Shown here piece after piece: positions 1-64,000 of a stretch of DNA of 64,000 nt. The stretch covers positions 930,001 to 994,000 of the forward strand of contig NZ_KI911557.1 of NCBI RefSeq assembly GCF_000515215.1, in the 5' to 3' direction. Numbering within the stretch: the first letter of the stretch is position 1; each line of letters begins with the position of its first letter. The notes beneath the pieces are model-generated. The model was given only the letters and a program-made list of their open reading frames with translations. It had not been told where the DNA came from and made no database searches. Source of the stretch: Methylomonas sp. 11b (GTDB taxonomy: Bacteria > Pseudomonadota > Gammaproteobacteria > Methylococcales > Methylomonadaceae). Made by a program: the position numbers and the translations under genes.

Positions 1-269
1 CCGGGCGATACCACGGTATCCGCGTCAAAATTGGCGTAGCCTTGTTCAGGGATGGTTGATAGCACTTTCGCTATCATGGCTTTGCTGTGTATCAAGCCAA
101 TCTTATCTTGGATATCGGTGGGAATATCGGGTGCGATTCTTTGCAATGGTGCAAATTGGGGTGCCGACAACGCTTGTTCGATCACATGGAGCCGGTCGAT
201 GCTCTCTGGATGGGCTACGCCGGTGTCGTGGCCCAAAAAATCCGGGTGACTATAGTAAAGTGTGCGCAT
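1..269 (-). CDS. Histone deacetylase-like (AcuC/HDAC family) hydrolase, N-terminal part only
   Basis: The reverse strand from position 269 reads an open frame of 89 codons that runs off the left edge. It begins MRTLYYSHPDFLGHDTG and continues with a HPES-x-DRL segment, the usual N-terminus of bacterial histone-deacetylase-like proteins (zinc-dependent deacetylases that act on acetylpolyamines, acetyl-lysine or related amides). The ATG at 269 has a strong AGGAG ribosome site 7 bases upstream, which fixes the start. The zinc ligands and catalytic His-His pair lie in the missing part, so substrate cannot be judged. It is followed in the opposite genomic direction by prfC on the same strand, 275 bp away. 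Family assignment rests on N-terminal similarity recalled by eye. Confidence 0.75.
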   Translation of the reverse strand, partial: MRTLYYSHPDFLGHDTGVAHPESIDRLHVIEQALSAPQFAPLQRIAPDIPTDIQDKIGLIHSKAMIAKVLSTIPEQGYANFDADTVVSP

Positions 270-479
270 AAGCTTACTCCTGCGGATGTTGCTTAAAGTC
301 GTATCTTTATCGGATTGGCTTCGGCAGTGTATATCCCTTATGCAAATATATCTATAAATATTAATTGGTTAGCAAATTTTTATTGAGCTGAGTTTTTGTG
401 CTGGGGTATAGCGGCACGGGGTCTTTCGTGGACAATCAACGGCTGCGGGTGATGGTGTCGGCCGTGGAAGAGCTTTGCA

Positions 480-505
480 GGAATCGCTTGGCCTCAAGCG
501 ATTCC
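480..505. terminator. Perfect 11-bp hairpin downstream of prfC
   Basis: Bases 480-490 (GGAATCGCTTG) and 495-505 are exact reverse complements around a 4-base loop. It lies 40 bp past the prfC stop, in the 270-544 intergenic stretch that otherwise shows nothing recognisable apart from an A/T-rich segment near 340-385. There is no T tract on either side, so it could be a factor-dependent terminator, an RNA-stabilising stem or a small repeat rather than a classical intrinsic terminator. Confidence 0.45.
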
Positions 506-544
506 GCATGATTTCGACTTAAAAGATTGGCTTTGAATGAGCTT

Positions 545-2119
545 TCAAAGTTCTCTAGTCTGACTAAAATGAATGTCGGGCCAACGCTCTTCAGTCAATT
601 GCAAGTTCACCCGGCTGCTGGCCAGATAAACCAAATAGCCGCCGCCATCTTCGGCAAGATTTTCAAAGGCCTTGTTCTTAAACTCTTCCAGTTTGGCCGG
701 ATTTTTCGCGCTGACCCAACGCACGGTATTGATCGGCGAAACATCGTAAGCACATTCCACGTTGTATTCGTTTTTTAGACGATGGGCGGTGACATCAAAC
801 TGCAAAATACCCACCGCACCAAGGATTAAATCGTTGTTTTTCAGCGGGCGGAACAGCTGGGTAGCGCCTTCTTCGGTCAATTGAATCAAACCTTTTTGCA
901 GCGCTTTGGCACGGAGCGGATCTTTTAACACCACGCGGCGAAACAATTCCGGCGCGAAGTATGGGATGCCGCCGAATTTCAATACTTCGCCTTGGGTAAA
1001 GGTGTCGCCAACTTGAATGGTGCCGTGGTTATGCAAGCCTATGATGTCGCCGGCATATGCTTCCTCGACGTTTTTACGGCTGTCCGCCTGAAAGGTAATG
1101 GCGTTGGCGACCTGGATGTTTTTGCCAATCCGCACATGATTGACCTTCATACCTTTATCGAATTTGCCGGAACAGATTCTTAAAAAAGCCACGCGGTCGC
1201 GGTGCGCCGGATCCATATTGGCTTGGATTTTAAACACAAAGCCGGTGAATTTTTCTTCATCGGGCAGCACTTCGCGTTGCTCGGCTTGGCGTGATCTAGG
1301 ACCGGGCGCGTATTCCGCAAAGGCGTCCAGCAATTCGATGATGCCGAAGTTATTGATCGCCGAACCGAAAAACACCGGCGTTTGTTGACCCGCCAAATAT
1401 TTAGCATGATCGAATTCGTGGCTGGCACCTTTTACCAGTTCAATCTCGTCACGCAATTCTTCCGCCTGATAGCCTAGCAGTTCGTCGAGCTTAGGATTGT
1501 TCAAGCCTTTGATGATTTCGGCCTTGGCGATACGACCGCCGTGGTGTGGACTGAACAGCAAGATCTCATCTTTATACAGCTGGTAAACCCCTTTGAAGCG
1601 CTTGCCCATACCTATCGGCCAAGTCATTGGCGTACATTGAATTTTTAGCACGCTTTCGACTTCGTCAAGCAGTTCGATCGGTTCGCGGCCTTCGCGATCC
1701 AGCTTGTTGATGAAGGTCAGGATTGGCGTATCCCGTAGCCGGCATACTTCCATCAATTTGATGGTCCTATCCTCTACGCCTTTCGCCACGTCAATCACCA
1801 TCAACGCCGAGTCTACGGCTGTTAATGTCCGGTAAGTATCTTCGGAAAAGTCTTCATGGCCCGGGGTGTCCAGCAAATTGATGATGCAATCATTATGCTC
1901 AAACTGCATGACAGAAGTGGTGACGGAAATCCCCCGCTCTTTTTCCATTTCCATCCAGTCGGAGGTGGCGTGGCGGGCCGCTTTGCGACCTTTGACCGAG
2001 CCGGCTAACTGAATGGCGCCGCCGAACAGCAGCAATTTTTCAGTGATGGTGGTTTTACCGGCGTCGGGGTGGGAGATGATGGCAAAAGTGCGGCGCCGCT
2101 TGTATTCAGGGAATTCCAT
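545..2119 (-). CDS. prfC: Peptide chain release factor 3 (RF3)
   Basis: This is the GTPase that recycles RF1/RF2 from the ribosome after termination. The protein shows the translational GTPase G1 motif SHPDAGKT, a G3 [16 protein letters not shown] segment and G4 NKLD, then the elongation-factor-like domains 2 and 3, ending in HFSQTREL close to the family C-terminus. Its length of about 524 residues fits the usual 525-530. The frame is open up to a GTG at 2167, and ATGs occur at 2155, 2143, 2137 and 2119. I chose 2119 ([12 protein letters not shown]) because RF3 proteins usually have only about 7-12 residues before the [10 protein letters not shown] block. No start has a good Shine-Dalgarno sequence. 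A 24-bp palindrome directly upstream suggests regulation. Confidence 0.95.
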
Positions 2120-2145
2120 TGATTGTTTTATTTGCATTTGCATAG

Positions 2146-2169
2146 TTGTGTACATAGCTATGTACACAA
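2146..2169. promoter_or_regulatory. Perfect 24-bp palindrome, operator-like, at the prfC 5' end
   Basis: The sequence TTGTGTACATAGCTATGTACACAA style repeat, with half-site TTGTGTACATAG, is exactly its own reverse complement over 24 bp. It lies 27 bp upstream of the preferred prfC start and would be inside the frame if the GTG at 2167 were used. Palindromes of this size next to a start codon are typical binding sites of dimeric repressors (TetR, GntR and antitoxin types). No regulator gene lies beside it, so its partner is unknown. Confidence 0.55.
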
Positions 2170-2752
2170 AATTAAAAGTACATTTCCGACAATGCGATAT
2201 GTGTTGCCGGAAAATTTTGGAATTATATCGTAGATTCTTCCCAGGCGATGACGTCGTCCAAATCCCGGAATGGCCTCACATTAAAAGTAACCCAAGGGGG
2301 GTCATTAAAAACGGGTCGTTGCCTTACATTGTGTGTAGCCGAAATCAAGCGGGTTACCATCATGGAAAAATACCTAGGACACGCCTATTTGCAAACCATC
2401 CGGAATCGCTATCGACATAGCAGACTCCCCGCGAACAGCATATCAAACCCAATCCGTTTGCTCTTAAGGCCGCCACTGAGCGCCACTTGCAACTCATTTT
2501 TTCACACGTCCGGGTCACCTCTAATGTGAGGCAAAGACTTTGGTCTTGCGGATACTCTTTTCTACAAGGCAATACGTTATGTCACGAAGCAAAATAAGAT
2601 CAATACCCCGCCAACCAATGTGGCTGAGTTAAAGATTATCGCTTGGTTTTTACGATGCGGGCCTTGCTCTGTCGCAGTTAACAGTGCTCAACACGCACGG
2701 CTTTACTTTAGGGGATTGACCGGCCATCTAAAGAAAATTCGGCAATTCACTA
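2170..2752. other. Intergenic stretch upstream of prfC, no confident gene
   Basis: About 580 bp between the prfC palindrome and the end of the ABC permease gene. Short open frames exist on both strands but none has a ribosome site and family-like composition together. One plus-strand frame reads LGHAYLQT at 2374-2397, which vaguely recalls the C-terminal box of tyrosine recombinases, but nothing around it supports an integrase. The segment may be decayed DNA. Confidence 0.4.
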
Positions 2753-3562
2753 CTAATCTCCTCCACCACCTTTTTTAACCATCATACCCTTACTCGGGTT
2801 ATAGCCCATGATTGCCGCCCCCATAAACAGTAAAAATGCGGCGCCGGTAAAGATCAGCGCTTGCTGATTAAATTGCTCGTACAACGCAAAACGAATCAAT
2901 TCCACTGCTTGCGAGAATGGGTTGTATTGCGCCAGCGTATATAGCACTTCGCTGGATTCTTTGATCTTCCATAGGGGGTACAGCGCCGTGGACATGAAGA
3001 ACAGCGGGAAAATCACGAAGTTCATCACCCCGGCAAAGTTCTCCAATTGTTTGATGAACGACGACAGCAACAAACCCAAGGCGCCCAGCATCATGCCCGC
3101 CAGCACTAGGGCCGGCAAAATCCAGATATAGCCCATCAGCGGCGCTTGAATATCGTACAGCCAAGCTATGCCCAGGAAAGCGTAGGACTGCAACACGCCC
3201 ACCGCCGTACCGGCGATCAGTTTGCTGCACAATAAAAACCAGCGCGGCAACGGGCAGACCATCAACATGCGCATGCTGCCCATTTCCCGGTCGTAAACCA
3301 TAGACAGCGAGCTTTGCATGCCGTTAAACAGCAGGATCATGCCCAGCAGACCAGGAGTGATGTAAACCTCGTAGAGGATATAAGTCTCGTAGGGCGGCGC
3401 AATGGCTATACCCAACGCGGCTCGGAAGCCGGCGGCGAATACGAACAGCCAAACCAGCGGCCGCACCAAAGCGGAGACAAAGCGTTCGCGCTGATGTAAG
3501 AAGCGCAGCAATTCGCGGCCAACGATGCCGATCGTTGCTCGCCAGTAATGTAACAGCCTCAT
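2753..3562 (-). CDS. ABC-2 type transporter permease, PQQ-linked alcohol system (PedC-like)
   Basis: A membrane protein of 269 residues with about six hydrophobic segments and the ABC-2 fold (for example VYDREMGSMRMLMVCPLPRW near the first cytoplasmic loop). It forms the membrane channel of an exporter with the ATPase encoded immediately upstream. I start it at the ATG at 3562 (MRLLHYWRA), which overlaps the ATPase stop codon as ATGA, rather than at a longer in-frame start at 3613. Trios of beta-propeller, ATPase and this permease type are known next to PQQ-dependent alcohol dehydrogenase systems. The transported substrate is unknown. The glycine-rich C-terminus (VKKGGGGD) is unusual but short. 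Confidence 0.85.
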   Translation of the reverse strand: MRLLHYWRATIGIVGRELLRFLHQRERFVSALVRPLVWLFVFAAGFRAALGIAIAPPYETYILYEVYITPGLLGMILLFNGMQSSLSMVYDREMGSMRMLMVCPLPRWFLLCSKLIAGTAVGVLQSYAFLGIAWLYDIQAPLMGYIWILPALVLAGMMLGALGLLLSSFIKQLENFAGVMNFVIFPLFFMSTALYPLWKIKESSEVLYTLAQYNPFSQAVELIRFALYEQFNQQALIFTGAAFLLFMGAAIMGYNPSKGMMVKKGGGGD

Positions 3563-4296
3563 GCTTGCGATCCTTGAGTCAGTTTTTGGAATACCTGGCC
3601 GGGATCGGCCCAACCGGTGCTCTGCAATATCTCCGAGAGTTTGCCGCTGGCTTTGACCTGGCCCTTATGCAGCACGATCAAACTGTCCTCGGCGGCGATT
3701 TCGTCGATCAAATGCGTCGCCCAAAGCACCGCTAGCTTCTGCTGACTAACCAAGTCATGCACATGGCTAACGATAGCCTGACGGCTGGGCATGTCCAAGC
3801 CCACGGTTGGCTCGTCCAGCAACAGCAAACTGGGCTTGTGCAGCAAAGCTCGGGCGATTTCCACCCGGCGCTTGTGGCCGCCGTTCAATTGCCTGACTTT
3901 TTCACCGCGCCGTTCGAACATGTTCAAACGCTCCAGCTCTTCCTGTATGCGCTTATCGGCGGCTTTGCGGCCTATACCGTGCAAGGCCGCGTGATAGCGC
4001 AGATTTTGCGTCACCGACAAGTCAGGGTCCAGCGTTGTCTGTTGAAACACTACACCTAAGCGCGCCAAAGCTTGCAGGCTTTGTTTTTTAAGATCAAAAC
4101 CGCAAAGCTCGATGCGCCCGTCCCTGGCGTCGTAAAGCCGGGTGATCAAGGAAAACAGCGTACTTTTGCCAGCACCATTAGGCCCTAGCAAAATCGTGCA
4201 TTCGCCGGATTGCACATTAAAACTCACGGCATCCAGTGCTTTTTTCGCACCGTAGGCAAAGCTCAGGTTTTCAACCGCTAACGCAATCTCGGTCAT
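3559..4296 (-). CDS. ABC transporter ATP-binding protein, PQQ-dependent alcohol system type
   Basis: A 245-residue ATPase with Walker A GPNGAGKST (about residues 38-46), Q-loop VFQQTT, a signature region LNGGHKRRVEIARALL and Walker B LLLLDEP. The signature deviates from the canonical LSGGQ (NGGHKRR), as is common in this exporter class. It energises the permease encoded next. Both junctions are ATGA overlaps (4293-4296 with the beta-propeller gene, 3559-3562 with the permease gene), so the three genes are almost certainly translated as a unit. The link to PQQ-dependent alcohol oxidation comes from family knowledge of this gene trio. Confidence 0.9.
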   Translation of the reverse strand: MTEIALAVENLSFAYGAKKALDAVSFNVQSGECTILLGPNGAGKSTLFSLITRLYDARDGRIELCGFDLKKQSLQALARLGVVFQQTTLDPDLSVTQNLRYHAALHGIGRKAADKRIQEELERLNMFERRGEKVRQLNGGHKRRVEIARALLHKPSLLLLDEPTVGLDMPSRQAIVSHVHDLVSQQKLAVLWATHLIDEIAAEDSLIVLHKGQVKASGKLSEILQSTGWADPGQVFQKLTQGSQA

Positions 4297-5255
4297 GGTT
4301 TAACCGCCACGCCCCAAGGATAACGGCCAACCGCGACTGATTTAGTCACCTTATGGTTTTCCAAATCAATAATCGATACATCGTTGCTGACGCCGTTGGT
4401 GGTGTACAGACGTTTTTGATCCGGCGAAAACGCCAGATTCCAAACCCGTTGCCCAACCAATAAAAACTTCTCCACTTTATAGGTTTGAGCGTTGATCACC
4501 GCAACGCGATTGGCCGGCCCCATCGCCACATAGCCGTAACGCCGCTCCTTATCGATCGCGATCCCCACCGGTTGAATCTGGTCGCTGCTGACGCCTTGGA
4601 CGTCCAGCTTGATGTTCTGCACGATCTGTTTGGACGCCGCATCAATGATGGTCAGCGTGCCGGCCATTTCCGAGGTGGCCCACAATTGCTGGCTGTCGTC
4701 GGTAAACGTCACAGCGCGCGGCCGCGGATCGACCAGCGTGTTATCCGCAATTTGCCGAGTATTGGTATCGATCCAGTGCAGCATGTTGGTAGTTTCAGAA
4801 GCGCTAATCGTCCATTTGTTGTCAGGGCTGACGGTAATGCCTTCCGGCTCGACGCCTACCTTGACCTTAGCGACGGCTTTTTTCGCCGTAATGTCGATCA
4901 CCGTCACTTCCGCATCATCTTCATTGGACACGTACATGAATTTGCCGTCCGGGCTTAACGCGAAAGTTTCAGGGTCTTCGCCGGACGGCAGTTTGCCTAT
5001 TTCCTTCAGCGTTTCCGAGTCGATTATGCGAATGGTGTTGTCGTCGCTGGTGGCAACGAACAAGGTCTTGCCGTCCTTACTTATCGCTATGCCGCGTGGC
5101 CGCTGGCCGACCGGAACGGTTTTGACCAGCTTGCCTTCGACGGGATCGAGCACGGCAATCGCATTATCTTTTTCCAGTGTGACGAATACGGTTTCGGCTT
5201 GCGCGGCCGAAGCCAATAAGAAGGCGGCCATTCCGGCCATTTTTATCGGGTGCAT
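4293..5255 (-). CDS. Periplasmic YVTN-type beta-propeller protein, PQQ-catabolism associated
   Basis: A 320-residue protein with a cleavable signal peptide (hydrophobic run ending ASAAQA-E near residue 20) followed by about seven blade repeats of about 40 residues, each with a D-x-x-T/A-x-x-VxV-G-x-x-P-xG-(I/F)A(I/L)SPDG pattern. This is the YVTN/cytochrome-cd1-like beta-propeller family. Members sit beside PQQ-dependent alcohol dehydrogenase genes together with an ABC ATPase and permease, exactly as here. The role is thought to be periplasmic, perhaps as a binding or scaffold protein; it has no visible catalytic motif. The ATG at 5255 is preceded by AAGGAAAAATTT, a good ribosome site. It is the first gene of the trio. 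Confidence 0.88.
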   Translation of the reverse strand: MHPIKMAGMAAFLLASAAQAETVFVTLEKDNAIAVLDPVEGKLVKTVPVGQRPRGIAISKDGKTLFVATSDDNTIRIIDSETLKEIGKLPSGEDPETFALSPDGKFMYVSNEDDAEVTVIDITAKKAVAKVKVGVEPEGITVSPDNKWTISASETTNMLHWIDTNTRQIADNTLVDPRPRAVTFTDDSQQLWATSEMAGTLTIIDAASKQIVQNIKLDVQGVSSDQIQPVGIAIDKERRYGYVAMGPANRVAVINAQTYKVEKFLLVGQRVWNLAFSPDQKRLYTTNGVSNDVSIIDLENHKVTKSVAVGRYPWGVAVKP

Positions 5256-5790
5256 AAATTTTTCCTTGGTATGCCTGATGTCATTTTACTGATCTATTGG
5301 GTAACGAGGATTTGCGCTTTACTAACAAATCGATGTAATCCGCGGAGATGAATGGTTATAAAACCCATAACACGCTATTTCACAACAAATATCCTCCCTT
5401 AGAGCTGGGAAGTTTAACCTGAAGCTCGGCGGGATTACATCCTTTCGCCAAATGGGAAATTATCCTAATTGAACCCGACTATTGAATATCATCGCTCCCA
5501 CTTATATGGCAATGACAGCTAAAACGAATTGGCCCAGCTAATACGCCTAAGTCGGAACCCGGCTTGAGCAATCACTTCACACCCGTGCTTTTGCCAAAAA
5601 AATCGCTGAGACCTGTACGCTAGAACAATACCGAACTGACTACCATCAAGGCGAAGATATGCGCAACGCTCGGCATTTGTTATTTGCATCGCAAAATCAT
5701 ACAAAGAAAGTTGCCAAAAAAATTAATTTGTATCGGCAAGACTTCGCAAATAGCCGTGAATATTCACTTTGGACTAACAAGGTCATAGAA
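5256..5790. other. Intergenic stretch between the PQQ trio and a small hypothetical gene
   Basis: About 535 bp. It must hold the promoter of the beta-propeller operon (leftward), but I could not single out convincing -35/-10 boxes. A 61-codon frame on the minus strand (5519-5704) has no recognisable similarity. No strong inverted repeats, tRNA or mobile element ends were seen. Confidence 0.4.
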
Positions 5791-5997
5791 ATGAAATTTT
5801 ATCTGATAACGGAAGACCAACTGGAAAACCTCGGCAAAAAGCACGATTCGCTGCTAAAAACCGGAACCCTGTGCGATCTTATGCTGGACATCGCGGCGCA
5901 CGCCGACGATTTTCAAACCTTCGATGCGGCGTTGGAAATGGCCAACAGCGAATTGGATAGGTTGGAACTGTTTTTCGATACCTGCGATTTAGTTTGA
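5791..5997 (+). CDS. Small hypothetical protein
   Basis: A 68-residue acidic protein (MKFYLITEDQLENLG...) that looks mostly alpha-helical, with leucines and acidic residues at heptad-like spacing in its second half. The frame is open further upstream to 5659, but the ATG at 5791 has an AAGG 8-11 bases before it and the sequence upstream of it is less protein-like. I do not recognise the family. It ends 56 bp before the convergent M50/HlyD gene; the gap contains a run of ten T's near 6011-6020 that could aid termination of this gene. Confidence 0.5.
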   Translation: MKFYLITEDQLENLGKKHDSLLKTGTLCDLMLDIAAHADDFQTFDAALEMANSELDRLELFFDTCDLV

Positions 5998-6053
5998 ATC
6001 TATAAACGCTGTTTTTTTTTGGAATCAAGGTTAGGCAGACGTTTCGCATTCGC

Positions 6054-8186
6054 TTAAAACCCGGATTCGCGTACCAGCACCGTCGCGACTTGCCGGACAA
6101 GACGATGCAACAGACTAGTGGCCGGCGTATCCAGTCTGACACTACCACGCCTTTCTCCCGGAAAATGTGCGAGGTTCTGACTCTCAGCCTCCGGCCTTAA
6201 GATGATGCGGTAAACGGCGCTTTCCGGCACAGCTTGTTGCTGCGCATCGGACCGGGCAGCAATATCGCCGCCGTGCATCGAAGCCAACATCGGCGGAACC
6301 CGAGCGGCCCCGCCTTGATCGATACGCTCTACCCGGCAAATTATCGGCGACGTTCCCGGTTGATCGGGATAAAACACCGCACCGTCGGCCTGCCCTGCCG
6401 CTTGTAAATCCTCTTCGGCCACGTAGGCTTCGATCAGTTGACTACGCGGATCGACCACAATCAATAAGGCCTCGCCTTCCTTCAACCACTGTCCCTCTTG
6501 CGCTTGCTGATTTAAATCCAAAGCCAATCCGTCAAACGGTGCTTGTATCGTTAACTGGGTTTGCTGATGCCGAAAACCGGCTTGCTTCGCGCCGGCCGAT
6601 TCCAGTTCCTTCAGTAACACCTGCCGGCGCTGATTCAAGTTTTGCTCCAATCCCTGATATGCCAGTTGCCATTCGACCAACTGCCCTTCCAGCGAGGAAT
6701 TGCGGGCTTGAAAATCCAGTTCGCGCGAACTTAGTTGCGCCAACAACTCGCCGCTTTTCACCGCTTGTCCGGTTTTGACCTGCCAGGCGTCCAGGCGCGC
6801 CGCGGTTGGCAAATAGATTTCGGCGTAACGCTCCGCCTTACTCAGTGCTGGCGCATTGACATGGCCTTGCCACGGCACAACCAAAACCGCGATGCCCAGA
6901 ACTAATAGCAACAGAAAGGTTCGACTCCGCGGACTAGTCCAAACATCGGGTCCCAGGTTTTTCCAGGCCGCCAATTCAGACCAAATCGGCCGCAGAATAA
7001 ACCACCCTACTTCCACCGCCATCATCAACAGCCCTAGTAGCTTAAAGAAAAAGTGGTAGACCAGTAGCGCGATGCCCAGAAACAGAAAGAAACGATACAA
7101 CCAGGTAAACCAGGCGTAGCCGATAAAAAACCAGTGCCAGCGTTTCGATAACGATTCCGGCGGCAGTTGATCCAGTCCAAATAGCAAACGCCGCAAATGC
7201 CAGCGGTTGTAGGCAAATGCGCGTGGTTGCAGATTTTCGATTCCCAACCAGTCGGCCAACAAATAATAACCATCGAAGCGCATGAACGGACTCAGATTGA
7301 TGGCCAGCGTCATGATCCAGGTCGAGGTTGCCAATAAAAACACCCCGCTGCGTAACGGACCATCCGTCAGGAAGCTCCAGGCCAAGGCCGCAAATACCGC
7401 CAAGCCCAACTCGGCGGCAATCCCAGCCCCGGCAATCGCTACCCGTTGCCGACGCGAGCTGAGTTTCCAGGTTTCGCTGGCGTCGGTATACAGCATTGGA
7501 TACATCACCATGAACGCTACGCCCATGGTCGGCACGCGGCAACCATAGCGATGCGCGGTCAAGGCATGACCAAATTCATGTAGCGTCTTGGCCAGCATTA
7601 AAGCCAAAAAATATTGCGCCAACCCGGACCAATTGAAAAAGTGCGGAAATGTCGCCAAGAAGCGTTCCCATTGCCGGGACAGTAAAAACCCGGCCAGCAG
7701 CGCGCAACCCATCAACAACGCGGCGAACCGCCCACTGTAAATCCAGGCCAAGCGCGGATACAGCCAAGCCAGTAAGGCATCAGGTTTTAACAAGGGAATT
7801 TTAAAAAACAGATAATTATGCAGCAACCATTGCGCCCAGCTTTGCTTGCGCATCGCCACCTGTTGCCGCAGCCGTTGCAGCCCGGCATCGCCGCTCATGC
7901 GCAGCAGGTTGTTATTCAACAAGAATTGAGCAAATTCGCCGACCTGACTTGTATCGATATGTAAAGTGGTTTCGCGGTTCACGGCTTGGGCAATCGCTTC
8001 CGTTTGTCCCAAGGCCCAGCGCGCCAGAATTTCGAATTCTTGCCAGCCGATCCGAAAAAACCGGTTATTGGCCGGATCGTGCAAGGTCCAGGTCGGCGTA
8101 CCATCGAAACCTTGCGGTCCGGGCAGACAATGCAACTCTTCGCGCAGCGGCACCAGGGCCGACACGGTCTCTACAACCCCAGCCAT
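6054..8186 (-). CDS. PqqD-like / M50 zinc protease / HlyD fusion membrane protein
   Basis: A 710-residue protein with three parts. Residues about 10-100 look like a PqqD-type small winged-helix domain (the fold used to bind leader peptides in RiPP systems). Residues about 150-395 are a polytopic M50 (site-2 protease type) domain with HEFGH at 203-207 and NLSPFMRFDG at 297-306, supplying the expected zinc ligands and glutamate. Residues about 422-710 are a membrane anchor followed by a HlyD adaptor: lipoyl-like halves around a short coiled coil. The gene overlaps the end of the GAF/HlyD gene by 16 bp and is last in the operon. Such M50-HlyD hybrids are known as families of unclear role. I infer it recognises, trims or passes on the giant surface protein encoded in the same run. 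Confidence 0.85.
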   Translation of the reverse strand: MAGVVETVSALVPLREELHCLPGPQGFDGTPTWTLHDPANNRFFRIGWQEFEILARWALGQTEAIAQAVNRETTLHIDTSQVGEFAQFLLNNNLLRMSGDAGLQRLRQQVAMRKQSWAQWLLHNYLFFKIPLLKPDALLAWLYPRLAWIYSGRFAALLMGCALLAGFLLSRQWERFLATFPHFFNWSGLAQYFLALMLAKTLHEFGHALTAHRYGCRVPTMGVAFMVMYPMLYTDASETWKLSSRRQRVAIAGAGIAAELGLAVFAALAWSFLTDGPLRSGVFLLATSTWIMTLAINLSPFMRFDGYYLLADWLGIENLQPRAFAYNRWHLRRLLFGLDQLPPESLSKRWHWFFIGYAWFTWLYRFFLFLGIALLVYHFFFKLLGLLMMAVEVGWFILRPIWSELAAWKNLGPDVWTSPRSRTFLLLLVLGIAVLVVPWQGHVNAPALSKAERYAEIYLPTAARLDAWQVKTGQAVKSGELLAQLSSRELDFQARNSSLEGQLVEWQLAYQGLEQNLNQRRQVLLKELESAGAKQAGFRHQQTQLTIQAPFDGLALDLNQQAQEGQWLKEGEALLIVVDPRSQLIEAYVAEEDLQAAGQADGAVFYPDQPGTSPIICRVERIDQGGAARVPPMLASMHGGDIAARSDAQQQAVPESAVYRIILRPEAESQNLAHFPGERRGSVRLDTPATSLLHRLVRQVATVLVRESGF

Positions 8187-9514
8187 TGCCGCACACCGGA
8201 CAGCGGTCGCCGAAACAGGTAATAAAACAAAGTCACCCGTTGGCCGTAAAGCTTGGCTGTACCTTTCAGACCGATGCGCGGCAATGGCTCCGCAGCCGCC
8301 AATCGGGCCTTGACCCGATACGCCAACACCTGATCGGTGCCGACTTCGGCCTGGTAGCTGCGCGAATACACCTGAGCATCCAGAGGGTGTTGCGGATCGA
8401 TGTTCAAAAACATCACCGCTTCGGCACCATCGGCCAGTTCGATAAAATCGGCGACCGGCACCCGCATTTCCAGTTCCACTCGCGTCGGATCGGCCAGATT
8501 CAATATCCGTTCGCCCAAGGCCACCGGCCGGCCGATCCAGTCGTGTACATCGCTGAAAATTGCCACGCCGGCATGCGGCGCCCTGATTTGCGAGCGTGCC
8601 AACTGTTCCGCCAGATACTCCACCTCGGCGGCGTGCTGCTCCATTCGGCCTTTCAGCACCGTCATTTCCGCCTTGCTGTCGGCATCGAACATGGCCTGCT
8701 GGGCGGTCTTGCGGTATTCGGCTTCCGATACCGCCAACACTTTACGCGCAACTTCCAGCCGATTGGCAATATCGGTATTTTCCAAGGTTAGCAATAATTG
8801 ATCGGCAGCAACGGCTTGATTGGGTTGAATCTGAAAGGTATCGACCACGCCTTCCAGAGGCGCGCGAATCACCGTCGGTTGGGCGGCAATCACTTCGGCT
8901 GGGGCCAGCACCGACAGCCTTACCGGAATCAATAACAGTAAGATTACTGCCACAGCCCAACGTTTAAGAGCGGTGAGCGTGTAAAGACCGCGCCACCAGG
9001 GCTTACGCGGCTGCAAAGCCCGCCAGGCATGGGCATAGGCATCGCTAAGTTCGGCCAGCAACACCGCTTCCCCTTCCTGCCACGCTTGCTCGCGCGCCAA
9101 TAGCCATCCGCCCAGTGTCCGACCCTGAACTTTCAGCGGCAGCCATAAACCGCAGACCGGCAGCCATTGCTGCCACTCTATCCGCAAGCTCTCCGGTAAA
9201 TCATCGGCATTTAATAATTGATAAGTGGAATTATTGCCGGTTTGAAACTGCCGCCGACAAACGTCGTTCAACCAGACGATATAAGGTGCGTGCATATCGA
9301 GTTGGGCGATACCGGATACCGCCGCCACCGGTTGCATCGGTCTATCCAACCACAGCGCGGCTTGGCGGTATTCCACCAAACTGCGACTCTCGTTGACGAT
9401 GACAAAACCTAAGGCTGCTAAATCTTCGGCGGCACGCGCCTTGCGTTGCAGCTGTAATAGCAGTGCCAGCCCCCGCAACTGGCGTTGCTGAGGGTCTTCT
9501 TGTTGCACAGCCAA
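8171..9514 (-). CDS. GAF-like / HlyD family secretion adaptor fusion
   Basis: A 447-residue protein. Residues about 30-168 resemble a GAF-type sensor domain on the cytoplasmic side. One transmembrane helix follows at about 187-205, then a periplasmic HlyD/membrane-fusion region with split lipoyl motifs (IRAPLEGVVDTFQIQPNQAV and IRAPHAGVAIF), a coiled coil of about 60 residues and a beta-barrel part. The start is a TTG at 9514, one base after the preceding stop, with AAGG at good spacing; a GTG at 9508 is an alternative. Adaptors like this bridge inner-membrane exporters and TolC-type channels. A GAF domain on an adaptor is unusual and could make transport respond to a ligand or redox state. 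Confidence 0.82.
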   Translation of the reverse strand: MAVQQEDPQQRQLRGLALLLQLQRKARAAEDLAALGFVIVNESRSLVEYRQAALWLDRPMQPVAAVSGIAQLDMHAPYIVWLNDVCRRQFQTGNNSTYQLLNADDLPESLRIEWQQWLPVCGLWLPLKVQGRTLGGWLLAREQAWQEGEAVLLAELSDAYAHAWRALQPRKPWWRGLYTLTALKRWAVAVILLLLIPVRLSVLAPAEVIAAQPTVIRAPLEGVVDTFQIQPNQAVAADQLLLTLENTDIANRLEVARKVLAVSEAEYRKTAQQAMFDADSKAEMTVLKGRMEQHAAEVEYLAEQLARSQIRAPHAGVAIFSDVHDWIGRPVALGERILNLADPTRVELEMRVPVADFIELADGAEAVMFLNIDPQHPLDAQVYSRSYQAEVGTDQVLAYRVKARLAAAEPLPRIGLKGTAKLYGQRVTLFYYLFRRPLSGVRQWLGL

Positions 9515-9515
9515 A

Positions 9516-10283
9516 TCAATGCGCCTTATCCGGGAACAGCGCCCGGCCGCTCATGCCCGCCAACAACTCGCTATGCTTGCCGGTAACCCGGCCAGTGATC
9601 GAAACTGTTTGACTCACCGGATCGATGCGAGCACCCAAGGTCACAACCTCCGCCGAATAGTCCCGGTCCAACTCGTCGATGTGCACCTTAAATGCCTGTT
9701 TCGGTTTTAACCAGCGCAGCCACAACGACGGCACGATTAATTTGATTTCCAGCTGGCTATCGTCCAATACATCCATGATCGGATCACCCACTTTCAAATG
9801 CTGATGCTCATGCGCCTTTAGCGCCGCAACCCGGCCATCGAACGGTGCGTGAATCCGGCATTTTTCCAGGCCGGCCTTGGTCAGCGCGATGTCGGCTTTG
9901 GCTTCGCCCAACTTGGCTTTGGCCACATCCACTTCCAGCGAACTAACCGATTCCAATTGCGACAGCCGGGCGTTGACATCATAAGTCTTGCCCGCGCCGT
10001 CCGCGGTAGCTTGGGCTTTTTGCAACTGTGCCTGCTGGATCGAGCAATCGAAACTAACCAGCACCTGACCTTTTTTAAAGCGCTCGCCTTCCCGCACCGT
10101 CAAATCTTTAATCACCGCCGCCACTTCCGCTGACAGTGTGGTTTCGTTGCGCGGCATTAGCTGGGCGCGGATTTCGGTTTCGACAGACGAAGACTGCGCG
10201 GGAGCCGGCTCTGCCGAGGCATTGGACAAAGACAAGGCGGGCAATAAGGCTAGCGTCCATACGCACAATGATTTTCTCAGCAT
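9516..10283 (-). CDS. Periplasmic adaptor (membrane-fusion) protein, RND/HlyD type
   Basis: A 255-residue protein with a signal peptide (MLRKSLCVWTLALLPALSL..., cleavage probably near ASA-EP at about residue 24). It has the two lipoyl half-motifs (LTVREGERFKKGQVLVSFD and IHAPFDGRVAALKAHEHQHLKVGD) flanking a short helical hairpin, then a beta-barrel region. It lacks the long hairpin and C-terminal domain of full RND adaptors, so it is a short member. The ATG at 10283 shares its A with the TolC-gene stop (TGATG), indicating translational coupling; a GTG one codon earlier is possible. It is the third adaptor-like component of the run and the only fully periplasmic one. Confidence 0.85.
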   Translation of the reverse strand: MLRKSLCVWTLALLPALSLSNASAEPAPAQSSSVETEIRAQLMPRNETTLSAEVAAVIKDLTVREGERFKKGQVLVSFDCSIQQAQLQKAQATADGAGKTYDVNARLSQLESVSSLEVDVAKAKLGEAKADIALTKAGLEKCRIHAPFDGRVAALKAHEHQHLKVGDPIMDVLDDSQLEIKLIVPSLWLRWLKPKQAFKVHIDELDRDYSAEVVTLGARIDPVSQTVSITGRVTGKHSELLAGMSGRALFPDKAH

Positions 10284-11872
10284 CACGATTTGCCTGCCCC
10301 TGCCGCTGCTTCACTGGTATTTTCCGGCTGCGGATCGTCAGTCGCTTGCACCGGGTAATGCCCGTGGTTCCATTCCTGATCGATGGCTTCAATGGCATTG
10401 GCCAAGGTATCCACAGAGTCATCTGCCATCGTCGCCGGCAACGGATCAAAACCCAAGGACACATACAGTTTGCCCAAGGCATCTTGAGACTCGGCATAGG
10501 CCTGGCGGCGCTGCAATTCCGACAAGACCGAATCCACCGACACCCGAATCCGCTCCACGGAACTCATCGCTTCGGTCAATTCGCTATTCAGTACATGATG
10601 ATGAATTTTTTGATTAACGTCGTCCAATTCGGAGCTACGTTGGTATTGCTTGTCCGCCAAGGCCAGTTGTTGCTGTGCCAGATGAACCTGAGTCAGAATC
10701 GCCATGTGCGCGGCCAAGCGCCGCGAATGCGCCAAGGATTCCTGGGTTTCGGCGGTGGCGATCGCTTGCGGCGCGGAGAGCAATTCGAACAGATTTTTGG
10801 AAATCTGCGTACCGATCTCACCCCAACTTTGGTTTAACAGATAAGAGTTGGAATCGTAATTGCCGCCCAACTGCACTTCCACGCCGGGCAATAAACGCAG
10901 CATGGCTTTTTTGACTTCGGCTGAGCCGATGCGGGTCTGATACATTTCCTGACGTAGTTCCGGCCGCAATTGCAGGGCCAATTCACCCATTTTATCCATG
11001 TCTATTTGCGGTTTGACGACATCCGGCCACGGGTTGACGGCATCGTCCGCCAGCTTAAAGTCCTGATTAGGCGGCAAATTGATCAAACCCGCTAACTCGG
11101 ATTTGGCCATTTGTTGCTGCTCCAGCAATCCTTCCAAGCGGCGGACAATTTCCAGCAGGCTTTTTCGATAACGTAGCGCGTCCAGCGGTGAACGTAGTTT
11201 TTCGGCCTCGGCCTGTTCGGCCAGCGCCAACGCATGTTGCGCCTCAGCGAGCACCGGCTGAATTCTGGCCGTCATCCGTTGCGCGCTCAACGCCCGCCAA
11301 TAGGCGCTACGTACATCTTTCATTAAATTGTGGCTGACTTTGCGACGGCTCTCGGCAGTGACCAAGGCCTTGTTGCCTTCCTGCTGCGCGCGGAAATAGC
11401 TGACGCCAAAATCCAGAATGTTCCAGCGCAAACTTAAATCACCCATGAAACGGCTACGATCCTGAGAAGTGGAAGTTTCCAACGATTCCCTACCGGTGGA
11501 GATAGAACGACTGTTGGAGGCATTGTAATTATCTCGACTTCTGTAACCGGCCGAAGCCACCACATCCGGCAGCAAATCGAAGCGTGCCAAGGTCGCCTGG
11601 CCTTCCGCCACCGCGCGTTCCATCATTTTCACCCGGTGATCCAGATTATATTTCAGCGCACGGGACATGGCTTGATACAAAGTCAGCGGCTCGGTCAGCG
11701 GCTCCTGTTGCTGAAACAGCTTGGCCTGATCGCTACCGATCTGACTTTGCCGTTCCTGTTGGGTCAGCGGCGAAGGCGCTAACGAACAACCGCTCAGCAA
11801 CACGATACTCATTGCCATCGCCAGCTTACTGGGGGCAAACCGCTCTAGCGGCCGCGAAAGATATTTAGCCAT
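10283..11872 (-). CDS. TolC-like outer-membrane efflux lipoprotein
   Basis: A 529-residue protein of the outer-membrane efflux family. It starts with a lipoprotein signal peptide whose lipobox is LLSGC with the cysteine at residue 29, followed by two long helical repeat halves typical of TolC trimers (heptad-rich segments around ALALAEQAEAEKLRSPLDAL and HLAQQQLALADKQYQ). It would form the outer-membrane exit duct for a type I-like secretion route. The ATG at 11872 has an AGGAA site 6 bases upstream and lies 24 bp after the stop of the giant surface-protein gene. This close linkage suggests that the giant protein is its cargo. Confidence 0.88.
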   Translation of the reverse strand: MAKYLSRPLERFAPSKLAMAMSIVLLSGCSLAPSPLTQQERQSQIGSDQAKLFQQQEPLTEPLTLYQAMSRALKYNLDHRVKMMERAVAEGQATLARFDLLPDVVASAGYRSRDNYNASNSRSISTGRESLETSTSQDRSRFMGDLSLRWNILDFGVSYFRAQQEGNKALVTAESRRKVSHNLMKDVRSAYWRALSAQRMTARIQPVLAEAQHALALAEQAEAEKLRSPLDALRYRKSLLEIVRRLEGLLEQQQMAKSELAGLINLPPNQDFKLADDAVNPWPDVVKPQIDMDKMGELALQLRPELRQEMYQTRIGSAEVKKAMLRLLPGVEVQLGGNYDSNSYLLNQSWGEIGTQISKNLFELLSAPQAIATAETQESLAHSRRLAAHMAILTQVHLAQQQLALADKQYQRSSELDDVNQKIHHHVLNSELTEAMSSVERIRVSVDSVLSELQRRQAYAESQDALGKLYVSLGFDPLPATMADDSVDTLANAIEAIDQEWNHGHYPVQATDDPQPENTSEAAAGAGKS

Positions 11873-11896
11873 AACAAGTTCCTGTTTAAATGAATT

Positions 11897-14800
11897 TCAT
11901 GCGGCATCCCGCGGTTCGGCGAACAAACGCGCCAGATTTTCCAGCAAGGCATCGGCATCCTGGTGCGTACGCTGCGTACCGAAAGCTTGCAACTGCGCGC
12001 TAAGCGGCATTTTCCCCAGTTGAGCGCGCGGCTCGCCGCCGGCCGGCCGGCTCTGATTAGGCCGGCCTTGACCGCCCCGACCTTCGCCACCCGGCCGGCC
12101 ATCGCTACCGTTTTGCCGTTGTCCCGATTGTTGTTGAGGCTTCAACACGACGGTAATCACAGCCTGGTTACCCTTGCCGTCGGTCGCGGTAATTTTAACT
12201 ACCGTTCTCTCACCGCTGCCTTCCTTCAGGCTCAGACTGCCGGTCGCGGAATCGAAGCGCACCCAGGAAGGCAGACTGGCACCGTCGGCTTGAGCCGCCT
12301 GAAAACTGACGCCGGTACTGGTATCCAAACCCAACAAGGCTTCGGCGGGTATGGTGAAACTGTTATTGCTACCACTATCGAGTTGAGCCTCCATTTGCAG
12401 CGAGGTGGTTTGCGTGCCGGTGGAAGACGTGCCCGAGTCGCCGAAGCTGCTCGAGAAAATCGAAGGGCCGAAACCGAAGCTGCCGCCAGCACCGCTACTG
12501 CCGCCCAAACCTCCCCCTAATCCGCCGCCCGCGCTCAACGCGCCGGAGCCTCCCGATCCGCCCCCTGGGCCGGTCGGCGCGCCGCCCGCGCCAAGGCCGG
12601 TACCGGTGTTGATCGGCTGTATCAAGTTGCTCGGGATCTGACTGCCTGTCGTCAACGAACCACTGCTGAAGCCGCCTGATGAGCTGGAGTTAAACTCCAC
12701 GGTTTGCGTGGCATTGGTGGCATTGACACTCGCCACTGCGAGGGTGGCCGTTGAACTGACGGTCTCTACCTTACCCAGACCATCGGTATAGCTGGCGGTA
12801 ACGATAATGGTTTTATCAACATCCGCTTGGGTCAGAACCAAGCTGGAACCGGTCCCCAGGATGTTGCCGTTACCATCTGTCCAGGTGTAGACGATGCTAC
12901 CCAGACCATCAGCGTCTGCGAGCGTAGTGCTGACGGAGAGCGTTTCGCCCACGACAGCAGTACCGCTGATGGCCACACTACCCGTCGGCGCATCGTTAGC
13001 ATCGGTCAGAGCCACCGTCAGGACTGTGTCGGAGCTGTTACCGGCTGCATCGGTAGCGCGCACCGTAACGGCATGGCTGGCCGTGGCTTCGTAGTCCAAC
13101 TGGCTACCGTCGGCCACGCTGACCTCGCCGCTGGCGGCGTCGATAACGAAGCGGCCGTTGGCGTTGTCCACCAAGCTATAAACGACGCTTAGGGTGTCGG
13201 TGGCGCTAACTGAGCCCACGACCGTACCATTGGCCGAATTTTCCGCCACGCCGAGGGTTCCGACAGGGGGTGTCGGCGCACTGGTATCCAGATTGAAGGC
13301 CAGGGCGGCGGAGTTGCCGGAGGGATTGCCTGCCGTATCGGTCTGGCGGACGATTACCGATTTGGCGCCATCGCCGGACAGATTAAAGCTGCTGCCACTG
13401 CCGGCGGTCCAGGAGGTACCGCCGTTGCTGCTGAACTCCCAACTGGCACCGGTTTCCAAACCAGTGAGGTTTACCGTGGCATTATTGGTAATGCCATCGC
13501 TATTGCTGCTGCCGTTATCCTCGGCCAGAGTTAGAGTGGGTGCGGTGGCCGAGGTGTCCAAGGTAAAGGTATAAGCGCTGGAAGAACCGGAAGTGTTACC
13601 TGTCGTATCCGTTTGCCGCAAGACTACCGATTTAGCACCGTCGCCGCTCAGCGTGAAGCTGCTGCCGCTGCCGGTGGTCCAGCTGCTGCCTCCATTGGTG
13701 CTGTACTCCCAACTAGCGCCGCCCTCCAAGCCGGAAACGGTGATCGCGCCAATGTTGGTAATCCTGTCGCTGTTGCTGCTACCGCTATCGGAGGTCAGAG
13801 CCAAACCAGGCGCTGCGGGAGCCGTAGTGTCGACCACGATGTCCTTATTGGCGCCCAGCGAATTGGCGGCGCCTGGCGAAGCCAGGGTTAAAACAGCAGC
13901 CAAGCTGGTCGAGCTATCGAGAATAGCCCCGCCGTTCAGCGCCAGAGACGAGGTCGAACCATAGTCCAGATCGGCGGACGTGTCGCCAGCCTGCACCGTG
14001 TAGCTGAAGCTCAGCGTGGTGCCGCCGGATCCGCCGGCGTAGGTCGCAGTCTGCCCGGTATTCAAAGTCAGGGTCGGCACTCCCGTCACCGTCACCGACC
14101 GGTCGAAGGTAACGGTGATCGTCACTGTGTCGCCTGCATTGTAAGAGCCGTCGGCAGTCGTTGCCGATACGCCGGTCACCGATGGGTTAACCACCGCCGT
14201 CAGCACCACATCGTTGCCGGTCCCGCTGGCATAGCGCACCGTGTAGATGTCGCCGTTGCTGGTCAGATCCGTACCTTCGGCCACGCTGCCGAAAATGCCG
14301 CTCGCGCCAGTTACGGCGTCGGTGCTGTCGTTGTCGATGATCCGGTAGGTGGCACCGTTGGTCGCGGTGTAGCTGTTGACTCGGCTGACGGTCAGCGAGC
14401 CGCCGTTCAAGGCAACGGTGCCGTTGACCATCACCTGGTCGAAGTCGGTGCCGCCAACCCCGCCATTGCCCGCCACGTCGATCATCGTGCTGCCGCTGAC
14501 CCGCAGGTTACCATTGACCGTCAGCGTGCCGATCCCATTGTTGACCCCGGCCACGCCCGGCGCCAGCGTCGCGCCGTCATTCATCGTCAGATTATTGCCT
14601 GAGCTGGCCGCGAAGATGCTGCCCGTGCCGCCCAGCGTCGCCCCCGACGCCACCGAAAGGCTGCTGGTGGCGCCCAGCGAGCCGGTAACGTAGAGCGTGC
14701 CCTCCGACACCGTGGTGGTGCCGCTATAGGTCGTCGCGCCGCTCACGGTCAGCGCGCCGGTTCCCGTCTTGGTCAGATTGAAGGCGCCGTCGATGGTGTT

Positions 14801-17800
14801 GCTGAGGGTGGCGGCGTATCCAGACCCGACATTGATGGTGGCGCTGCCGCTCAAGGCGATATAGTTGCCGAAACTCCCCGACGCCACGAAGGTCAAGGTC
14901 GTGCCGGCGGCCAGATCGACGCCGGACGCCGCCAGGGCGCCGGTGGAGCCGGCGATGACCGTACCGGCGGAAATGGTGGTGCCGCCGTTGTAGGTGTTGG
15001 TTCCCGACAGGGTCAGCGTACCGGTGCCCTGTTTGGTGAGCGACCCGCCGCCGGAACCGCTGATGGCGCCGCTGAACTCCGTTGATGTGTTGTTGCCGCC
15101 GGCCCTCAGGGTGCCGACCAGCGCGATGGCGCCGGCCCCGGCGATGGATCCCACCGTTTCCGTGCCCGACACGTTCAGCGTGCCGCCGTTCAACACCGTA
15201 ACCGCCGAGGCGTCGGCGATGGCGCTGTTGCCGCTAAGCGCCAGCGTACCCGCCGAGACGGTGGTGGAGCCGGTGTAGGTGTTGGCCCCCGACAGGGTCA
15301 GAGTGCCGGTGCCGAACTTGTCGATCCCGCTGGTATTGGTGGAGGAGATCACTCCGGAAAACGTGGTATTGGTGTTGTCGCCGCCCGCCGTCAACCTGTA
15401 ACTCAGTACAACGTTGCCGGCGCCGGCCAACGAACCTATGGTTTCGTTCCCGCCGTTCAAAGTCAGGGTAGCGCCGCTGTCCACGGTCACCGCGCTGCTA
15501 TCGCCGATGCTGCTACCGCCTTCCAACGTCAATCCGCCGGCGGACACGGTGACCGCGCCGGTGTGGGTATTGGTCGCGGTCAGCGTCAACGTCCCAGCGC
15601 CGGCCTTGTTCAGCGCCTCCGCGCCGCTGAGAATCCCCGACAGGGTGACGGCATTGGCGTTGGTGATGGTCGCCGACGTGCTGGGATCACTGTCATCCAG
15701 AAGGGTGATGTTGTTGGACACCGTCGTGCCGGTGCCGGTGATGGCCAGGGTGCTGCCGCCCTCCACCGTCACGGCGCCGGTTCCCAGATTCATGGCACCG
15801 GTGGAACTGCCGGTGATGCTCACCCCGTTTGCGCCGCGAATGGTGGTGCCGCCGGAATGGCTGTTGTTTCCCGACAGCGTCAGCGCTGGGCCGCCGGTTT
15901 TGGTCAGCGACCCCGTTCCGCTGATGATGCCTGACAGCGTGGCGGTGCCGTTGGTGACGCTGATCGTGCCGTTGCCGCTTCCCAGCACGATGGCATTGTC
16001 GATTGTGCCCGCGTTGGCGAGGTTGAGCGTGCCGCCGTTCAGCGTGACGGCTCCGCCAAGCAGCCGGCTGTCCGAAGCCACCGACACTGTGCCCGCCGTC
16101 ACCGTCAAGGTGGAGGCGGCGCTGGAGTTGCCGGTATTGCTCAAAGTCAGCGTGCCGGCCCCGGCCTTGGTCAGCGCTGCCGATCCGCTGAGCTGCCCCG
16201 ACAAAGTGGCGGCGCTGGCGTTGGTAATGGTGGCGTCGGCCAACAGCGCGATGGCGTTGCTGAAGGTGTTGCCGGCGCTGGTGATCGTCAGGCTACCGCC
16301 GTTCAACGTCAGCGTGCCGCCGACCATCGTCGTGGCTGTCCCTACCGACAGCGTGCCGCCGGTCACCGTCAGTGCCGTGGTGGTCGCGGCGGAGTTCGAC
16401 GTGCTGGACAGGGTCAAGGTGCCGGCCCCGCTCTTGGTTAAAGTCGTCCCCGCTCCACTGATGGCGCCCGACAATGTAACGGCGGTGCTATTGTCTAGTG
16501 TGGCGTTACCCGACAATGTCAGGGCGTTGTCGATGGTAGTCGCGCCGGTGACGATTAGCGTCGTGCCGCCGACCAAGGTCACCGCGCCGGAGCCGAGGTT
16601 GGCGTCGGTCGCCAGACTCAACGTGCCTGCGGAAACCGAGGTATTGTTGTAAGAGTTACTTCCCGACAGCACCAGGGCACCGGCACCGGCCTTAGTGATA
16701 TTGAAACCGCCGCCGATATTGCCGCCGATGGTCAATTGGTCGGACGTAACGCCCAGAATTGTAGCGCCGTTCAGCGTCACGTTGCCGGACAGGATGTTGG
16801 TGCCGCTGACGTTGTAAATCGCCCCCGCGCTGGATATGCCAGTCCCCGCCGCCGACACTGCTTCGGCCACCGTGACGCCGCCCTGTAAGCCCAACGCGGC
16901 GCCGCTAGCCACCGTCGTCGAACCGGCAGTGGTTCCCAGCGCATTGTTATGCGCCGCCACCAGCGTGCCGTCGTTGACAGCCGTCGCGCCGCTGTATGTG
17001 TTGTCGCCGGACAGGGTCAACGTTCCCGCGCCCGCTTTCGTCAAAGCGCCGGTGCCGCTGACGATCCCCGATAAAGCAACCGTATTGGCATTGCTAATCG
17101 TGCCGGCGCCGGTCAGCGCGACGGCATTGCTAACGGTGACCCCGCTGCCGGTGACGGTCAGGCTGCCGCCGTTCAGCGTCACAGCCCCAGCCCCCAAGTT
17201 AGTCGAGTCGGCGACGGTCAGGGTTCCGCCGATGACGGTGGATGAGGCAAGAACGTTCGTCCCCGACAGCGTCAGCTCACCGGCCCCGGCCTTGGTCAGG
17301 GCGTTGTTGCCGGTAATGTTCCCCGACAGAGTGACGGCGTTGGCATTGGTGATGGTGGCGCCCGCCGACATCGCGAGGTTGTCGTCTAGGGTGCCGGCGG
17401 AAGTGATGGTCAGATTACCGCCGCTCAAGCTGACGGTGGCACTGTCCGAGCCCAGGTTGGCATCGCCGTCGATGCTCAGGGTGCCGGCCGCCACCGTAGT
17501 ATTGCCGGAATAGCTGTTGCTGCCGCTCAGGACTTGCGTGCCCGCCCCGCTCTTCACCAAATTGCCGGCGCCAGTGATATTTCCCGATAGGGTCAGCGTG
17601 TCGCCCGATCCGTTGGCGACGGTCAGCGTCTTGCCGCTGGCGATAGCAATGTCACCGCCGACGGTGATGCTGTTGACCACATCGGCGTCCAGCGCAATGT
17701 TCTCGCCGATTGTAACGCTGGATCCCAGCGTTACGGTCCCCAAGCCAGAGGCGAAACTGATCGTGGCGCCGCCCGCCCGGTTGGCGATACCGACGGCCTC

Positions 17801-20800
17801 GCGCAGGCTGAGGCCGGTACCGTCCGCCTTTTCCGCAGCGTAAGTGCTGCCGCCGTCCGCGTCGTCGGCGGTGGTATCGACGACCAACGTGTTACTGACG
17901 GTGATGGTAAAGCTCTGGTCGTAGTTGTTGTCGCCGTCGTTCACCCGGATCACCACCGTGTAGTTCCCTGGCGTGGTCGTGGAAGGGCTGGCCGCCCTTA
18001 ACGTGGCGCCGCTGATATTGAACAGGTCGTAAGTCGCCCCCGAGGTGTTGGCGTCGACCGACACGATCGAGTAGGTCGGACCGCCGCCATCGACATCGGT
18101 ACGGCTCAGGGAGCCGATCGCTATATTGCTGCCGCTGTCGTAGGTGGATGCGGTGGTGGCGCTCAATGCGATAGCGGTCGGCGCGTCGTTGACGGCGGAT
18201 ACTGTGAGTGTCTGACTCGCGGCGCTACTGTTAGCGGATCCATCGTTAACCGCCACGCTGACTGTTCGATTAGCGGTATTCGGATTGTCCGAACCATCGG
18301 TGTAGGTCACCGCCCGCAAGGCGGCTTGCCACTGGGCCAAGGTTGCCGTTGCGCCGGCAGAGGTCAGAGTCAGAACGCCGGTTCCCGAGTTATAGGCTGC
18401 CGAGATATTTCCCATCGTCGAGCCGTCGTTGGTAAACCCGAGCGAGTCTTCGGCGGACTGAAATCCGCCGGTCAGCGAAACAGTGGCGCTAACCAAGGTC
18501 GCGCTATCGGCATCGGCGACAGTCAGTCCCGGCACGACGGCAACGGCCACCTGTTCGGTGGCGGCAGTCGTGCCGCCGGCACCGCCCAAGGTCGGTATGG
18601 CGAAAGCGTTGCTTGCAGTAATACCGTTGCCCGTGGCATCGGATATGTCGGTATTGCCGATAACGGTATTCCAGTCATCGGCGACAGCCAAGTTGTAAGT
18701 GCTGGCATCGGTAGCGCTCGTGCCGTTTTTGTTGATAATCAAGTTGATCGCCGCTTTATCGGTAGCGCTAAGCGTAATGGTAAAAGCGGTGGCGGAGCTA
18801 AGCTCGACGTTTGAAGTATCCGTTAAGGTATAAGTCGCGCCACCCAGACCGGTAAACGTCAGTTTATTGGCCGTAATGTCGTTTGCCGCACCGCTGGCTG
18901 CCACTAAATGAGTACCAGTCACCGCCAGAACTCCGGTACTGGCATCGTAGGTGGCTGAGGTGACGGTTGGCATTTGGACGTTGCTAACTGTCACTGCGGT
19001 AGTAGGGGTCGCGGTGTCGCCCGAGGTGTGATTAGCATCCCAGTCGTCGGCCGCCGCCAAATTGTAGGTGGTACCGCTCACCGCCGTGACACCGGATTTA
19101 TTCAGCAAGCCGTTGATTGCCAGTTGGTCGGCCGCGTTCAGCACCACGGTAAACTGGGTAGCGCTATCGCGCTCGACGTCGCTACTGGTGAGCGTGTAAG
19201 TGTTGCCGCCCTCGCCTTTCAGGGTCAATTTCGAGACGGCGATGTCGTTGAGAACGCCGGCCTTGGCTTCGAAGTCGGTACCTGTCACCACTAGGGTGCC
19301 GGTGCTGGCATCGTAGGTGCTGCCGGTGATAGTCGGTACGCCGCTGACGGTAATACCATTGATCAACGATTGGATGTTGGTGCTGCCTATCACGCTGTCC
19401 CAATCGTCGGCGGCGGACAGGTTGTAGGTGGTGCCGCCCGACGAGGCGGTGCCGTTCTTGTTCAATAAGGCCTCGACACCAGCAATATCGGCTCCCGCCA
19501 AGGTCACTGAAAACGAGGTAGCATCGGTAATCTCGACGTTCGCGGTGGCGGCGGTCAAGGTATAAGTGGCGCCGCCCTGGCCGGTGAAGGTCAGTTTGTT
19601 GACGGTGATGTCGTTAGCAGCGCCGACGGTTCTAACGAGGTTGGTGCCGGTCACGGACAGGACGTGGGTACTCTCGTCGTAGGTGACACCGGTAATGGTC
19701 GGCGTTTGTACGTTGCTGACGGTCACGGTGTTGCCGGTCGTGTCGGCAGGCGCCGACGCGGTAGCGTCCCAATTCAGAGCACCCGCCAAGTTATAGGCGC
19801 TAGCGCCGACGGCGGATGTGCCGTTTTTGTTCAACAAGCCTTCGACGTTAATCTGGTCGGTGGCGTTCAAGGTCACCGCAAAACTGGTGGCGCTACTGGC
19901 GGTCACGTTGGCGCTGGTCAAAACATAAGAGTTGCCACCTTCTCCGGTCAACGTCAGTTTCGACACATCGATCGTATCGCCGGTAGTCATGTTGGCGCCG
20001 GTGACAGTTAGCACGTTGGTGCTGGCGTCGTAAGTCGCAGAGGTGATTGAAGGTCCGCTAACCGGAGAACCGACCTGGATATTGTTAACCCCCAACCAGG
20101 AGAGGCTATCGTCGTTTAGATGTAGCCTGATCTCATCGACATTCAAGAAGGTACTACCCATTTCGTCGCCTTGGTTGAGATGCACGAAGGCGCTCGCGGT
20201 ATTTCCGCTAAAGGTGATGCTGCCGACCGAAACGCCGCCGTCAAAGGCTTCGGCTTTAACGGTAGCGCCGGAGTAATTGCCCCAATTGTGTACATCCAAG
20301 GCTTGTAGCGAGAAATTGCTACCGTCCGCGGATTTGATGACGAAGCCGTAAAACGCCGTACTAACACCATCTTCGTAAGTCAGCATATCCAGCGAGTTGT
20401 AATTGACAAACCGCAGATCGGCCTGCTGGTTTATGCCACTATCCACCGTGTAGATATCTAGATTCAAATCCGAAATCACGATCGAGCCGCCCTCGCCGTC
20501 CCGTGCAATGTCGTCGGACGTGATATCGCTACTATTAGTCGAGAATGTCAATGTCGGATTGCTACTGAGCGCCAACGGCGGCGTCCAGGCGGCCGTGCTA
20601 CCCGGTCCGTCTAGCCATTCGGTTCCGGCGTTACCGCCCAAACCGGCGGTACCGGCGTTGCCGCCCGAGGAGGTTCCGCCGGTACCGCCATCTCCGTAAT
20701 TAGAGGTGTGGGTAATGGTAGCGTTTTCGTATTTGAACGCGCCATTGTTGTATATTCCGCCGACGCCGGCTCCGCCATCGCCGCCATCGACACCGTAACC

Positions 20801-22402
20801 ACCCGCGCCGCCGCCGCCGGCGCCGAGATTGTTGGTGATCGAGGTCGACGCCATGTAGACCGTTGCGCCGGAACCAATCGCTAAAGCACCGGCGCCGATC
20901 CCACCCCGACCGACCACCGCGCTGCCGTTACCGCCGGAACCGTATCCACCGCCGCCGCCGCCGATAAAACTCAGTCCGCCCGAGCCGGCGGTTCCCCCGG
21001 TTCCGCCTGCATTGGCGCTACCGCTGGTTCCGCCCGCGCCGCCGGCGCCACTGACGCCGCTACTGCCTCCCCGACCTTTTGCGCTGGAGACCGAGGTGAA
21101 GCCACCGTCGCCACCCGTGCCCGCCGAACCTGAAGCTCCTGGCGTAGAGGCATTGAATGCGCCTCCCGACCCGCCTACTGTTGTCCCCCAACCCGCGCCG
21201 CCGCCACCGCCGTAACCGTAAGTTCCGTTGTCGCTACCACCGTTGCCGCCACCGCCGGCCGCGACGTTGCCGGTAATCGTCGAATGCAGGAAAGTCACTT
21301 TGGTTCCGGCGCCGGTCACCGAGATTCCGGCACCTAGTGCATCGCCGCCGTTGACACTGTTATACGCACCGCCGTTGCCCGAGACCAAGCCATGGGTAAT
21401 GGTCAACCCGTCCAACGACACGGTACCGCTGGTGATCGAAAACACCCGGCTGGTGTAGTTGGCGTCGACGGTGACGTCCGCGCTGCCGTTGTCGTCTAGG
21501 TCGCCGTCTATCGTCAAATTTTGGCCGATACTTAACTGGCCGCTGGACAAGGTAATCGTCATCCCAGCGTTGAATGTAATCGTGTCGCCGGACGACGCCG
21601 ACCCAATCGCGGCGCGCAACGATCCGGCACCACTGTCGTTATTGTTGATCACTGTGACCGTCGCCAGCGTGTAATCGTAATCGGCCATGGCCGAAGCGGA
21701 AAACGCCGCGGGCGCCAAGACGTCGCCGGTGCGCACCTCCAGCGTCCAATCGCCGCCGGCACCCGTGCGGTTGTCAGACACCGCCACGTCGGCCCCGGTC
21801 AGATCGGCCAGGGTCCGGGCAAACGCGCTACCCTCGGTGCCACGGCCCAGGTTGCAGGAATAGATTTGCAAGTCTCCGTCTGCCGCCAAGGCCTTGCCTA
21901 TCATATCGAGTTGCGCGGCGTAGTCGGCTATCGAATCATTGTTCAGCCAGGCATTGCCCAACCAAATATTGGCCTCGCTGCCCTCGGCAACGATCGAAAT
22001 CGCCGAAATATCGCGGCGATCAGCCAGATAATCGGCCATTTGCCGGACACCGTCGCGGCCGACCTCTAACATCACGATTTCGGCGCGCGGATCAGCGCCG
22101 GCCAACAAGGTATCCGCATCCCTTACCCTACTGTCGACGAAGATGACGGTGGTAGATTGATCGGCTGTCGCTTCCGGAAAATTGCAGGCCGCCGCGGCAT
22201 CCAGCAAATGTTGAGCGTCCAATGCCGACGGCGCCTGGTCGGCGGTCGGTGCCGCGTCGGCCTGAGCTGCGTCGGCGCTGACCGCCGCCGCGCCGTCGAA
22301 CAGAATGCGCGGCTCCAAGGCCCAGGCATGTAGCGTTGGGGGCTTCGGACGATGGCGTGCCTCGGCGGAGCTGGCCGTACGAATACGCGCGAATAGTTTC
22401 AT
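11897..22402 (-). CDS. Giant repetitive surface protein: LEPR-XLL motif, DUF4347, beta-strand repeats
   Basis: A 3,501-residue protein. The ATG at 22402 is preferred over an in-frame TTG at 22417. Order of parts: basic N-terminus with LEPRILFDG at residues 29-37 (LEPR-XLL motif); DUF4347, about 22150-21670; predicted right-handed beta-helix and a glycine-rich segment to about 20450; four about 120-residue IPT-like repeats; a cadherin-like domain; eleven clear autotransporter-associated beta-strand repeats (KAGAGTLTLSG type); two near-identical Ig-like domains; cadherin/VCBS-like domains; then a Gly/Ser and Gln/Arg/Gly-rich tail. There is no classical signal peptide and no C-terminal autotransporter barrel or RTX block, so export must use another route, probably the TolC/HlyD/M50 genes downstream. 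Likely role is adhesion or a cell-surface layer. Confidence 0.9.
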   Translation of the reverse strand: MKLFARIRTASSAEARHRPKPPTLHAWALEPRILFDGAAAVSADAAQADAAPTADQAPSALDAQHLLDAAAACNFPEATADQSTTVIFVDSRVRDADTLLAGADPRAEIVMLEVGRDGVRQMADYLADRRDISAISIVAEGSEANIWLGNAWLNNDSIADYAAQLDMIGKALAADGDLQIYSCNLGRGTEGSAFARTLADLTGADVAVSDNRTGAGGDWTLEVRTGDVLAPAAFSASAMADYDYTLATVTVINNNDSGAGSLRAAIGSASSGDTITFNAGMTITLSSGQLSIGQNLTIDGDLDDNGSADVTVDANYTSRVFSITSGTVSLDGLTITHGLVSGNGGAYNSVNGGDALGAGISVTGAGTKVTFLHSTITGNVAAGGGGNGGSDNGTYGYGGGGGAGWGTTVGGSGGAFNASTPGASGSAGTGGDGGFTSVSSAKGRGGSSGVSGAGGAGGTSGSANAGGTGGTAGSGGLSFIGGGGGGYGSGGNGSAVVGRGGIGAGALAIGSGATVYMASTSITNNLGAGGGGAGGYGVDGGDGGAGVGGIYNNGAFKYENATITHTSNYGDGGTGGTSSGGNAGTAGLGGNAGTEWLDGPGSTAAWTPPLALSSNPTLTFSTNSSDITSDDIARDGEGGSIVISDLNLDIYTVDSGINQQADLRFVNYNSLDMLTYEDGVSTAFYGFVIKSADGSNFSLQALDVHNWGNYSGATVKAEAFDGGVSVGSITFSGNTASAFVHLNQGDEMGSTFLNVDEIRLHLNDDSLSWLGVNNIQVGSPVSGPSITSATYDASTNVLTVTGANMTTGDTIDVSKLTLTGEGGNSYVLTSANVTASSATSFAVTLNATDQINVEGLLNKNGTSAVGASAYNLAGALNWDATASAPADTTGNTVTVSNVQTPTITGVTYDESTHVLSVTGTNLVRTVGAANDITVNKLTFTGQGGATYTLTAATANVEITDATSFSVTLAGADIAGVEALLNKNGTASSGGTTYNLSAADDWDSVIGSTNIQSLINGITVSGVPTITGSTYDASTGTLVVTGTDFEAKAGVLNDIAVSKLTLKGEGGNTYTLTSSDVERDSATQFTVVLNAADQLAINGLLNKSGVTAVSGTTYNLAAADDWDANHTSGDTATPTTAVTVSNVQMPTVTSATYDASTGVLAVTGTHLVAASGAANDITANKLTFTGLGGATYTLTDTSNVELSSATAFTITLSATDKAAINLIINKNGTSATDASTYNLAVADDWNTVIGNTDISDATGNGITASNAFAIPTLGGAGGTTAATEQVAVAVVPGLTVADADSATLVSATVSLTGGFQSAEDSLGFTNDGSTMGNISAAYNSGTGVLTLTSAGATATLAQWQAALRAVTYTDGSDNPNTANRTVSVAVNDGSANSSAASQTLTVSAVNDAPTAIALSATTASTYDSGSNIAIGSLSRTDVDGGGPTYSIVSVDANTSGATYDLFNISGATLRAASPSTTTPGNYTVVIRVNDGDNNYDQSFTITVSNTLVVDTTADDADGGSTYAAEKADGTGLSLREAVGIANRAGGATISFASGLGTVTLGSSVTIGENIALDADVVNSITVGGDIAIASGKTLTVANGSGDTLTLSGNITGAGNLVKSGAGTQVLSGSNSYSGNTTVAAGTLSIDGDANLGSDSATVSLSGGNLTITSAGTLDDNLAMSAGATITNANAVTLSGNITGNNALTKAGAGELTLSGTNVLASSTVIGGTLTVADSTNLGAGAVTLNGGSLTVTGSGVTVSNAVALTGAGTISNANTVALSGIVSGTGALTKAGAGTLTLSGDNTYSGATAVNDGTLVAAHNNALGTTAGSTTVASGAALGLQGGVTVAEAVSAAGTGISSAGAIYNVSGTNILSGNVTLNGATILGVTSDQLTIGGNIGGGFNITKAGAGALVLSGSNSYNNTSVSAGTLSLATDANLGSGAVTLVGGTTLIVTGATTIDNALTLSGNATLDNSTAVTLSGAISGAGTTLTKSGAGTLTLSSTSNSAATTTALTVTGGTLSVGTATTMVGGTLTLNGGSLTITSAGNTFSNAIALLADATITNASAATLSGQLSGSAALTKAGAGTLTLSNTGNSSAASTLTVTAGTVSVASDSRLLGGAVTLNGGTLNLANAGTIDNAIVLGSGNGTISVTNGTATLSGIISGTGSLTKTGGPALTLSGNNSHSGGTTIRGANGVSITGSSTGAMNLGTGAVTVEGGSTLAITGTGTTVSNNITLLDDSDPSTSATITNANAVTLSGILSGAEALNKAGAGTLTLTATNTHTGAVTVSAGGLTLEGGSSIGDSSAVTVDSGATLTLNGGNETIGSLAGAGNVVLSYRLTAGGDNTNTTFSGVISSTNTSGIDKFGTGTLTLSGANTYTGSTTVSAGTLALSGNSAIADASAVTVLNGGTLNVSGTETVGSIAGAGAIALVGTLRAGGNNTSTEFSGAISGSGGGSLTKQGTGTLTLSGTNTYNGGTTISAGTVIAGSTGALAASGVDLAAGTTLTFVASGSFGNYIALSGSATINVGSGYAATLSNTIDGAFNLTKTGTGALTVSGATTYSGTTTVSEGTLYVTGSLGATSSLSVASGATLGGTGSIFAASSGNNLTMNDGATLAPGVAGVNNGIGTLTVNGNLRVSGSTMIDVAGNGGVGGTDFDQVMVNGTVALNGGSLTVSRVNSYTATNGATYRIIDNDSTDAVTGASGIFGSVAEGTDLTSNGDIYTVRYASGTGNDVVLTAVVNPSVTGVSATTADGSYNAGDTVTITVTFDRSVTVTGVPTLTLNTGQTATYAGGSGGTTLSFSYTVQAGDTSADLDYGSTSSLALNGGAILDSSTSLAAVLTLASPGAANSLGANKDIVVDTTAPAAPGLALTSDSGSSNSDRITNIGAITVSGLEGGASWEYSTNGGSSWTTGSGSSFTLSGDGAKSVVLRQTDTTGNTSGSSSAYTFTLDTSATAPTLTLAEDNGSSNSDGITNNATVNLTGLETGASWEFSSNGGTSWTAGSGSSFNLSGDGAKSVIVRQTDTAGNPSGNSAALAFNLDTSAPTPPVGTLGVAENSANGTVVGSVSATDTLSVVYSLVDNANGRFVIDAASGEVSVADGSQLDYEATASHAVTVRATDAAGNSSDTVLTVALTDANDAPTGSVAISGTAVVGETLSVSTTLADADGLGSIVYTWTDGNGNILGTGSSLVLTQADVDKTIIVTASYTDGLGKVETVSSTATLAVASVNATNATQTVEFNSSSSGGFSSGSLTTGSQIPSNLIQPINTGTGLGAGGAPTGPGGGSGGSGALSAGGGLGGGLGGSSGAGGSFGFGPSIFSSSFGDSGTSSTGTQTTSLQMEAQLDSGSNNSFTIPAEALLGLDTSTGVSFQAAQADGASLPSWVRFDSATGSLSLKEGSGERTVVKITATDGKGNQAVITVVLKPQQQSGQRQNGSDGRPGGEGRGGQGRPNQSRPAGGEPRAQLGKMPLSAQLQAFGTQRTHQDADALLENLARLFAEPRDAA
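13290..13830 (-). repeat. Two tandem Ig-like domains within the giant protein
   Basis: Two consecutive units of about 90 residues share SGDGAKSV(V/I)(L/V)RQTDT and GASWE(Y/F)S(T/S)NGG(S/T)SW segments. They resemble bacterial Ig-like domains that stack into stalks in large adhesins. Their closeness at protein level suggests recent duplication. Confidence 0.7.
14390..17690 (-). repeat. Autotransporter-associated beta-strand repeat array in the giant protein
   Basis: Eleven recognisable copies of the (L)TK(A/S/T)G(A/T)G(T/A)L(T/V)LSG-x-N-x-Y/S pattern recur at about 60-110 residue spacing, usually followed by a strand ending in GTL. The array predicts a long right-handed beta-helical rod. In known proteins this repeat is mostly found in type V autotransporters, whose barrel is absent here. 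Confidence 0.8.
18590..20070 (-). repeat. Four IPT-like repeats with an NKNGT signature
   Basis: Four units of about 120 residues, each starting TI/TSATYDAST-x-L-x-VTG and containing ANDI-x-(V/A)-x-KLT(F/L)-x-G-x-GG-x-(S/T)Y-x-LT, a (L/I)(L/I)NK(N/S)G block and a YNLA-x-A-DDW-x block. They look like Ig-fold modules. The array is encoded by about 1.5 kb of repetitive DNA. Confidence 0.75.
20560..21280 (-). repeat. Glycine-rich low-complexity segment of the giant protein
   Basis: About 240 residues dominated by GG, GGAGG and GGNGG runs with interspersed Ser, Thr and Ala, interrupting a predicted beta-helix. The DNA is correspondingly CCG/CCA-rich on the plus strand, which creates long spurious frames there. 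Such regions are usually flexible loops. Confidence 0.7.
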
Positions 22403-22430
22403 GGTCTTAGCCCCCAAAATCGACGATACA

Positions 22431-23285
22431 TCAAACGGATTTCACCAGCGGCCCGGCGACGGCCGGTTGCGCGGAAACGACGTGGGCGCGGCTGCCACGG
22501 CCGTCACGCCAGAACGCCATATTGGCGTACTGCTCGAACAGATCCGGCGGCAGAATGGTAGCCCGGTTCTCAAGGCTGACTTGCGGCCGAATGCTGTGCA
22601 GGCCAGACAAACCTAAATTGTTGTCGAAGGCCGGCGCGTCGTATTGCAGATTCGCGAAATCGTGCGGATACGCGGGCTCGCCAAGAAAATCGTAAATCAA
22701 CGGCACCACTTTCTCGGGCGCCCGTGCCAGCAAGTCGTATTCGACGACCAGTAGCGAAGCCGCCTGTTCGCCGTAAAATGCTTCCTTCAGCGCCGACCAA
22801 GCAAAGCCGACCAAGCGATTGCGCTGCGCCAAGGTTTCCACCCGGCTATACACCGTATTGCGCTCGGCATCATCGGCAAACAAGCGGCTGTTTTCGTAGG
22901 GACTGGCCCGGTACAGGCGTTCCAGACTGTCCATGACCCAGGCCACGTTGCGGACACAGGCGATAACCTTGGCGTCCGGGAACAGATCCAGCAAGGCAGG
23001 CAGGCGGCCGCTCCAGGCGCGATTGGTGTCGAACACCACATCCTTGTCGGTTTCGGCTGCGTAGTAACTATCGAACAGCCCGCGCAACAACCGGCGACGC
23101 TGCTCGGTGGTCACGACCGGCCCCCACTCGCTGCCGGCGCTGACTTGATCGAGCAATCCCGAAAAAAACGCGCCGACCGGACTGGTCATGCCGGCATGGA
23201 AACGCGGATTCTGTTTCAAAATGGCGGCCAACAGCGTTGAACCCGAACGCGGCAGGCCGGAAATAAAGTGATAACGGTGGCTCAA
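22431..23285 (-). CDS. Sulfotransferase family protein
   Basis: A 284-residue enzyme with the PAPS-binding loop GLPRSGST at residues 10-17 near the N-terminus and the later conserved VIACVRN-x-AWVMDS segment that matches the 3'-phosphate-binding region. It would transfer sulfate from PAPS to a hydroxyl of a sugar, a tyrosine or a small molecule. The start is TTG at 23285; no ATG or GTG lies upstream before an in-frame stop, and the protein start matches family members (xxRYHFISGLPRSGSTLL). No clear ribosome site is visible. It is first in the run and ends 13 bp before the giant gene's earliest possible start (28 bp before the preferred ATG). It may modify that protein or an attached glycan, but this is inference. 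Confidence 0.85.
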   Translation of the reverse strand: MSHRYHFISGLPRSGSTLLAAILKQNPRFHAGMTSPVGAFFSGLLDQVSAGSEWGPVVTTEQRRRLLRGLFDSYYAAETDKDVVFDTNRAWSGRLPALLDLFPDAKVIACVRNVAWVMDSLERLYRASPYENSRLFADDAERNTVYSRVETLAQRNRLVGFAWSALKEAFYGEQAASLLVVEYDLLARAPEKVVPLIYDFLGEPAYPHDFANLQYDAPAFDNNLGLSGLHSIRPQVSLENRATILPPDLFEQYANMAFWRDGRGSRAHVVSAQPAVAGPLVKSV

Positions 23286-23607
23286 CGCGAACCGACCGGT
23301 TCGACGCGAATCGTCGTTTTAACCACCCCAAGCGTATCGTTATTTTTCATTGGCACAAAGTCGGTAGAAGTTTTTGCAAGCGGGCGATAGTTTCGATTCG
23401 AAAAGTAGTCGCAGACAGTGACCTTGTCAAACCGACTAAGCCGATGGAACGAAACTATAGCCGCGATTCGATCAACCGCCTAGCTTTTCCGTTAGAAACA
23501 ACTAAGCTTACTCCCGCAGCAAATAGCTGTAAGCGCCGGCATTTCACTGGAAAGCATACTTAGCGGCGTCACACCACTTTCTATCCATCGACCCTGGGAG
23601 GTCCATC
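23286..23607. other. Divergent intergenic region between the surface operon and the tail-collar cassette
   Basis: About 320 bp separating leftward and rightward transcripts, so both promoters should be here. It contains A/T-richer patches near 23330-23350 and 23420-23520, and a strong GGGAGG ribosome site at 23596-23601 for the tail-collar gene. A TTGGCAC at about 23350 recalls half of a sigma-54 site, but the matching TTGC element at the right spacing is missing. No confident promoter or operator can be assigned. Confidence 0.4.
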
Positions 23608-24279
23608 ATGGCTGATCCATTTTTGGGAGAAATCCGCATATTCGGTTTTGCGTACGCGCCACAAGATTGGGCGTTCTGCAATGGCCAGCAAATGGCGATT
23701 CAACAGCAAGCGGCGTTGTACGCGCTGCTCGGGACGCGATTCGGCGGCGACGGTCGAAATTACTTCAATTTGCCCAATCTGCAAGGCCGGGCGCCGATTC
23801 ACTTCGGCGCCAATCCGATTCCCAACTCTGCAGCGTACCAGCTTGCCCAAGTCGGAGGTACCACCGGCAACCCGGTACAGACTCAAACCGCGTTCAGTTT
23901 GACGACAGCCAATCTACCGTCTCACAACCACTCCGCCGACTTATCGCTGACCGGCGTCAACGCCGCAACGGCCATCAAGGTTTCCACCGGCGCCGGCGGC
24001 GGCGTCACCCCCGACGCAAATGCCACGCTGACTAACGCGCCTAACGGCCAAACCTCGGCCGCGGTGTTTCTGCCCGCCGCCACGCCGCAAACCAATCCGA
24101 TCACCCTCGGCGGAGTGACGACCACACTGAGCGGCAACGGCACGGTCGCGGTCGGCAATACCGGCGCCGGCACGCCAGTCAGCGCGCCGCTAAATTTCAA
24201 CGTGCCGGCAACGATGCCGCCCTATTTAGCGCTGAATTTCTGCATCGCCCTCAACGGTCTATTCCCACCTCAACAGTAA
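23608..24279 (+). CDS. Phage tail collar domain protein (microcystin-dependent protein family)
   Basis: A 223-residue protein beginning MADPFLGEIRIFGFAYAPQDWAFCNGQ, the classic start of tail-collar/MdpB-type proteins. A collar domain occupies about residues 5-60 (GxNxFxLPNLQGRAP), there is a central Thr/Ala/Gly-rich region, and the C-terminus is NFCIALNGLFPPQQ. These proteins occur outside prophages in many bacteria, often next to GNAT acetyltransferases, and their function is not established; a surface or fibre role is assumed. No other phage genes surround it, so this is not a prophage. It has a GGGAGG ribosome site and is the first gene of a three-gene plus-strand cassette. Confidence 0.88.
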   Translation: MADPFLGEIRIFGFAYAPQDWAFCNGQQMAIQQQAALYALLGTRFGGDGRNYFNLPNLQGRAPIHFGANPIPNSAAYQLAQVGGTTGNPVQTQTAFSLTTANLPSHNHSADLSLTGVNAATAIKVSTGAGGGVTPDANATLTNAPNGQTSAAVFLPAATPQTNPITLGGVTTTLSGNGTVAVGNTGAGTPVSAPLNFNVPATMPPYLALNFCIALNGLFPPQQ

Positions 24280-24284
24280 CGACG

Positions 24285-24620
24285 ATGAAAACCACACTCG
24301 ACGCGCCAATGATAGGCGATTTGCATAGCCGGAATTTTTCGCCATTTTTGGGCCAACCCTGTCTATTAGAAAACGGGACGATCACGATCGCCACGGTCTT
24401 GGAACGGGTGGACGAAAAACCGGCGGCCCGCCAGCCGACCGCCGATTCGCGTCGCACGCCGTTCGCGCTATTGCTGAAAGGCGACGCCGATTGCCCATAT
24501 CTGGACGGTGTGTTCACTCTACGAATTGGGGGCGCGCTCGAGGTATCCGGCATTTATCTCACTCGCGTTTTAAATACCGGTCCACAGCCGGCTAGCCTGT
24601 TTCAGGCGGTTTTCAACTGA
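24285..24620 (+). CDS. DUF6916-like hypothetical protein
   Basis: A 111-residue protein with a compact alpha/beta pattern and a C-terminus (...PASLFQAVFN) that fits the DUF6916 family as I recall it (F-x-x-LGQ near the start, RxPF-x-LLL-x-G in the middle, final AVFN). No function is known. It starts 5 bp after the tail-collar stop and precedes the GNAT gene, an arrangement often seen for tail-collar loci. Recognition is from memory of the motif pattern, so the family name is tentative. Confidence 0.65.
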   Translation: MKTTLDAPMIGDLHSRNFSPFLGQPCLLENGTITIATVLERVDEKPAARQPTADSRRTPFALLLKGDADCPYLDGVFTLRIGGALEVSGIYLTRVLNTGPQPASLFQAVFN

Positions 24621-24622
24621 TA

Positions 24623-24644
24623 CGGCTGCCGCGAGCGGCAGCCG
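24623..24644 (+). terminator. Strong hairpin between the DUF6916-like and GNAT genes
   Basis: Ten bases (CGGCTGCCGC) at 24623-24632 are exactly complementary to 24635-24644 across two bases (effectively a CGAG tetraloop). It begins 2 bp after the upstream stop. With no T tract it may attenuate or protect the transcript rather than terminate it fully. Confidence 0.5.
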
Positions 24645-24672
24645 GCCAGCCTAAACCCACTAGGAGGCGATA

Positions 24673-25161
24673 ATGGCGATAGCACCACTGCCGGCCGGCT
24701 TAAACTTACGGCCGCAACGCGATACCGACGCGGCGTTTTTGGCGGGGCTGTACCGCACGTTACGGGACGATTTGCGCATGCTCGAGGCTGAGCATGCTTT
24801 CGTCGAGGAATTGATTGAAATGCAGTTTCGCGCCCAGCGCGAAGGTTACGGCCAGCAATTTCCGAACGCGATGTATTTCATTATCGAACTTCAACGCGAT
24901 GCCGTCGGCCGAGTAGCCGTCGATTTCGGACAAAACGAAATCAGAGTGATCGACTTGGCCTTGCTGCCAGCGGCGCGGAATCGCGGTCACGGCGGACAGG
25001 TGATCCGTGCCCTACAGCTAGCCGCCGCGCAAACCCGAGCGCCGCTGACCTTGGTCGCGGCGTTGAACAATCCACGCGCGCTAAGGTTTTACGCGACACT
25101 GGACTTTACCGTGGCCCGGACAACCGACAGCCACGCCTTGCTGATTTGGTATCCGGAATAG
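24673..25161 (+). CDS. GNAT family N-acetyltransferase
   Basis: A 162-residue acetyltransferase. The acetyl-CoA binding loop appears as LPAARNRGHGGQVIRAL (motif A, R-x-x-G-x-G/A variant) around residues 97-113, followed by the motif B strand/helix with NNPRALRFYATLDF, typical of GNATs. The substrate is unknown. The start ATG has an excellent GGAGG site. GNATs of this length are commonly found beside tail-collar proteins, suggesting they modify a product of that locus (possibly the collar protein itself), but no direct evidence is visible. It ends 17 bp before the convergent HerA gene. Confidence 0.85.
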   Translation: MAIAPLPAGLNLRPQRDTDAAFLAGLYRTLRDDLRMLEAEHAFVEELIEMQFRAQREGYGQQFPNAMYFIIELQRDAVGRVAVDFGQNEIRVIDLALLPAARNRGHGGQVIRALQLAAAQTRAPLTLVAALNNPRALRFYATLDFTVARTTDSHALLIWYPE

Positions 25162-25178
25162 ACATAAACCGTCAGCGC

Positions 25179-26840
25179 TCAATGCCGATTCTGCGTGCGC
25201 CAATTCTCGACGATGCCTTCCACATCCAAGTCATCCGGGCCTTCGCGCCAGCTGGTGTAGTAATCGACATCGTTACTTTTGGGTTCCGGGTTGGGCCGGT
25301 AGATTTGTACTCGCGTCGGTAGCGGCGCGGCCTCGCCGAGCACCAGCGCTTCCCCCCGGCCGAGGGAGCTGAGAATATCGGCCAAATCACCTTCCGCCTC
25401 CGGCACCAGACCGCGAATGTATTGCTGGTCGTCCGGGTTAGTGGTGCGCAGGCAAATAAACGAGCTGCATTGCGCCAACATGGTTTCAGACAATTCGGTG
25501 GGCCGCTGGCTGACCACGCCGATGGACACCCCGTATTTACGGCCCTCCTTGGCGATTCTTTCCATCATTTTCTTGGTACCGTCGAACTGCCCGCCTTTTT
25601 CGCGCGGGATATAGGCATGGGCTTCCTCACAGATTAACGTAATCGGAAACTCGCGGCGACGCGGGTTCCAATAATTGAATTCATACGCCAGTCGGCCGAC
25701 TTGTGCGGACACCGCTGGCCGGACATCGGTGGGTACGGAGCTGAGATCGACGACGGTGATGTTGGCTTTTTTTTGCCCCAGACCCACGAATTGTCTGAGT
25801 AAGTCCGCCATGCTGGCCGAGTTGTTGCGCTTTTTGGGTTTCAATAAAAAGTCGTAACGCACGTCATTGAAACGGCTCTGCATGGTCACCAGAAATTCGT
25901 CAAACTGGCCGAACAAAGCACCCTTGGTTTTACCGAAATCCTTGCGCTCCTCGTTAGCGGCCTTGAATTGCATATACATTTCCGCCAGCGAAAAATAAAT
26001 CGGCGTATCTATCGAAACCACCCCCAGGCCAATGGCTTTGGCTTCCTTGCGCTTTAATTGTTGCAGTACTTCGCGCATGAAAGACATTTGCATCGAAGCA
26101 CCTCTGTCGTCTCTATCGATGAACAAGTCCACCAACTCGGCATAAGACATCATCCAATACGGCATTTCCAGGTCCATTGCATCCACGTAATTGACTTGTT
26201 CTTCGGGAAACGCCGATTCGATAGTGCCGTCCGGGCGCTTCCAGCAATATTCGCCGTGCAGATCCAGCATGATCATGTGGGTTTTCGGCATCGCTCGCAT
26301 CGTGTGCTGGATCAAGCTGGTGACGGTCCAGGATTTACCGGAACCGGACTGGCCGATAATTGCAAAATGCCGACCAAACAGCGCGCGCGGGTCCAGGCTC
26401 AAGTGATAATCCTTATGACTGGCTAACTGCCCAATAAAAAATTCGTAATCGCGAAATTTAGAAAAAATAGCGTTGATCTCGCTCAGCCCAACAGCATACA
26501 CCGCCGCACCCGGCGTCGGATAATGGCGGACGCCGCGAATAAACACATTGTTTTCGTTCAACTCGCCGACCGGGATCAAGGCAATAAAGCGGTCGGTAGC
26601 GCGATTGCCGGCAGCGTCAAACCGATCGCGTTCCCACATCTTGAACACCAGCGCCAGCACGCCGATATGCGACTGGCGGATCACCACATAGGAACCGATA
26701 TGGCCGGCCAGTATTTCTTCATCGCCGAGCTTGATGATGGGCGCCGCTGTCGAATGTTCTTCAGTAATACGGGCGTCCATTCCGTCGCCTCTGACTTCGG
26801 TTAAATGGCCGATCAGGATATTTTGCGTTTGCTGCGTCAT
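25179..26840 (-). CDS. HerA/DUF87-type ATPase, no nuclease partner nearby
   Basis: A 553-residue hexameric-ATPase-type protein of the FtsK/HerA superfamily. It has an N-terminal beta-barrel-like HAS domain (about residues 1-120), Walker A GQSGSGKS at 163-170, Walker B ITLICEE at 400-406 and a sensor-like GVVSQRP at about 441-447. Archaeal HerA works with the nuclease NurA in end resection, and several bacterial HerA proteins pair with Sir2 or nuclease partners in anti-phage defence. No NurA, Sir2 or nuclease gene is adjacent here: the neighbours are a GNAT gene (convergent) and alanine dehydrogenase (divergent). Start at ATG 26840, preceded by AGAGAGAA. Biological role in this organism is open. 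Confidence 0.88.
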   Translation of the reverse strand: MTQQTQNILIGHLTEVRGDGMDARITEEHSTAAPIIKLGDEEILAGHIGSYVVIRQSHIGVLALVFKMWERDRFDAAGNRATDRFIALIPVGELNENNVFIRGVRHYPTPGAAVYAVGLSEINAIFSKFRDYEFFIGQLASHKDYHLSLDPRALFGRHFAIIGQSGSGKSWTVTSLIQHTMRAMPKTHMIMLDLHGEYCWKRPDGTIESAFPEEQVNYVDAMDLEMPYWMMSYAELVDLFIDRDDRGASMQMSFMREVLQQLKRKEAKAIGLGVVSIDTPIYFSLAEMYMQFKAANEERKDFGKTKGALFGQFDEFLVTMQSRFNDVRYDFLLKPKKRNNSASMADLLRQFVGLGQKKANITVVDLSSVPTDVRPAVSAQVGRLAYEFNYWNPRRREFPITLICEEAHAYIPREKGGQFDGTKKMMERIAKEGRKYGVSIGVVSQRPTELSETMLAQCSSFICLRTTNPDDQQYIRGLVPEAEGDLADILSSLGRGEALVLGEAAPLPTRVQIYRPNPEPKSNDVDYYTSWREGPDDLDVEGIVENWRTQNRH

Positions 26841-27103
26841 GATGTTCTCTCTGGTAAAGCCGCTGGGCTAAGCTTAGACGATTTTTAAGGTCCGTCCCGA
26901 CCACAACAGTCTATTCATTCGCCAGGGACAGAGCAGCGGTTTTGCGCCAAAATGGCAAACAAATCGCTACAAACGCGACAACATGGCGCCACGCCCATAA
27001 TAGTAAGTCGTTGAACATTTGGCACTTTTGACTGACAAAGCCTTACGGTCTGATTATTGCTGTCATCAAACCGGCATCATTTAATATTGCACAAGAGGTG
27101 AAT
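26841..27103. other. Divergent promoter region between HerA and ald
   Basis: About 260 bp. It must contain both promoters. I see a clear AGAGGTGA ribosome site at 27095-27102 for ald, but no convincing -10/-35 pair and no riboswitch-like architecture. Confidence 0.35.
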
Positions 27104-28219
<1,116 letters not shown>

Positions 28220-28383
28220 ACCAATCACCCAGTCCGGCCGGAATACCTAGTAAACACCCCCGGTAAAGCCAGGGCTTCCGCGTTTCTGCTGGACTCCACT
28301 TTGTCAGATTCTAAAAGGTGATCATGATTCCGGCAGGGATTGCCGAGATCGAGGCAGTATGAATGGGGCCGACGTTTGACTGA

Positions 28384-28405
28384 ATGCCCGCGGCTAGGCG
28401 GGCAT
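28384..28405. repeat. Inverted repeat in the ald-hemN intergenic stretch
   Basis: ATGCCCGC at 28384-28391 pairs with 28398-28405 around a 6-base loop. The stretch 28220-28508 (289 bp) also contains a GATTCCGGCAGGGATTGCCG-like segment at about 28326. Both look like fragments of dispersed intergenic repeats rather than terminators, since no T tract follows. No gene is seen in the stretch. Confidence 0.45.
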
Positions 28406-28508
28406 GACAGTATTTGCTTAAATCCCACAAACTAAAATTAACCTGTGTTGGGAAGACTTACCGCTCTTTATCGGGTGATCAAATCGAAACCAACTCGGAG
28501 CCTTAAAC

Positions 28509-29888
28509 TCAGATCACTTTAGAGAACTGCTGCTGTTTCTGCGCCAGGTATTTGTCAAACACCATGCAGATATTGCGGATCAGCAAGCGGCCTGCCGAAG
28601 ACACTTTGATGCTATTGGCGTTTAGTTCCAGCAAGCCGTCATCTTTCATCAGCCGCAGGTTTTCCAGCTCGGGCGCAAAATACTCGGCAAAATCGATTTT
28701 AAACTCGGTTTCGATTTTGCCGAAGCTGAGCTCGAAATGGCAAATCAACTGGGTAATTACGGCCCGACGTAGTTTGTCGTCTTCATCTAAATCCACCCCG
28801 CGAAACACCGGTAGTTTACCCTGCGAGATCGCCGCGTCGTATTCGTCCAGTTCCTTGTAGTTCTGCATGTAGGCATCGCCGACCCGGCCGATGGAGGTCA
28901 CACCCAAGCCCACTAAATCGCAGTCGGAATGGGTGGAATAGCCTTGGAAGTTGCGATATAGCTTGCCTTCGCGCTGCGCCACGGCCAGTTCGTCATCGGG
29001 TTTGGCGAAATGATCCATGCCGATGTAAACGTAACCGGCATCGGTCAGTTTCTGGCCGACCATTTGCAGGATTTCCAGCTTCACCGCCGCTGTCGGCAAA
29101 TCGTTGTCGTTGATCTGCCGCTGGGTTTTGAAGCGACTGGGCATGTGCGCGTAGTTAAAGATCGAAAAGCGATCCGGCGCATAAGCCAGCACCTGCTCCA
29201 GCGTGTTGGCAAAGGTTTGTTCGGTTTGCAGCGGCAAGCCGTAGATTAAATCGATATTGGTGGAACGAAAGCCTTCCTTACGTGCCGCTTCCAACACCGC
29301 GAAGGTTTGCTCCTGGCTTTGCAGGCGGTTCACGGCTTTTTGCACATCCGGATCGAAATCCTGTAGACCTAAACTAATGCGGTTAAAACCCAGCTCGCGC
29401 AATTGGGCGATGGTTAAATCATTGGTTTCGCGCGGATCGACTTCGATGGAATATTCGCCGCTGTCATCGTCGCGTAAGTTAAAGTGCTGACGGGTGGTAT
29501 CCATCAACTGTTTCATTTGCTCGTAGCTTAAAAACGTCGGCGTGCCGCCGCCCCAGTGCAATTGATTGACCGGGCGGCTGTTATCGAACAGTTTGCCCTG
29601 CATGGCAATTTCCTGGCACAGGTTTTCCAAATACGGCACAGCGTGCGCGCGATTTTTGGTGACGATCTTGTTGCAGGCGCAGTAAAAACACACCGTATCG
29701 CAGAACGGAATATGAAAATACAACGACAGCGGCCCGCCGGCGGCATTGGATTTTTGAATATGCTGTAAATATTCGACTTCGCCGAAGCCTTCGTGCAATT
29801 CCAATGCAGTGGGATACGAGGTATAGCGCGGACCGGACTTGTCGTAGCGTTTGATTAAGTCCAAGTCGAATTTGATTGATTGATCCAT
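28509..29888 (-). CDS. hemN: Oxygen-independent coproporphyrinogen III oxidase
   Basis: A 459-residue radical-SAM enzyme that decarboxylates coproporphyrinogen III to protoporphyrinogen IX without oxygen. The cluster motif reads C63-x3-C67-x2-C70 (IPFCDTVCFYC), with a fourth cysteine directly after, as in E. coli HemN. The N-terminal KRYDKSGPRYTSYPTA segment and the C-terminal HemN domain are present, and the length is normal. Its ATG overlaps the ccmI stop (TAATG), so haem synthesis is coupled to the cytochrome c maturation operon here. This makes biochemical sense because the ccm system consumes haem. Confidence 0.96.
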   Translation of the reverse strand: MDQSIKFDLDLIKRYDKSGPRYTSYPTALELHEGFGEVEYLQHIQKSNAAGGPLSLYFHIPFCDTVCFYCACNKIVTKNRAHAVPYLENLCQEIAMQGKLFDNSRPVNQLHWGGGTPTFLSYEQMKQLMDTTRQHFNLRDDDSGEYSIEVDPRETNDLTIAQLRELGFNRISLGLQDFDPDVQKAVNRLQSQEQTFAVLEAARKEGFRSTNIDLIYGLPLQTEQTFANTLEQVLAYAPDRFSIFNYAHMPSRFKTQRQINDNDLPTAAVKLEILQMVGQKLTDAGYVYIGMDHFAKPDDELAVAQREGKLYRNFQGYSTHSDCDLVGLGVTSIGRVGDAYMQNYKELDEYDAAISQGKLPVFRGVDLDEDDKLRRAVITQLICHFELSFGKIETEFKIDFAEYFAPELENLRLMKDDGLLELNANSIKVSSAGRLLIRNICMVFDKYLAQKQQQFSKVI

Positions 29889-31096
29889 TACTGCACTTCT
29901 TGATTGATGGTAATGCTGACGCTGGGATTACCTTCTACCGCATCCAGTTGCGCCGTACCCAGCAAATCGCCGGGCTGTGACATCGCATTACCGGTTTTGG
30001 AAATCCGGGCGACGATGCGCAGTTGCTTTAAATCGGCCAGATGGGTTTGCGGTTGCATCGCCACGCTGTCGTTCAGCACCACACTGGCCGGCAGATCGGA
30101 TACCTGTTTACGGATGATCGCCAATGGCATTTTTGGACCGCTAATGGCTTGCGCGTAGATAAAGACAGTGTGTTGAGGCTCCACTTTGGTTTTTAAAGCA
30201 TCGTCCATCACTACTTTCACCTGAATATCAACTGACCCGGCCGATGATGCGGCGCCCTGCGGCTTTTGCTGTTCGGCCTCTGCCATTTGGATCATTTTCT
30301 GCAATTGTTGCTGGCTTTCGTTATCAGCAGGCAGCAAACCGGAGAGTTTCTGCCAATAGCCTATCGCTTGCGCGAAATCCCCGGCTTCGGCTTTAGCCAT
30401 CCCGGCTAGCCATAGGGCGGTGTGATCTTCCGGCAGCAACTTCAAGGCCTGAAAAACCAATTCGGCGGGTTCGCCGGCCATTTGCCCGTTACGCGCCATC
30501 GCCAAAGCGTCGGCGTAGTGCAACATCACAGCAGGATCGTTGGGCTTGCGTTTGTTCAACTCGGCGAAGACATCGGCGGCGTTTTGGTATTGCTGCATGT
30601 AAATGTATGAGCGACCCAGCATCATCCAGCCTTCCAGATCATCCGGCTGCTTTTTAAGCCGCTCTAGTAACTGGTTGACCATGTTTGCCACATTGTCCGC
30701 GGTTTTTTGATTGCTACGCACCAACTCTTCTTTAGCTAATGCCTGCGGTTCACCCAACATGCCGTATAAAAACAGGCTCATGAGCGGCAAGCCAAGCGCG
30801 ATGAGCGGCACTACCCAGCGCCCGGTTTTAGGGTTTGCCGCGACGACCGCCGGCCCTTCAAGGTCGTCCAGCAGAGTTAACTGTAGTTCGCGATATTGCC
30901 CATCATATTGATCTTGCGACAATACCCCGTTTTGCAATTGCAATTTAAGCTCGGCGAGTTGTTGGCGGGCTATGCTGGTATTGCGTTGCTCGCCGTCGGC
31001 GGTGCGTAGCGGCGTCAGCTTAAACAGGGGCGGTAACAACACCAGTAAGGCCAGCGCCACTAAAACGGCTATGATTAGCCAAAACTCAAGATTCAC
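29888..31096 (-). CDS. ccmI: Cytochrome c maturation protein CcmI (TPR, apocytochrome chaperone)
   Basis: A 402-residue inner-membrane protein. Two N-terminal membrane helices (about residues 5-25 and 93-111) flank a cytoplasmic loop with the LAELKLQLQNG segment, and the periplasmic part carries TPR repeats (QPDDLEGWMMLGRSYIYMQQY...). A beta-rich C-terminal domain follows, so this is a full-length CcmI (CycH type) that presents apocytochrome c to the haem lyase. Start is GTG at 31096, overlapping the ccmH stop as GTGA. It lies between ccmH and hemN. Confidence 0.93.
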   Translation of the reverse strand: MNLEFWLIIAVLVALALLVLLPPLFKLTPLRTADGEQRNTSIARQQLAELKLQLQNGVLSQDQYDGQYRELQLTLLDDLEGPAVVAANPKTGRWVVPLIALGLPLMSLFLYGMLGEPQALAKEELVRSNQKTADNVANMVNQLLERLKKQPDDLEGWMMLGRSYIYMQQYQNAADVFAELNKRKPNDPAVMLHYADALAMARNGQMAGEPAELVFQALKLLPEDHTALWLAGMAKAEAGDFAQAIGYWQKLSGLLPADNESQQQLQKMIQMAEAEQQKPQGAASSAGSVDIQVKVVMDDALKTKVEPQHTVFIYAQAISGPKMPLAIIRKQVSDLPASVVLNDSVAMQPQTHLADLKQLRIVARISKTGNAMSQPGDLLGTAQLDAVEGNPSVSITINQEVQ

Positions 31097-31548
31097 GCGT
31101 CGTCACCTTTGTCCAGAATGCTATCGAGCTTGGCCTGCTGTTCTTTACTTAACGCTTCCTCAGTGCCAGTGGGCTTGCTGCGCAATACCCACACTGTCGC
31201 CAAACCGATCACTAAGAACAGCACGGGGCCTAGCCAAAGCAGCAGGGTTTTGAGTGATAAAGCCGGTTTGTACATCACGAAATCGCCGTAGCGGTCGGTC
31301 ATGAAATCGACGATGTCTTGGCGGGATTTGCCTTGTTGCAGCATTTCATAAACTTGGCGGCGCAAGTCCTTGGCCAGATCGGCATTGGAGTCGGCAATGG
31401 TTTGATTTTGACAAACCAGGCAGCGCAGTTCGGAAATCAGGGTTTGATACGCCTGTTCTTGTTCGGGTTGTTTGAAATCGCGGTATTCAATGTCGGCGCG
31501 AGCTTGATACACCAGCAGCGATAACATCAGGGCATAGAGAAATTTCAT
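31093..31548 (-). CDS. ccmH: Cytochrome c maturation protein CcmH (CcmL type thiol reductant)
   Basis: A 151-residue membrane-anchored thioredoxin-like partner of the haem lyase. It has a signal peptide (to about residue 18), the invariant LRCLVCQNQ with C43 and C46, and a C-terminal membrane helix at about 100-120. It keeps the apocytochrome CxxCH cysteines reduced. It is the short form, with the TPR part encoded separately as ccmI. Start ATG at 31548 overlaps the ccmG stop (ATGA). Confidence 0.95.
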   Translation of the reverse strand: MKFLYALMLSLLVYQARADIEYRDFKQPEQEQAYQTLISELRCLVCQNQTIADSNADLAKDLRRQVYEMLQQGKSRQDIVDFMTDRYGDFVMYKPALSLKTLLLWLGPVLFLVIGLATVWVLRSKPTGTEEALSKEQQAKLDSILDKGDDA

Positions 31549-32075
31549 GCGCTTTCCGCCTCCAATTGTTGAATCCAGGGCAGAAAGATTTTTTCCAGAT
31601 CGCCCGGTTGCACCGGCCCGGTATGCTTGTACCGGACAACACCGCGTTTATCGATGACAAAGGTTTCCGGTACACCGTAAACGCCGTAGTCGATGCCGGT
31701 GCGACCATCTGCATCCATCACGCTGACGTTATAAGGGTTGCCGTGTTTACTCAGCCAGCCATTCGCGGCCTGTATTTCGTCCTTGTAATTCAAACCCACC
31801 AGCAGCGCCTTATTTTGTTTGGCCAGCTCGATCAATAAGGGATGTTCTTCGCGGCACGATACGCACCAGGAGGCCCAGACATTCAACAGCCAGACTTTGC
31901 CTTTAAGATCAGCTTGGCTAAGGCGTTGCTCAGGCGTCGCCAGAATCGGCAAATTGAAGGCGGGCGCCGGTTTGTCGATCAGCGGCGAAGGGATTTCGCG
32001 CGGGTTAAGGTTTAAGCCGATCGCCAAAAAAACCGCCAAGGCGATGAACAAGAATAGCGGTAACAGATACTTCAT
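31545..32075 (-). CDS. ccmG: Thiol:disulfide interchange protein CcmG/DsbE
   Basis: A 176-residue periplasmic thioredoxin tethered by an N-terminal helix (MKYLLPLFLFIALAVFLAIG). Active site WCVSC has C71 and C74, and the GVYGVPETFVID cis-proline loop is present. It donates electrons from CcdA/DsbD to CcmH or the apocytochrome. Its ATG at 32075 overlaps the ccmF stop (TAATG). Length matches E. coli DsbE. Confidence 0.95.
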   Translation of the reverse strand: MKYLLPLFLFIALAVFLAIGLNLNPREIPSPLIDKPAPAFNLPILATPEQRLSQADLKGKVWLLNVWASWCVSCREEHPLLIELAKQNKALLVGLNYKDEIQAANGWLSKHGNPYNVSVMDADGRTGIDYGVYGVPETFVIDKRGVVRYKHTGPVQPGDLEKIFLPWIQQLEAESA

Positions 32076-34018
32076 TAACTTTGCGTAAGAGGTTTGTTAA
32101 GCAAACGATAGCGGCGGTCGCAGGCGGCAATCAGACCACCCAAGGCCATGAATACCCCGCCCATCCAGATCCAGCGGATGAAGGCTTTGTAGTAAACCCG
32201 CAAGCTCCAGGCGCCTTGTTTATCCAAAGGCTCACCCAAGGCTACGAATAAATCGCGGAATACGCCGGCATCGATGGCCGCTTCGGTCATTGGCATGGTT
32301 TGCACCCGATACACCCGCTTTTGCGGTGATAATTCGGCGACGGTTTCGCCGTTATGGCTGACAGTCAGATAGGCTTGCTCGGCCCGATAGTTAGGACCTT
32401 CAGTGCTTTTTACGCCATGAAATTGAAACACATAACCGAATAGATCCAGGGTTTCTTCCGGTGCCAAGCGCACATCGCGTTCGATGCTATAGACCGAGGT
32501 GTAGGTAATCCCGATCACAAATACGGCGATACCCAAATGCGCCACGGTCATACCGTAAAAACCGGCAGGAATTTGTTGCAAGCGTTGCCAGGACCAGCTT
32601 TGCAGGCGTTGTTTGAAAGCCAGGCCGGTAATCGCCAGCGTCCATAACGCCAAGCCAGTACCCAAGGCGGCTCCCCAGGAATAAAACGGCATCAGTAATG
32701 GCGTCAATAAGGCCAGGGCCACGCAAGCGGCTATCAGCCAACGTACCCGTAAGCCCAGTGCTTTCAGGTCGTCGCTTTTCCAGCGCATCAACACGCCAAG
32801 ACCAACCACCAAGGCCAATGGCGCCATCAGCGGAATAAATACGGCGTTGAAATACGGCGGGCCAACCGACAATTTGCCCAAGCCCAAGGCATCGACCACC
32901 AGCGGATACAAGGTCCCCAGCAAGATGCTGGCGGCGGTGACGACCAGCAGTACATTGTTGACCAGCAATACCGATTCCTTGGAGACTAATTCAAAGCGGG
33001 CGTGGCTTTTTACTTGCGGTGCACGAATCGCGTACAACAGCAGTGAACCACCGACCACCAAGGCCAGGAAGATCAAGATAAACAAGCCACGTGCTGGATC
33101 GCTGGCAAAGGCGTGTACCGAGGTCAACACCCCGGAGCGGACCAGGAAGGTTCCCAGCAAGCTCAAAGAAAACGCGAAAATCGCCAACAACACGGTCCAA
33201 GTTTTAAACACCCCGCGTTTTTCGGTAGCTGCCAGCGAGTGAATTAAAGCCGTTCCAACCAGCCAGGGCATGAAGGACGCGTTTTCTACAGGGTCCCAAA
33301 ACCACCAACCGCCCCAACCGAGTTCGTAATAAGCCCACCAACTGCCCAGGGTGATACCCACCGTTAAAAACATCCAGGCGATATTGGTCCAGGGCCGGGA
33401 CCAGCGGGCCCAGGCTGCGTCTAATCGCCCTTCCAGTAAGGCGGCTATCGAAAACGCGAAGGCCACAGAAAAGCCGACATAGCCCATGTATAGCATCGGC
33501 GGATGAATGGCCAAGCCTGGGTCTTGCAGCAACGGATTCAAATCCCGGCCTTCGGCTGGGTAAGGGAACAAGCGCTCGAAGGGATTTGAAGTCAGCAATA
33601 AAAACAGGATAAAGCCGATACTGACCAAACCCATCACCCCCAGCACCCGCGCCCGGGTGGCGTCGGGAATGTGTTGGCTAAAGGCAGCGACCAGCGCAGT
33701 CCAAATCGATAAAGTCAAAGCCCAAAGTAATAAAGAACCTTCATGCGCGCCCCATACCCCGGAAATAAGATAAATCAGCGGCAGTGCGGTATTGGAGTTT
33801 TGTGCAACATAAGCCACGGAAAAATCATGACTGATGAAACTGGCCGTCAAACACGCGTAGGCGATACCGATGAACAGCAATTGCCCGAATGCCGCCGGCC
33901 TGGCGATATGCACCCAGCCGGTAACCGATTTGGCGGCTCCGAAAATTGGTAACACGCCTTGTACACTTGCCATGCATAAGGCCAAAATTAATGCGAAGTG
34001 GCCGATTTCAGGGATCAT
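32075..34018 (-). CDS. ccmF: Cytochrome c haem lyase subunit CcmF
   Basis: A 647-residue polytopic membrane protein with about 15 hydrophobic segments and the tryptophan-rich haem-handling motif GWGGWWFWDPVENASFMPWL, plus the conserved GAHEGSLLLW near residue 95. It joins haem delivered by CcmE to apocytochrome c. The start ATG at 34018 overlaps the ccmE stop as ATGA. Full length and no irregularities. Confidence 0.97.
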   Translation of the reverse strand: MIPEIGHFALILALCMASVQGVLPIFGAAKSVTGWVHIARPAAFGQLLFIGIAYACLTASFISHDFSVAYVAQNSNTALPLIYLISGVWGAHEGSLLLWALTLSIWTALVAAFSQHIPDATRARVLGVMGLVSIGFILFLLLTSNPFERLFPYPAEGRDLNPLLQDPGLAIHPPMLYMGYVGFSVAFAFSIAALLEGRLDAAWARWSRPWTNIAWMFLTVGITLGSWWAYYELGWGGWWFWDPVENASFMPWLVGTALIHSLAATEKRGVFKTWTVLLAIFAFSLSLLGTFLVRSGVLTSVHAFASDPARGLFILIFLALVVGGSLLLYAIRAPQVKSHARFELVSKESVLLVNNVLLVVTAASILLGTLYPLVVDALGLGKLSVGPPYFNAVFIPLMAPLALVVGLGVLMRWKSDDLKALGLRVRWLIAACVALALLTPLLMPFYSWGAALGTGLALWTLAITGLAFKQRLQSWSWQRLQQIPAGFYGMTVAHLGIAVFVIGITYTSVYSIERDVRLAPEETLDLFGYVFQFHGVKSTEGPNYRAEQAYLTVSHNGETVAELSPQKRVYRVQTMPMTEAAIDAGVFRDLFVALGEPLDKQGAWSLRVYYKAFIRWIWMGGVFMALGGLIAACDRRYRLLNKPLTQS

Positions 34019-34449
34019 GGCTGCGCCGCCGGTTTTTTCAGGCTGCCGGCGACTTCCGGCGGCATGTAATTTTCATCGTGTTTGGCCAACACTTCCTCCG
34101 CGACAAACACGCCGCGGCCGTCCAAAGCACCCTTAGCGACAATGCCCTGCCCTTCCCTGAACAAATCCGGCAAGATACCTGAATATTCCACCGTCACTTC
34201 CTTTTCAAAATCGCTGAGTTTAAAGCGCACTAATAAATCCGCATTGGGCCGTTCCACGCTGCCTTTAACCACCATGCCTCCTAAGCGAAACACCGCATTA
34301 CTCGGTGCTTTGCCTGCAGCCACGTCACTGGTGGAGAAAAAATACATCAGATTTTCGTTGAAGGCTTTTAACGCAAAAGTTGCCGCCAAGCCTAGGCCCG
34401 CCAGCATCAGGATGATCAGAAACAGGCGTTGTTTTCGTATCGGTTTCAT
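34015..34449 (-). CDS. ccmE: Cytochrome c maturation haem chaperone CcmE
   Basis: A 144-residue periplasmic haem carrier with an N-terminal anchor (residues about 8-27), an OB-fold core (VFRLGGMVVKGSV...) and the haem-binding LAKHDENYMP with H124 and Y128 as the covalent and axial residues. The short flexible C-tail ends in KKPAAQP. It accepts haem from CcmC and passes it to CcmF. The start overlaps the ccmD stop (ATGA). Confidence 0.96.
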   Translation of the reverse strand: MKPIRKQRLFLIILMLAGLGLAATFALKAFNENLMYFFSTSDVAAGKAPSNAVFRLGGMVVKGSVERPNADLLVRFKLSDFEKEVTVEYSGILPDLFREGQGIVAKGALDGRGVFVAEEVLAKHDENYMPPEVAGSLKKPAAQP

Positions 34450-34613
34450 CGCGCCTGTGACCGTTTTTGTTTGATTGTGAGCTCACGCAGCAATTGCTTG
34501 CGTTGCAGAACCGGCAACACGATATTGACGATCAATACCAGTGCGGTCACGCCGTAGGCAGGCCAAACGTAGACGGCGTAACCGCCCATGTATAAAAAGC
34601 TTTCCCAGCTCAT
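34446..34613 (-). CDS. ccmD: Haem exporter accessory protein CcmD
   Basis: A 55-residue single-helix membrane protein: MSWESFLYMGGYAVYVWPAY, then a hydrophobic helix and a basic tail (KQKRSQAR). It stabilises the CcmABC-CcmE complex. The ATG at 34613 overlaps the ccmC stop (ATGA). A longer in-frame start at 34643 would extend into ccmC and is rejected. Position and topology leave little doubt. Confidence 0.93.
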   Translation of the reverse strand: MSWESFLYMGGYAVYVWPAYGVTALVLIVNIVLPVLQRKQLLRELTIKQKRSQAR

Positions 34614-35371
34614 GCTTGTTTCTCCAACAGCGCCTTCACCCATTGCGAGCTAGTTTCGCGCTTCAGTAATTCCAGTTTGGCGGCCTGTAATACCGCAATC
34701 AGATAATAGAATTTGAAAGCCACCGCCATCAGCAACAGGGGAACAAGCATGCTGACGTGTATGGAAGGTTTATCCATTTTGCTGACCGTCGGGCCTTGAT
34801 GTAGCGTGTTCCACCATTGCACCGAGTAATGGATAATCGGGATGTTCACCACCCCCACCAGTGCCAGAATCGAGACCGCTCGCGCCGCCGCCCGCTTTTC
34901 TTCAATGGCGCCGTACAAACTGATCACACCCAGATACAAAAACAACAGGATCAATTCTGAGGTTAAGCGCGCATCCCACACCCACCAAGTACCCCACATC
35001 GGTTTGCCCCACAAGGAACCGGTCACCAAGGCCACAAAGGTAAAGCCGGCGCCAATCGGCGCACTACTGATCAGCATCACCTCTGCCAGTTTCATGCGCC
35101 AGATCAAAGCGATCCCGCCCATTACCGCCATCAGCACGTAAATAAACAAGGACATCCAGGCCGCCGGCACATGGATATAAATAATCCTGTAACTATCTCC
35201 CTGCTGATAATCGGTAGGGGCAAGATATAGGCCACCATAAAGACCAGCACCGAGCAGCACTATAAAAATAACCGTCAGCCAAGGGATGAAACGATCCGCC
35301 AACGCATAAAAATACGGTGGCGAGGAAGTACGATGAAAAAACCGGCTAACCGGCGCAGGGATCCAAGACAT
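34610..35371 (-). CDS. ccmC: Haem exporter protein CcmC
   Basis: A 253-residue protein with six membrane helices and the periplasmic WGKPMWGTWWVWDARLTSEL tryptophan-rich motif that loads haem onto CcmE, plus conserved histidines in IHVPAAWMS and IIHYSVQWWNTLHQG. The ATG at 35371 shares its A with the ccmB stop (TGATG); a TTG one codon earlier is unlikely. Normal length. Confidence 0.96.
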   Translation of the reverse strand: MSWIPAPVSRFFHRTSSPPYFYALADRFIPWLTVIFIVLLGAGLYGGLYLAPTDYQQGDSYRIIYIHVPAAWMSLFIYVLMAVMGGIALIWRMKLAEVMLISSAPIGAGFTFVALVTGSLWGKPMWGTWWVWDARLTSELILLFLYLGVISLYGAIEEKRAAARAVSILALVGVVNIPIIHYSVQWWNTLHQGPTVSKMDKPSIHVSMLVPLLLMAVAFKFYYLIAVLQAAKLELLKRETSSQWVKALLEKQA

Positions 35372-36045
35372 CAATTAACACTCATTTTTAACGCGGCGGC
35401 GGTTGGCAACGGCACTAACACCAGTGCCGACAGCAACATAGCCAATAAAATATTCAGTTGGGCGTCGACCGGCAAACCACTGGCGGCCCTATCGACAGCA
35501 CCGCTGGCGAAGATCAACACCGGCACATACAGCGGTAACACCAACAAGGAAAGCAACATGCCGCCCCGGCGCAAACCCACTGTCAACGCCACACCGATGG
35601 CGCCGATTAGGCTCAGGAGCGGCGTAGCTAAGATCAGCGTCAGCCATAAAGTTCCCATGGCTTGCTCGGGTAAGCCCAAAAACACCGCCAGCAATGGCGC
35701 CACCAACAACAAAGGCAGGCCGGTGACCAGCCAATGGGCGATAATTTTGCCCAACACCAATATTGATAAAGCATGCGGGCTAAGCAGCATTTGCTCCAGC
35801 GAGCCATCGTCAAAATCGCTGCGGAACAAACCGTCTAAGGATAACAAAGCCGCCAATAACGCGGAAACCCAAATCACACCCGGCGCCATTGTGCGCAGCA
35901 GATTGGGCTGTGCTCCCACTGCTAGCGGAAATAAGGTCACCACCAACACGAAAAAAAATAGCGGATTAGCCATTTCCGCGCGGCGTCGAAACGCCAATAA
36001 CAAATCCCGGCGAATGATCGCCCAAAATGCCCCAATTATTGGCAT
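35371..36045 (-). CDS. ccmB: Haem exporter permease CcmB
   Basis: A 224-residue integral membrane protein with six hydrophobic helices and the family start IIRRDLLLAFRRRAEMANPLFFF. It forms the ABC complex with CcmA that releases holo-CcmE from CcmC. The start overlaps the end of ccmA by 10 bp. No irregularities seen. Confidence 0.95.
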   Translation of the reverse strand: MPIIGAFWAIIRRDLLLAFRRRAEMANPLFFFVLVVTLFPLAVGAQPNLLRTMAPGVIWVSALLAALLSLDGLFRSDFDDGSLEQMLLSPHALSILVLGKIIAHWLVTGLPLLLVAPLLAVFLGLPEQAMGTLWLTLILATPLLSLIGAIGVALTVGLRRGGMLLSLLVLPLYVPVLIFASGAVDRAASGLPVDAQLNILLAMLLSALVLVPLPTAAALKMSVN

Positions 36046-36668
36046 GCTTGCAGATGAATGCGCTTCAAATTTAGATTGGCCATACTCAGATCGTGATGAG
36101 AGGTCAACACCGCCATGCCGCCTTGGGCAATATGCTCGGCCATCAGCGACTCTATCAATTTAATACCTTGCCTATCCAGCGAGGTGAACGGTTCGTCAAG
36201 TATCCACAGCAAGTTATGCGTAATCAACAAGCGCGCCAACGATAAGCGACGCTTTTGGCCAGCCGACAAGGTATGCACGGGGTTATCGTCGAATCCCGCG
36301 AGTTGTACTTTGTCCAAGGCCTGATCAATACTGTATTTGCCGACGCTACCTAACGCCAACGCAAACTTCAGGTTTTCCAACACGGTCAATTCCTTTTTAG
36401 TGCCGTCGGCATGACCGACATAAGCCATGTCGTTGTAATAATTACTATCTGAAATTTTGCTACCGTACCAATAAATCTCGCCGGCATCGGCTTCTCTAAA
36501 TCCGCACAGAATCCGCAACAGCGAGGTCTTACCACTGCCGTTGGCACCTTCCAGTAACAACACTTCACCAGGATGCAATTCAAAACTCAAATCGGAAAAC
36601 AACAAGCGCTCATCGCGAAAACACGATAACTCACTGGCTTGCAGCGAAGCGTGTTGCGAGTTTTCCAT
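36036..36668 (-). CDS. ccmA: Cytochrome c biogenesis ATP-binding export protein CcmA
   Basis: A 210-residue ABC ATPase with Walker A EGANGSGKTS, signature LSAGQKRRLSLARLL and Walker B LWILDEP. It is the first gene of the cluster, and all downstream genes (ccmBCDEFGHI, hemN) overlap or abut, so one promoter upstream of 36668 probably drives the whole run. That promoter must lie in the 146-bp gap shared with purE. Confidence 0.96.
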   Translation of the reverse strand: MENSQHASLQASELSCFRDERLLFSDLSFELHPGEVLLLEGANGSGKTSLLRILCGFREADAGEIYWYGSKISDSNYYNDMAYVGHADGTKKELTVLENLKFALALGSVGKYSIDQALDKVQLAGFDDNPVHTLSAGQKRRLSLARLLITHNLLWILDEPFTSLDRQGIKLIESLMAEHIAQGGMAVLTSHHDLSMANLNLKRIHLQACQ

Positions 36669-36764
36669 TCATCCGTCCTTAGGCCGACACGTTACGAGGG
36701 GCGCTATCTTATCATTAAGCCCGGCATAGTTCGCAATTTGCCTACAGAGAAAATCTCCCCATTT

Positions 36765-36774
36765 ATGCGATAAT
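36765..36774 (+). promoter_or_regulatory. Candidate extended -10 promoter element for purE
   Basis: TGCGATAAT contains a TGn extension followed by GATAAT, one mismatch from TATAAT, about 40 bp before the purE start. A TTGCCT at 36738-36743 is too far to be a standard -35, so this would act as an extended -10 promoter. Prediction only. Confidence 0.35.
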
Positions 36775-36814
36775 CGGGCCCGTTTTGATTTATCGCAGAT
36801 ACCGGAGATTTTGC

Positions 36815-37312
36815 ATGACCGCATTGATAGGCATCATCATGGGTTCCACCTCGGATTGGGAAACCATGCAACATGCAGCGCAAACCCTAGAACACCTTGA
36901 TATTCCGCATGAAGTCGAAGTGGTTTCGGCCCATCGCACCCCCGACAAGTTGTTTCGGTATGCGGAGAGCGCGGAAGGCAAAGGTTTGGAAGTGATCATC
37001 GCTGGCGCCGGCGGTGCCGCGCATTTGCCGGGCATGACAGCCGCCAAGACCGCATTGCCAGTTTTGGGCGTACCGGTACAGTCCAAAGCCTTGAACGGCA
37101 TGGATTCTTTATTATCCATCGTGCAAATGCCGGCCGGCATTCCGGTGGGCACATTGGCCATCGGCAAGGCCGGCGCCATCAACGCCGCATTGCTGGCAGC
37201 CGCGATTATCAGCAATAAACATCCGCAATACCGCCCTGCTCTCGACACTTATCGTCAACAACAAACCGACAGCGTAATCGCCACCCCCGACCCAAGACTG
37301 GTGACCGGATGA
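36815..37312 (+). CDS. purE: N5-carboxyaminoimidazole ribonucleotide mutase
   Basis: A 165-residue class I PurE that isomerises N5-CAIR to CAIR in purine synthesis. It has the GSTSDWETM and SAHRTPDK motifs and the [11 protein letters not shown] loop. The ATG at 36815 has a CGGAG site 7 bases upstream; the longer in-frame start at 36785 adds ten untypical basic residues. It overlaps purK by 4 bp. Confidence 0.97.
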
Positions 37313-38403
37313 AAATTGGCATTTTAGGTGGCGGCCAGCTCGCCAGAATGATTGCGTTGGCCGGTTATCCGCTGGGCTTAAAATTCATCGTCCTCGATCC
37401 CGATCCCAATGCCGGTGCTGCCGGTTTAAGCGAACATCTGTTAGGCGCTTACGACGACCCGAACTTATTGGCGGAACTGGCCGAGAAAGCTGACATCGTC
37501 ACTTACGAATTCGAAAACGTGCCTGCGCATGTCGCCGAGTTTCTATCCAGCCACACCAAAGTTTATCCGCCTGCTGGCGCGTTGGCCGTTGCACAAGACC
37601 GCCTTCTGGAAAAGAATTTCTTTAAAGACTTAGGCATTCGCACCGCACCGTTCGCGGCTATCGATAGCCTGATCGATTTACAAAAAGCCATGCCATACAT
37701 CGGCTATCCGGCTATTTTGAAAAGCCGGCGCATGGGCTATGACGGCAAAGGCCAAGTGGTTATAAAATCGGCAGAGGAATTGGAATCAGCCTGGTACAGC
37801 ATGCAGGGCGCCGCCTCCATCGTCGAAGGCTTTGTGCCGTTTCAGCGCGAGGTGTCGATTATCGCCGCCCGCAGTCCATCCGGCGAAATTGCCTACTACC
37901 CTTTGTCTGAAAATCAACATCGCGGCGGCATTTTGCGCGTTGCCGAATGTTGCACTAACGATCCCGAACAAGCGATTGCCGAAAACTACGTCAGTTTATT
38001 GCTGGAAAAACTGGATTATGTTGGCGTGATTGCGCTGGAATTATTTGACCTGAATGGTGAGTTATTGGCCAACGAATTCGCGCCGCGCGTGCATAATTCC
38101 GGCCACTGGACGATAGAAGGCTCGGAAACCAGTCAATTCGAAAATCACTTGCGGGCGATTCTGAATTTACCGTTAGGCTCGACAAAGCCACGCGGTTACG
38201 CCGGCATGGTGAATTTTATCGGCGGCCTAGCCGACGACGCGCAACTGCTAAACATTCCCAACGCGCATTTGCATCTGTACGATAAAACCCCGCGCAAGGG
38301 CCGAAAAGTGGCGCATGCCACGATCAGAACCGATTCTGAAACCGCCTACCGGGAAGCGTTGCAGCATTTGGCCGATCTGGCGCTGGCTGTCGACGAATCA
38401 TGA
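37309..38403 (+). CDS. purK: N5-carboxyaminoimidazole ribonucleotide synthase
   Basis: A 364-residue ATP-grasp enzyme that makes N5-CAIR from AIR, bicarbonate and ATP, supplying PurE. It starts [16 protein letters not shown], has [12 protein letters not shown] (ATP grasp loop), [12 protein letters not shown] and [17 protein letters not shown] (active-site region). Start ATG overlaps the purE stop as ATGA, so the two are co-translated. Normal length. Confidence 0.97.
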
Positions 38404-38475
38404 TCTCTTAGCTTGAATCTGGGCGGTTTTGGCATGCAAACCAAAATCGCTCCGCAAAACATAGAGGCCACAACC

Positions 38476-40320
38476 ATGAAAAAAATTTTGTTCTTGTTGT
38501 TCATATTGGCCGGCATCGCCATCGCAGCATTTGTAATTTTTAATCCTGCCCCTGCCACCTATAAATCGCAAGGCGATATTCCTTATTCCGACTTCATCCA
38601 GGATGTGCGCGGCAAAATGGTAGCCGAAGTGGTGATCGACGGCCGAGCCATTGATGGCCTGAGGCATAACGGCACGCGTTTTACCGCATATAGCCCCGGC
38701 GATGTGACGGTGATAGACGATCTATTGCAGAACGGTGTAAAGATCGTCGTACAAAGACCTTTAACCCAATCGACATTCATGCAGGTGTTTTACTCCTGGG
38801 CGCCGACCTTTTTGCTGATTGGGGTATTGATTTATTTCATGCGTAAGCAACTGCTGGGTGCCGGCGCACAAAACAATTTCGGTAAAAGCCGAGCTAAGTT
38901 GATGACGGAGAATCAGGTAAAGGTTCGTTTTAACGACGTTGCCGGCGTCGAGGAAGCCAAGCAGGACGTCGCGGAACTGGTCGATTTTCTGAAAGCGCCG
39001 GGCAAATACGAAGCCTTGGGCGGTAAAATCCCCAGAGGCGTGCTGATGGTCGGCCCTCCCGGCACCGGTAAAACACTGCTGGCGCGGGCGATTGCCGGGG
39101 AAGCCGGTGTACCTTTTTTCTCTATCTCGGGTTCTGACTTCGTGGAAATGTTTGTCGGGGTTGGCGCATCCAGAGTGCGCGATTTATTCGTGCAAGCCAA
39201 AAAACACGCGCCATGCATCATTTTTATCGACGAAATCGATGCGGTCGGCCGGCAACGCAGCCCCGGCAATATGGGCGGCACGGAAGAGCGCGAACAAACC
39301 CTGAATCAATTGCTGGTGGAGATGGACGGCTTTAGCGGCAACGAAGGCATCATCGTCATCGCCGCCACCAACCGCATCGATGTATTGGATAAAGCCTTGC
39401 TGCGCCCCGGACGGTTCGACCGGCAAGTGCAAGTCAGCCTGCCGGACATTAAAGGCCGCGAGCAAATTCTCAGGGTACATTCCAGCCGGGTACCCTTAGC
39501 CGATGACGTCAATTTGAATGATCTGGCGCGCGGCACGCCGGGATTTTCCGGTGCCGAACTGGCCAATCTGATCAACGAAGGCGCCTTATTCGCCGCCCGC
39601 AATAATCAGCGGGAAATCACGATGAACGACCTGGATAAAGCCCGCGACAAAACCATAATGGGCGCGGAAAAGCGGACGATGATCATGAGCCGCGAAGACC
39701 TGTTGATGACCGCCTACCACGAAGCCGGACATGCCATTGTCGGACGTTTGGTACCGGAGCACGATCCGGTTTACAAAGTCAGCATCATGCCTCGCGGCGG
39801 TGCGTTGGGCATCACGATGTTTTTGCCGGAGCGCGATGAATACAGCGCCAGCAAGGACAAATTGGAAGGGCAAATCTCCAGCTTGTTCGGCGGCCGAGCC
39901 GCGGAAGCGCTGGTTTACGGTAAGAATAAAGTCACCACCGGGGCGAGCAACGACATCCAACGCGCCACTCAATTAGCCCGCAACATGGTTACCAAATGGG
40001 GGTTATCCGATAACCTGGGGCCGTTGGACTACGGCGATAACGAAGGCAGCTACTTGGGACCGCAAGCCAAACCCATGTCGGAACACATGGCGCGCTTGAT
40101 TGATCGGGAGATCAGGTTAATTGTCGACAATAATTATCTTAGAGCCGAAACCCTGCTGAAGGAAAATATCGATATTCTGCACAATATGGCGCAAGCCTTA
40201 CTAGACTGGGAAACATTGGACAAACATCAGATAGATGAATTGATGCAAGGGCGAACTATCGCTCCGCCAGCGCCTGATGTAAAACAATCACTGGACGCTG
40301 GGAACACACCAGCGCAGTAG
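38476..40320 (+). CDS. ftsH: ATP-dependent zinc metalloprotease FtsH
   Basis: A 614-residue membrane AAA+ protease. Two N-terminal helices (about 4-22 and 108-121) flank a periplasmic domain, then AAA motifs Walker A GPPGTGKT (193-200), Walker B IIFIDE (248-253), the [10 protein letters not shown] pore region and the zinc site HEAGH (415-419). It degrades unstable membrane and cytosolic proteins. The ATG at 38476 is chosen for the MKKILFLLF start; the frame is open to a TTG at 38413. It is 72 bp after purK on the same strand. Many gammaproteobacteria carry more than one ftsH, and this one is not beside ftsJ/folP, so it may be a second copy. Confidence 0.95.
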
Positions 40321-40352
40321 TACGCTTTTTTCCCGAGCAGAACTGGTTTCTG

Positions 40353-41081
40353 TCAGATATACAGCGGGGCCATTCTGCGCCAGTAGTGACCCTGATGCGC
40401 GCGACCTTCCCATTCATACAAGGCGTGGGGAATACCCTTGGCTGCTAATATGTGACTTAACTCATGATTGTTCTGCAAAAACGGATCTTCCTTACCGATC
40501 ACCAAAGTAATTTCCATTTGCTGCAAATACTTTAATTGCGCTTCGCAGTTCAGGTTTGGTAGAAAGTGCGTTGGCGTGTGGAAATAAACATGATCGTCGT
40601 AGTAGCCGTCGAACAGGTTTTTGAAACACTCCACTTCCAGCGTCAAATCGAATCGACCGGAGAAGGCTACTAATTTTTTAAACAAATGTGGATGGCGGAA
40701 AGCAATATTAGCCGCATGATAACCGCCCAAACTACAGCCGTGAGCAATGACGCAGGGGTGCGGATTCTTCAAGGCCATGAACGGCATGATTTCGTTCAAT
40801 ATGTAGTCTTCGAAAAACATGTGCCGCTGAATACGGTCTTTCGGCCGCCGCCAAAAACAGTAAAAAGTTTCATGATCAATACTGTCAACACAGTACAGTT
40901 GTATGTGTCCCGCTTCAATTTTATTGCGTAACCGTTCGACGATGCCGAGGTTCTCGTACTCGTAAAAACGGCCGTCGCGAGTCGGAAAAATCAGTACTTT
41001 GGCCCCTGCGTGACCGAAAACCAGGAACTCCATGTCGCGACCCAGGCGCGGGCTGTACCAGTGGTGATATTCGCGATTCAT
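40353..41081 (-). CDS. Putative esterase of alpha/beta-hydrolase fold
   Basis: A 242-residue alpha/beta hydrolase with nucleophile elbow HGCSLGG (Ser117 likely) and candidate acid and base near GKEDPFL and GRAHQGHYW toward the C-terminus. No signal peptide, so probably cytoplasmic. It resembles the putative-esterase families (COG4947-like, and distantly S-formylglutathione hydrolase), but the substrate cannot be told. It starts 3 bp after the stop of the next hydrolase gene on the same strand, so the two form an operon convergent with ftsH. Confidence 0.75.
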   Translation of the reverse strand: MNREYHHWYSPRLGRDMEFLVFGHAGAKVLIFPTRDGRFYEYENLGIVERLRNKIEAGHIQLYCVDSIDHETFYCFWRRPKDRIQRHMFFEDYILNEIMPFMALKNPHPCVIAHGCSLGGYHAANIAFRHPHLFKKLVAFSGRFDLTLEVECFKNLFDGYYDDHVYFHTPTHFLPNLNCEAQLKYLQQMEITLVIGKEDPFLQNNHELSHILAAKGIPHALYEWEGRAHQGHYWRRMAPLYI

Positions 41082-41084
41082 AAT

Positions 41085-42050
41085 CTAAAGCGACGATTCC
41101 CCGAAAAAACTTTGCAGCTCCGCAATCAGCTGCCGCTCCTGATCATGTTGGCGCGGATAATCAAAATGCCCCGCATCCAATATAAACAAATGTTTGTCCG
41201 CGGCCCATGCATTGTAAATCGCAAATTGTCCGGGTGGCGCTACGACCGGGTCGAATAATGCGACTGCGGCATGCAAGGGCTGCAATGCATAACGCGCCGA
41301 AACTGCGGCATCATAATAGGCTAATGTGTCAAACACATTATGGTGAAATTGACTATAGGCTTTCAAAGCCGCGGCACTGCCGCTGGTAGGCAAACTTAAA
41401 CGCAAGGGTTGGTTGCCAAAGGTGGGCACATTTAAGTGCACTCTCTTGATTCTGGCGTCCCATGGCGCGGCCAATGCTCCGATTCCGCCACCAAAGCTAA
41501 TGCCCATATAGCCGATCTTATCCGCGATTGCCGGATAACGTTCGGCCAGAACGGTTACAGCCAGCCAGAGATCTTCTACACATCCGCCGATCACGTAATG
41601 ATTAGGATCATCGATATCTTGCACGACATGTTGATTCGGCTGTTCCGGCAAGCGCTCGCAGCGGCTGCGAGATATGCCGCGAAAGCAAGGAAAAAGTAAG
41701 GCTGCCCCCGGTATGTTGAGATGAAAATCGGGTTGCTCTCTGCCGCCATAACCATGGCCGACCACTATGCTCCGAGTAATGGGTTGCGCATCCGGCTCAA
41801 GCAGCCAGCCGGCAATATGAAAATCATCGGTAGACCGATAGCTTATGTCATAGACCCGGTAGCCCCCGCGCTGGCATTGGTAATTAAGAGAAAATTGCGG
41901 AGAGACCGTTAGGGCTTTTTGATATTTATCCCGCCAAAATCGACTGAAATCGGCAGGCTCTTGCGGCGCCGGAACGCTTAACAAATCGTCGAGACCGTAG
42001 CCATAGCCAGGATCATAGCTGTAATAATGATCGAATAAGCTCACTGGCAA
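41085..42050 (-). CDS. Acetylxylan esterase / cephalosporin deacetylase family hydrolase
   Basis: A 321-residue alpha/beta hydrolase of the AXE1 family, which removes acetyl groups from sugars and related esters. The motifs are VGHGYGGR (oxyanion region, about 97-104), GISFGGG with Ser185, an Asp in ALFDPVVAP and His in DAGHFDYP. Start is TTG at 42050 or GTG at 42044; neither has a good ribosome site, so the exact N-terminus is uncertain. It directly precedes the second hydrolase gene, suggesting a joint pathway, for example intracellular deacylation. Substrate unknown. Confidence 0.78.
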   Translation of the reverse strand: MPVSLFDHYYSYDPGYGYGLDDLLSVPAPQEPADFSRFWRDKYQKALTVSPQFSLNYQCQRGGYRVYDISYRSTDDFHIAGWLLEPDAQPITRSIVVGHGYGGREQPDFHLNIPGAALLFPCFRGISRSRCERLPEQPNQHVVQDIDDPNHYVIGGCVEDLWLAVTVLAERYPAIADKIGYMGISFGGGIGALAAPWDARIKRVHLNVPTFGNQPLRLSLPTSGSAAALKAYSQFHHNVFDTLAYYDAAVSARYALQPLHAAVALFDPVVAPPGQFAIYNAWAADKHLFILDAGHFDYPRQHDQERQLIAELQSFFGESSL

Positions 42051-42216
42051 ATCTGTCTGGTCAAATTTTGCTTAGGTCCGTTGTATGCAAGGCTAATTCG
42101 CAATGGGACAACGACAATAAAGTGGCGACGAATGCCGCCACTCGAAAATCATCTAAAGTTAAGCACCATTCACATATTGTGTGGGTTGTGTTGGATTTTG
42201 AATTCAGCATTCGCCG

Positions 42217-42522
42217 TCAATCGACGATTTTGAATTTTTCTCTGGAAGCATCAACCATATCCCGCAATTCCTTTCCGGGTTTAAAATGCGGCACATGCTT
42301 TTCTGTTAAGGACACTGAATCGCCGGTTTTGGGATTACGTCCTAATCGTGCTGAACGATGGTGTAATGAAAAACTGCCAAAACCTCTAATTTCTATCCTA
42401 TCGCCACTTGCTAGAGTATCGCTCAAGTGGTCAACAACGCATCTGACTGCCAATTCAACATCTTTAAGCGCGAGATGAGGCTGCTTTCGTGCCAGCATCT
42501 CTATCAATTCTGATTTTGTCAC
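42217..42522 (-). CDS. ihfB: Integration host factor beta subunit
   Basis: A 101-residue DNA-bending protein of the HU/IHF family. It starts (GTG)[16 protein letters not shown] and contains the beta-arm [10 protein letters not shown] and [19 protein letters not shown] segment (here [16 protein letters not shown]). It pairs with IhfA to organise DNA in replication, recombination and transcription. I place the start at GTG 42522 to match the family N-terminus; an ATG at 42555 would lie inside the rpsA terminator stem. It follows rpsA as in most gammaproteobacteria. Confidence 0.93.
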
Positions 42523-42540
42523 ATCCAGCCCTGAATAATC

Positions 42541-42575
42541 AAAAAAGGGTGACATGACCCAGTCATGTCACCCTT
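42541..42575 (-). terminator. Intrinsic terminator of rpsA
   Basis: On the minus strand a 14-bp perfect stem (42575-42562 with 42558-42545, three-base loop) is followed by TTTTTT at 42546-42541. This is a textbook rho-independent terminator located 13 bp after the rpsA stop and before ihfB, so ihfB expression depends on read-through or its own promoter. Confidence 0.92.
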
Positions 42576-42588
42576 GGAGATGGTTTTA

Positions 42589-44250
42589 CTACTTGTCCAT
42601 TTGTTTAAAGATATCGCCTAATGTGGCTGTGCCAGCATTTTGAGACGAGTAATCTTTAATGGCATTAGACTCTTCTTCGACATCTTTCGCTTTGATAGAC
42701 AAAGAAATAGATTTAGTCTTTTTGTCAACACCGACAAATTTGGCTTCGATTTCTTCGCCCTCTTTCAACAGGGTACGCGCATCTTCGACGCGGTCACGTT
42801 GAATTTCAGAAGCGCGCAAGTAGCCTTCGACGTTATCTGCCAAAGTCACAATCGCACCTTTAGCATCGATTTCTTTGATTACGCCTTTGACTAAGCTGCC
42901 TTTTTCATGCACGGCAATATAGTTTTGGAAAGGGTCTTGCTCTAGCTGTTTGATACCCAGCGAAATACGCTCGCGCTCGGAATCCACAGCCAGAATCACA
43001 GTCTCGACTTCATCGCCTTTTTTGTAATTGCGGATGGCTTCTTCGTCGTTCTCGTTCCAGGAAATGTCGGACATATGAACCAAACCGTCAATACCGCCGT
43101 CCAGGCCGATGAAGATACCGAAATCGGTAATCGATTTGATTTTGCCGGAGATTTTGTCGCCTTTGTTATGTGTAGCGGCAAATTCGTCCCATGGATTCGA
43201 ACGGCATTGTTTCATGCCCAGTGAAATACGACGACGTTCTTCGTCGATTTCCAGAACCATAACTTCAACTTCATCACCCAATTGCACAACTTTGGATGGG
43301 TTGACGTTTTTGTTGGTCCAGTCCATTTCGGATACGTGCACCAAGCCTTCAACACCTTCTTCGATTTCCACGAAGCAACCGTAGTCTGTCAGGTTGTTAA
43401 CTTTACCGAACACGCGAGTGCCGGCTGGGTAACGACGAGCAATGTTTTGCCATGGATCTTCATCCATTTGTTTCATGCCCAACGATACGCGAGTTTTGTC
43501 TTTATCGAATTTCAGGACCTTAACTTTAACTTCCTGACCGATTTCTACGCACTCGGATGGGTGACGTACGCGGCGCCATGCCATGTCGGTAATGTGCAGC
43601 AGACCGTCAACGCCGCCCAGGTCGATAAACGCACCGTAATCAGTGAGGTTTTTAACGATACCGGTAACAATCGCGCCGTCTTGCAGCGTTTTAACCAATT
43701 CTTCGCGCTCTGCGCTGTATTCGCTTTCGACCACCGCACGACGTGACAACACGACGTTGTTGCGTTTTTGATCGATTTTGATGACTTTAAATTCCAGGTC
43801 GCGATTTTCCAGGAAAGCGGTATCGCGGATAGGACGCACGTCAACCAGAGAGCCTGGCAAGAAGGCGCGTAATGCACCGACTGCAACGGTGAAACCGCCA
43901 CGCACTTTGCCGTTGATACGGCCGACGATGGTTTCTTGGGTTTCAAAGGCTTTTTCCAGTTCCGCCCAAGCTTTGCTTTTCTTGGCTTTATCACGGGAAA
44001 GAAGAGTGGCGCCCAGGCCATCTTCGAATAAATCGAGAGCAACCTCAATTTCGTCGCCTACGTTGACCTCTAGGTCGCCATCGGCATTCAGAAATTGCCA
44101 TTTAGGAATGACCCCTTCTGATTTGGCTTGTGTGCTGACGATAACAAATTCGTTTTCGATATCAACAACGGTACCAATTAGCATTGCGCCAGGACGCATT
44201 TCGGTCTTGGCATAACTCTCTTCAAACAACTCTGCAAAGCTTTCGCCCAT
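42589..44250 (-). CDS. rpsA: 30S ribosomal protein S1
   Basis: A 553-residue RNA-binding protein with six S1 (OB-fold) domains, for example [38 protein letters not shown] and [18 protein letters not shown]. It helps ribosomes engage structured or leader mRNAs. Start is the ATG at 44250 ([12 protein letters not shown], aligned with E. coli MTESFAQLFEES); a GAAGAG purine tract precedes it. The in-frame TTG at 44280 is rejected. Order cmk-rpsA-ihfB is the gammaproteobacterial standard, and the gene ends at a strong terminator. Confidence 0.98.
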
Positions 44251-44345
44251 CTCTTCTTTCCCAAACTTGCTAAGACTCAAGCAAGCTTTCTCTTCTCTGA
44301 ATTAAAATAAAGTCACCGATAAGAATTCGATAACCACCAATAGCC

Positions 44346-45002
44346 TCAATTGACTAAATTTACTACCTGCTCAATCACTTGCTGAATAGTCAAACTGGAT
44401 GAATCGATATAATGCGCGCCTTCCGGCACGGTGAGCGGAGCAGTAGCTCGCTGCTGATCGCGACAATCGCGTTCTTCTATTTCCCGAGTGATTTGGGGAA
44501 GGTTAGCATCAATCCCCTTTTCAATCAACTGTTTATATCGTCTAAGCGCCCTTTCCTCGGCGCTCGCGGTTAAATAAACCTTGATTTTGGCATCCTTAAA
44601 GACAACGCTGCCCATATCTCGGCCGTCTGCAACCAAGCCCGGAAGCCTTTGAAAATCCTTTTGTTTTTGCAATAACACCGCCCTCACCTCAGGGTACGCG
44701 GCAATGATGGACGCAGTATTACCGGTGGTTTCGGAGCCAAGTTGGCTAGTAATATCGGCGCCATCAAGCTTAACGATCAACTGTTCGCCACAATCGAATT
44801 CTAACGACATAGCTTCAGCGACTCGGCAAATAGCGGTTACGTCCGATAACTCGACACTGGATTTTAAGACTGCTACAGCCAACGAGCGGTAAATCGAGCC
44901 ACTATCCAGATAATTCCACCCCAAAAGTTTTGCAACGGCACGGCTAACCGTACCTTTGCCGGCACCGCTGGGGCCGTCTATAGTCAATACCGGTACTTGC
45001 AT
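44346..45002 (-). CDS. cmk: Cytidylate kinase
   Basis: A 218-residue kinase that phosphorylates CMP and dCMP. It has the P-loop GPSGAGKG (residues 10-17), LDSGSIYRSLA (CMP-binding; most family members have SGALYR) and ADGRDMGSVVF. Start ATG at 45002 is one base beyond the aroA stop, so it is coupled to aroA. A 95-bp gap to rpsA probably holds an rpsA promoter and leader. Confidence 0.96.
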   Translation of the reverse strand: MQVPVLTIDGPSGAGKGTVSRAVAKLLGWNYLDSGSIYRSLAVAVLKSSVELSDVTAICRVAEAMSLEFDCGEQLIVKLDGADITSQLGSETTGNTASIIAAYPEVRAVLLQKQKDFQRLPGLVADGRDMGSVVFKDAKIKVYLTASAEERALRRYKQLIEKGIDANLPQITREIEERDCRDQQRATAPLTVPEGAHYIDSSSLTIQQVIEQVVNLVN

Positions 45003-45003
45003 G

Positions 45004-46320
45004 CTAAAAGCTCGTCAGAGCCAAACCTAGTTTGGTCGCCAAGTCGCGGAACTCCGGAAACGAAGTATTCACATTCGCACAATCCTTGATTGTGATCGGT
45101 CCGGAAGCACGCAAGCCGGCAATCGAAAACGACATCGCAATTCGGTGGTCACCATGAGATTCGACTTCGCCAGTGCCTATGTGGCCGCCGCCATTGATTA
45201 CCATACCGTCTTTGGTTGGTTGCGCATCGACACCGAGAATCTGTAAACCATCCGCCATGACTTGAATGCGGTCTGATTCCTTAACCCGCAACTCCTCCGC
45301 ACCAGTCAATACAGTTTGGCCTTCGGCGCAAGCAGCGGCCACAAACAATACCGGAAACTCATCGATCGCCAGCGGCACCAAATGCTCTGGAATATTGATA
45401 CCTTTCAATTGGCTGGAACGCACCCTGAGATCGGCAACCGGTTCGCCACCCACTTCTCTTTCGTTCAACACTTCAATGTTGGCGCCCATCAACCTCAAAA
45501 TATCAATGATGCCGGTACGGGTTGGATTAATACCGACGTGACGCAAGGTCACATCGGAATCAGGCGCTATACTGGCGCCGACCAGAAAAAACGCCGCCGA
45601 GGAAATATCGCTGGGCACATCAATACGCGCCGCAGTTAACTTGCCTTGGTTAGTGATGCGCGCGGTACTGCCTTCGCGCGTGACCGGGTAGCCGAAACCG
45701 TTCAACATGCGCTCGGTGTGATCGCGGGTTGGTGCAGGTTCGGTGACGCTGGTTTCGCCTTCGGCATACATGCCGGCAAGCAACAAACAGGATTTGACCT
45801 GGGCGCTGGCAATCGGCATATCGTAATGAATGCCTTGTAATTTGCCGGCTTTACCTTTGATATGCAGCGGCGCGGTGCCGTTTTCCTGGGTAATAATCTC
45901 GGCCCCCATCAATGCCAACGGCGCGGTCACCCGTTTCATCGGCCGCGATTCCAGCGACTTGTCGCCAGTCAACACCGTATCGAAAGGCTGACCAGCCAAC
46001 AAACCACTCAGCAATCGCATGGAGGTACCCGAATTACCCAAATACAAAGGCGCTTGCGGCGCTTTTAAGCCGTGCTTGCCAACGCCATGAATTGTCACTT
46101 CCCCATTAACCGGCCCTTCGATTTTTACGCCCATGGCCCGGAACGCTTCCAAGGTAGAAATTGCATCTTCCGCGTTTAAAAAACCGGTGACATGCGTGAC
46201 GCCTTCCGCCAACGAGCCCAGCATGATGGAACGGTGCGACATGGATTTATCGCCAGGCACACGGATTTCGCCGCGCAAACTACCGCCCGGCTGCACTTGA
46301 AAAGTAATGGTTTGTGACAT
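45004..46320 (-). CDS. aroA: 3-phosphoshikimate 1-carboxyvinyltransferase (EPSP synthase)
   Basis: A 438-residue enzyme of the shikimate pathway that joins PEP to shikimate-3-phosphate. Motifs are VPGDKSMSHRSIMLG near the start and LGNSGTSMRLL. This resembles the class II (Agrobacterium/Bacillus-like) form rather than the E. coli class I enzyme, as judged from the GNSGT-x-MRL and SHRSIM patterns. The ATG at 46320 is chosen (purine-rich AAGAAGATTAAC upstream); the frame stays open to 46431 through the tyrA end. It lies 10 bp after tyrA. Confidence 0.95.
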   Translation of the reverse strand: MSQTITFQVQPGGSLRGEIRVPGDKSMSHRSIMLGSLAEGVTHVTGFLNAEDAISTLEAFRAMGVKIEGPVNGEVTIHGVGKHGLKAPQAPLYLGNSGTSMRLLSGLLAGQPFDTVLTGDKSLESRPMKRVTAPLALMGAEIITQENGTAPLHIKGKAGKLQGIHYDMPIASAQVKSCLLLAGMYAEGETSVTEPAPTRDHTERMLNGFGYPVTREGSTARITNQGKLTAARIDVPSDISSAAFFLVGASIAPDSDVTLRHVGINPTRTGIIDILRLMGANIEVLNEREVGGEPVADLRVRSSQLKGINIPEHLVPLAIDEFPVLFVAAACAEGQTVLTGAEELRVKESDRIQVMADGLQILGVDAQPTKDGMVINGGGHIGTGEVESHGDHRIAMSFSIAGLRASGPITIKDCANVNTSFPEFRDLATKLGLALTSF

Positions 46321-46330
46321 GTTAATCTTC

Positions 46331-47206
46331 TTAGTCTTCTTGTTGATCGAGAAAACGCTGCCGGGCATTTCTGGCATACGTAAAGGTTTCGAACAATTGC
46401 GCGGATTGGTCGTCAACCAGCAATTGTTCAATTTTGCTTAATTCCGCTTGAAACTGCCGTATCAAGGGCACGATTTCCTGCTTGTTTGCCAGACAGATGT
46501 CTTGCCACATGGTCGGATCGCTGGAGGCGATGCGGCTGAAATCCCTGAAACCGCCGGCGGCATATTTAAATATCTCGCGCTGTTCGTCCTTACGCCCCAG
46601 CAAACCGACCAAGGCGAAAGCCAGAATATGCGGCAAATGGCTGGTGGCGGCCAGCACAGTGTCGTGATGTTCCACCGACATCACCGAAACGCTGGAGCCG
46701 ATCTTTTCCCAAAACGCATGGATTTTCGCCAGCGCCAGCTTATCGGTGCTTTCTAGCGGCGTCAGGATCAGGCGGCGATTGACAAACAAATCGACGGTCG
46801 AGGCATCAACACCGCTGCGTTCCGCGCCGGCAATCGGATGCGCCGGCACAAAATTCGTCGGTACGCTGCCGAATACCATTTCGAGCGCAGATACCACGCT
46901 GCCCTTAGTGCTGCCGGCATCGCTATAAATAGCATTCGAGTTCCAGTGCGGTTTAATTTGTTCGAAAATAGCCTTCATGCTACCGACCGGCGTGGCAACG
47001 ATTACGCAATCGGTATTTTCCAGCGCTGAAGCTATGTCGGTGTAAAACTCATCAATGACGCCGAGTTGTTTGGCCAATTGCATATTCGGCAGATTTTTCT
47101 CGCGGCCATAGGCGACAACCTCACTGCATAAACCCTGTGCGCGCGCGGCTCTGGCTATCGAACCGCCGATCAAACCTATGCCAATGATGCACAGGCGGTT
47201 AAACAC
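46331..47206 (-). CDS. tyrA: Prephenate dehydrogenase
   Basis: A 291-residue NAD(P)-dependent dehydrogenase that converts prephenate to 4-hydroxyphenylpyruvate for tyrosine. It has GIGLIGGSIA (dinucleotide-binding), PAHPIAGAERSG and the SHLPH catalytic histidine region. It lacks a fused chorismate mutase, unlike enterobacterial TyrA. The start is GTG, whose frame overlaps the hisC stop by 8 bp. Part of an aromatic amino acid operon. Confidence 0.94.
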   Translation of the reverse strand: MFNRLCIIGIGLIGGSIARAARAQGLCSEVVAYGREKNLPNMQLAKQLGVIDEFYTDIASALENTDCVIVATPVGSMKAIFEQIKPHWNSNAIYSDAGSTKGSVVSALEMVFGSVPTNFVPAHPIAGAERSGVDASTVDLFVNRRLILTPLESTDKLALAKIHAFWEKIGSSVSVMSVEHHDTVLAATSHLPHILAFALVGLLGRKDEQREIFKYAAGGFRDFSRIASSDPTMWQDICLANKQEIVPLIRQFQAELSKIEQLLVDDQSAQLFETFTYARNARQRFLDQQED

Positions 47207-48302
47207 CGCTCAACACCTCGCGCAATGATTTTATGAATATTGCGTTTTCGCGTTCGGTGCCGATGCTGACCCGCAGGTGGTGGGGCATTTCATAATTGGC
47301 TACCGGTCGCACGATGACACCCTTGCGCAGCAAGGCCTCGTAAATCGGCATAGCCGCCTGTTTTACATCCACGGAAACGAAATTGCCGGATGAAGGAATC
47401 CAGGGCAAATCCAAATCCTTGAACGCGTCAGTCAACTGCGCCATGCCCGCATTGTTGAGAGCCACGGTCTCATTCAGGTAGTGTATGTCCCCGAGCGCGG
47501 CTTCGGCAGCAGCCAAGGCCAGCATGCTGCAATTGAAAGGCTGGCGCACTCTGTTCAACAGATCGGCGATGTCAGGGGAGGAAATCCCGTAACCGATACG
47601 CAAACCAGCCAACCCATATGCCTTGGAGAACGTGCGGGCTATGATCAGATTTGGATAGCGATTCGGCCAATCCAACGATTCGGTTCGCACGGCAGGATCA
47701 ACAAACTCGTAGTAGGCCTCATCCAAAACGCACAGCACATGAGCAGGCAAATTGGCGATGAAGCTTTCCAGTTCATCTTTATCCAGCAAGGTGCCGGTCG
47801 GATTATTGGGATTGGCGATAAACACCAGACGTGTTTGCGAACCAACTTGTTGGCTCATCGCTGTTAAATCGTGGCCGTAATTTTTGGCGGGCACGACTTT
47901 AGCCTTAGCCCCCACGGCCTGCGTCAGTATCGGATACAGCGCAAACGCATGCTGGGAAAACACTACTTCCAATTCCGGCGTAACGAAGGTGCGCATCACC
48001 AATTCCAGGATCTCGCTGGAACCGTTACCCAAGGTAATTTGTTCGGGAGCCACGCTTAATTTAGCAGATAGTGCGGCTTTCAACGCAAAACCGCTGCCAT
48101 CGGGATAACGGGTTAGTTCGGGCAATGTCGCTTGGATAGCGGCGGCAACTTTCGCACCGGTGCCCAGGGGATTTTCATTGGACGCCAACTTAATGACTTC
48201 TGCTATACCCAGCTCGCGTTGCAATTCTTCAACCGGTTTGCCAGGCACGTAAGGCACCAGCTGTTGAACGCCGGCAGTAGCAAGTTCTAAAAATTTGTTC
48301 AT
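47199..48302 (-). CDS. hisC: Histidinol-phosphate / aromatic aminotransferase
   Basis: A 367-residue class I/II PLP aminotransferase with ANPNNPTG, LDEAYYEF and the PLP-lysine motif RTFSKAYGLAGLRIGYG. HisC makes histidinol phosphate, and copies placed between pheA and tyrA, as here, often act mainly on phenylpyruvate and hydroxyphenylpyruvate in aromatic amino acid synthesis. Which substrate dominates cannot be told from sequence by eye. ATG at 48302, 11 bp after pheA. Confidence 0.92.
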   Translation of the reverse strand: MNKFLELATAGVQQLVPYVPGKPVEELQRELGIAEVIKLASNENPLGTGAKVAAAIQATLPELTRYPDGSGFALKAALSAKLSVAPEQITLGNGSSEILELVMRTFVTPELEVVFSQHAFALYPILTQAVGAKAKVVPAKNYGHDLTAMSQQVGSQTRLVFIANPNNPTGTLLDKDELESFIANLPAHVLCVLDEAYYEFVDPAVRTESLDWPNRYPNLIIARTFSKAYGLAGLRIGYGISSPDIADLLNRVRQPFNCSMLALAAAEAALGDIHYLNETVALNNAGMAQLTDAFKDLDLPWIPSSGNFVSVDVKQAAMPIYEALLRKGVIVRPVANYEMPHHLRVSIGTERENAIFIKSLREVLSGV

Positions 48303-48313
48303 CGACCTAAGAT

Positions 48314-49399
48314 TTAAATGACGGCTTTTGGATAAGAGCCGAGGATTTTCAACATTTTGACGTTGTTTTGCAGGGTTTCCAGGGCTTTGGCAACATCAGG
48401 ATCATCTCGATGACCATCAATATCAATAAAAAACACGTATTCCCACAAGCCCTGCCGCGATGGCCGGGACTCTATGTGCGCCATGCTGATGCCGTATTCG
48501 GCAAACGGCCCCAGAATTTTATGTAGCGCGCCAGCCTGATTGCCGGTAGATACCAAAATGGAGGTTTTATCGAGCCCGGTGGATGCCGGCTGCTGCTTAC
48601 CGATGACGATAAAGCGCGTGGTATTGTTGGATTCATCCTCGATATGCTGTTCGATGATGTTCAACTCATACAATTCGGCCGCCATCAAGCCGGCTATCGC
48701 GGCTTTATTGTGGTCCAAAGACGCTAGTCTGGCGGCTTCGGCATTACTGCTGACCGCCGTGCAAGGCACACCAGGCAAATAGCTATTTAACCATTGCCGA
48801 CATTGCGCCAGAGATTGCTGATGCGAATAAACTTCGTTAATCGCCGCCAACGTATCCATTTTGCCGAGCAGATTTTGATGCACCCGAATTTCGACTTCAC
48901 CGCAAATTTGCAGTGAGGTGGTCATGAAGCGATCCAGCGTATGCGCAATCACGCCTTCGGTGGAATTTTCCACCGGCACCACGCCGAATTGGCAATGACC
49001 GGTTTCCACAGCCAGAAAAATCTCCGGAATCGTAGCGGCCGGGATGCCTTTGACGGCGTGGCCAAAGTGTTTGAAAGTTGCTTGCTGAGTAAACGTACCG
49101 ACCGGCCCTAAAAACGCCACTTCCAAGGGCTTTTCCAAGGCCAAACAAGCCGACATCAATTCCCGGAATAGATGCACAGACGCATCATCACTCAACGGGC
49201 CTGGATTCAGCTCTTTGATTTTACGCAACACTTGAGCTTCGCGATCAGCACGATAAAAACTACCGGTTTCACCTTCTGCCATTTTGGTTCTGGCTACTTC
49301 AATAGCACACTCCGCTCGTCGATTGATCAACTGCAATATTTGCTGATCAATCGCGTCGATACGTTCGCGCAGCTCCGATAAAGGAATAATCGCCGTCAT
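48314..49399 (-). CDS. pheA: Bifunctional chorismate mutase / prephenate dehydratase
   Basis: A 361-residue bifunctional enzyme of phenylalanine synthesis. Residues 1 to about 90 are an AroQ-type chorismate mutase (ELRERIDAIDQQILQLINRRAE), about 95-275 the dehydratase (GPVGTFTQQATFKHFG, PVENSTEGV and NNTTRFIVIG with the conserved TRF) and the C-terminal part an ACT domain (HKILGPFAEYGISMAHIESRPS) for feedback control by phenylalanine. It sits 11 bp after serC. Confidence 0.96.
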   Translation of the reverse strand: MTAIIPLSELRERIDAIDQQILQLINRRAECAIEVARTKMAEGETGSFYRADREAQVLRKIKELNPGPLSDDASVHLFRELMSACLALEKPLEVAFLGPVGTFTQQATFKHFGHAVKGIPAATIPEIFLAVETGHCQFGVVPVENSTEGVIAHTLDRFMTTSLQICGEVEIRVHQNLLGKMDTLAAINEVYSHQQSLAQCRQWLNSYLPGVPCTAVSSNAEAARLASLDHNKAAIAGLMAAELYELNIIEQHIEDESNNTTRFIVIGKQQPASTGLDKTSILVSTGNQAGALHKILGPFAEYGISMAHIESRPSRQGLWEYVFFIDIDGHRDDPDVAKALETLQNNVKMLKILGSYPKAVI

Positions 49400-49410
49400 T
49401 TTTGGATTGT

Positions 49411-50490
49411 TTAGTGAGTACGTTCGAACTCGGCCATGAAATCGATCAAGGCATCGACCCCGGCTTCCGGCATGGCGTTGTAAATACTCGCACGCATGCC
49501 CCCGACCGAGCGGTGACCAGCAAGCGTACTAAGGCCGTTTTTCTCGGCCAACGCCAAAAATTCTTTGTCCAGCGCCGCATCCGCCAACACGAAAGGCACG
49601 TTCATTCTGGAGCGGTAGTCTTTCACCACCGGATTGCTATAAAGGCTGGATTCATCGATAGCCTGGTATAGCTTGCCGGCTTTACGAATATTTTGCTGCT
49701 CGATGGCTGCGATACCGCCTTGCTGTTTCAGCCATTGCAGCACCAATCCCAACAGATACCAGTTATAGGTGGCAGGCGTATTCAACATGGAGTCGGCTTT
49801 TGCCTGTTGCTGGTAGTCGAACACTGCCGGCACGGTTTTCGGTGCCAAGCCAACCAAATCGTCCCGAACGATAACCACGGTCACACCGGACGGCCCCATG
49901 TTTTTCTGCGTACCGGCATAAATAATACCGTAGCGGCTAACATCGACCGGACGCGACAAGATATTCGAGGACATATCGCACACCAACGGTAAATCGCCGG
50001 CATCAGGCACTTCGGAAAATTCTACGCCGTGGATGGTTTCGTTAGAGGTGTAGTGCAGATAAGCAGCGTCTTTATCGATATTCCAGGTATCGAACGCTGG
50101 AATAGTGGTGAATTTTTCCGCTTCCGAGGTAGCCGCAAGCTGTACTTCGCAATATTTACCTGCTTCCTTGATTGCACTAGTCGACCATGCGCCGGTATTC
50201 GCATAACCGGCCTTGGTTTTACCGTTGAGAATATTCTGCGGAATCATCGCGAATTGCGCGCTGGCGCCACCTTGCAGGAACAGTACCTTGTAATTAGCAG
50301 GAATGCCGAGCAGTTCGATCAGATCGTTTTTCATCGCTTCGGCTATGGCCATGAAATGCTTACCACGATGACTCATTTCCATCACCGACATGCCGCTATC
50401 TTGCCAATCCAACATCTCTTGTTGAGCTTGCAACAACACCGATTCCGGCAACATCGACGGGCCGGCGCTAAAGTTGTAAATCCTTGCCAT
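49411..50490 (-). CDS. serC: Phosphoserine aminotransferase
   Basis: A 359-residue PLP enzyme of serine and pyridoxal phosphate synthesis. It begins MARIYNFSAGPSMLPESVL, has the cofactor lysine in AGTQKNMGPSG and ends normally (DFMAEFERTH). It lies 2 bp after gyrA and starts the biosynthetic section of the run; gyrA-serC-pheA adjacency is common in gammaproteobacteria. ATG at 50490. Confidence 0.97.
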   Translation of the reverse strand: MARIYNFSAGPSMLPESVLLQAQQEMLDWQDSGMSVMEMSHRGKHFMAIAEAMKNDLIELLGIPANYKVLFLQGGASAQFAMIPQNILNGKTKAGYANTGAWSTSAIKEAGKYCEVQLAATSEAEKFTTIPAFDTWNIDKDAAYLHYTSNETIHGVEFSEVPDAGDLPLVCDMSSNILSRPVDVSRYGIIYAGTQKNMGPSGVTVVIVRDDLVGLAPKTVPAVFDYQQQAKADSMLNTPATYNWYLLGLVLQWLKQQGGIAAIEQQNIRKAGKLYQAIDESSLYSNPVVKDYRSRMNVPFVLADAALDKEFLALAEKNGLSTLAGHRSVGGMRASIYNAMPEAGVDALIDFMAEFERTH

Positions 50491-50492
50491 GC

Positions 50493-53102
50493 TTATTCCT
50501 CTTCTCCGCCTTGTTCGGCGCTATCTGCTGGAACATCGGTTTCGTCAATATCGCCTTCGGCGTCATCGTCTTCATCGCCCAGACCATCAATGCGATCCAC
50601 GCCGACGACTCTTTCGCCCTTATCCAGACGAATCACCGTGACGCCTTGGGTGTTTCTGCCGACCACGGAAATTTCCTTCACCCGCGTGCGTACTAAAATG
50701 CCGCCATCGGTAATCAGCATAATTTCGTCGGTATCGTTGACCAATACCGCACCGACCACTGCGCCGTTACGCTCAGAGGTTTGAATCGCTATCAAACCCT
50801 GACCGCCACGTCTATGCTGGGTAAATTCTTCGAGCTTGGTCCGTTTGCCGTAACCGTTTTCGGTGATATTCAACACCGTGCCTTCGCTGGCGATAATCAG
50901 CGAAATGACTTTTTGACCTTCTTGCAAGCGAATGCCACGCACCCCGGTAGCGGTTCTGCCCATCGAGCGCACATCGGTTTCGTTGAAACAGACCGCTTTG
51001 CCGTCGCTGCTGAACAACAATACGTTTTGCTGACCGTCGGTAATCGCTACGCCCACCAACGTATCATTCTCGTTTAAATCTATCGCGATTTTACCGTTGC
51101 TGCGTTGACGTTCGAATTCAGGCAACGGGGTTTTTTTCACGGTACCTGAAGACGTTGCCATAAAAATGTATTTGTCGGCACTGTATTCACGGACCGGCAA
51201 CATTGCATTGATTTTCTCGCCTTCTTCCAACGGCAACAAATTCACGAAAGGCTTACCGCGCGATGCCCGACTGGCGACCGGCAAATTAAACACCCGTAAC
51301 CAATAGACTTTACCCGCTGACGAGAAACATAAAATCGTATCGTGGGTATTGGCGATGATCAGTTTTTCAACGAAATCATTTTCCTTCGTCGCCGTCGCCG
51401 ACTTACCGCGACCACCGCGACGCTGGGCTTTGTAATCGCTGAGCGGCTGGGTTTTCACGTAACCTTCGTGCGACATCGTCACCACCATATCTTCTTCGGT
51501 GATGAGATCTTCAGCGGATAGATTGGAGTAATCCTGGACGATTTCGGTGCGGCGGGCATCGCCGTATTGGGTTTTGATTTCTTCCAGCTCTTCGCGGATC
51601 ACTTCCATCAAGCGCACATCGTTGCCGAGAATATGCAGATATTCGTCGATCAGCTCTAGCAATTGCTTGTATTCGTTGACGATTTTTTCTTGTTCCAAAC
51701 CGGTCAAACGATGCAAACGCAAATCCAGGATTGCTTGGGCCTGGGCTTCCGACAAACGATACGCACCATCCGCCAAACCAAACTCAACGGATAAATCATC
51801 GGGCCTCGAACGGTCGGCGTCGGCTCTATCCAGCAATGCAGCCACCAAGCCGGCTTTCCAGGTCTGCGCCAGCAAACCCACTTTAGCTTCTTGCGGATTC
51901 GGCGAAGATTTGATCAACTCGATCATTTCGTCGATGTTAGCTAAGGCTACCGCCAAACCTTCGAGGATATGCGCCCGCTCCCGCGCCTTCCGCAAGTTGT
52001 AAATCGTTCTACGGGTGACTATCTCGCGACGGTGATCGACGAATGCGGCGAGAATCTCTTTCAGACCCATCAGGTGCGGGCGACCGTCGTATAGCGCCAC
52101 CATGTTGATACCAAACACGGTCTGCATCTGGGTTTGTTTGTACAGATTATTCAGCACCACGTCCGGCACCTCGCCGCGGCGCAATTCGATGACCATGCGC
52201 ATACCATCCTTGTCTGACTCGTCGCGCAGGCCCGAGATACCGTCTAGCTTGCCTTCTTTGACCAATTCGGCGATTTTTTCCAACAAGCGGGCTTTGTTGA
52301 CCTGGTAAGGTAGCTCAGTGGTGATAATGGCTTGGCGGCCGCTATCGCCTATGTCTTCAAAATGGCTGCGGCCGCGCAGGTAAATACGGCCACGGCCCGT
52401 GGCATACGCTTCAAAAATACCGGAGGCGCCATTGATAATACCGGCGGTTGGAAAATCCGGTCCCGGCACGATTTGCATCAATTCCGGAATAGTCAGATCG
52501 GGATTTTCGATCAAGGCCAAACAAGCGCTGATAATCTCGCTGAGATTATGCGGCGGAATATTGGTCGCCATGCCAACCGCGATACCCGACGAGCCATTGA
52601 CCAACAAGGTTGGCACTCGGGTGGGCATAACGGTAGGTTCGGATTCCGATTCGTCGTAGTTGGCGACGAAATCCACGGTTTCCTTGTCCAGGTCAGCGAG
52701 TAATTCATGGGCAATTTTCGACATCCGCACTTCGGTATACCGCATCGCCGCCGGCGAATCACCGTCCACAGAACCAAAGTTACCTTGACCGTCAATTAAC
52801 ATGTACCGCAAAGAAAACGGCTGAGCCATGCGGACCATGGTGTCGTAAACGGCTGTATCGCCATGCGGGTGGTATTTACCGATCACGTCACCGACGATAC
52901 GCGCGGATTTTTTATAGGGTTTGTTCCAATCGTTCCCTAGTTCGTTCATCGCATAAAGCACGCGACGGTGCACCGGCTTGAGGCCGTCTCTGACATCGGG
53001 AAGTGCCCTGCCGACGATGACGCTCATGGCATAATCGAGGTAGGATTGTTTCATCTCGTCTTCGAGATTGACGGGGATAATTTCTTTAGCGAAGTCTGAC
53101 AT
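50493..53102 (-). CDS. gyrA: DNA gyrase subunit A
   Basis: An 869-residue type II topoisomerase subunit that breaks and rejoins DNA during supercoiling. The catalytic tyrosine is Y122 ([10 protein letters not shown]), and the quinolone-determining segment reads [10 protein letters not shown] with Thr83 and Asp87. Thr at position 83 is also the wild-type residue in some other gammaproteobacteria, so it does not by itself indicate resistance. The C-terminal beta-pinwheel contains the GyrA box QRRGGRG and ends in a long acidic tail ([14 protein letters not shown]...). ATG at 53102. Confidence 0.98.
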
Positions 53103-53228
53103 GGGTCCGTGGTTCCAGTGCAGTCGAAAGCTTATCGATCGACGGGTTAGCCTGAAGCATCAATTCCATTTACGCATGGCTAACAGGTTTATAAAGCCGT
53201 CGATTATAGCAAACGCCACCCTCTGCCG

Positions 53229-53948
53229 TCAGGCAAAAATCTCGGTCAAAAAGTTTTGCATCGCTTGCCAAGACCGGCGATCAGCAATCGGCTGATAAAC
53301 TGTACCAAAATCGGGATTATTAGCCACAGGGTTGGTAAACGCGTGCATCGTGTGGCCGTAACTATGCAACTGCCAGTCCGCACCTGCCTTAGTTAATTCG
53401 TCTTGCAAGGCAAGTACTTGCTCAGCGGAGGCCATGGGGTCATCATAGCCATGCAACACCAGTACCTTAGCCTTGATTTGGGGGTTCGGGATATTTTCAG
53501 GCGCACCGAGCAAGCCATGAAACGACACAACCCCGCGAATATCCACGCCGATCCGCGCCAAATCCAGCGCACACAAACCGCCAAAACAAAAACCTATCGC
53601 CGCAATCCTAGCGTTGTCGGCCCATGGCATTAGTTTGACAGTGGATAGCGCCGCCCGTAAGCGCTGTTGCAATTTCCCCCGATCTTGTATGAAGGGTTGC
53701 ATCAATGCGGCGTTTTGTTCCGGCGTCTTCCCCAGGACGCCTTTGCCGTACATATCCGTAGCGAACGCCAAATAACCCAGTTCCGCCAATTTGAGAGCCT
53801 TATCGGCCACAAACTGGTCTCGTCCGCCCCAAGCATGATGGATCAGCACCACCGGTCTCTGCCCAATAATTGCATCGTCATAAGCAAAAAAACCTTCCAG
53901 CACCGTGTCGCGATCCAGGTAACTGACGGTGTTCGACATTATTGCCAT
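53229..53948 (-). CDS. Dienelactone hydrolase family protein
   Basis: A 239-residue alpha/beta hydrolase with the dienelactone-hydrolase nucleophile motif GFCFGG (Cys121), an Asp in HGYDDPMA and a His in YGHTMHAF. The family cleaves lactones and related esters; the true substrate is unknown. ATG at 53948 follows AGGAAAAAGCTT, so this start is preferred over an ATG three codons later. It lies 22 bp after the phosphatase gene, probably one transcript, although the functional link is not obvious. Confidence 0.87.
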   Translation of the reverse strand: MAIMSNTVSYLDRDTVLEGFFAYDDAIIGQRPVVLIHHAWGGRDQFVADKALKLAELGYLAFATDMYGKGVLGKTPEQNAALMQPFIQDRGKLQQRLRAALSTVKLMPWADNARIAAIGFCFGGLCALDLARIGVDIRGVVSFHGLLGAPENIPNPQIKAKVLVLHGYDDPMASAEQVLALQDELTKAGADWQLHSYGHTMHAFTNPVANNPDFGTVYQPIADRRSWQAMQNFLTEIFA

Positions 53949-53970
53949 AAGCTTTTTCCTATCCCGTTAA

Positions 53971-54453
53971 TCACAGCTCGCCAGTTTGTTGCAATGCTTG
54001 CAAAAATCCCGCCGATGCCTCTTCGACCATATCCAGTACCCGCTCGAAACCATAACTACCACCGTAGTAAGGGTCTGGCACTTCGCGTTGATTCAAGTGC
54101 GGCGCATAATCGAGAAAATGCCGAATCTTATGGCTCAAATCAATCGGACAGGCTTCTTTCAATATGGCGTGATTTTCGTCGTCCATGACCAGTATGTGAT
54201 CGAACGCTTCAAAATCTGCGGATACAACTTTGCGCGCCCGCAGATGCTTCAATTCAACCCCTCTGTCTCGAGCGGCTTTTTGCGCACGCAGATCGGGCGC
54301 GTCGCCAATGTGGTAGGCGTGGGTACCCGCGGAATCTATTTGAAAGCGTTCCCCCAGGTTTCTTGTAGTCACCAAATGAGAGAAAACGCCTTCCGCGGTG
54401 GGCGATCTACAGATGTTACCCATACACACAAACAAAACCTTGATTTTCCGCAT
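53971..54453 (-). CDS. Low-molecular-weight protein-tyrosine phosphatase
   Basis: A 160-residue phosphatase with the signature CMGNICRS (C10-x5-R16) near the N-terminus and the acid loop VPDPYYGG (about residues 125-131). Such enzymes dephosphorylate tyrosine residues or small phosphomolecules, sometimes controlling polysaccharide export. No BY-kinase or polysaccharide genes are close. The ATG at 54453 is taken from homology (MRKIKVLFVCMGN); no ribosome site is obvious. The in-frame start at 54510 would add 19 residues that do not fit the family. Confidence 0.93.
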   Translation of the reverse strand: MRKIKVLFVCMGNICRSPTAEGVFSHLVTTRNLGERFQIDSAGTHAYHIGDAPDLRAQKAARDRGVELKHLRARKVVSADFEAFDHILVMDDENHAILKEACPIDLSHKIRHFLDYAPHLNQREVPDPYYGGSYGFERVLDMVEEASAGFLQALQQTGEL

Positions 54454-54578
54454 AGTTGTTAAGTTTTTAGAATAGATGACGCTAAATTGTAAGCTATACT
54501 CGGTTGGCATGTCTTCAGGACGGTACTGGAAAGACAGTTAATACAAGAAATTTAAAGCGTATTTTAGGGGAGTTTCGA

Positions 54579-56330
54579 ATGTTGATGATGAACTGGCATT
54601 CTGTAGGGGTAAAGGTGGTTTCTATAACCATGTCGGTGCTAACACTTTTAGGCATAGCGATTTTGGTTGTTTACTCAAGCTTTGAGAAACAAAAGCTGAT
54701 TGACCGGGAAATCAAAGCCTCGCGGCAACTACTCACTTTGTCCGAATCAATCCGCGACAATGTCGTAAAAAAATGGGAAGCAGGCATCTACACGCCTGAG
54801 CAACTCATGCAATTGGTCGAACAAAAAGGTAGCTCAAAAGCCAGAGAACTGGTGGTCGCCACCGTGCCGACAGCCAATGCTTGGGACGTCATCGAAGCGG
54901 AAGCCAAAGAGCATGGCTTTCGTTTCAAAGCGCCGTCTCTTAACCCCAGAAATCCCCGAAACGCCGCCGATGACATCGAACGTCAAGCGCTGGAGTTTTT
55001 CAGAAGCAACCCTTCCGCCCAAGACTATAGCTTCGTAGACGAAGAAAAACAGGAAGTCCGCTACTTACGCCCCGTCAAATTAGTCAAGCAATGCGAAATA
55101 TGTCATGGCGACCCCAAGACCTCGCAAACTCTCTGGAATAACGAGAAGGGCCAAGATTTACTGGGATATCCGATGGAAAATCGCCACGCCGGCGACTTAC
55201 ATGGCGCATTCGAAATCGTCACCCCATTCAGCGTAGCCCTTGCCGAGCTGAAGACTAATACCTTTTACGCTATCGGCTTCTTGTGCATAACACTGATCAT
55301 CATTGGCTTTACCGGCTACTTCACGATGAGCAAAATCATCATCGGTCCGCTGACGGCATTGGCTTTGAAGCTGCAAGACATAGGCAGTGGCGAGGGCGAC
55401 CTGCGGGCTCGTCTGGATGCGAGCGGCAAATCGGAGTTTGCCTGGATCGCATCGAGTTTTAATACCTTCGTGCGCAAAATAGCCAAAACCATCGACCAGA
55501 TCAGTTCCACCAGCGAAAAACTGGCCAGCTCTTCTCACAAGCTTGCCAATATCACCCAATCGACTCAAGCCGGTGTCGAGCGGCAATTGCACGAAACCAC
55601 ATTGGTGGCCAATGCGATGAAGCAAATGACGTCGACGGTGCAAGAAGTCGCCAAAAATGCCGTTAGAGCATCGGAAGCAGCGGAAATCGCCGACCGCGAA
55701 GCGTCTTCGGGCAAAAACATCGTGAAAGATGCCGTGCATGGTATTAACAGCTTGGCATCTGAAGTGGAAAATGCCGCCAATGTGATACACGAGCTGGAAA
55801 ACGACAGTAACAGCATCGGTGAGGTATTGGGAGTCATTCAAGGCATTGCCGAACAAACCAATTTGCTGGCATTGAACGCCGCCATAGAAGCAGCCAGAGC
55901 TGGCGAGCAAGGTCGAGGCTTTGCGGTAGTAGCGGATGAAGTCAGAACCCTGGCCAGCCGTACCCAAAACTCCACTTTGGAAATCCAAAAGACTATAGAA
56001 CGCTTGCAGGACCGTGCGAAACAGGCCGTGGCAGTAATGGAAAACGGTAGAAGCCGCGCAAACTCCAGCGTAGAGCAAGCCGCATCCGCCGGTGGTTCGA
56101 TAACCACTATTAGTGAACGTATCGATACCATTAACGATATGAATAACCAGATAGCCAGCGCTGCCGAGGAACAAACCGCAGTTGCCGAGGAAATCAATCG
56201 TAACATCAGCAATATCAGCCGGGTATCCGAAGAGACTTCGATCGGCGCGAAAAACACTGCGGATGCCTGCCACGAGTTACTTGACCTGGCGAATCAGTTG
56301 CGCTCCATGGTTGGGAACTTTAAGACCTAG
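54579..56330 (+). CDS. Methyl-accepting chemotaxis protein with haem-binding Tll0287-like sensor domain
   Basis: A 583-residue chemoreceptor. A membrane helix (about 12-34), a periplasmic domain of the DUF3365/Tll0287 type containing a cytochrome c CxxCH site (C172-x2-C175-H176, DNA 55092-55106), a second helix (about 225-248), HAMP, then a methyl-accepting coiled coil with the tip [32 protein letters not shown]. The haem site suggests sensing of redox state, oxygen or another haem ligand and steering motility. ATG at 54579 follows GGGGAG; the frame is open to 54504. It stands alone, divergent from the phosphatase gene. The neighbouring ccm genes elsewhere in the window would supply covalent haem. 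Confidence 0.9.
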
Positions 56331-56332
56331 CT

Positions 56333-56396
56333 AAACCGCTATCCGTTTGGCCCGGCGTAACCTGCATTCAGGCGGCGCCGGGCCCTGAACCGGTTT
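56333..56396 (+). terminator. Long interrupted hairpin after the chemoreceptor gene
   Basis: GGCCCGGCG (56349-56357) pairs with 56376-56384, and flanking AAACCG (56333-56338) with CGGTTT (56391-56396). Placement just after the stop suggests a terminator, though only a weak A/T tail (TTTAAATTTATAA) follows. Confidence 0.55.
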
Positions 56397-56475
56397 AAAT
56401 TTATAAGGTTTGTTCGCCGAGGCTGGCTATAATTCACTAAGAATAATTACAGTTTCGTAGCTTAAGGATGAAGAC

Positions 56476-57306
56476 ATGCCCACAAAAATGAACCAACTGT
56501 TCGACCAGATCCACAAAATTCCGCAAGTACCCGAAGTCGTAAGATCCCTCATCAATCAGCTAAACAATCCCAACGCGGATATGCTCGACATAGCCAAAAA
56601 CGTGGAAAAAGAGCAGGTGATTGTTTTAAAAATCCTGCGTTTGGTCAACTCCGCGCATTTTGGTTTATCCCGTAAAATTGGCTCTATAGATGAAGCCATC
56701 ACCTTACTGGGCATGAACCAGCTGAAAACATTGGTGATCGCATCCGGGATTGTCGGTGTGGTACCGCAATTGGATAATTTCGATGTCAAACAAAGCTGGC
56801 GGAATAGTTTTCGCACAGCAGGTTATGCAAAATGGTTCGCGGCCCAAGCGGGTCTGGCGGCCGACATCGCCTATACAGCCGGGCTAATCAGCAATCTGGG
56901 CAACCTACTGATTCACATTGGCAGCCCCCGCGAAGCCAACGAAATTGATCAGCATGTGAAAAACGGCAACGTTAGACTGGAAATTGAGAAGAGGCGCTTG
57001 GGCTACACCAGCCCGGCGGTCTGCGCGGAACTTTGCCGTCGCTGGAAATTTGCCGACGAATTAGTCGAAACCATCGAGCAATCGGCGGAACCTTTGGCCG
57101 CGGAGACGCCTAACAAGTTAGCTTGCACAGTTTTCCTCGCCCATGCAATCAGCGATTACCAAGATCAGGGTTTGGATGAAAATCAGATTTTAGCCTCGTT
57201 ACCCAATCAATTAACCGCACTTTTAGGCCTATCGGAGCAACTCCTTAAGGAAAAACTGCCGGATGTTCTAGCGGCTAAATCTGAACTCGACGGCCTTCTG
57301 GATTAA
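56476..57306 (+). CDS. HDOD domain protein
   Basis: A 276-residue protein with an HDOD domain (HD-related output domain): PQVPEVVRSLINQLNNPN, then VEKEQVIVLKILRLVNSAHFGLS and GMNQLKTLVIASG. It lacks the HD metal pair of active phosphodiesterases. HDOD proteins act in signalling linked to chemotaxis, c-di-GMP or stress responses. The closeness to a chemoreceptor (145 bp downstream, same strand) fits such a role but is not proof. ATG at 56476 with AAGGA upstream. Confidence 0.88.
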   Translation: MPTKMNQLFDQIHKIPQVPEVVRSLINQLNNPNADMLDIAKNVEKEQVIVLKILRLVNSAHFGLSRKIGSIDEAITLLGMNQLKTLVIASGIVGVVPQLDNFDVKQSWRNSFRTAGYAKWFAAQAGLAADIAYTAGLISNLGNLLIHIGSPREANEIDQHVKNGNVRLEIEKRRLGYTSPAVCAELCRRWKFADELVETIEQSAEPLAAETPNKLACTVFLAHAISDYQDQGLDENQILASLPNQLTALLGLSEQLLKEKLPDVLAAKSELDGLLD

Positions 57307-57323
57307 AAAACATAATTTTCAAT

Positions 57324-57357
57324 AATCGTTCAGACGAATTTATTTGCCTGAACGATT
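57324..57357. terminator. Hairpin between convergent HDOD and response-regulator genes
   Basis: AATCGTTCAG (57324-57333) is the exact complement of 57348-57357, with a 14-base A/T-rich loop. It lies between two converging genes and could terminate either transcript, but lacks a T tract. Confidence 0.55.
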
Positions 57358-57421
57358 GCCATACCAGTCTCGCTATTTAACCCCCCGCCTCATAGAGTCC
57401 ACCGCACCCTAAAACCGAGTA

Positions 57422-58066
57422 TCAGCGCGCCGTCATCCCCAAATTGACCGCAATGTGAGCAAGCTCGGTGGTAGTGTCCACCTGGAGCTTTTTCTTGATT
57501 TGCGTGGCGTAGTTCGCCACGGTTTTATGACCCAAACACAGTTGATCGGCGATCTTATGCACCGTCAACCCTTGGGCAAGCAAACTAAATACATCGAACT
57601 CGCGCGCAGAGAAACCGGCGATTATCGCGTGATAACCGGTGTGCTGGCGTTCTTCACCGCCGCCCTTGACCAAACCGCGCTCGACATACTGCTGACCGGA
57701 CATAATTGCCGCTATCGCTTCGGCAAGAATACCGGGAGCGCTATTTTTGGTGATATAACCCTGCGCGCCCGCTGCCAAGGCCCGGCTGACATACACTTGT
57801 TCGTGATGCACGCTAAAAACTAAAATTCTCGCCTCGCGGTCGCGCTGAATGATCCGCCGAATAGTTTCCAAGCCACCAATCCCCGGCATGGACAAATCCA
57901 TCACCAACATATCGGGCTGCAATTCTTGATAAAGTTGAATAGCCTGCTCACCACGCTCGGCTTCGCCTATTACTTCGACACTATCCCCCGCCGCCAACAG
58001 CATTTTAAAGCCAGCCCGCACCACCAAGTGGTCGTCCACCAACACGATTTTTATCTTGTTATTCAT
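57422..58066 (-). CDS. LuxR/NarL-family response regulator, MoxX-like
   Basis: A 214-residue regulator. The receiver domain has the acidic pair D11-D12, phosphoacceptor Asp57 (MLVMDLSMPG) and Lys near ITKNS; the C-terminal LuxR-type helix-turn-helix reads FSAREFDVFSLLAQGLTVHKIADQLCLGHKTVANYATQIKKKL. It overlaps the kinase gene (ATGA), so the two form a pair. Similarity of the kinase to MoxY suggests methanol-related regulation, but no target site is visible. Confidence 0.9.
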   Translation of the reverse strand: MNNKIKIVLVDDHLVVRAGFKMLLAAGDSVEVIGEAERGEQAIQLYQELQPDMLVMDLSMPGIGGLETIRRIIQRDREARILVFSVHHEQVYVSRALAAGAQGYITKNSAPGILAEAIAAIMSGQQYVERGLVKGGGEERQHTGYHAIIAGFSAREFDVFSLLAQGLTVHKIADQLCLGHKTVANYATQIKKKLQVDTTTELAHIAVNLGMTAR

Positions 58067-59376
58067 ACGAGCGGGATTCGTGCATTAACCAACATACCTG
58101 AGCCAGGACGAGACAGCACCTGCAACTCGCCATCCAGCGACTTGATGCGTTCTTTAATACCCAGTAAACCAAAGCCTTGACTGGTAGTCTGCAAATCACA
58201 ACCTCGCCCGTCATCCTGCACTTTAAGCTGTAAACAGGCCTGCGGTAGATCGAGCTTTTCCAAGTCGATAGTCACGCTATGCGCTTGTGCATGGCGCACG
58301 ACATTGGTCAAACACTCCTGAATCACCCGAAATACCTGAATGGTTAGATTTTTATCCAAACCGTCCACGGCGTCGCTACAGCGAATCGTCAGCCGCAGGT
58401 CGGCATTACGTTCCGACCAATGATTAACCATCTCTTCCAAGGTGGCCTTCAATCCCAACTCGGTCAAAACCAAAGGATGCAATTGCTGCATCATCGAACG
58501 CACCACGGTCATTAAATGATCGCAAATTTCCGAGATTGTTGTGGTTATTTTAGCGGCGTCGGCTTTGCGATGTGCCGCGGTTACCGCCATCACTTTAATA
58601 GCCGTCAGGGATTGGCCGAACTCGTCATGCAATTCCTGAGACAGGCGTTGGCGTTCTTCTTCCTGAATCGCCAACGAATGCTGCGTCAAGGCCCGGTTTT
58701 CCTGGCGGGTTTTCTCAAGCTCCACCGTCATATGATTGATTGCGTTGGCAATATCATCGAATTCCTGTGTGGAAAATGGCGGCAATTGTTGGCGATATTG
58801 ACCGGTTTCGATCAGGCGCAAGGCATCGACGATGACCGCAATCGATTTCAAAGACTTATTAAAGACCAGATTGACCGCTAGAAAAGTCAACATCGTTAAC
58901 AAGGAAATCGACGCAAAAAACGCCACGCTTTCCTGCCAGACTTCGGTGATTTCATCGAGCGGCTGAGCCTGAATGATCAGAGTCAACAACTTGCCGTCCT
59001 GCATATTCAACTGGTGCTCTACCTTGGGATAATCGCCCTTTACCAAGCGGATAAACCAGCTAGGAGGCATTTCTTCGGGATTGGTCGGTTGATTTTCGCC
59101 AGCGAAATGGATCAGTTGTCCATCCGGCTTTTGCAATTGGATACTCAAATGCCGCGTTTGCCGCAACGCGCTGAAGCGGGATAAATCGTCGCTTTGTTGA
59201 AATACTGGGGTATCGGCAATGCCCAAGGTAATCAGTTGCAAGGCCAGATGAATCGAGGCATCGACCTCCTTCTCGACCGCCTGGCGCGCTTGCCAGACCG
59301 CAATCGCCCCGCCCAATACCAAAATACAAACCGAAGACAGCAGGATGCGACAGATAATCTGGTAGCGAAGGCTCAT
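58063..59376 (-). CDS. Sensor histidine kinase, HisKA_3/NarX-like with LapD/MoxY-type periplasmic domain
   Basis: A 437-residue membrane sensor kinase. Helices at about 10-28 and 152-172 flank a periplasmic domain resembling the LapD/MoxY N-terminal domain (HLSIQLQKPDGQLIHFAG). A HAMP-like linker, the HisKA_3 dimerisation motif with His250 (EERQRLSQELHDEFGQSL) and an ATPase domain with an N-box (FRVIQECLTNVVRHAQA) follow. It phosphorylates the adjacent LuxR-type regulator. MoxY/MoxX pairs control methanol dehydrogenase in some methylotrophs; that role here is inference. Confidence 0.88.
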   Translation of the reverse strand: MSLRYQIICRILLSSVCILVLGGAIAVWQARQAVEKEVDASIHLALQLITLGIADTPVFQQSDDLSRFSALRQTRHLSIQLQKPDGQLIHFAGENQPTNPEEMPPSWFIRLVKGDYPKVEHQLNMQDGKLLTLIIQAQPLDEITEVWQESVAFFASISLLTMLTFLAVNLVFNKSLKSIAVIVDALRLIETGQYRQQLPPFSTQEFDDIANAINHMTVELEKTRQENRALTQHSLAIQEEERQRLSQELHDEFGQSLTAIKVMAVTAAHRKADAAKITTTISEICDHLMTVVRSMMQQLHPLVLTELGLKATLEEMVNHWSERNADLRLTIRCSDAVDGLDKNLTIQVFRVIQECLTNVVRHAQAHSVTIDLEKLDLPQACLQLKVQDDGRGCDLQTTSQGFGLLGIKERIKSLDGELQVLSRPGSGMLVNARIPLV

Positions 59377-59570
59377 AATGCGGAGTGCGTTGAAAACCCT
59401 CTATTATCCAGCCTAGCTTCCCACACAGCTATAGGAAAAATTCTTATTTATTTCCTGGCCGTAAGAACTGCAAAGTGCAGCCCTTTAAACATAGAGGGCT
59501 CAGGATATGTCGTACACCAACTCGACGCTAAAGGATTCATATTTAAGCAAACGAAAGCCTCGGCCTTGAC

Positions 59571-62500
59571 TCAGCCTACCCAAACCCGGGCATTTCTGAA
59601 CATCCGCAACCACGCCCCCTCTTCCAGCCACTCAGCCGGATGCCAGGAGTTTTGTATCGCTCTGAAGCAACGCTCCGGATGCGGCATCATGATGGTAAAA
59701 CGACCGTCGGCGGTGGTTAAACCGGTAATGCCAAGCGGCGAGCCGTTCGGGTTGGCCGGAAAGGCTTCGGTTTCATTGCCGTAGTTATCGACATAACTGA
59801 TCGCAACTTCGGCTCCGGCAGGGTTTTGGGAATCGAACTCGGCGCGGCCTTCCCCATGCGCCACCACGACCGGCAGCATAGAGCCAGCCATGCCTTGAAA
59901 AAAGATCGACGGTGAAGCCTGCACTTTGACCAACGCTACCCGCGCCTCGAATTGTTCAGATAGATTGCGTTTGAACTGCGGCCAGTGTTCAGCGCCAGGA
60001 ATAATCTCCTTCAGGCCGGACATCATCTGACAACCGTTGCAAACACCCAAACCAAACGTATCGGGACGCGCAAAAAACGCGGCAAATTCATCACGCGCTT
60101 TCGGGTTGAATAAAATCGATTTGGCCCAGCCGCCGCCCGCACCGAGCACGTCACCATACGAAAAACCGCCACAAGCCACCAGACCGGTAAAATCCGCCAG
60201 CGACACACGGCCGCCGATGATGTCGGTCATATGTACGTCAATTGCCGCGAAACCAGCTCTATCGAAGGCCGCCGCCATTTCCACATGGCCGTTGACACCT
60301 TGCTCCCGCAAAATCGCGACTTTGGGTCGGACCGCATCCGCGAATCTCGCAGCGACATTGTCGTTGATATCGTAAGTCAACTGAGCCGACAAGCCTGGGT
60401 CGTTGTCGTCGGCGATACGCTCGAATTGTTGCTGGGCACAATCCGGATTGTCGCGCAAGGCCTGCATCCTAAAGCTGACTTCCGACCAGGTTTGTTGCAA
60501 TGCCGCACGCTCAGCACTGTAGATTTCGTCGCCGTTCCGAACGATACGCAACCTTTGATCAGAGCTTAATTTACCGACAATATGGGTGAATTCGTCGAGT
60601 CCTGCCTGATCCAGTATTCGTGCGACATGATCCAATTCCGCCGTTTTCACTTGCAGCACTGCGCCCAACTCTTCGTTGAACAAGGCCGCCAATACATCGC
60701 TACCCAAATCGGAAATATCCAGATCGACGCCCTTACGACTGGCGAACAGCATTTCGGCTACCGTCGCCAGCAAGCCGCCATCCGACCGATCATGATAAGC
60801 CAGAATCAGCCCCTGTTCGTTCAAGGCTTGAATAGTATCGAAGAAACGCTTGAACAAACCGGCGTCGTCCAGATCCGGTGCCTGGTTGCCGAGCTGATTG
60901 TAAACTTGGGCCAGCACCGAACCACCGAGACGGTTCTTGCCCCGGCCAAGATCGATCAACAGCAACACGCTATCGGCATTTTTCAGCTCGGGAGTGAGTG
61001 TACAACGAACGTCATGCACCGGCGCGAAGGCGGTGATAATCAAAGACAGCGGCGAGGTCATGGTCTTGTCATGCCAGACGCTTTTCATAGACAGCGAATC
61101 CTTGCCGACCGGAATCGCAATGCCCAATTCCGGGCACAATTCCATGCCTACTGCCTTAACGGTATCAAACAGCGCCGCGTCTTCGCCGGGGCTGCCGCAA
61201 GCAGCCATCCAATTGGCGGACAATTTGACATCATTAAGCTTGCCTATGCGAGCCGCCGCCAAGTTGGTCAAAGCCTCACCTATCGCCATACGGCCGGAAG
61301 CCGGGCCGTCAATTAAGGCCAATGGCGTGCGTTCGCCCATCGCCATCGCTTCGCCAGTGTGGGCATAAAAGCCGGAAGCCGTGACCGCGACGTCAGCTAC
61401 AGGCACTTGCCAAGGACCGACCATCTGGTCGCGAGCGACGAGCCCGGTCACTGAGCGGTCGCCGATGTGAATCAAGAAGCTCTTGTCCGCGACGGCCGGA
61501 AACGCCAAGATCCGTTTCACCGCTTCGGCCAATTCGACTTTGTCCAGTTGCAAGTCAGGCAAATTCTTGGTCAAACGCTGCACGTTTCTATGCATTTTCG
61601 GCGGCTTGCCGAACAATACCGACATCGGCAGATCAACCGGTTTACCCCCAAGCCATTCGTCGCTCAGCGTCAGATGCTCGGCATCAGTCGCTTCGCCGAT
61701 TACCGCATACAGACAATGTTCGCGTTTGCAAAAAGATTCGAACAGTTCCAGCGACTCAGGTTTGATAGCCACCACATAGCGTTCCTGGGCTTCGTTGCAC
61801 CAGATTTGCATCGGCGACATACCCTTGTCGGCGTTCTGCACCTTGCGCAATTCAAAACGGCCGCCCCGATCACAATCGTGAATAATTTCCGGCACCGCGT
61901 TGGACAAACCGCCGGCGCCTATGTCGTGGATAGAGACGATAGGCGTATCTTCGCCCAAGGAATTACAGTGGTTGATCACTTCCTGGCAACGGCGCTCCAT
62001 TTCCGGGTTTTCGCGTTGCACCGAGGCAAAATCCAGTTCCGCCGCACTTTCTCCGGAGGTTTGCGAGGAGGCCGCGCCGCCGCCCAAGCCGATCAACATG
62101 GCCGGACCGCCCAGGATGATGATTAAGGAACCTGCCGGAATCGCCTGCTTATCGACCAGCATCGGCCGGATGTTGCCCATGCCGCCGGCAATCATGATGG
62201 GTTTATGGTAGCCGCGATATTGGTTCGCTTCGCCAGTTTCAGCCGGTTGTTCGAAACTGCGGAAATAACCGGCGATATTGGGCCGGCCGAATTCGTTATT
62301 GAACGCCGCGCCGCCGATTGGCCCTTCCAGCATGATGTCCAACGCCGAGACGATGCGCTCCGGCTTGCCGTAATCCGCTTCCCAGGGTTGAGAAAAGCCG
62401 GGGATTTTCAGATGCGAGACGCTGAAACCGGTCAAGCCGGCCTTGGTCGCCGAACCGCGACCGGTGGCGCCTTCGTCGCGAATCTCGCCGCCGGAACCGG

Positions 62501-63464
62501 TTGCTGCGCCGGGATGCGGGGAAATCGCAGTCGGATGGTTGTGGGTTTCCACCTTCATCAACATGTGCGCCTGTTCTTCTACATAACCGTAGGCGTAGTT
62601 ATTAGCTGCATCGCGGATGAACACCTTGGCTGTAGGGCCTTCCAACACCGACGAGTTGTCGCTGTAGGCCGACAGCACACCTTGCGGGTTTAGAGTGTGA
62701 GTATTGCGGATCATCGCGAACAAAGACTTGGCTTGCTCTTCGCCGTCTATCGTCCAACTGGCGTTGAAAATTTTATGCCGGCAATGCTCAGAGTTGGCCT
62801 GAGCGAACATCATCAGTTCCACATCGGTCGGGTTACGGCCTAAATTGATGAAGCTCTCGGTCAAATAATCGATCTCATCGGTAGACAAGGCCATGCCTAA
62901 TTCAGCGTTGGCCTTAACCAACGCATCCCTGCCCTGCTCGATGATAGCCACGGTTTGTAAGGGCTGGGGATCGTACTCGGCAAACAAATCAAGTTCAGCC
63001 TGATCGTAAACCACTTGTTGGATCATTCTATCGTGCAGTAAAGCCGCCAGTTGGTGTTTAACGGCATCGCTCAAAGTATCGGTAGTGGTAAAGCGATATT
63101 CGATACCGCGCTCAATGCGTTTTACCGCCGACAGGCCGCAACGCTCGGCTATTTCCGAAGCCTTACTGGACCAAGGCGAAATAGTGCCCAAACGCGGCAC
63201 CACCCACAAGGAGAAAAACGGGGATTCAGGCGATTCGCCGCTCCCTTCCACCGCCGCATTTTCGCTGTTTTCATCGCTTTGGCCGTAATCGAGCAAGCGT
63301 TCCAGCATCGCCGATTGCTCTGCGGATAGCTGCCCATCGATTTGTATGAAATGCTGAAACCGGGCAGTAACGGCAGTAATGCTGCCGGCGACTGTCTGTA
63401 GTTCGGTCAGCAGCTTTTCAATGCGAAAACGGGAAAGAGCGGAGGTTCCGGATAGGGTCAACAT
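59571..63464 (-). CDS. purL: Phosphoribosylformylglycinamidine synthase (large PurL)
   Basis: A 1,297-residue enzyme that converts FGAR to FGAM with glutamine and ATP. The N-terminal FGAM-synthase part ([16 protein letters not shown]) leads into two AIR-synthase-like halves ([25 protein letters not shown]) and a C-terminal class I glutaminase with [12 protein letters not shown] and HGEGR. This is the single-chain gammaproteobacterial form. It carries a Glu/Ser-rich insertion at about residues 75-95. ATG at 63464 fits the family N-terminus, though no ribosome site is obvious. In the gap 59377-59570 two small stems occur at 59468-59480 and 59479-59500, downstream of the stop. Confidence 0.97.
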
Positions 63465-63564
63465 GGGCTGTGTTTGAGTCGATTTTTATAGCTGAAAGAG
63501 ATAAATACGGGACATTCCGAACGTACAACGCGGTAAGCCCCAAACCGCAAGCAATGCGGCGATT

Positions 63565-64000
63565 TTATGGGGCGGCTGCACTATCGGCCGCGCCATCCGA
63601 CTTGTCGGGGGTGCTGCTGGGTATATCCTGGTTGATGCCTTCGGTGATTAATCTGAGCAAGGAGGTGGCAGCGGCATTTGACAGGGTCTTACCGTCACTA
63701 TCTTGCACGGTCACTTCGGTCAGCAGTTCATCGAGTTGATGCAGACTTACCCGGTATTCTTGTTCCTGGCTAGGATCGTCGCCGAATAAAAAAGTGACTT
63801 CGTCCAGAATGGAACCGTCTTCCGGCTTAATAGCGTCAGGGTCGTATTTTACGAAGAAATAGCCTTTATCCATATTCCGTTCGACCACTTCCAATTTTTG
63901 CCGGCTCAAGGCTTTACCGACTATCCACCACGCTTGAGTGGACGATTGATCGATTTGTAAACTGCTGACACCACTGCTGCCGGCTGCTTGCACGCTACGC
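63565..64000 (-). CDS. bamC: Outer membrane assembly factor BamC (NlpB), C-terminal part
   Basis: The reverse strand is open from the right edge to the stop at 63565, about 145 residues. It contains LQIDQSSTQAWWIVGKALSRQKLEVVERNMDKGYFFVKY, the helix-grip C-terminal domain pattern of BamC, a lipoprotein of the outer-membrane protein assembly machine. The lipoprotein signal and N-terminal domain lie outside the window; the GTG at 63993 is not taken as a start because the frame continues to the edge. It precedes purL on the same strand by 100 bp, a gap holding a weak 5-bp stem at 63545-63559. The tail is Ser/Asp/Ala-rich. Confidence 0.82.
   Translation of the reverse strand, partial: RSVQAAGSSGVSSLQIDQSSTQAWWIVGKALSRQKLEVVERNMDKGYFFVKYDPDAIKPEDGSILDEVTFLFGDDPSQEQEYRVSLHQLDELLTEVTVQDSDGKTLSNAAATSLLRLITEGINQDIPSSTPDKSDGAADSAAAP

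What the first reader, a model, noticed from the sequence alone, without database searches (positions are those of the whole stretch)
6054..23285. Candidate undescribed secretion/processing system for a giant surface protein
Seen: six tightly spaced minus-strand genes encode a sulfotransferase, a 3,501-residue repetitive protein without signal peptide or autotransporter barrel, a TolC-like lipoprotein, and three adaptor-like proteins, one of which carries an intact M50 zinc protease site. Known: type I secretion pairs an ABC ATPase, a HlyD adaptor and TolC. Here no ABC ATPase is present in the run. Inference: a type I-like route in which an M50/HlyD hybrid takes the inner-membrane place.
Basis: partly seen in the sequence, partly recalled or inferred. 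Interest (0 to 1): 0.75.

Follow-up and report, generated by a model that had tools for sequence, protein, structure and literature searches.

The report
ABC-less export operon for giant proteins
A methane-eating bacterium carries a five-gene operon, shared by many other proteobacteria, that looks like a dedicated machine for putting giant proteins on the cell surface without the usual type I pump; its motor is still unknown.

Summary
In detail: six tightly packed minus-strand genes encode a sulfotransferase, a 3,501-residue repeat protein, a TolC-like lipoprotein and three adaptors, one fused to an M50 protease. The set is conserved. Of 69 clade-A M50-HlyD loci taken from unnamed Pseudomonadota genomes, 64 had the GAF adaptor, 60 the short adaptor, 50 the TolC-like gene, 48 a giant or repeat protein, 40 all four; I found no ABC gene inside the run. 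Plasmids, including E. coli ones, carry it. New here: giants with different middles share an N-terminal LEPRxxFDGA motif and a C-terminal [FL]xxQL-like motif (39 of 52 tails, 39 of 55 with dropped ones put back; about 1% of internal windows), both missing from the four DUF4347 proteins tested from genomes without the machine. HExxH is invariant in 45 of 45. Four near-complete carriers of the full set have no detectable type I ABC transporter. A sister clade, also in this genome, has a SecA-like ATPase beside M50-HlyD, so I favour a Sec-type motor over M50-HlyD as the driver. Function is untested.

The parts
22431..23285 (-). Sulfotransferase (P0006); optional accessory gene directly upstream of the giant
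   Evidence: PF13469; in 4 of 31 Methylomonas genomes, each 13-17 kb from the clade-A M50 gene; 71% identical copy directly upstream of a giant in an unnamed relative, L128
11897..22402 (-). Giant repeat protein (P0005), 3,501 aa from ATG: presumed passenger
   Evidence: DUF4347, PATR repeats, cadherin, Big_13, no barrel family matched
22286..22318 (-). N-terminal LEPRILFDGAA motif of the giant: proposed export signal
   Evidence: NF012209 LEPR-8K 18.1 bits on a 135-residue piece, cut-off 17; strict motif in 35 of 36 kept giants that had been picked by a looser form of it
21665..22147 (-). DUF4347 domain of the giant
   Evidence: PF14252, 172 bits
11990..12004 (-). C-terminal LSAQL motif of the giant, 30 residues before its end: proposed second address label
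   Evidence: regex in 39 of 52 giant tails against a mean of 0.49 of 52 internal windows; 39 of 55 with three dropped LEPR proteins put back
10283..11872 (-). TolC-like outer membrane factor, lipoprotein (P0004)
   Evidence: PF02321 6.6e-28; Cys29 invariant in 28 of 28
9516..10286 (-). Short periplasmic adaptor (P0003) with two invariant cysteines
   Evidence: TIGR01730 121.9 bits; C81 and C143 invariant in 29 of 29
8171..9514 (-). GAF-HlyD adaptor (P0002): GAF, one hydrophobic segment 176-211, MacA-like adaptor
6054..8186 (-). M50-HlyD (P0001): PqqD-like N-terminus, membrane metalloprotease, periplasmic adaptor
7566..7580 (-). HExxH zinc site of M50-HlyD (residues 203-207)
   Evidence: H203, E204, H207 and also N297, P300, D305 invariant in 45 of 45
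23608..24279 (+). Phage-tail-collar protein, divergent neighbour; possible accessory
   Evidence: PF07484 2.2e-25; relatives near the machine or its giant in 10 other carrier regions

Best explanation
The five core genes encode a dedicated machine that exports a giant repeat protein to the cell surface and processes it. The giant, made without an evident classical signal peptide, is recognised by its N-terminal LEPRxxFDGA segment and by a C-terminal [FL]xxQL-like segment. Three adaptors (M50-HlyD and GAF-HlyD anchored in the inner membrane, the short one in the periplasm, perhaps stapled by a disulfide) and the lipoprotein outer-membrane factor build a trans-envelope tunnel. The PqqD-like part of M50-HlyD probably binds the passenger, the GAF domain gates or senses, and the M50 site cuts the passenger at or near an address segment. 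Energy does not come from a linked ABC pump; I think the general SecA/SecYEG pushes the chain across the inner membrane in this clade, because the sister clade carries its own SecA-like ATPase. Shown: gene set, conservation, active site, terminal motifs, no ABC gene found inside the run. Inferred: export, recognition, cleavage, motor, topology.
For: Co-occurrence: 40 of 69 clade-A loci have all four partners, 37 of 50 where 19 kb or more was held; the same operon on plasmids of E. coli, Kosakonia, Burkholderia, Azospirillum, Variovorax and others, 15 of 18 fetched; distances of the four machine proteins correlate (r 0.75-0.84, no control gene). Passenger link: terminal motifs shared by passengers with different middles; C-motif in 11 of 15 plasmid passengers with the regex fixed beforehand; neither motif in the 4 DUF4347 proteins tested, of 19 genomes with DUF4347 but no M50-HlyD match. 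Both DUF4347 proteins of this genome lie in a cluster with an M50-HlyD gene. Catalytic residues invariant in 45 of 45. ABC independence: 4 of 39 carriers have no LssB or PrtD match at 1e-100 and only 347-373-bit HlyB-model matches that miss its N-terminal part. Sec link: SecA-like ATPase beside 9 of 11 clade-B loci, one of the nine by a weak match.
Against: No experiment. No motor is linked in clade A; 29 clade-A carriers with no listed clade-B match have a single SecA, so the Sec step is indirect. 32 of 39 carriers have at least one type I ABC transporter over a curated cut-off, this genome included. In 4 of 69 loci, all in draft genomes, M50-HlyD stands without adaptors in the stretch held. 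Tail motif: 13 of 52 kept tails fail the regex, 11 of them by one position by my reading, and so do two further LEPR giants that I had dropped (L083, L099); G102's giant ends in a different, hydrophobic tail. A 492-aa passenger shows that great size is not required. A few loci have an ABC gene close outside the run, among them a type I ABC and HlyD pair 5 kb off in Phyllobacterium.
Confidence: 0.62

Rival explanations
1. Type I secretion with an unlinked ABC transporter: the adaptors and outer-membrane factor of the operon work with an LssB/LapB-, PrtD- or HlyB-type ABC pump encoded elsewhere, or with an MsbA- or MacB-like pump, and the M50 part only trims the passenger.
For: 32 of 39 carrier genomes have at least one type I ABC transporter over a curated cut-off, this genome included at C1:2091692. 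Cys-poor passengers and a C-terminal signal-like motif resemble type I substrates. In Phyllobacterium a type I ABC and HlyD pair lies 5 kb from the M50 gene.
Against: Four near-complete carriers with all five genes (G213, G298, G023, G064) have no LssB or PrtD match at 1e-100 and only 347-373-bit HlyB-model matches that start at model position 137 or later. In the 15 plasmid loci with the full set I found no ABC ATPase in the stretch held. MsbA- and MacB-like pumps were not tested and cannot be excluded.
Confidence: 0.17
2. Not a secretion machine but a maturation and retention device: the giant crosses the envelope by another route and the adaptor-OMF complex anchors it, while M50 releases it on a signal sensed by GAF.
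For: M50 active site invariant; GAF fold fused to an adaptor; giant adhesins of the LapA type are controlled by proteolytic release (recalled).
Against: A dedicated lipoprotein TolC homologue and three adaptors are more than an anchor needs (inference); no ABC exporter is conserved beside the giants; other exporter types were not searched.
Confidence: 0.13
3. Efflux of a small molecule or peptide, for instance a RiPP processed by M50, next to an unrelated giant gene.
For: M50-HlyD matches the daptide protease model at 157 bits (cut-off 300), and PqqD-like domains bind peptide leaders in RiPP pathways (role recalled).
Against: The giant is the recurrent partner across very different operon orders, and its ends are conserved while its middle differs. 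I made no systematic search for small peptide genes.
Confidence: 0.06

Closest known systems
Type I secretion system (HlyB-HlyD-TolC; LapBCE for giant adhesins)
   Same: HlyD-family adaptor plus TolC-family channel beside a huge Cys-poor surface protein with a C-terminal signal-like motif
   Different: No ABC ATPase found in the run; three different adaptors, one fused to M50 and one to GAF; outer-membrane factor is a lipoprotein; N-terminal LEPR motif as well
MacA/RND-type tripartite efflux pumps
   Different: No pump gene recognised in the run; a protein passenger is the recurrent partner
M50 proteases of RiPP pathways (daptide, YydH/LiaK)
   Same: PqqD-like N-terminus weakly detected, and an M50 core; 157 bits to NF041824
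   Different: Carries a HlyD adaptor half; below the curated cut-off of 300; partner is a giant protein
Clade-B sister system (SecA-like + M50-HlyD + HlyD-type adaptors + LEPR giant), second locus of this genome
   Same: M50-HlyD (20-22% identical to P0001), GAF-HlyD-like adaptor, LEPR-like giant with DUF4347
   Different: Dedicated SecA-like ATPase; no outer-membrane factor found by my clade-A profile in the stretches held; different C-terminal tails. Two paper searches found no description

Membership tests
Type I secretion system | ABC exporter as inner-membrane energiser, usually linked | tested here: not met
   No ABC gene found inside the run in 69 clade-A loci by motif scan; a search with one ABC ATPase gave hits in 12 of 130 loci, all outside the run, some close by (L074, L127, L128 on the opposite strand within 0.2 kb; L001-L003 0.7-0.8 kb or more downstream; Phyllobacterium 5 kb). 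An unlinked ABC is not excluded in general
Type I secretion system | HlyD-family adaptor | tested here: met
   Three adaptors
Type I secretion system | TolC-family outer-membrane channel | tested here: met
   PF02321 6.6e-28; lipoprotein Cys invariant in 28 of 28
Type I secretion system | One-step, ABC-dependent transport shown by mutants | not testable with these tools
   needs mutants
Autotransporter (type V) | C-terminal beta-barrel and Sec signal peptide | tested here: not met
   PATR repeats but no barrel family matched; signal peptide judged by hydropathy only
LEPR-XLL proteins (NF012209) | Score over curated cut-off of 17 bits | tested here: met
   18.1 bits, E 0.0014, for a 135-residue N-terminal piece of the window's giant; the whole-protein scan at E <= 0.01 and the whole-genome search had not listed it
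Peptidase family M50 | HExxH and the downstream Asn, Pro and Asp residues | tested here: met
   Invariant in 45 of 45; PF02163 over cut-off for P0001
Daptide HExxH protease (NF041824) | Score over 300 bits | tested here: not met
   157.1 bits
LapA-type retention/LapD-LapG control | N-terminal retention module and LapD/LapG genes | not tested
   not searched

The most novel reading that the evidence does not exclude
A widespread, undescribed class of protein secretion in Gram-negative bacteria in which a Sec-type ATPase (general SecA in clade A, a dedicated SecA paralogue in clade B) feeds LEPR-tagged giant proteins into an M50-HlyD/GAF-HlyD/adaptor/OMF conduit, and an intramembrane protease processes the passenger in transit. 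The LEPR-XLL motif and the C-terminal [FL]xxQL motif are its two address labels.
Probability: 0.35. Interest if true: 0.92.

Novelty: new variant of a known kind. Interest (0 to 1): 0.8.

Why it matters
Matches to the M50-HlyD protein, both clades counted, occur in 91 of 398 sampled Pseudomonadota genomes, and plasmids of E. coli, Azospirillum and Cupriavidus carry the operon, yet ten full-text searches gave me no description of it. If right, it gives a route and two short address labels for a large group of giant surface proteins whose export is unexplained, and makes 'what energises it' a directly testable question, with SecA as a concrete candidate.

Tried and rejected
Rejected: the ABC-2 operon at 2753-5255 as the missing pump; only L001-L003 have it among 130 loci. 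A second SecA as the motor of clade A: of the 39 quality-picked carriers, 30 have one SecA, 29 of these with no clade-B match listed. The other nine have more than one; a clade-B match is listed for G000, G143, G271, G002 and G014, while for G304, G006, G018 and G034 one search scored only two candidates a genome, so a clade-B gene may have gone unseen. DUF4347 itself as the address label: it also occurs in genomes without the machine, where the proteins tested have other ends.

Tail motif, told in full. An unsupervised motif search on 22 representatives gave a modest excess (log-likelihood 116.5 against 89.5-103.8 for 8 shuffles and 85.6-99.8 for 8 sets of internal windows) and shifted motifs, so I rely on regex counts. 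The regex was written after looking at the same tails; the plasmid set is the independent test. Of 58 candidate ORFs I dropped 6 before counting: two unrelated ORFs of L079, one ORF with masked bases, and three LEPR proteins without the motif in their last 60 residues (L083, L094, L099). Dropping these three favoured the count; with them it is 39 of 55. In L094 the giant runs on into the short adaptor in one ORF, and an LSAQF motif stands just before the adaptor part. Of the 16 kept ORFs without a LEPR motif, 14 are cut by an end of the stretch and two (L052, L137) are not. Some tails are near-identical pairs. Of 18 plasmid loci, 15 had a passenger tail: 11 match the fixed regex (5 of them Azospirillum), 3 differ at one position, and Niveispirillum lacks the Q/E; L146, L156 and L159 were not scored (L156's neighbour has no such tail). 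One search used a somewhat wider regex: 0 of 4 machine-less proteins (4 of the 19 such genomes; those complete and listed) have either motif. Of the carriers' other DUF4347 proteins in that call, G041, G061 and G026 have the motif, G016 repeats the tail of its own locus, G081 and G064 carry LEPR without it, G186 has one LEPR giant with a hydrophobic tail and one protein with neither, G102 one with neither, and the rest were cut or unclear.

Led nowhere: the LEPR model in a whole-genome search rang nowhere, also not in controls. Foldseek 'pdb' searches never ran. VIA-align rows covered mainly residues 418-693 of M50-HlyD, so the PqqD-like and M50 parts were not tested by fold; the PqqD reading rests on Pfam in 5 of 45 homologues and on predicted secondary structure, the likeness to PqqD being recalled. 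Ten paper searches found no description; only open-licence PubMed Central papers are held, no preprints. Of papers I saw search listings, and passages of PMC10868602, PMC8277102 and PMC12153261.
Full report
What is there. The window lies in a 5.41-Mb one-contig genome, close to Methylomonas methanica R-45363 (95% for M50-HlyD). Six minus-strand genes at 6054-23285 are almost touching. In transcription order: sulfotransferase, giant, TolC-like lipoprotein, short adaptor, GAF-HlyD, M50-HlyD. The giant has 2 Cys in 3,506 residues, DUF4347, PATR repeats, a cadherin and Big_13 domains, and no barrel family was matched.

Conservation of the set. P0001 matches 91 of 398 sampled Pseudomonadota genomes at E <= 1e-15, both clades counted. 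A tree of 45 proteins separates clade A (39, with the window) from clade B (6; support 1.0); five further clade-B loci are placed by their low match to P0001 alone. I fetched stretches around 69 clade-A and 11 clade-B matches, chosen for contig length. Of 69 clade-A loci: GAF-HlyD 64, short adaptor 60, OMF 50, LEPR giant 39, LEPR or repeat giant 48 (the repeat kind by a crude composition rule), all four 40. Of the 50 with 19 kb or more: 48, 47, 41, 37, 41 and 37. Order varies: the giant may stand upstream, downstream or between the adaptors, or on the other strand. Four loci (L084, L085, L087, L095) have the M50 gene without adaptors in the stretch held; a fifth (L121) is on a 3.9-kb contig. 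Distances of the four machine proteins correlate at r 0.75-0.84 (23-37 loci per pair); there was no control gene. By genome, DUF4347 and M50-HlyD go together: 74 both, 17 and 19 one only, 288 neither (the two lists of 398 taken as the same genomes, as their handles agree).

Named copies. tblastn against plasmids found 55 records. I fetched 18: E. coli, Cupriavidus metallidurans, Burkholderia anthina, Indioceanicola, five Azospirillum strains plus A. thermophilum, Kosakonia, Niveispirillum, Magnetospirillum, Variovorax, Phyllobacterium, Eleftheria, Caballeronia and Tistrella. Fifteen show a passenger, OMF, short adaptor, GAF-HlyD and M50-HlyD together; in the stretch held, Indioceanicola shows neither passenger nor OMF, Tistrella no OMF, and Phyllobacterium neither OMF nor short adaptor, but a type I ABC and HlyD pair about 5 kb downstream. 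The Variovorax giant gene is 48.7 kb; the Magnetospirillum passenger is 492 aa. In E. coli, 24 of 5,426 genomes match the machine genes, 21 of 25 places on plasmids.

Address labels. Tails of clade-A giants share [FL][STA]xQ[LIVF] some 8-40 residues from the end. The regex [FLM][STARN][AEQDSTR][QE][LIVF] is in 39 of 52 tails (last 60 residues), in 1 of 52 for the preceding 60, and in a mean of 0.49 of 52 (highest 3 in 200 draws) for random internal 60-mers. With three LEPR proteins that I had dropped put back it is 39 of 55. With the regex fixed, 11 of 15 plasmid passengers match, five of them Azospirillum copies. The strict N-terminal LE[PQAR]RxxFD[GA]A-like pattern is in 35 of 36 kept giants; these had been picked by a looser version of the same motif, so this count is not independent. 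In four complete genomes with DUF4347 but no M50-HlyD match (G050, G090, G115, G320; 4 of 19 such genomes), the DUF4347 proteins have neither motif. The exceptions are told under Tried and rejected. One draft-genome ORF (L094) runs from a LEPR giant, through an LSAQF motif, into the short adaptor; whether this is a real fusion I cannot tell.

The motor. Type I ABC families were sought in 39 carriers that I picked from the 91 for quality. Over a curated cut-off: LssB 23, PrtD 17, HlyB 9; at least one in 32 of 39. Seven have none over a cut-off; of these G016 and G041 have sub-threshold matches of up to 572 and 596 bits, and G082 one of 437 bits. The remaining four, G213, G298, G023 and G064 (99-100% complete), have no LssB or PrtD match at 1e-100 and only 347-373-bit HlyB-model matches that miss its N-terminal part, while their loci (L057, L058, L059/L127, L086) hold all five genes. 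So a type I ABC transporter seems not to be a general requirement; other ABC proteins cannot be excluded. The second M50-HlyD gene of this genome (C1:4359340) has a GAF-HlyD-like gene upstream, overlaps a SecA-like gene downstream (665 aa, PF07517 3e-74 for its first 276 residues, METGEGKT and DEAD motifs present), and lies in a cluster with the genome's only other DUF4347 giant. SecA-like genes lie next to the M50 gene in 9 of 11 clade-B loci: seven by clear sequence match, two of them also seen or completed by the family search, one (L068) by the family search alone and one (L069) by a weak match of 6e-10; for G186 and G332 only one SecA was found in the genome. That makes a Sec-type motor the best lead for the family as a whole, not a shown fact for clade A.

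Accessory genes. The sulfotransferase precedes the giant in the window and, 71% identical, in G054, where the operon order differs. In Methylomonas it is in 4 of 31 genomes, each 13-17 kb from the clade-A M50 gene. Collar-domain proteins lie near the machine or its giant in the window and in 10 other carrier regions. Sulfation or a collar partner for the giant is a guess.

Verdict. Its idea that M50-HlyD replaces the pump is not supported: what it contributes is, by its residues and fold, a protease and an adaptor. By the membership test it is not a type I system; it may well work like one from the periplasm outward. I file it as a new variant of tripartite export, with the Sec-coupled reading as the bolder case.

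Noticed in passing
window 23608-25161 (+): Phage tail collar protein (PF07484), DUF6916 protein and GNAT acetyltransferase, divergent from the operon; collar-like 'tail fiber' proteins and a GNAT also lie upstream of the giant on two Azospirillum plasmids.
   Followed up: partly
window 2753-5255 (-): ABC-2 permease, ABC ATPase and YncE-like propeller 0.8 kb downstream of M50-HlyD; among 130 loci only in L001-L003, all Methylomonas.
   Followed up: yes
G000:C1:4345000-4364400 (L062, L142): Clade-B system: LEPR-like giant with a hydrophobic C-terminal tail, two genes I did not annotate, GAF-HlyD-like gene, M50-HlyD, SecA-like ATPase, short adaptor.
   Followed up: partly
L094 10877-15628: One ORF joins a LEPR giant, an LSAQF motif and the short adaptor; a natural fusion or a draft-genome artefact.
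   Followed up: no
G402 and window: Sulfotransferase 95% identical although M50-HlyD is only 68% identical between the two genomes, so the accessory gene seems to have its own history.
   Followed up: no
L155 (Variovorax plasmid): Passenger gene of 48.7 kb, about 16,000 residues.
   Followed up: no
L153 28531-32235: Sulfotransferase followed by cysD and cysN about 6 kb from the M50 gene in Azospirillum sp. TSA2s.
   Followed up: no
L124, L062, L169: A shared hydrophobic tail type (LRA...DPLPIL-like) in giants of two clade-B genomes and one clade-A genome.
   Followed up: no
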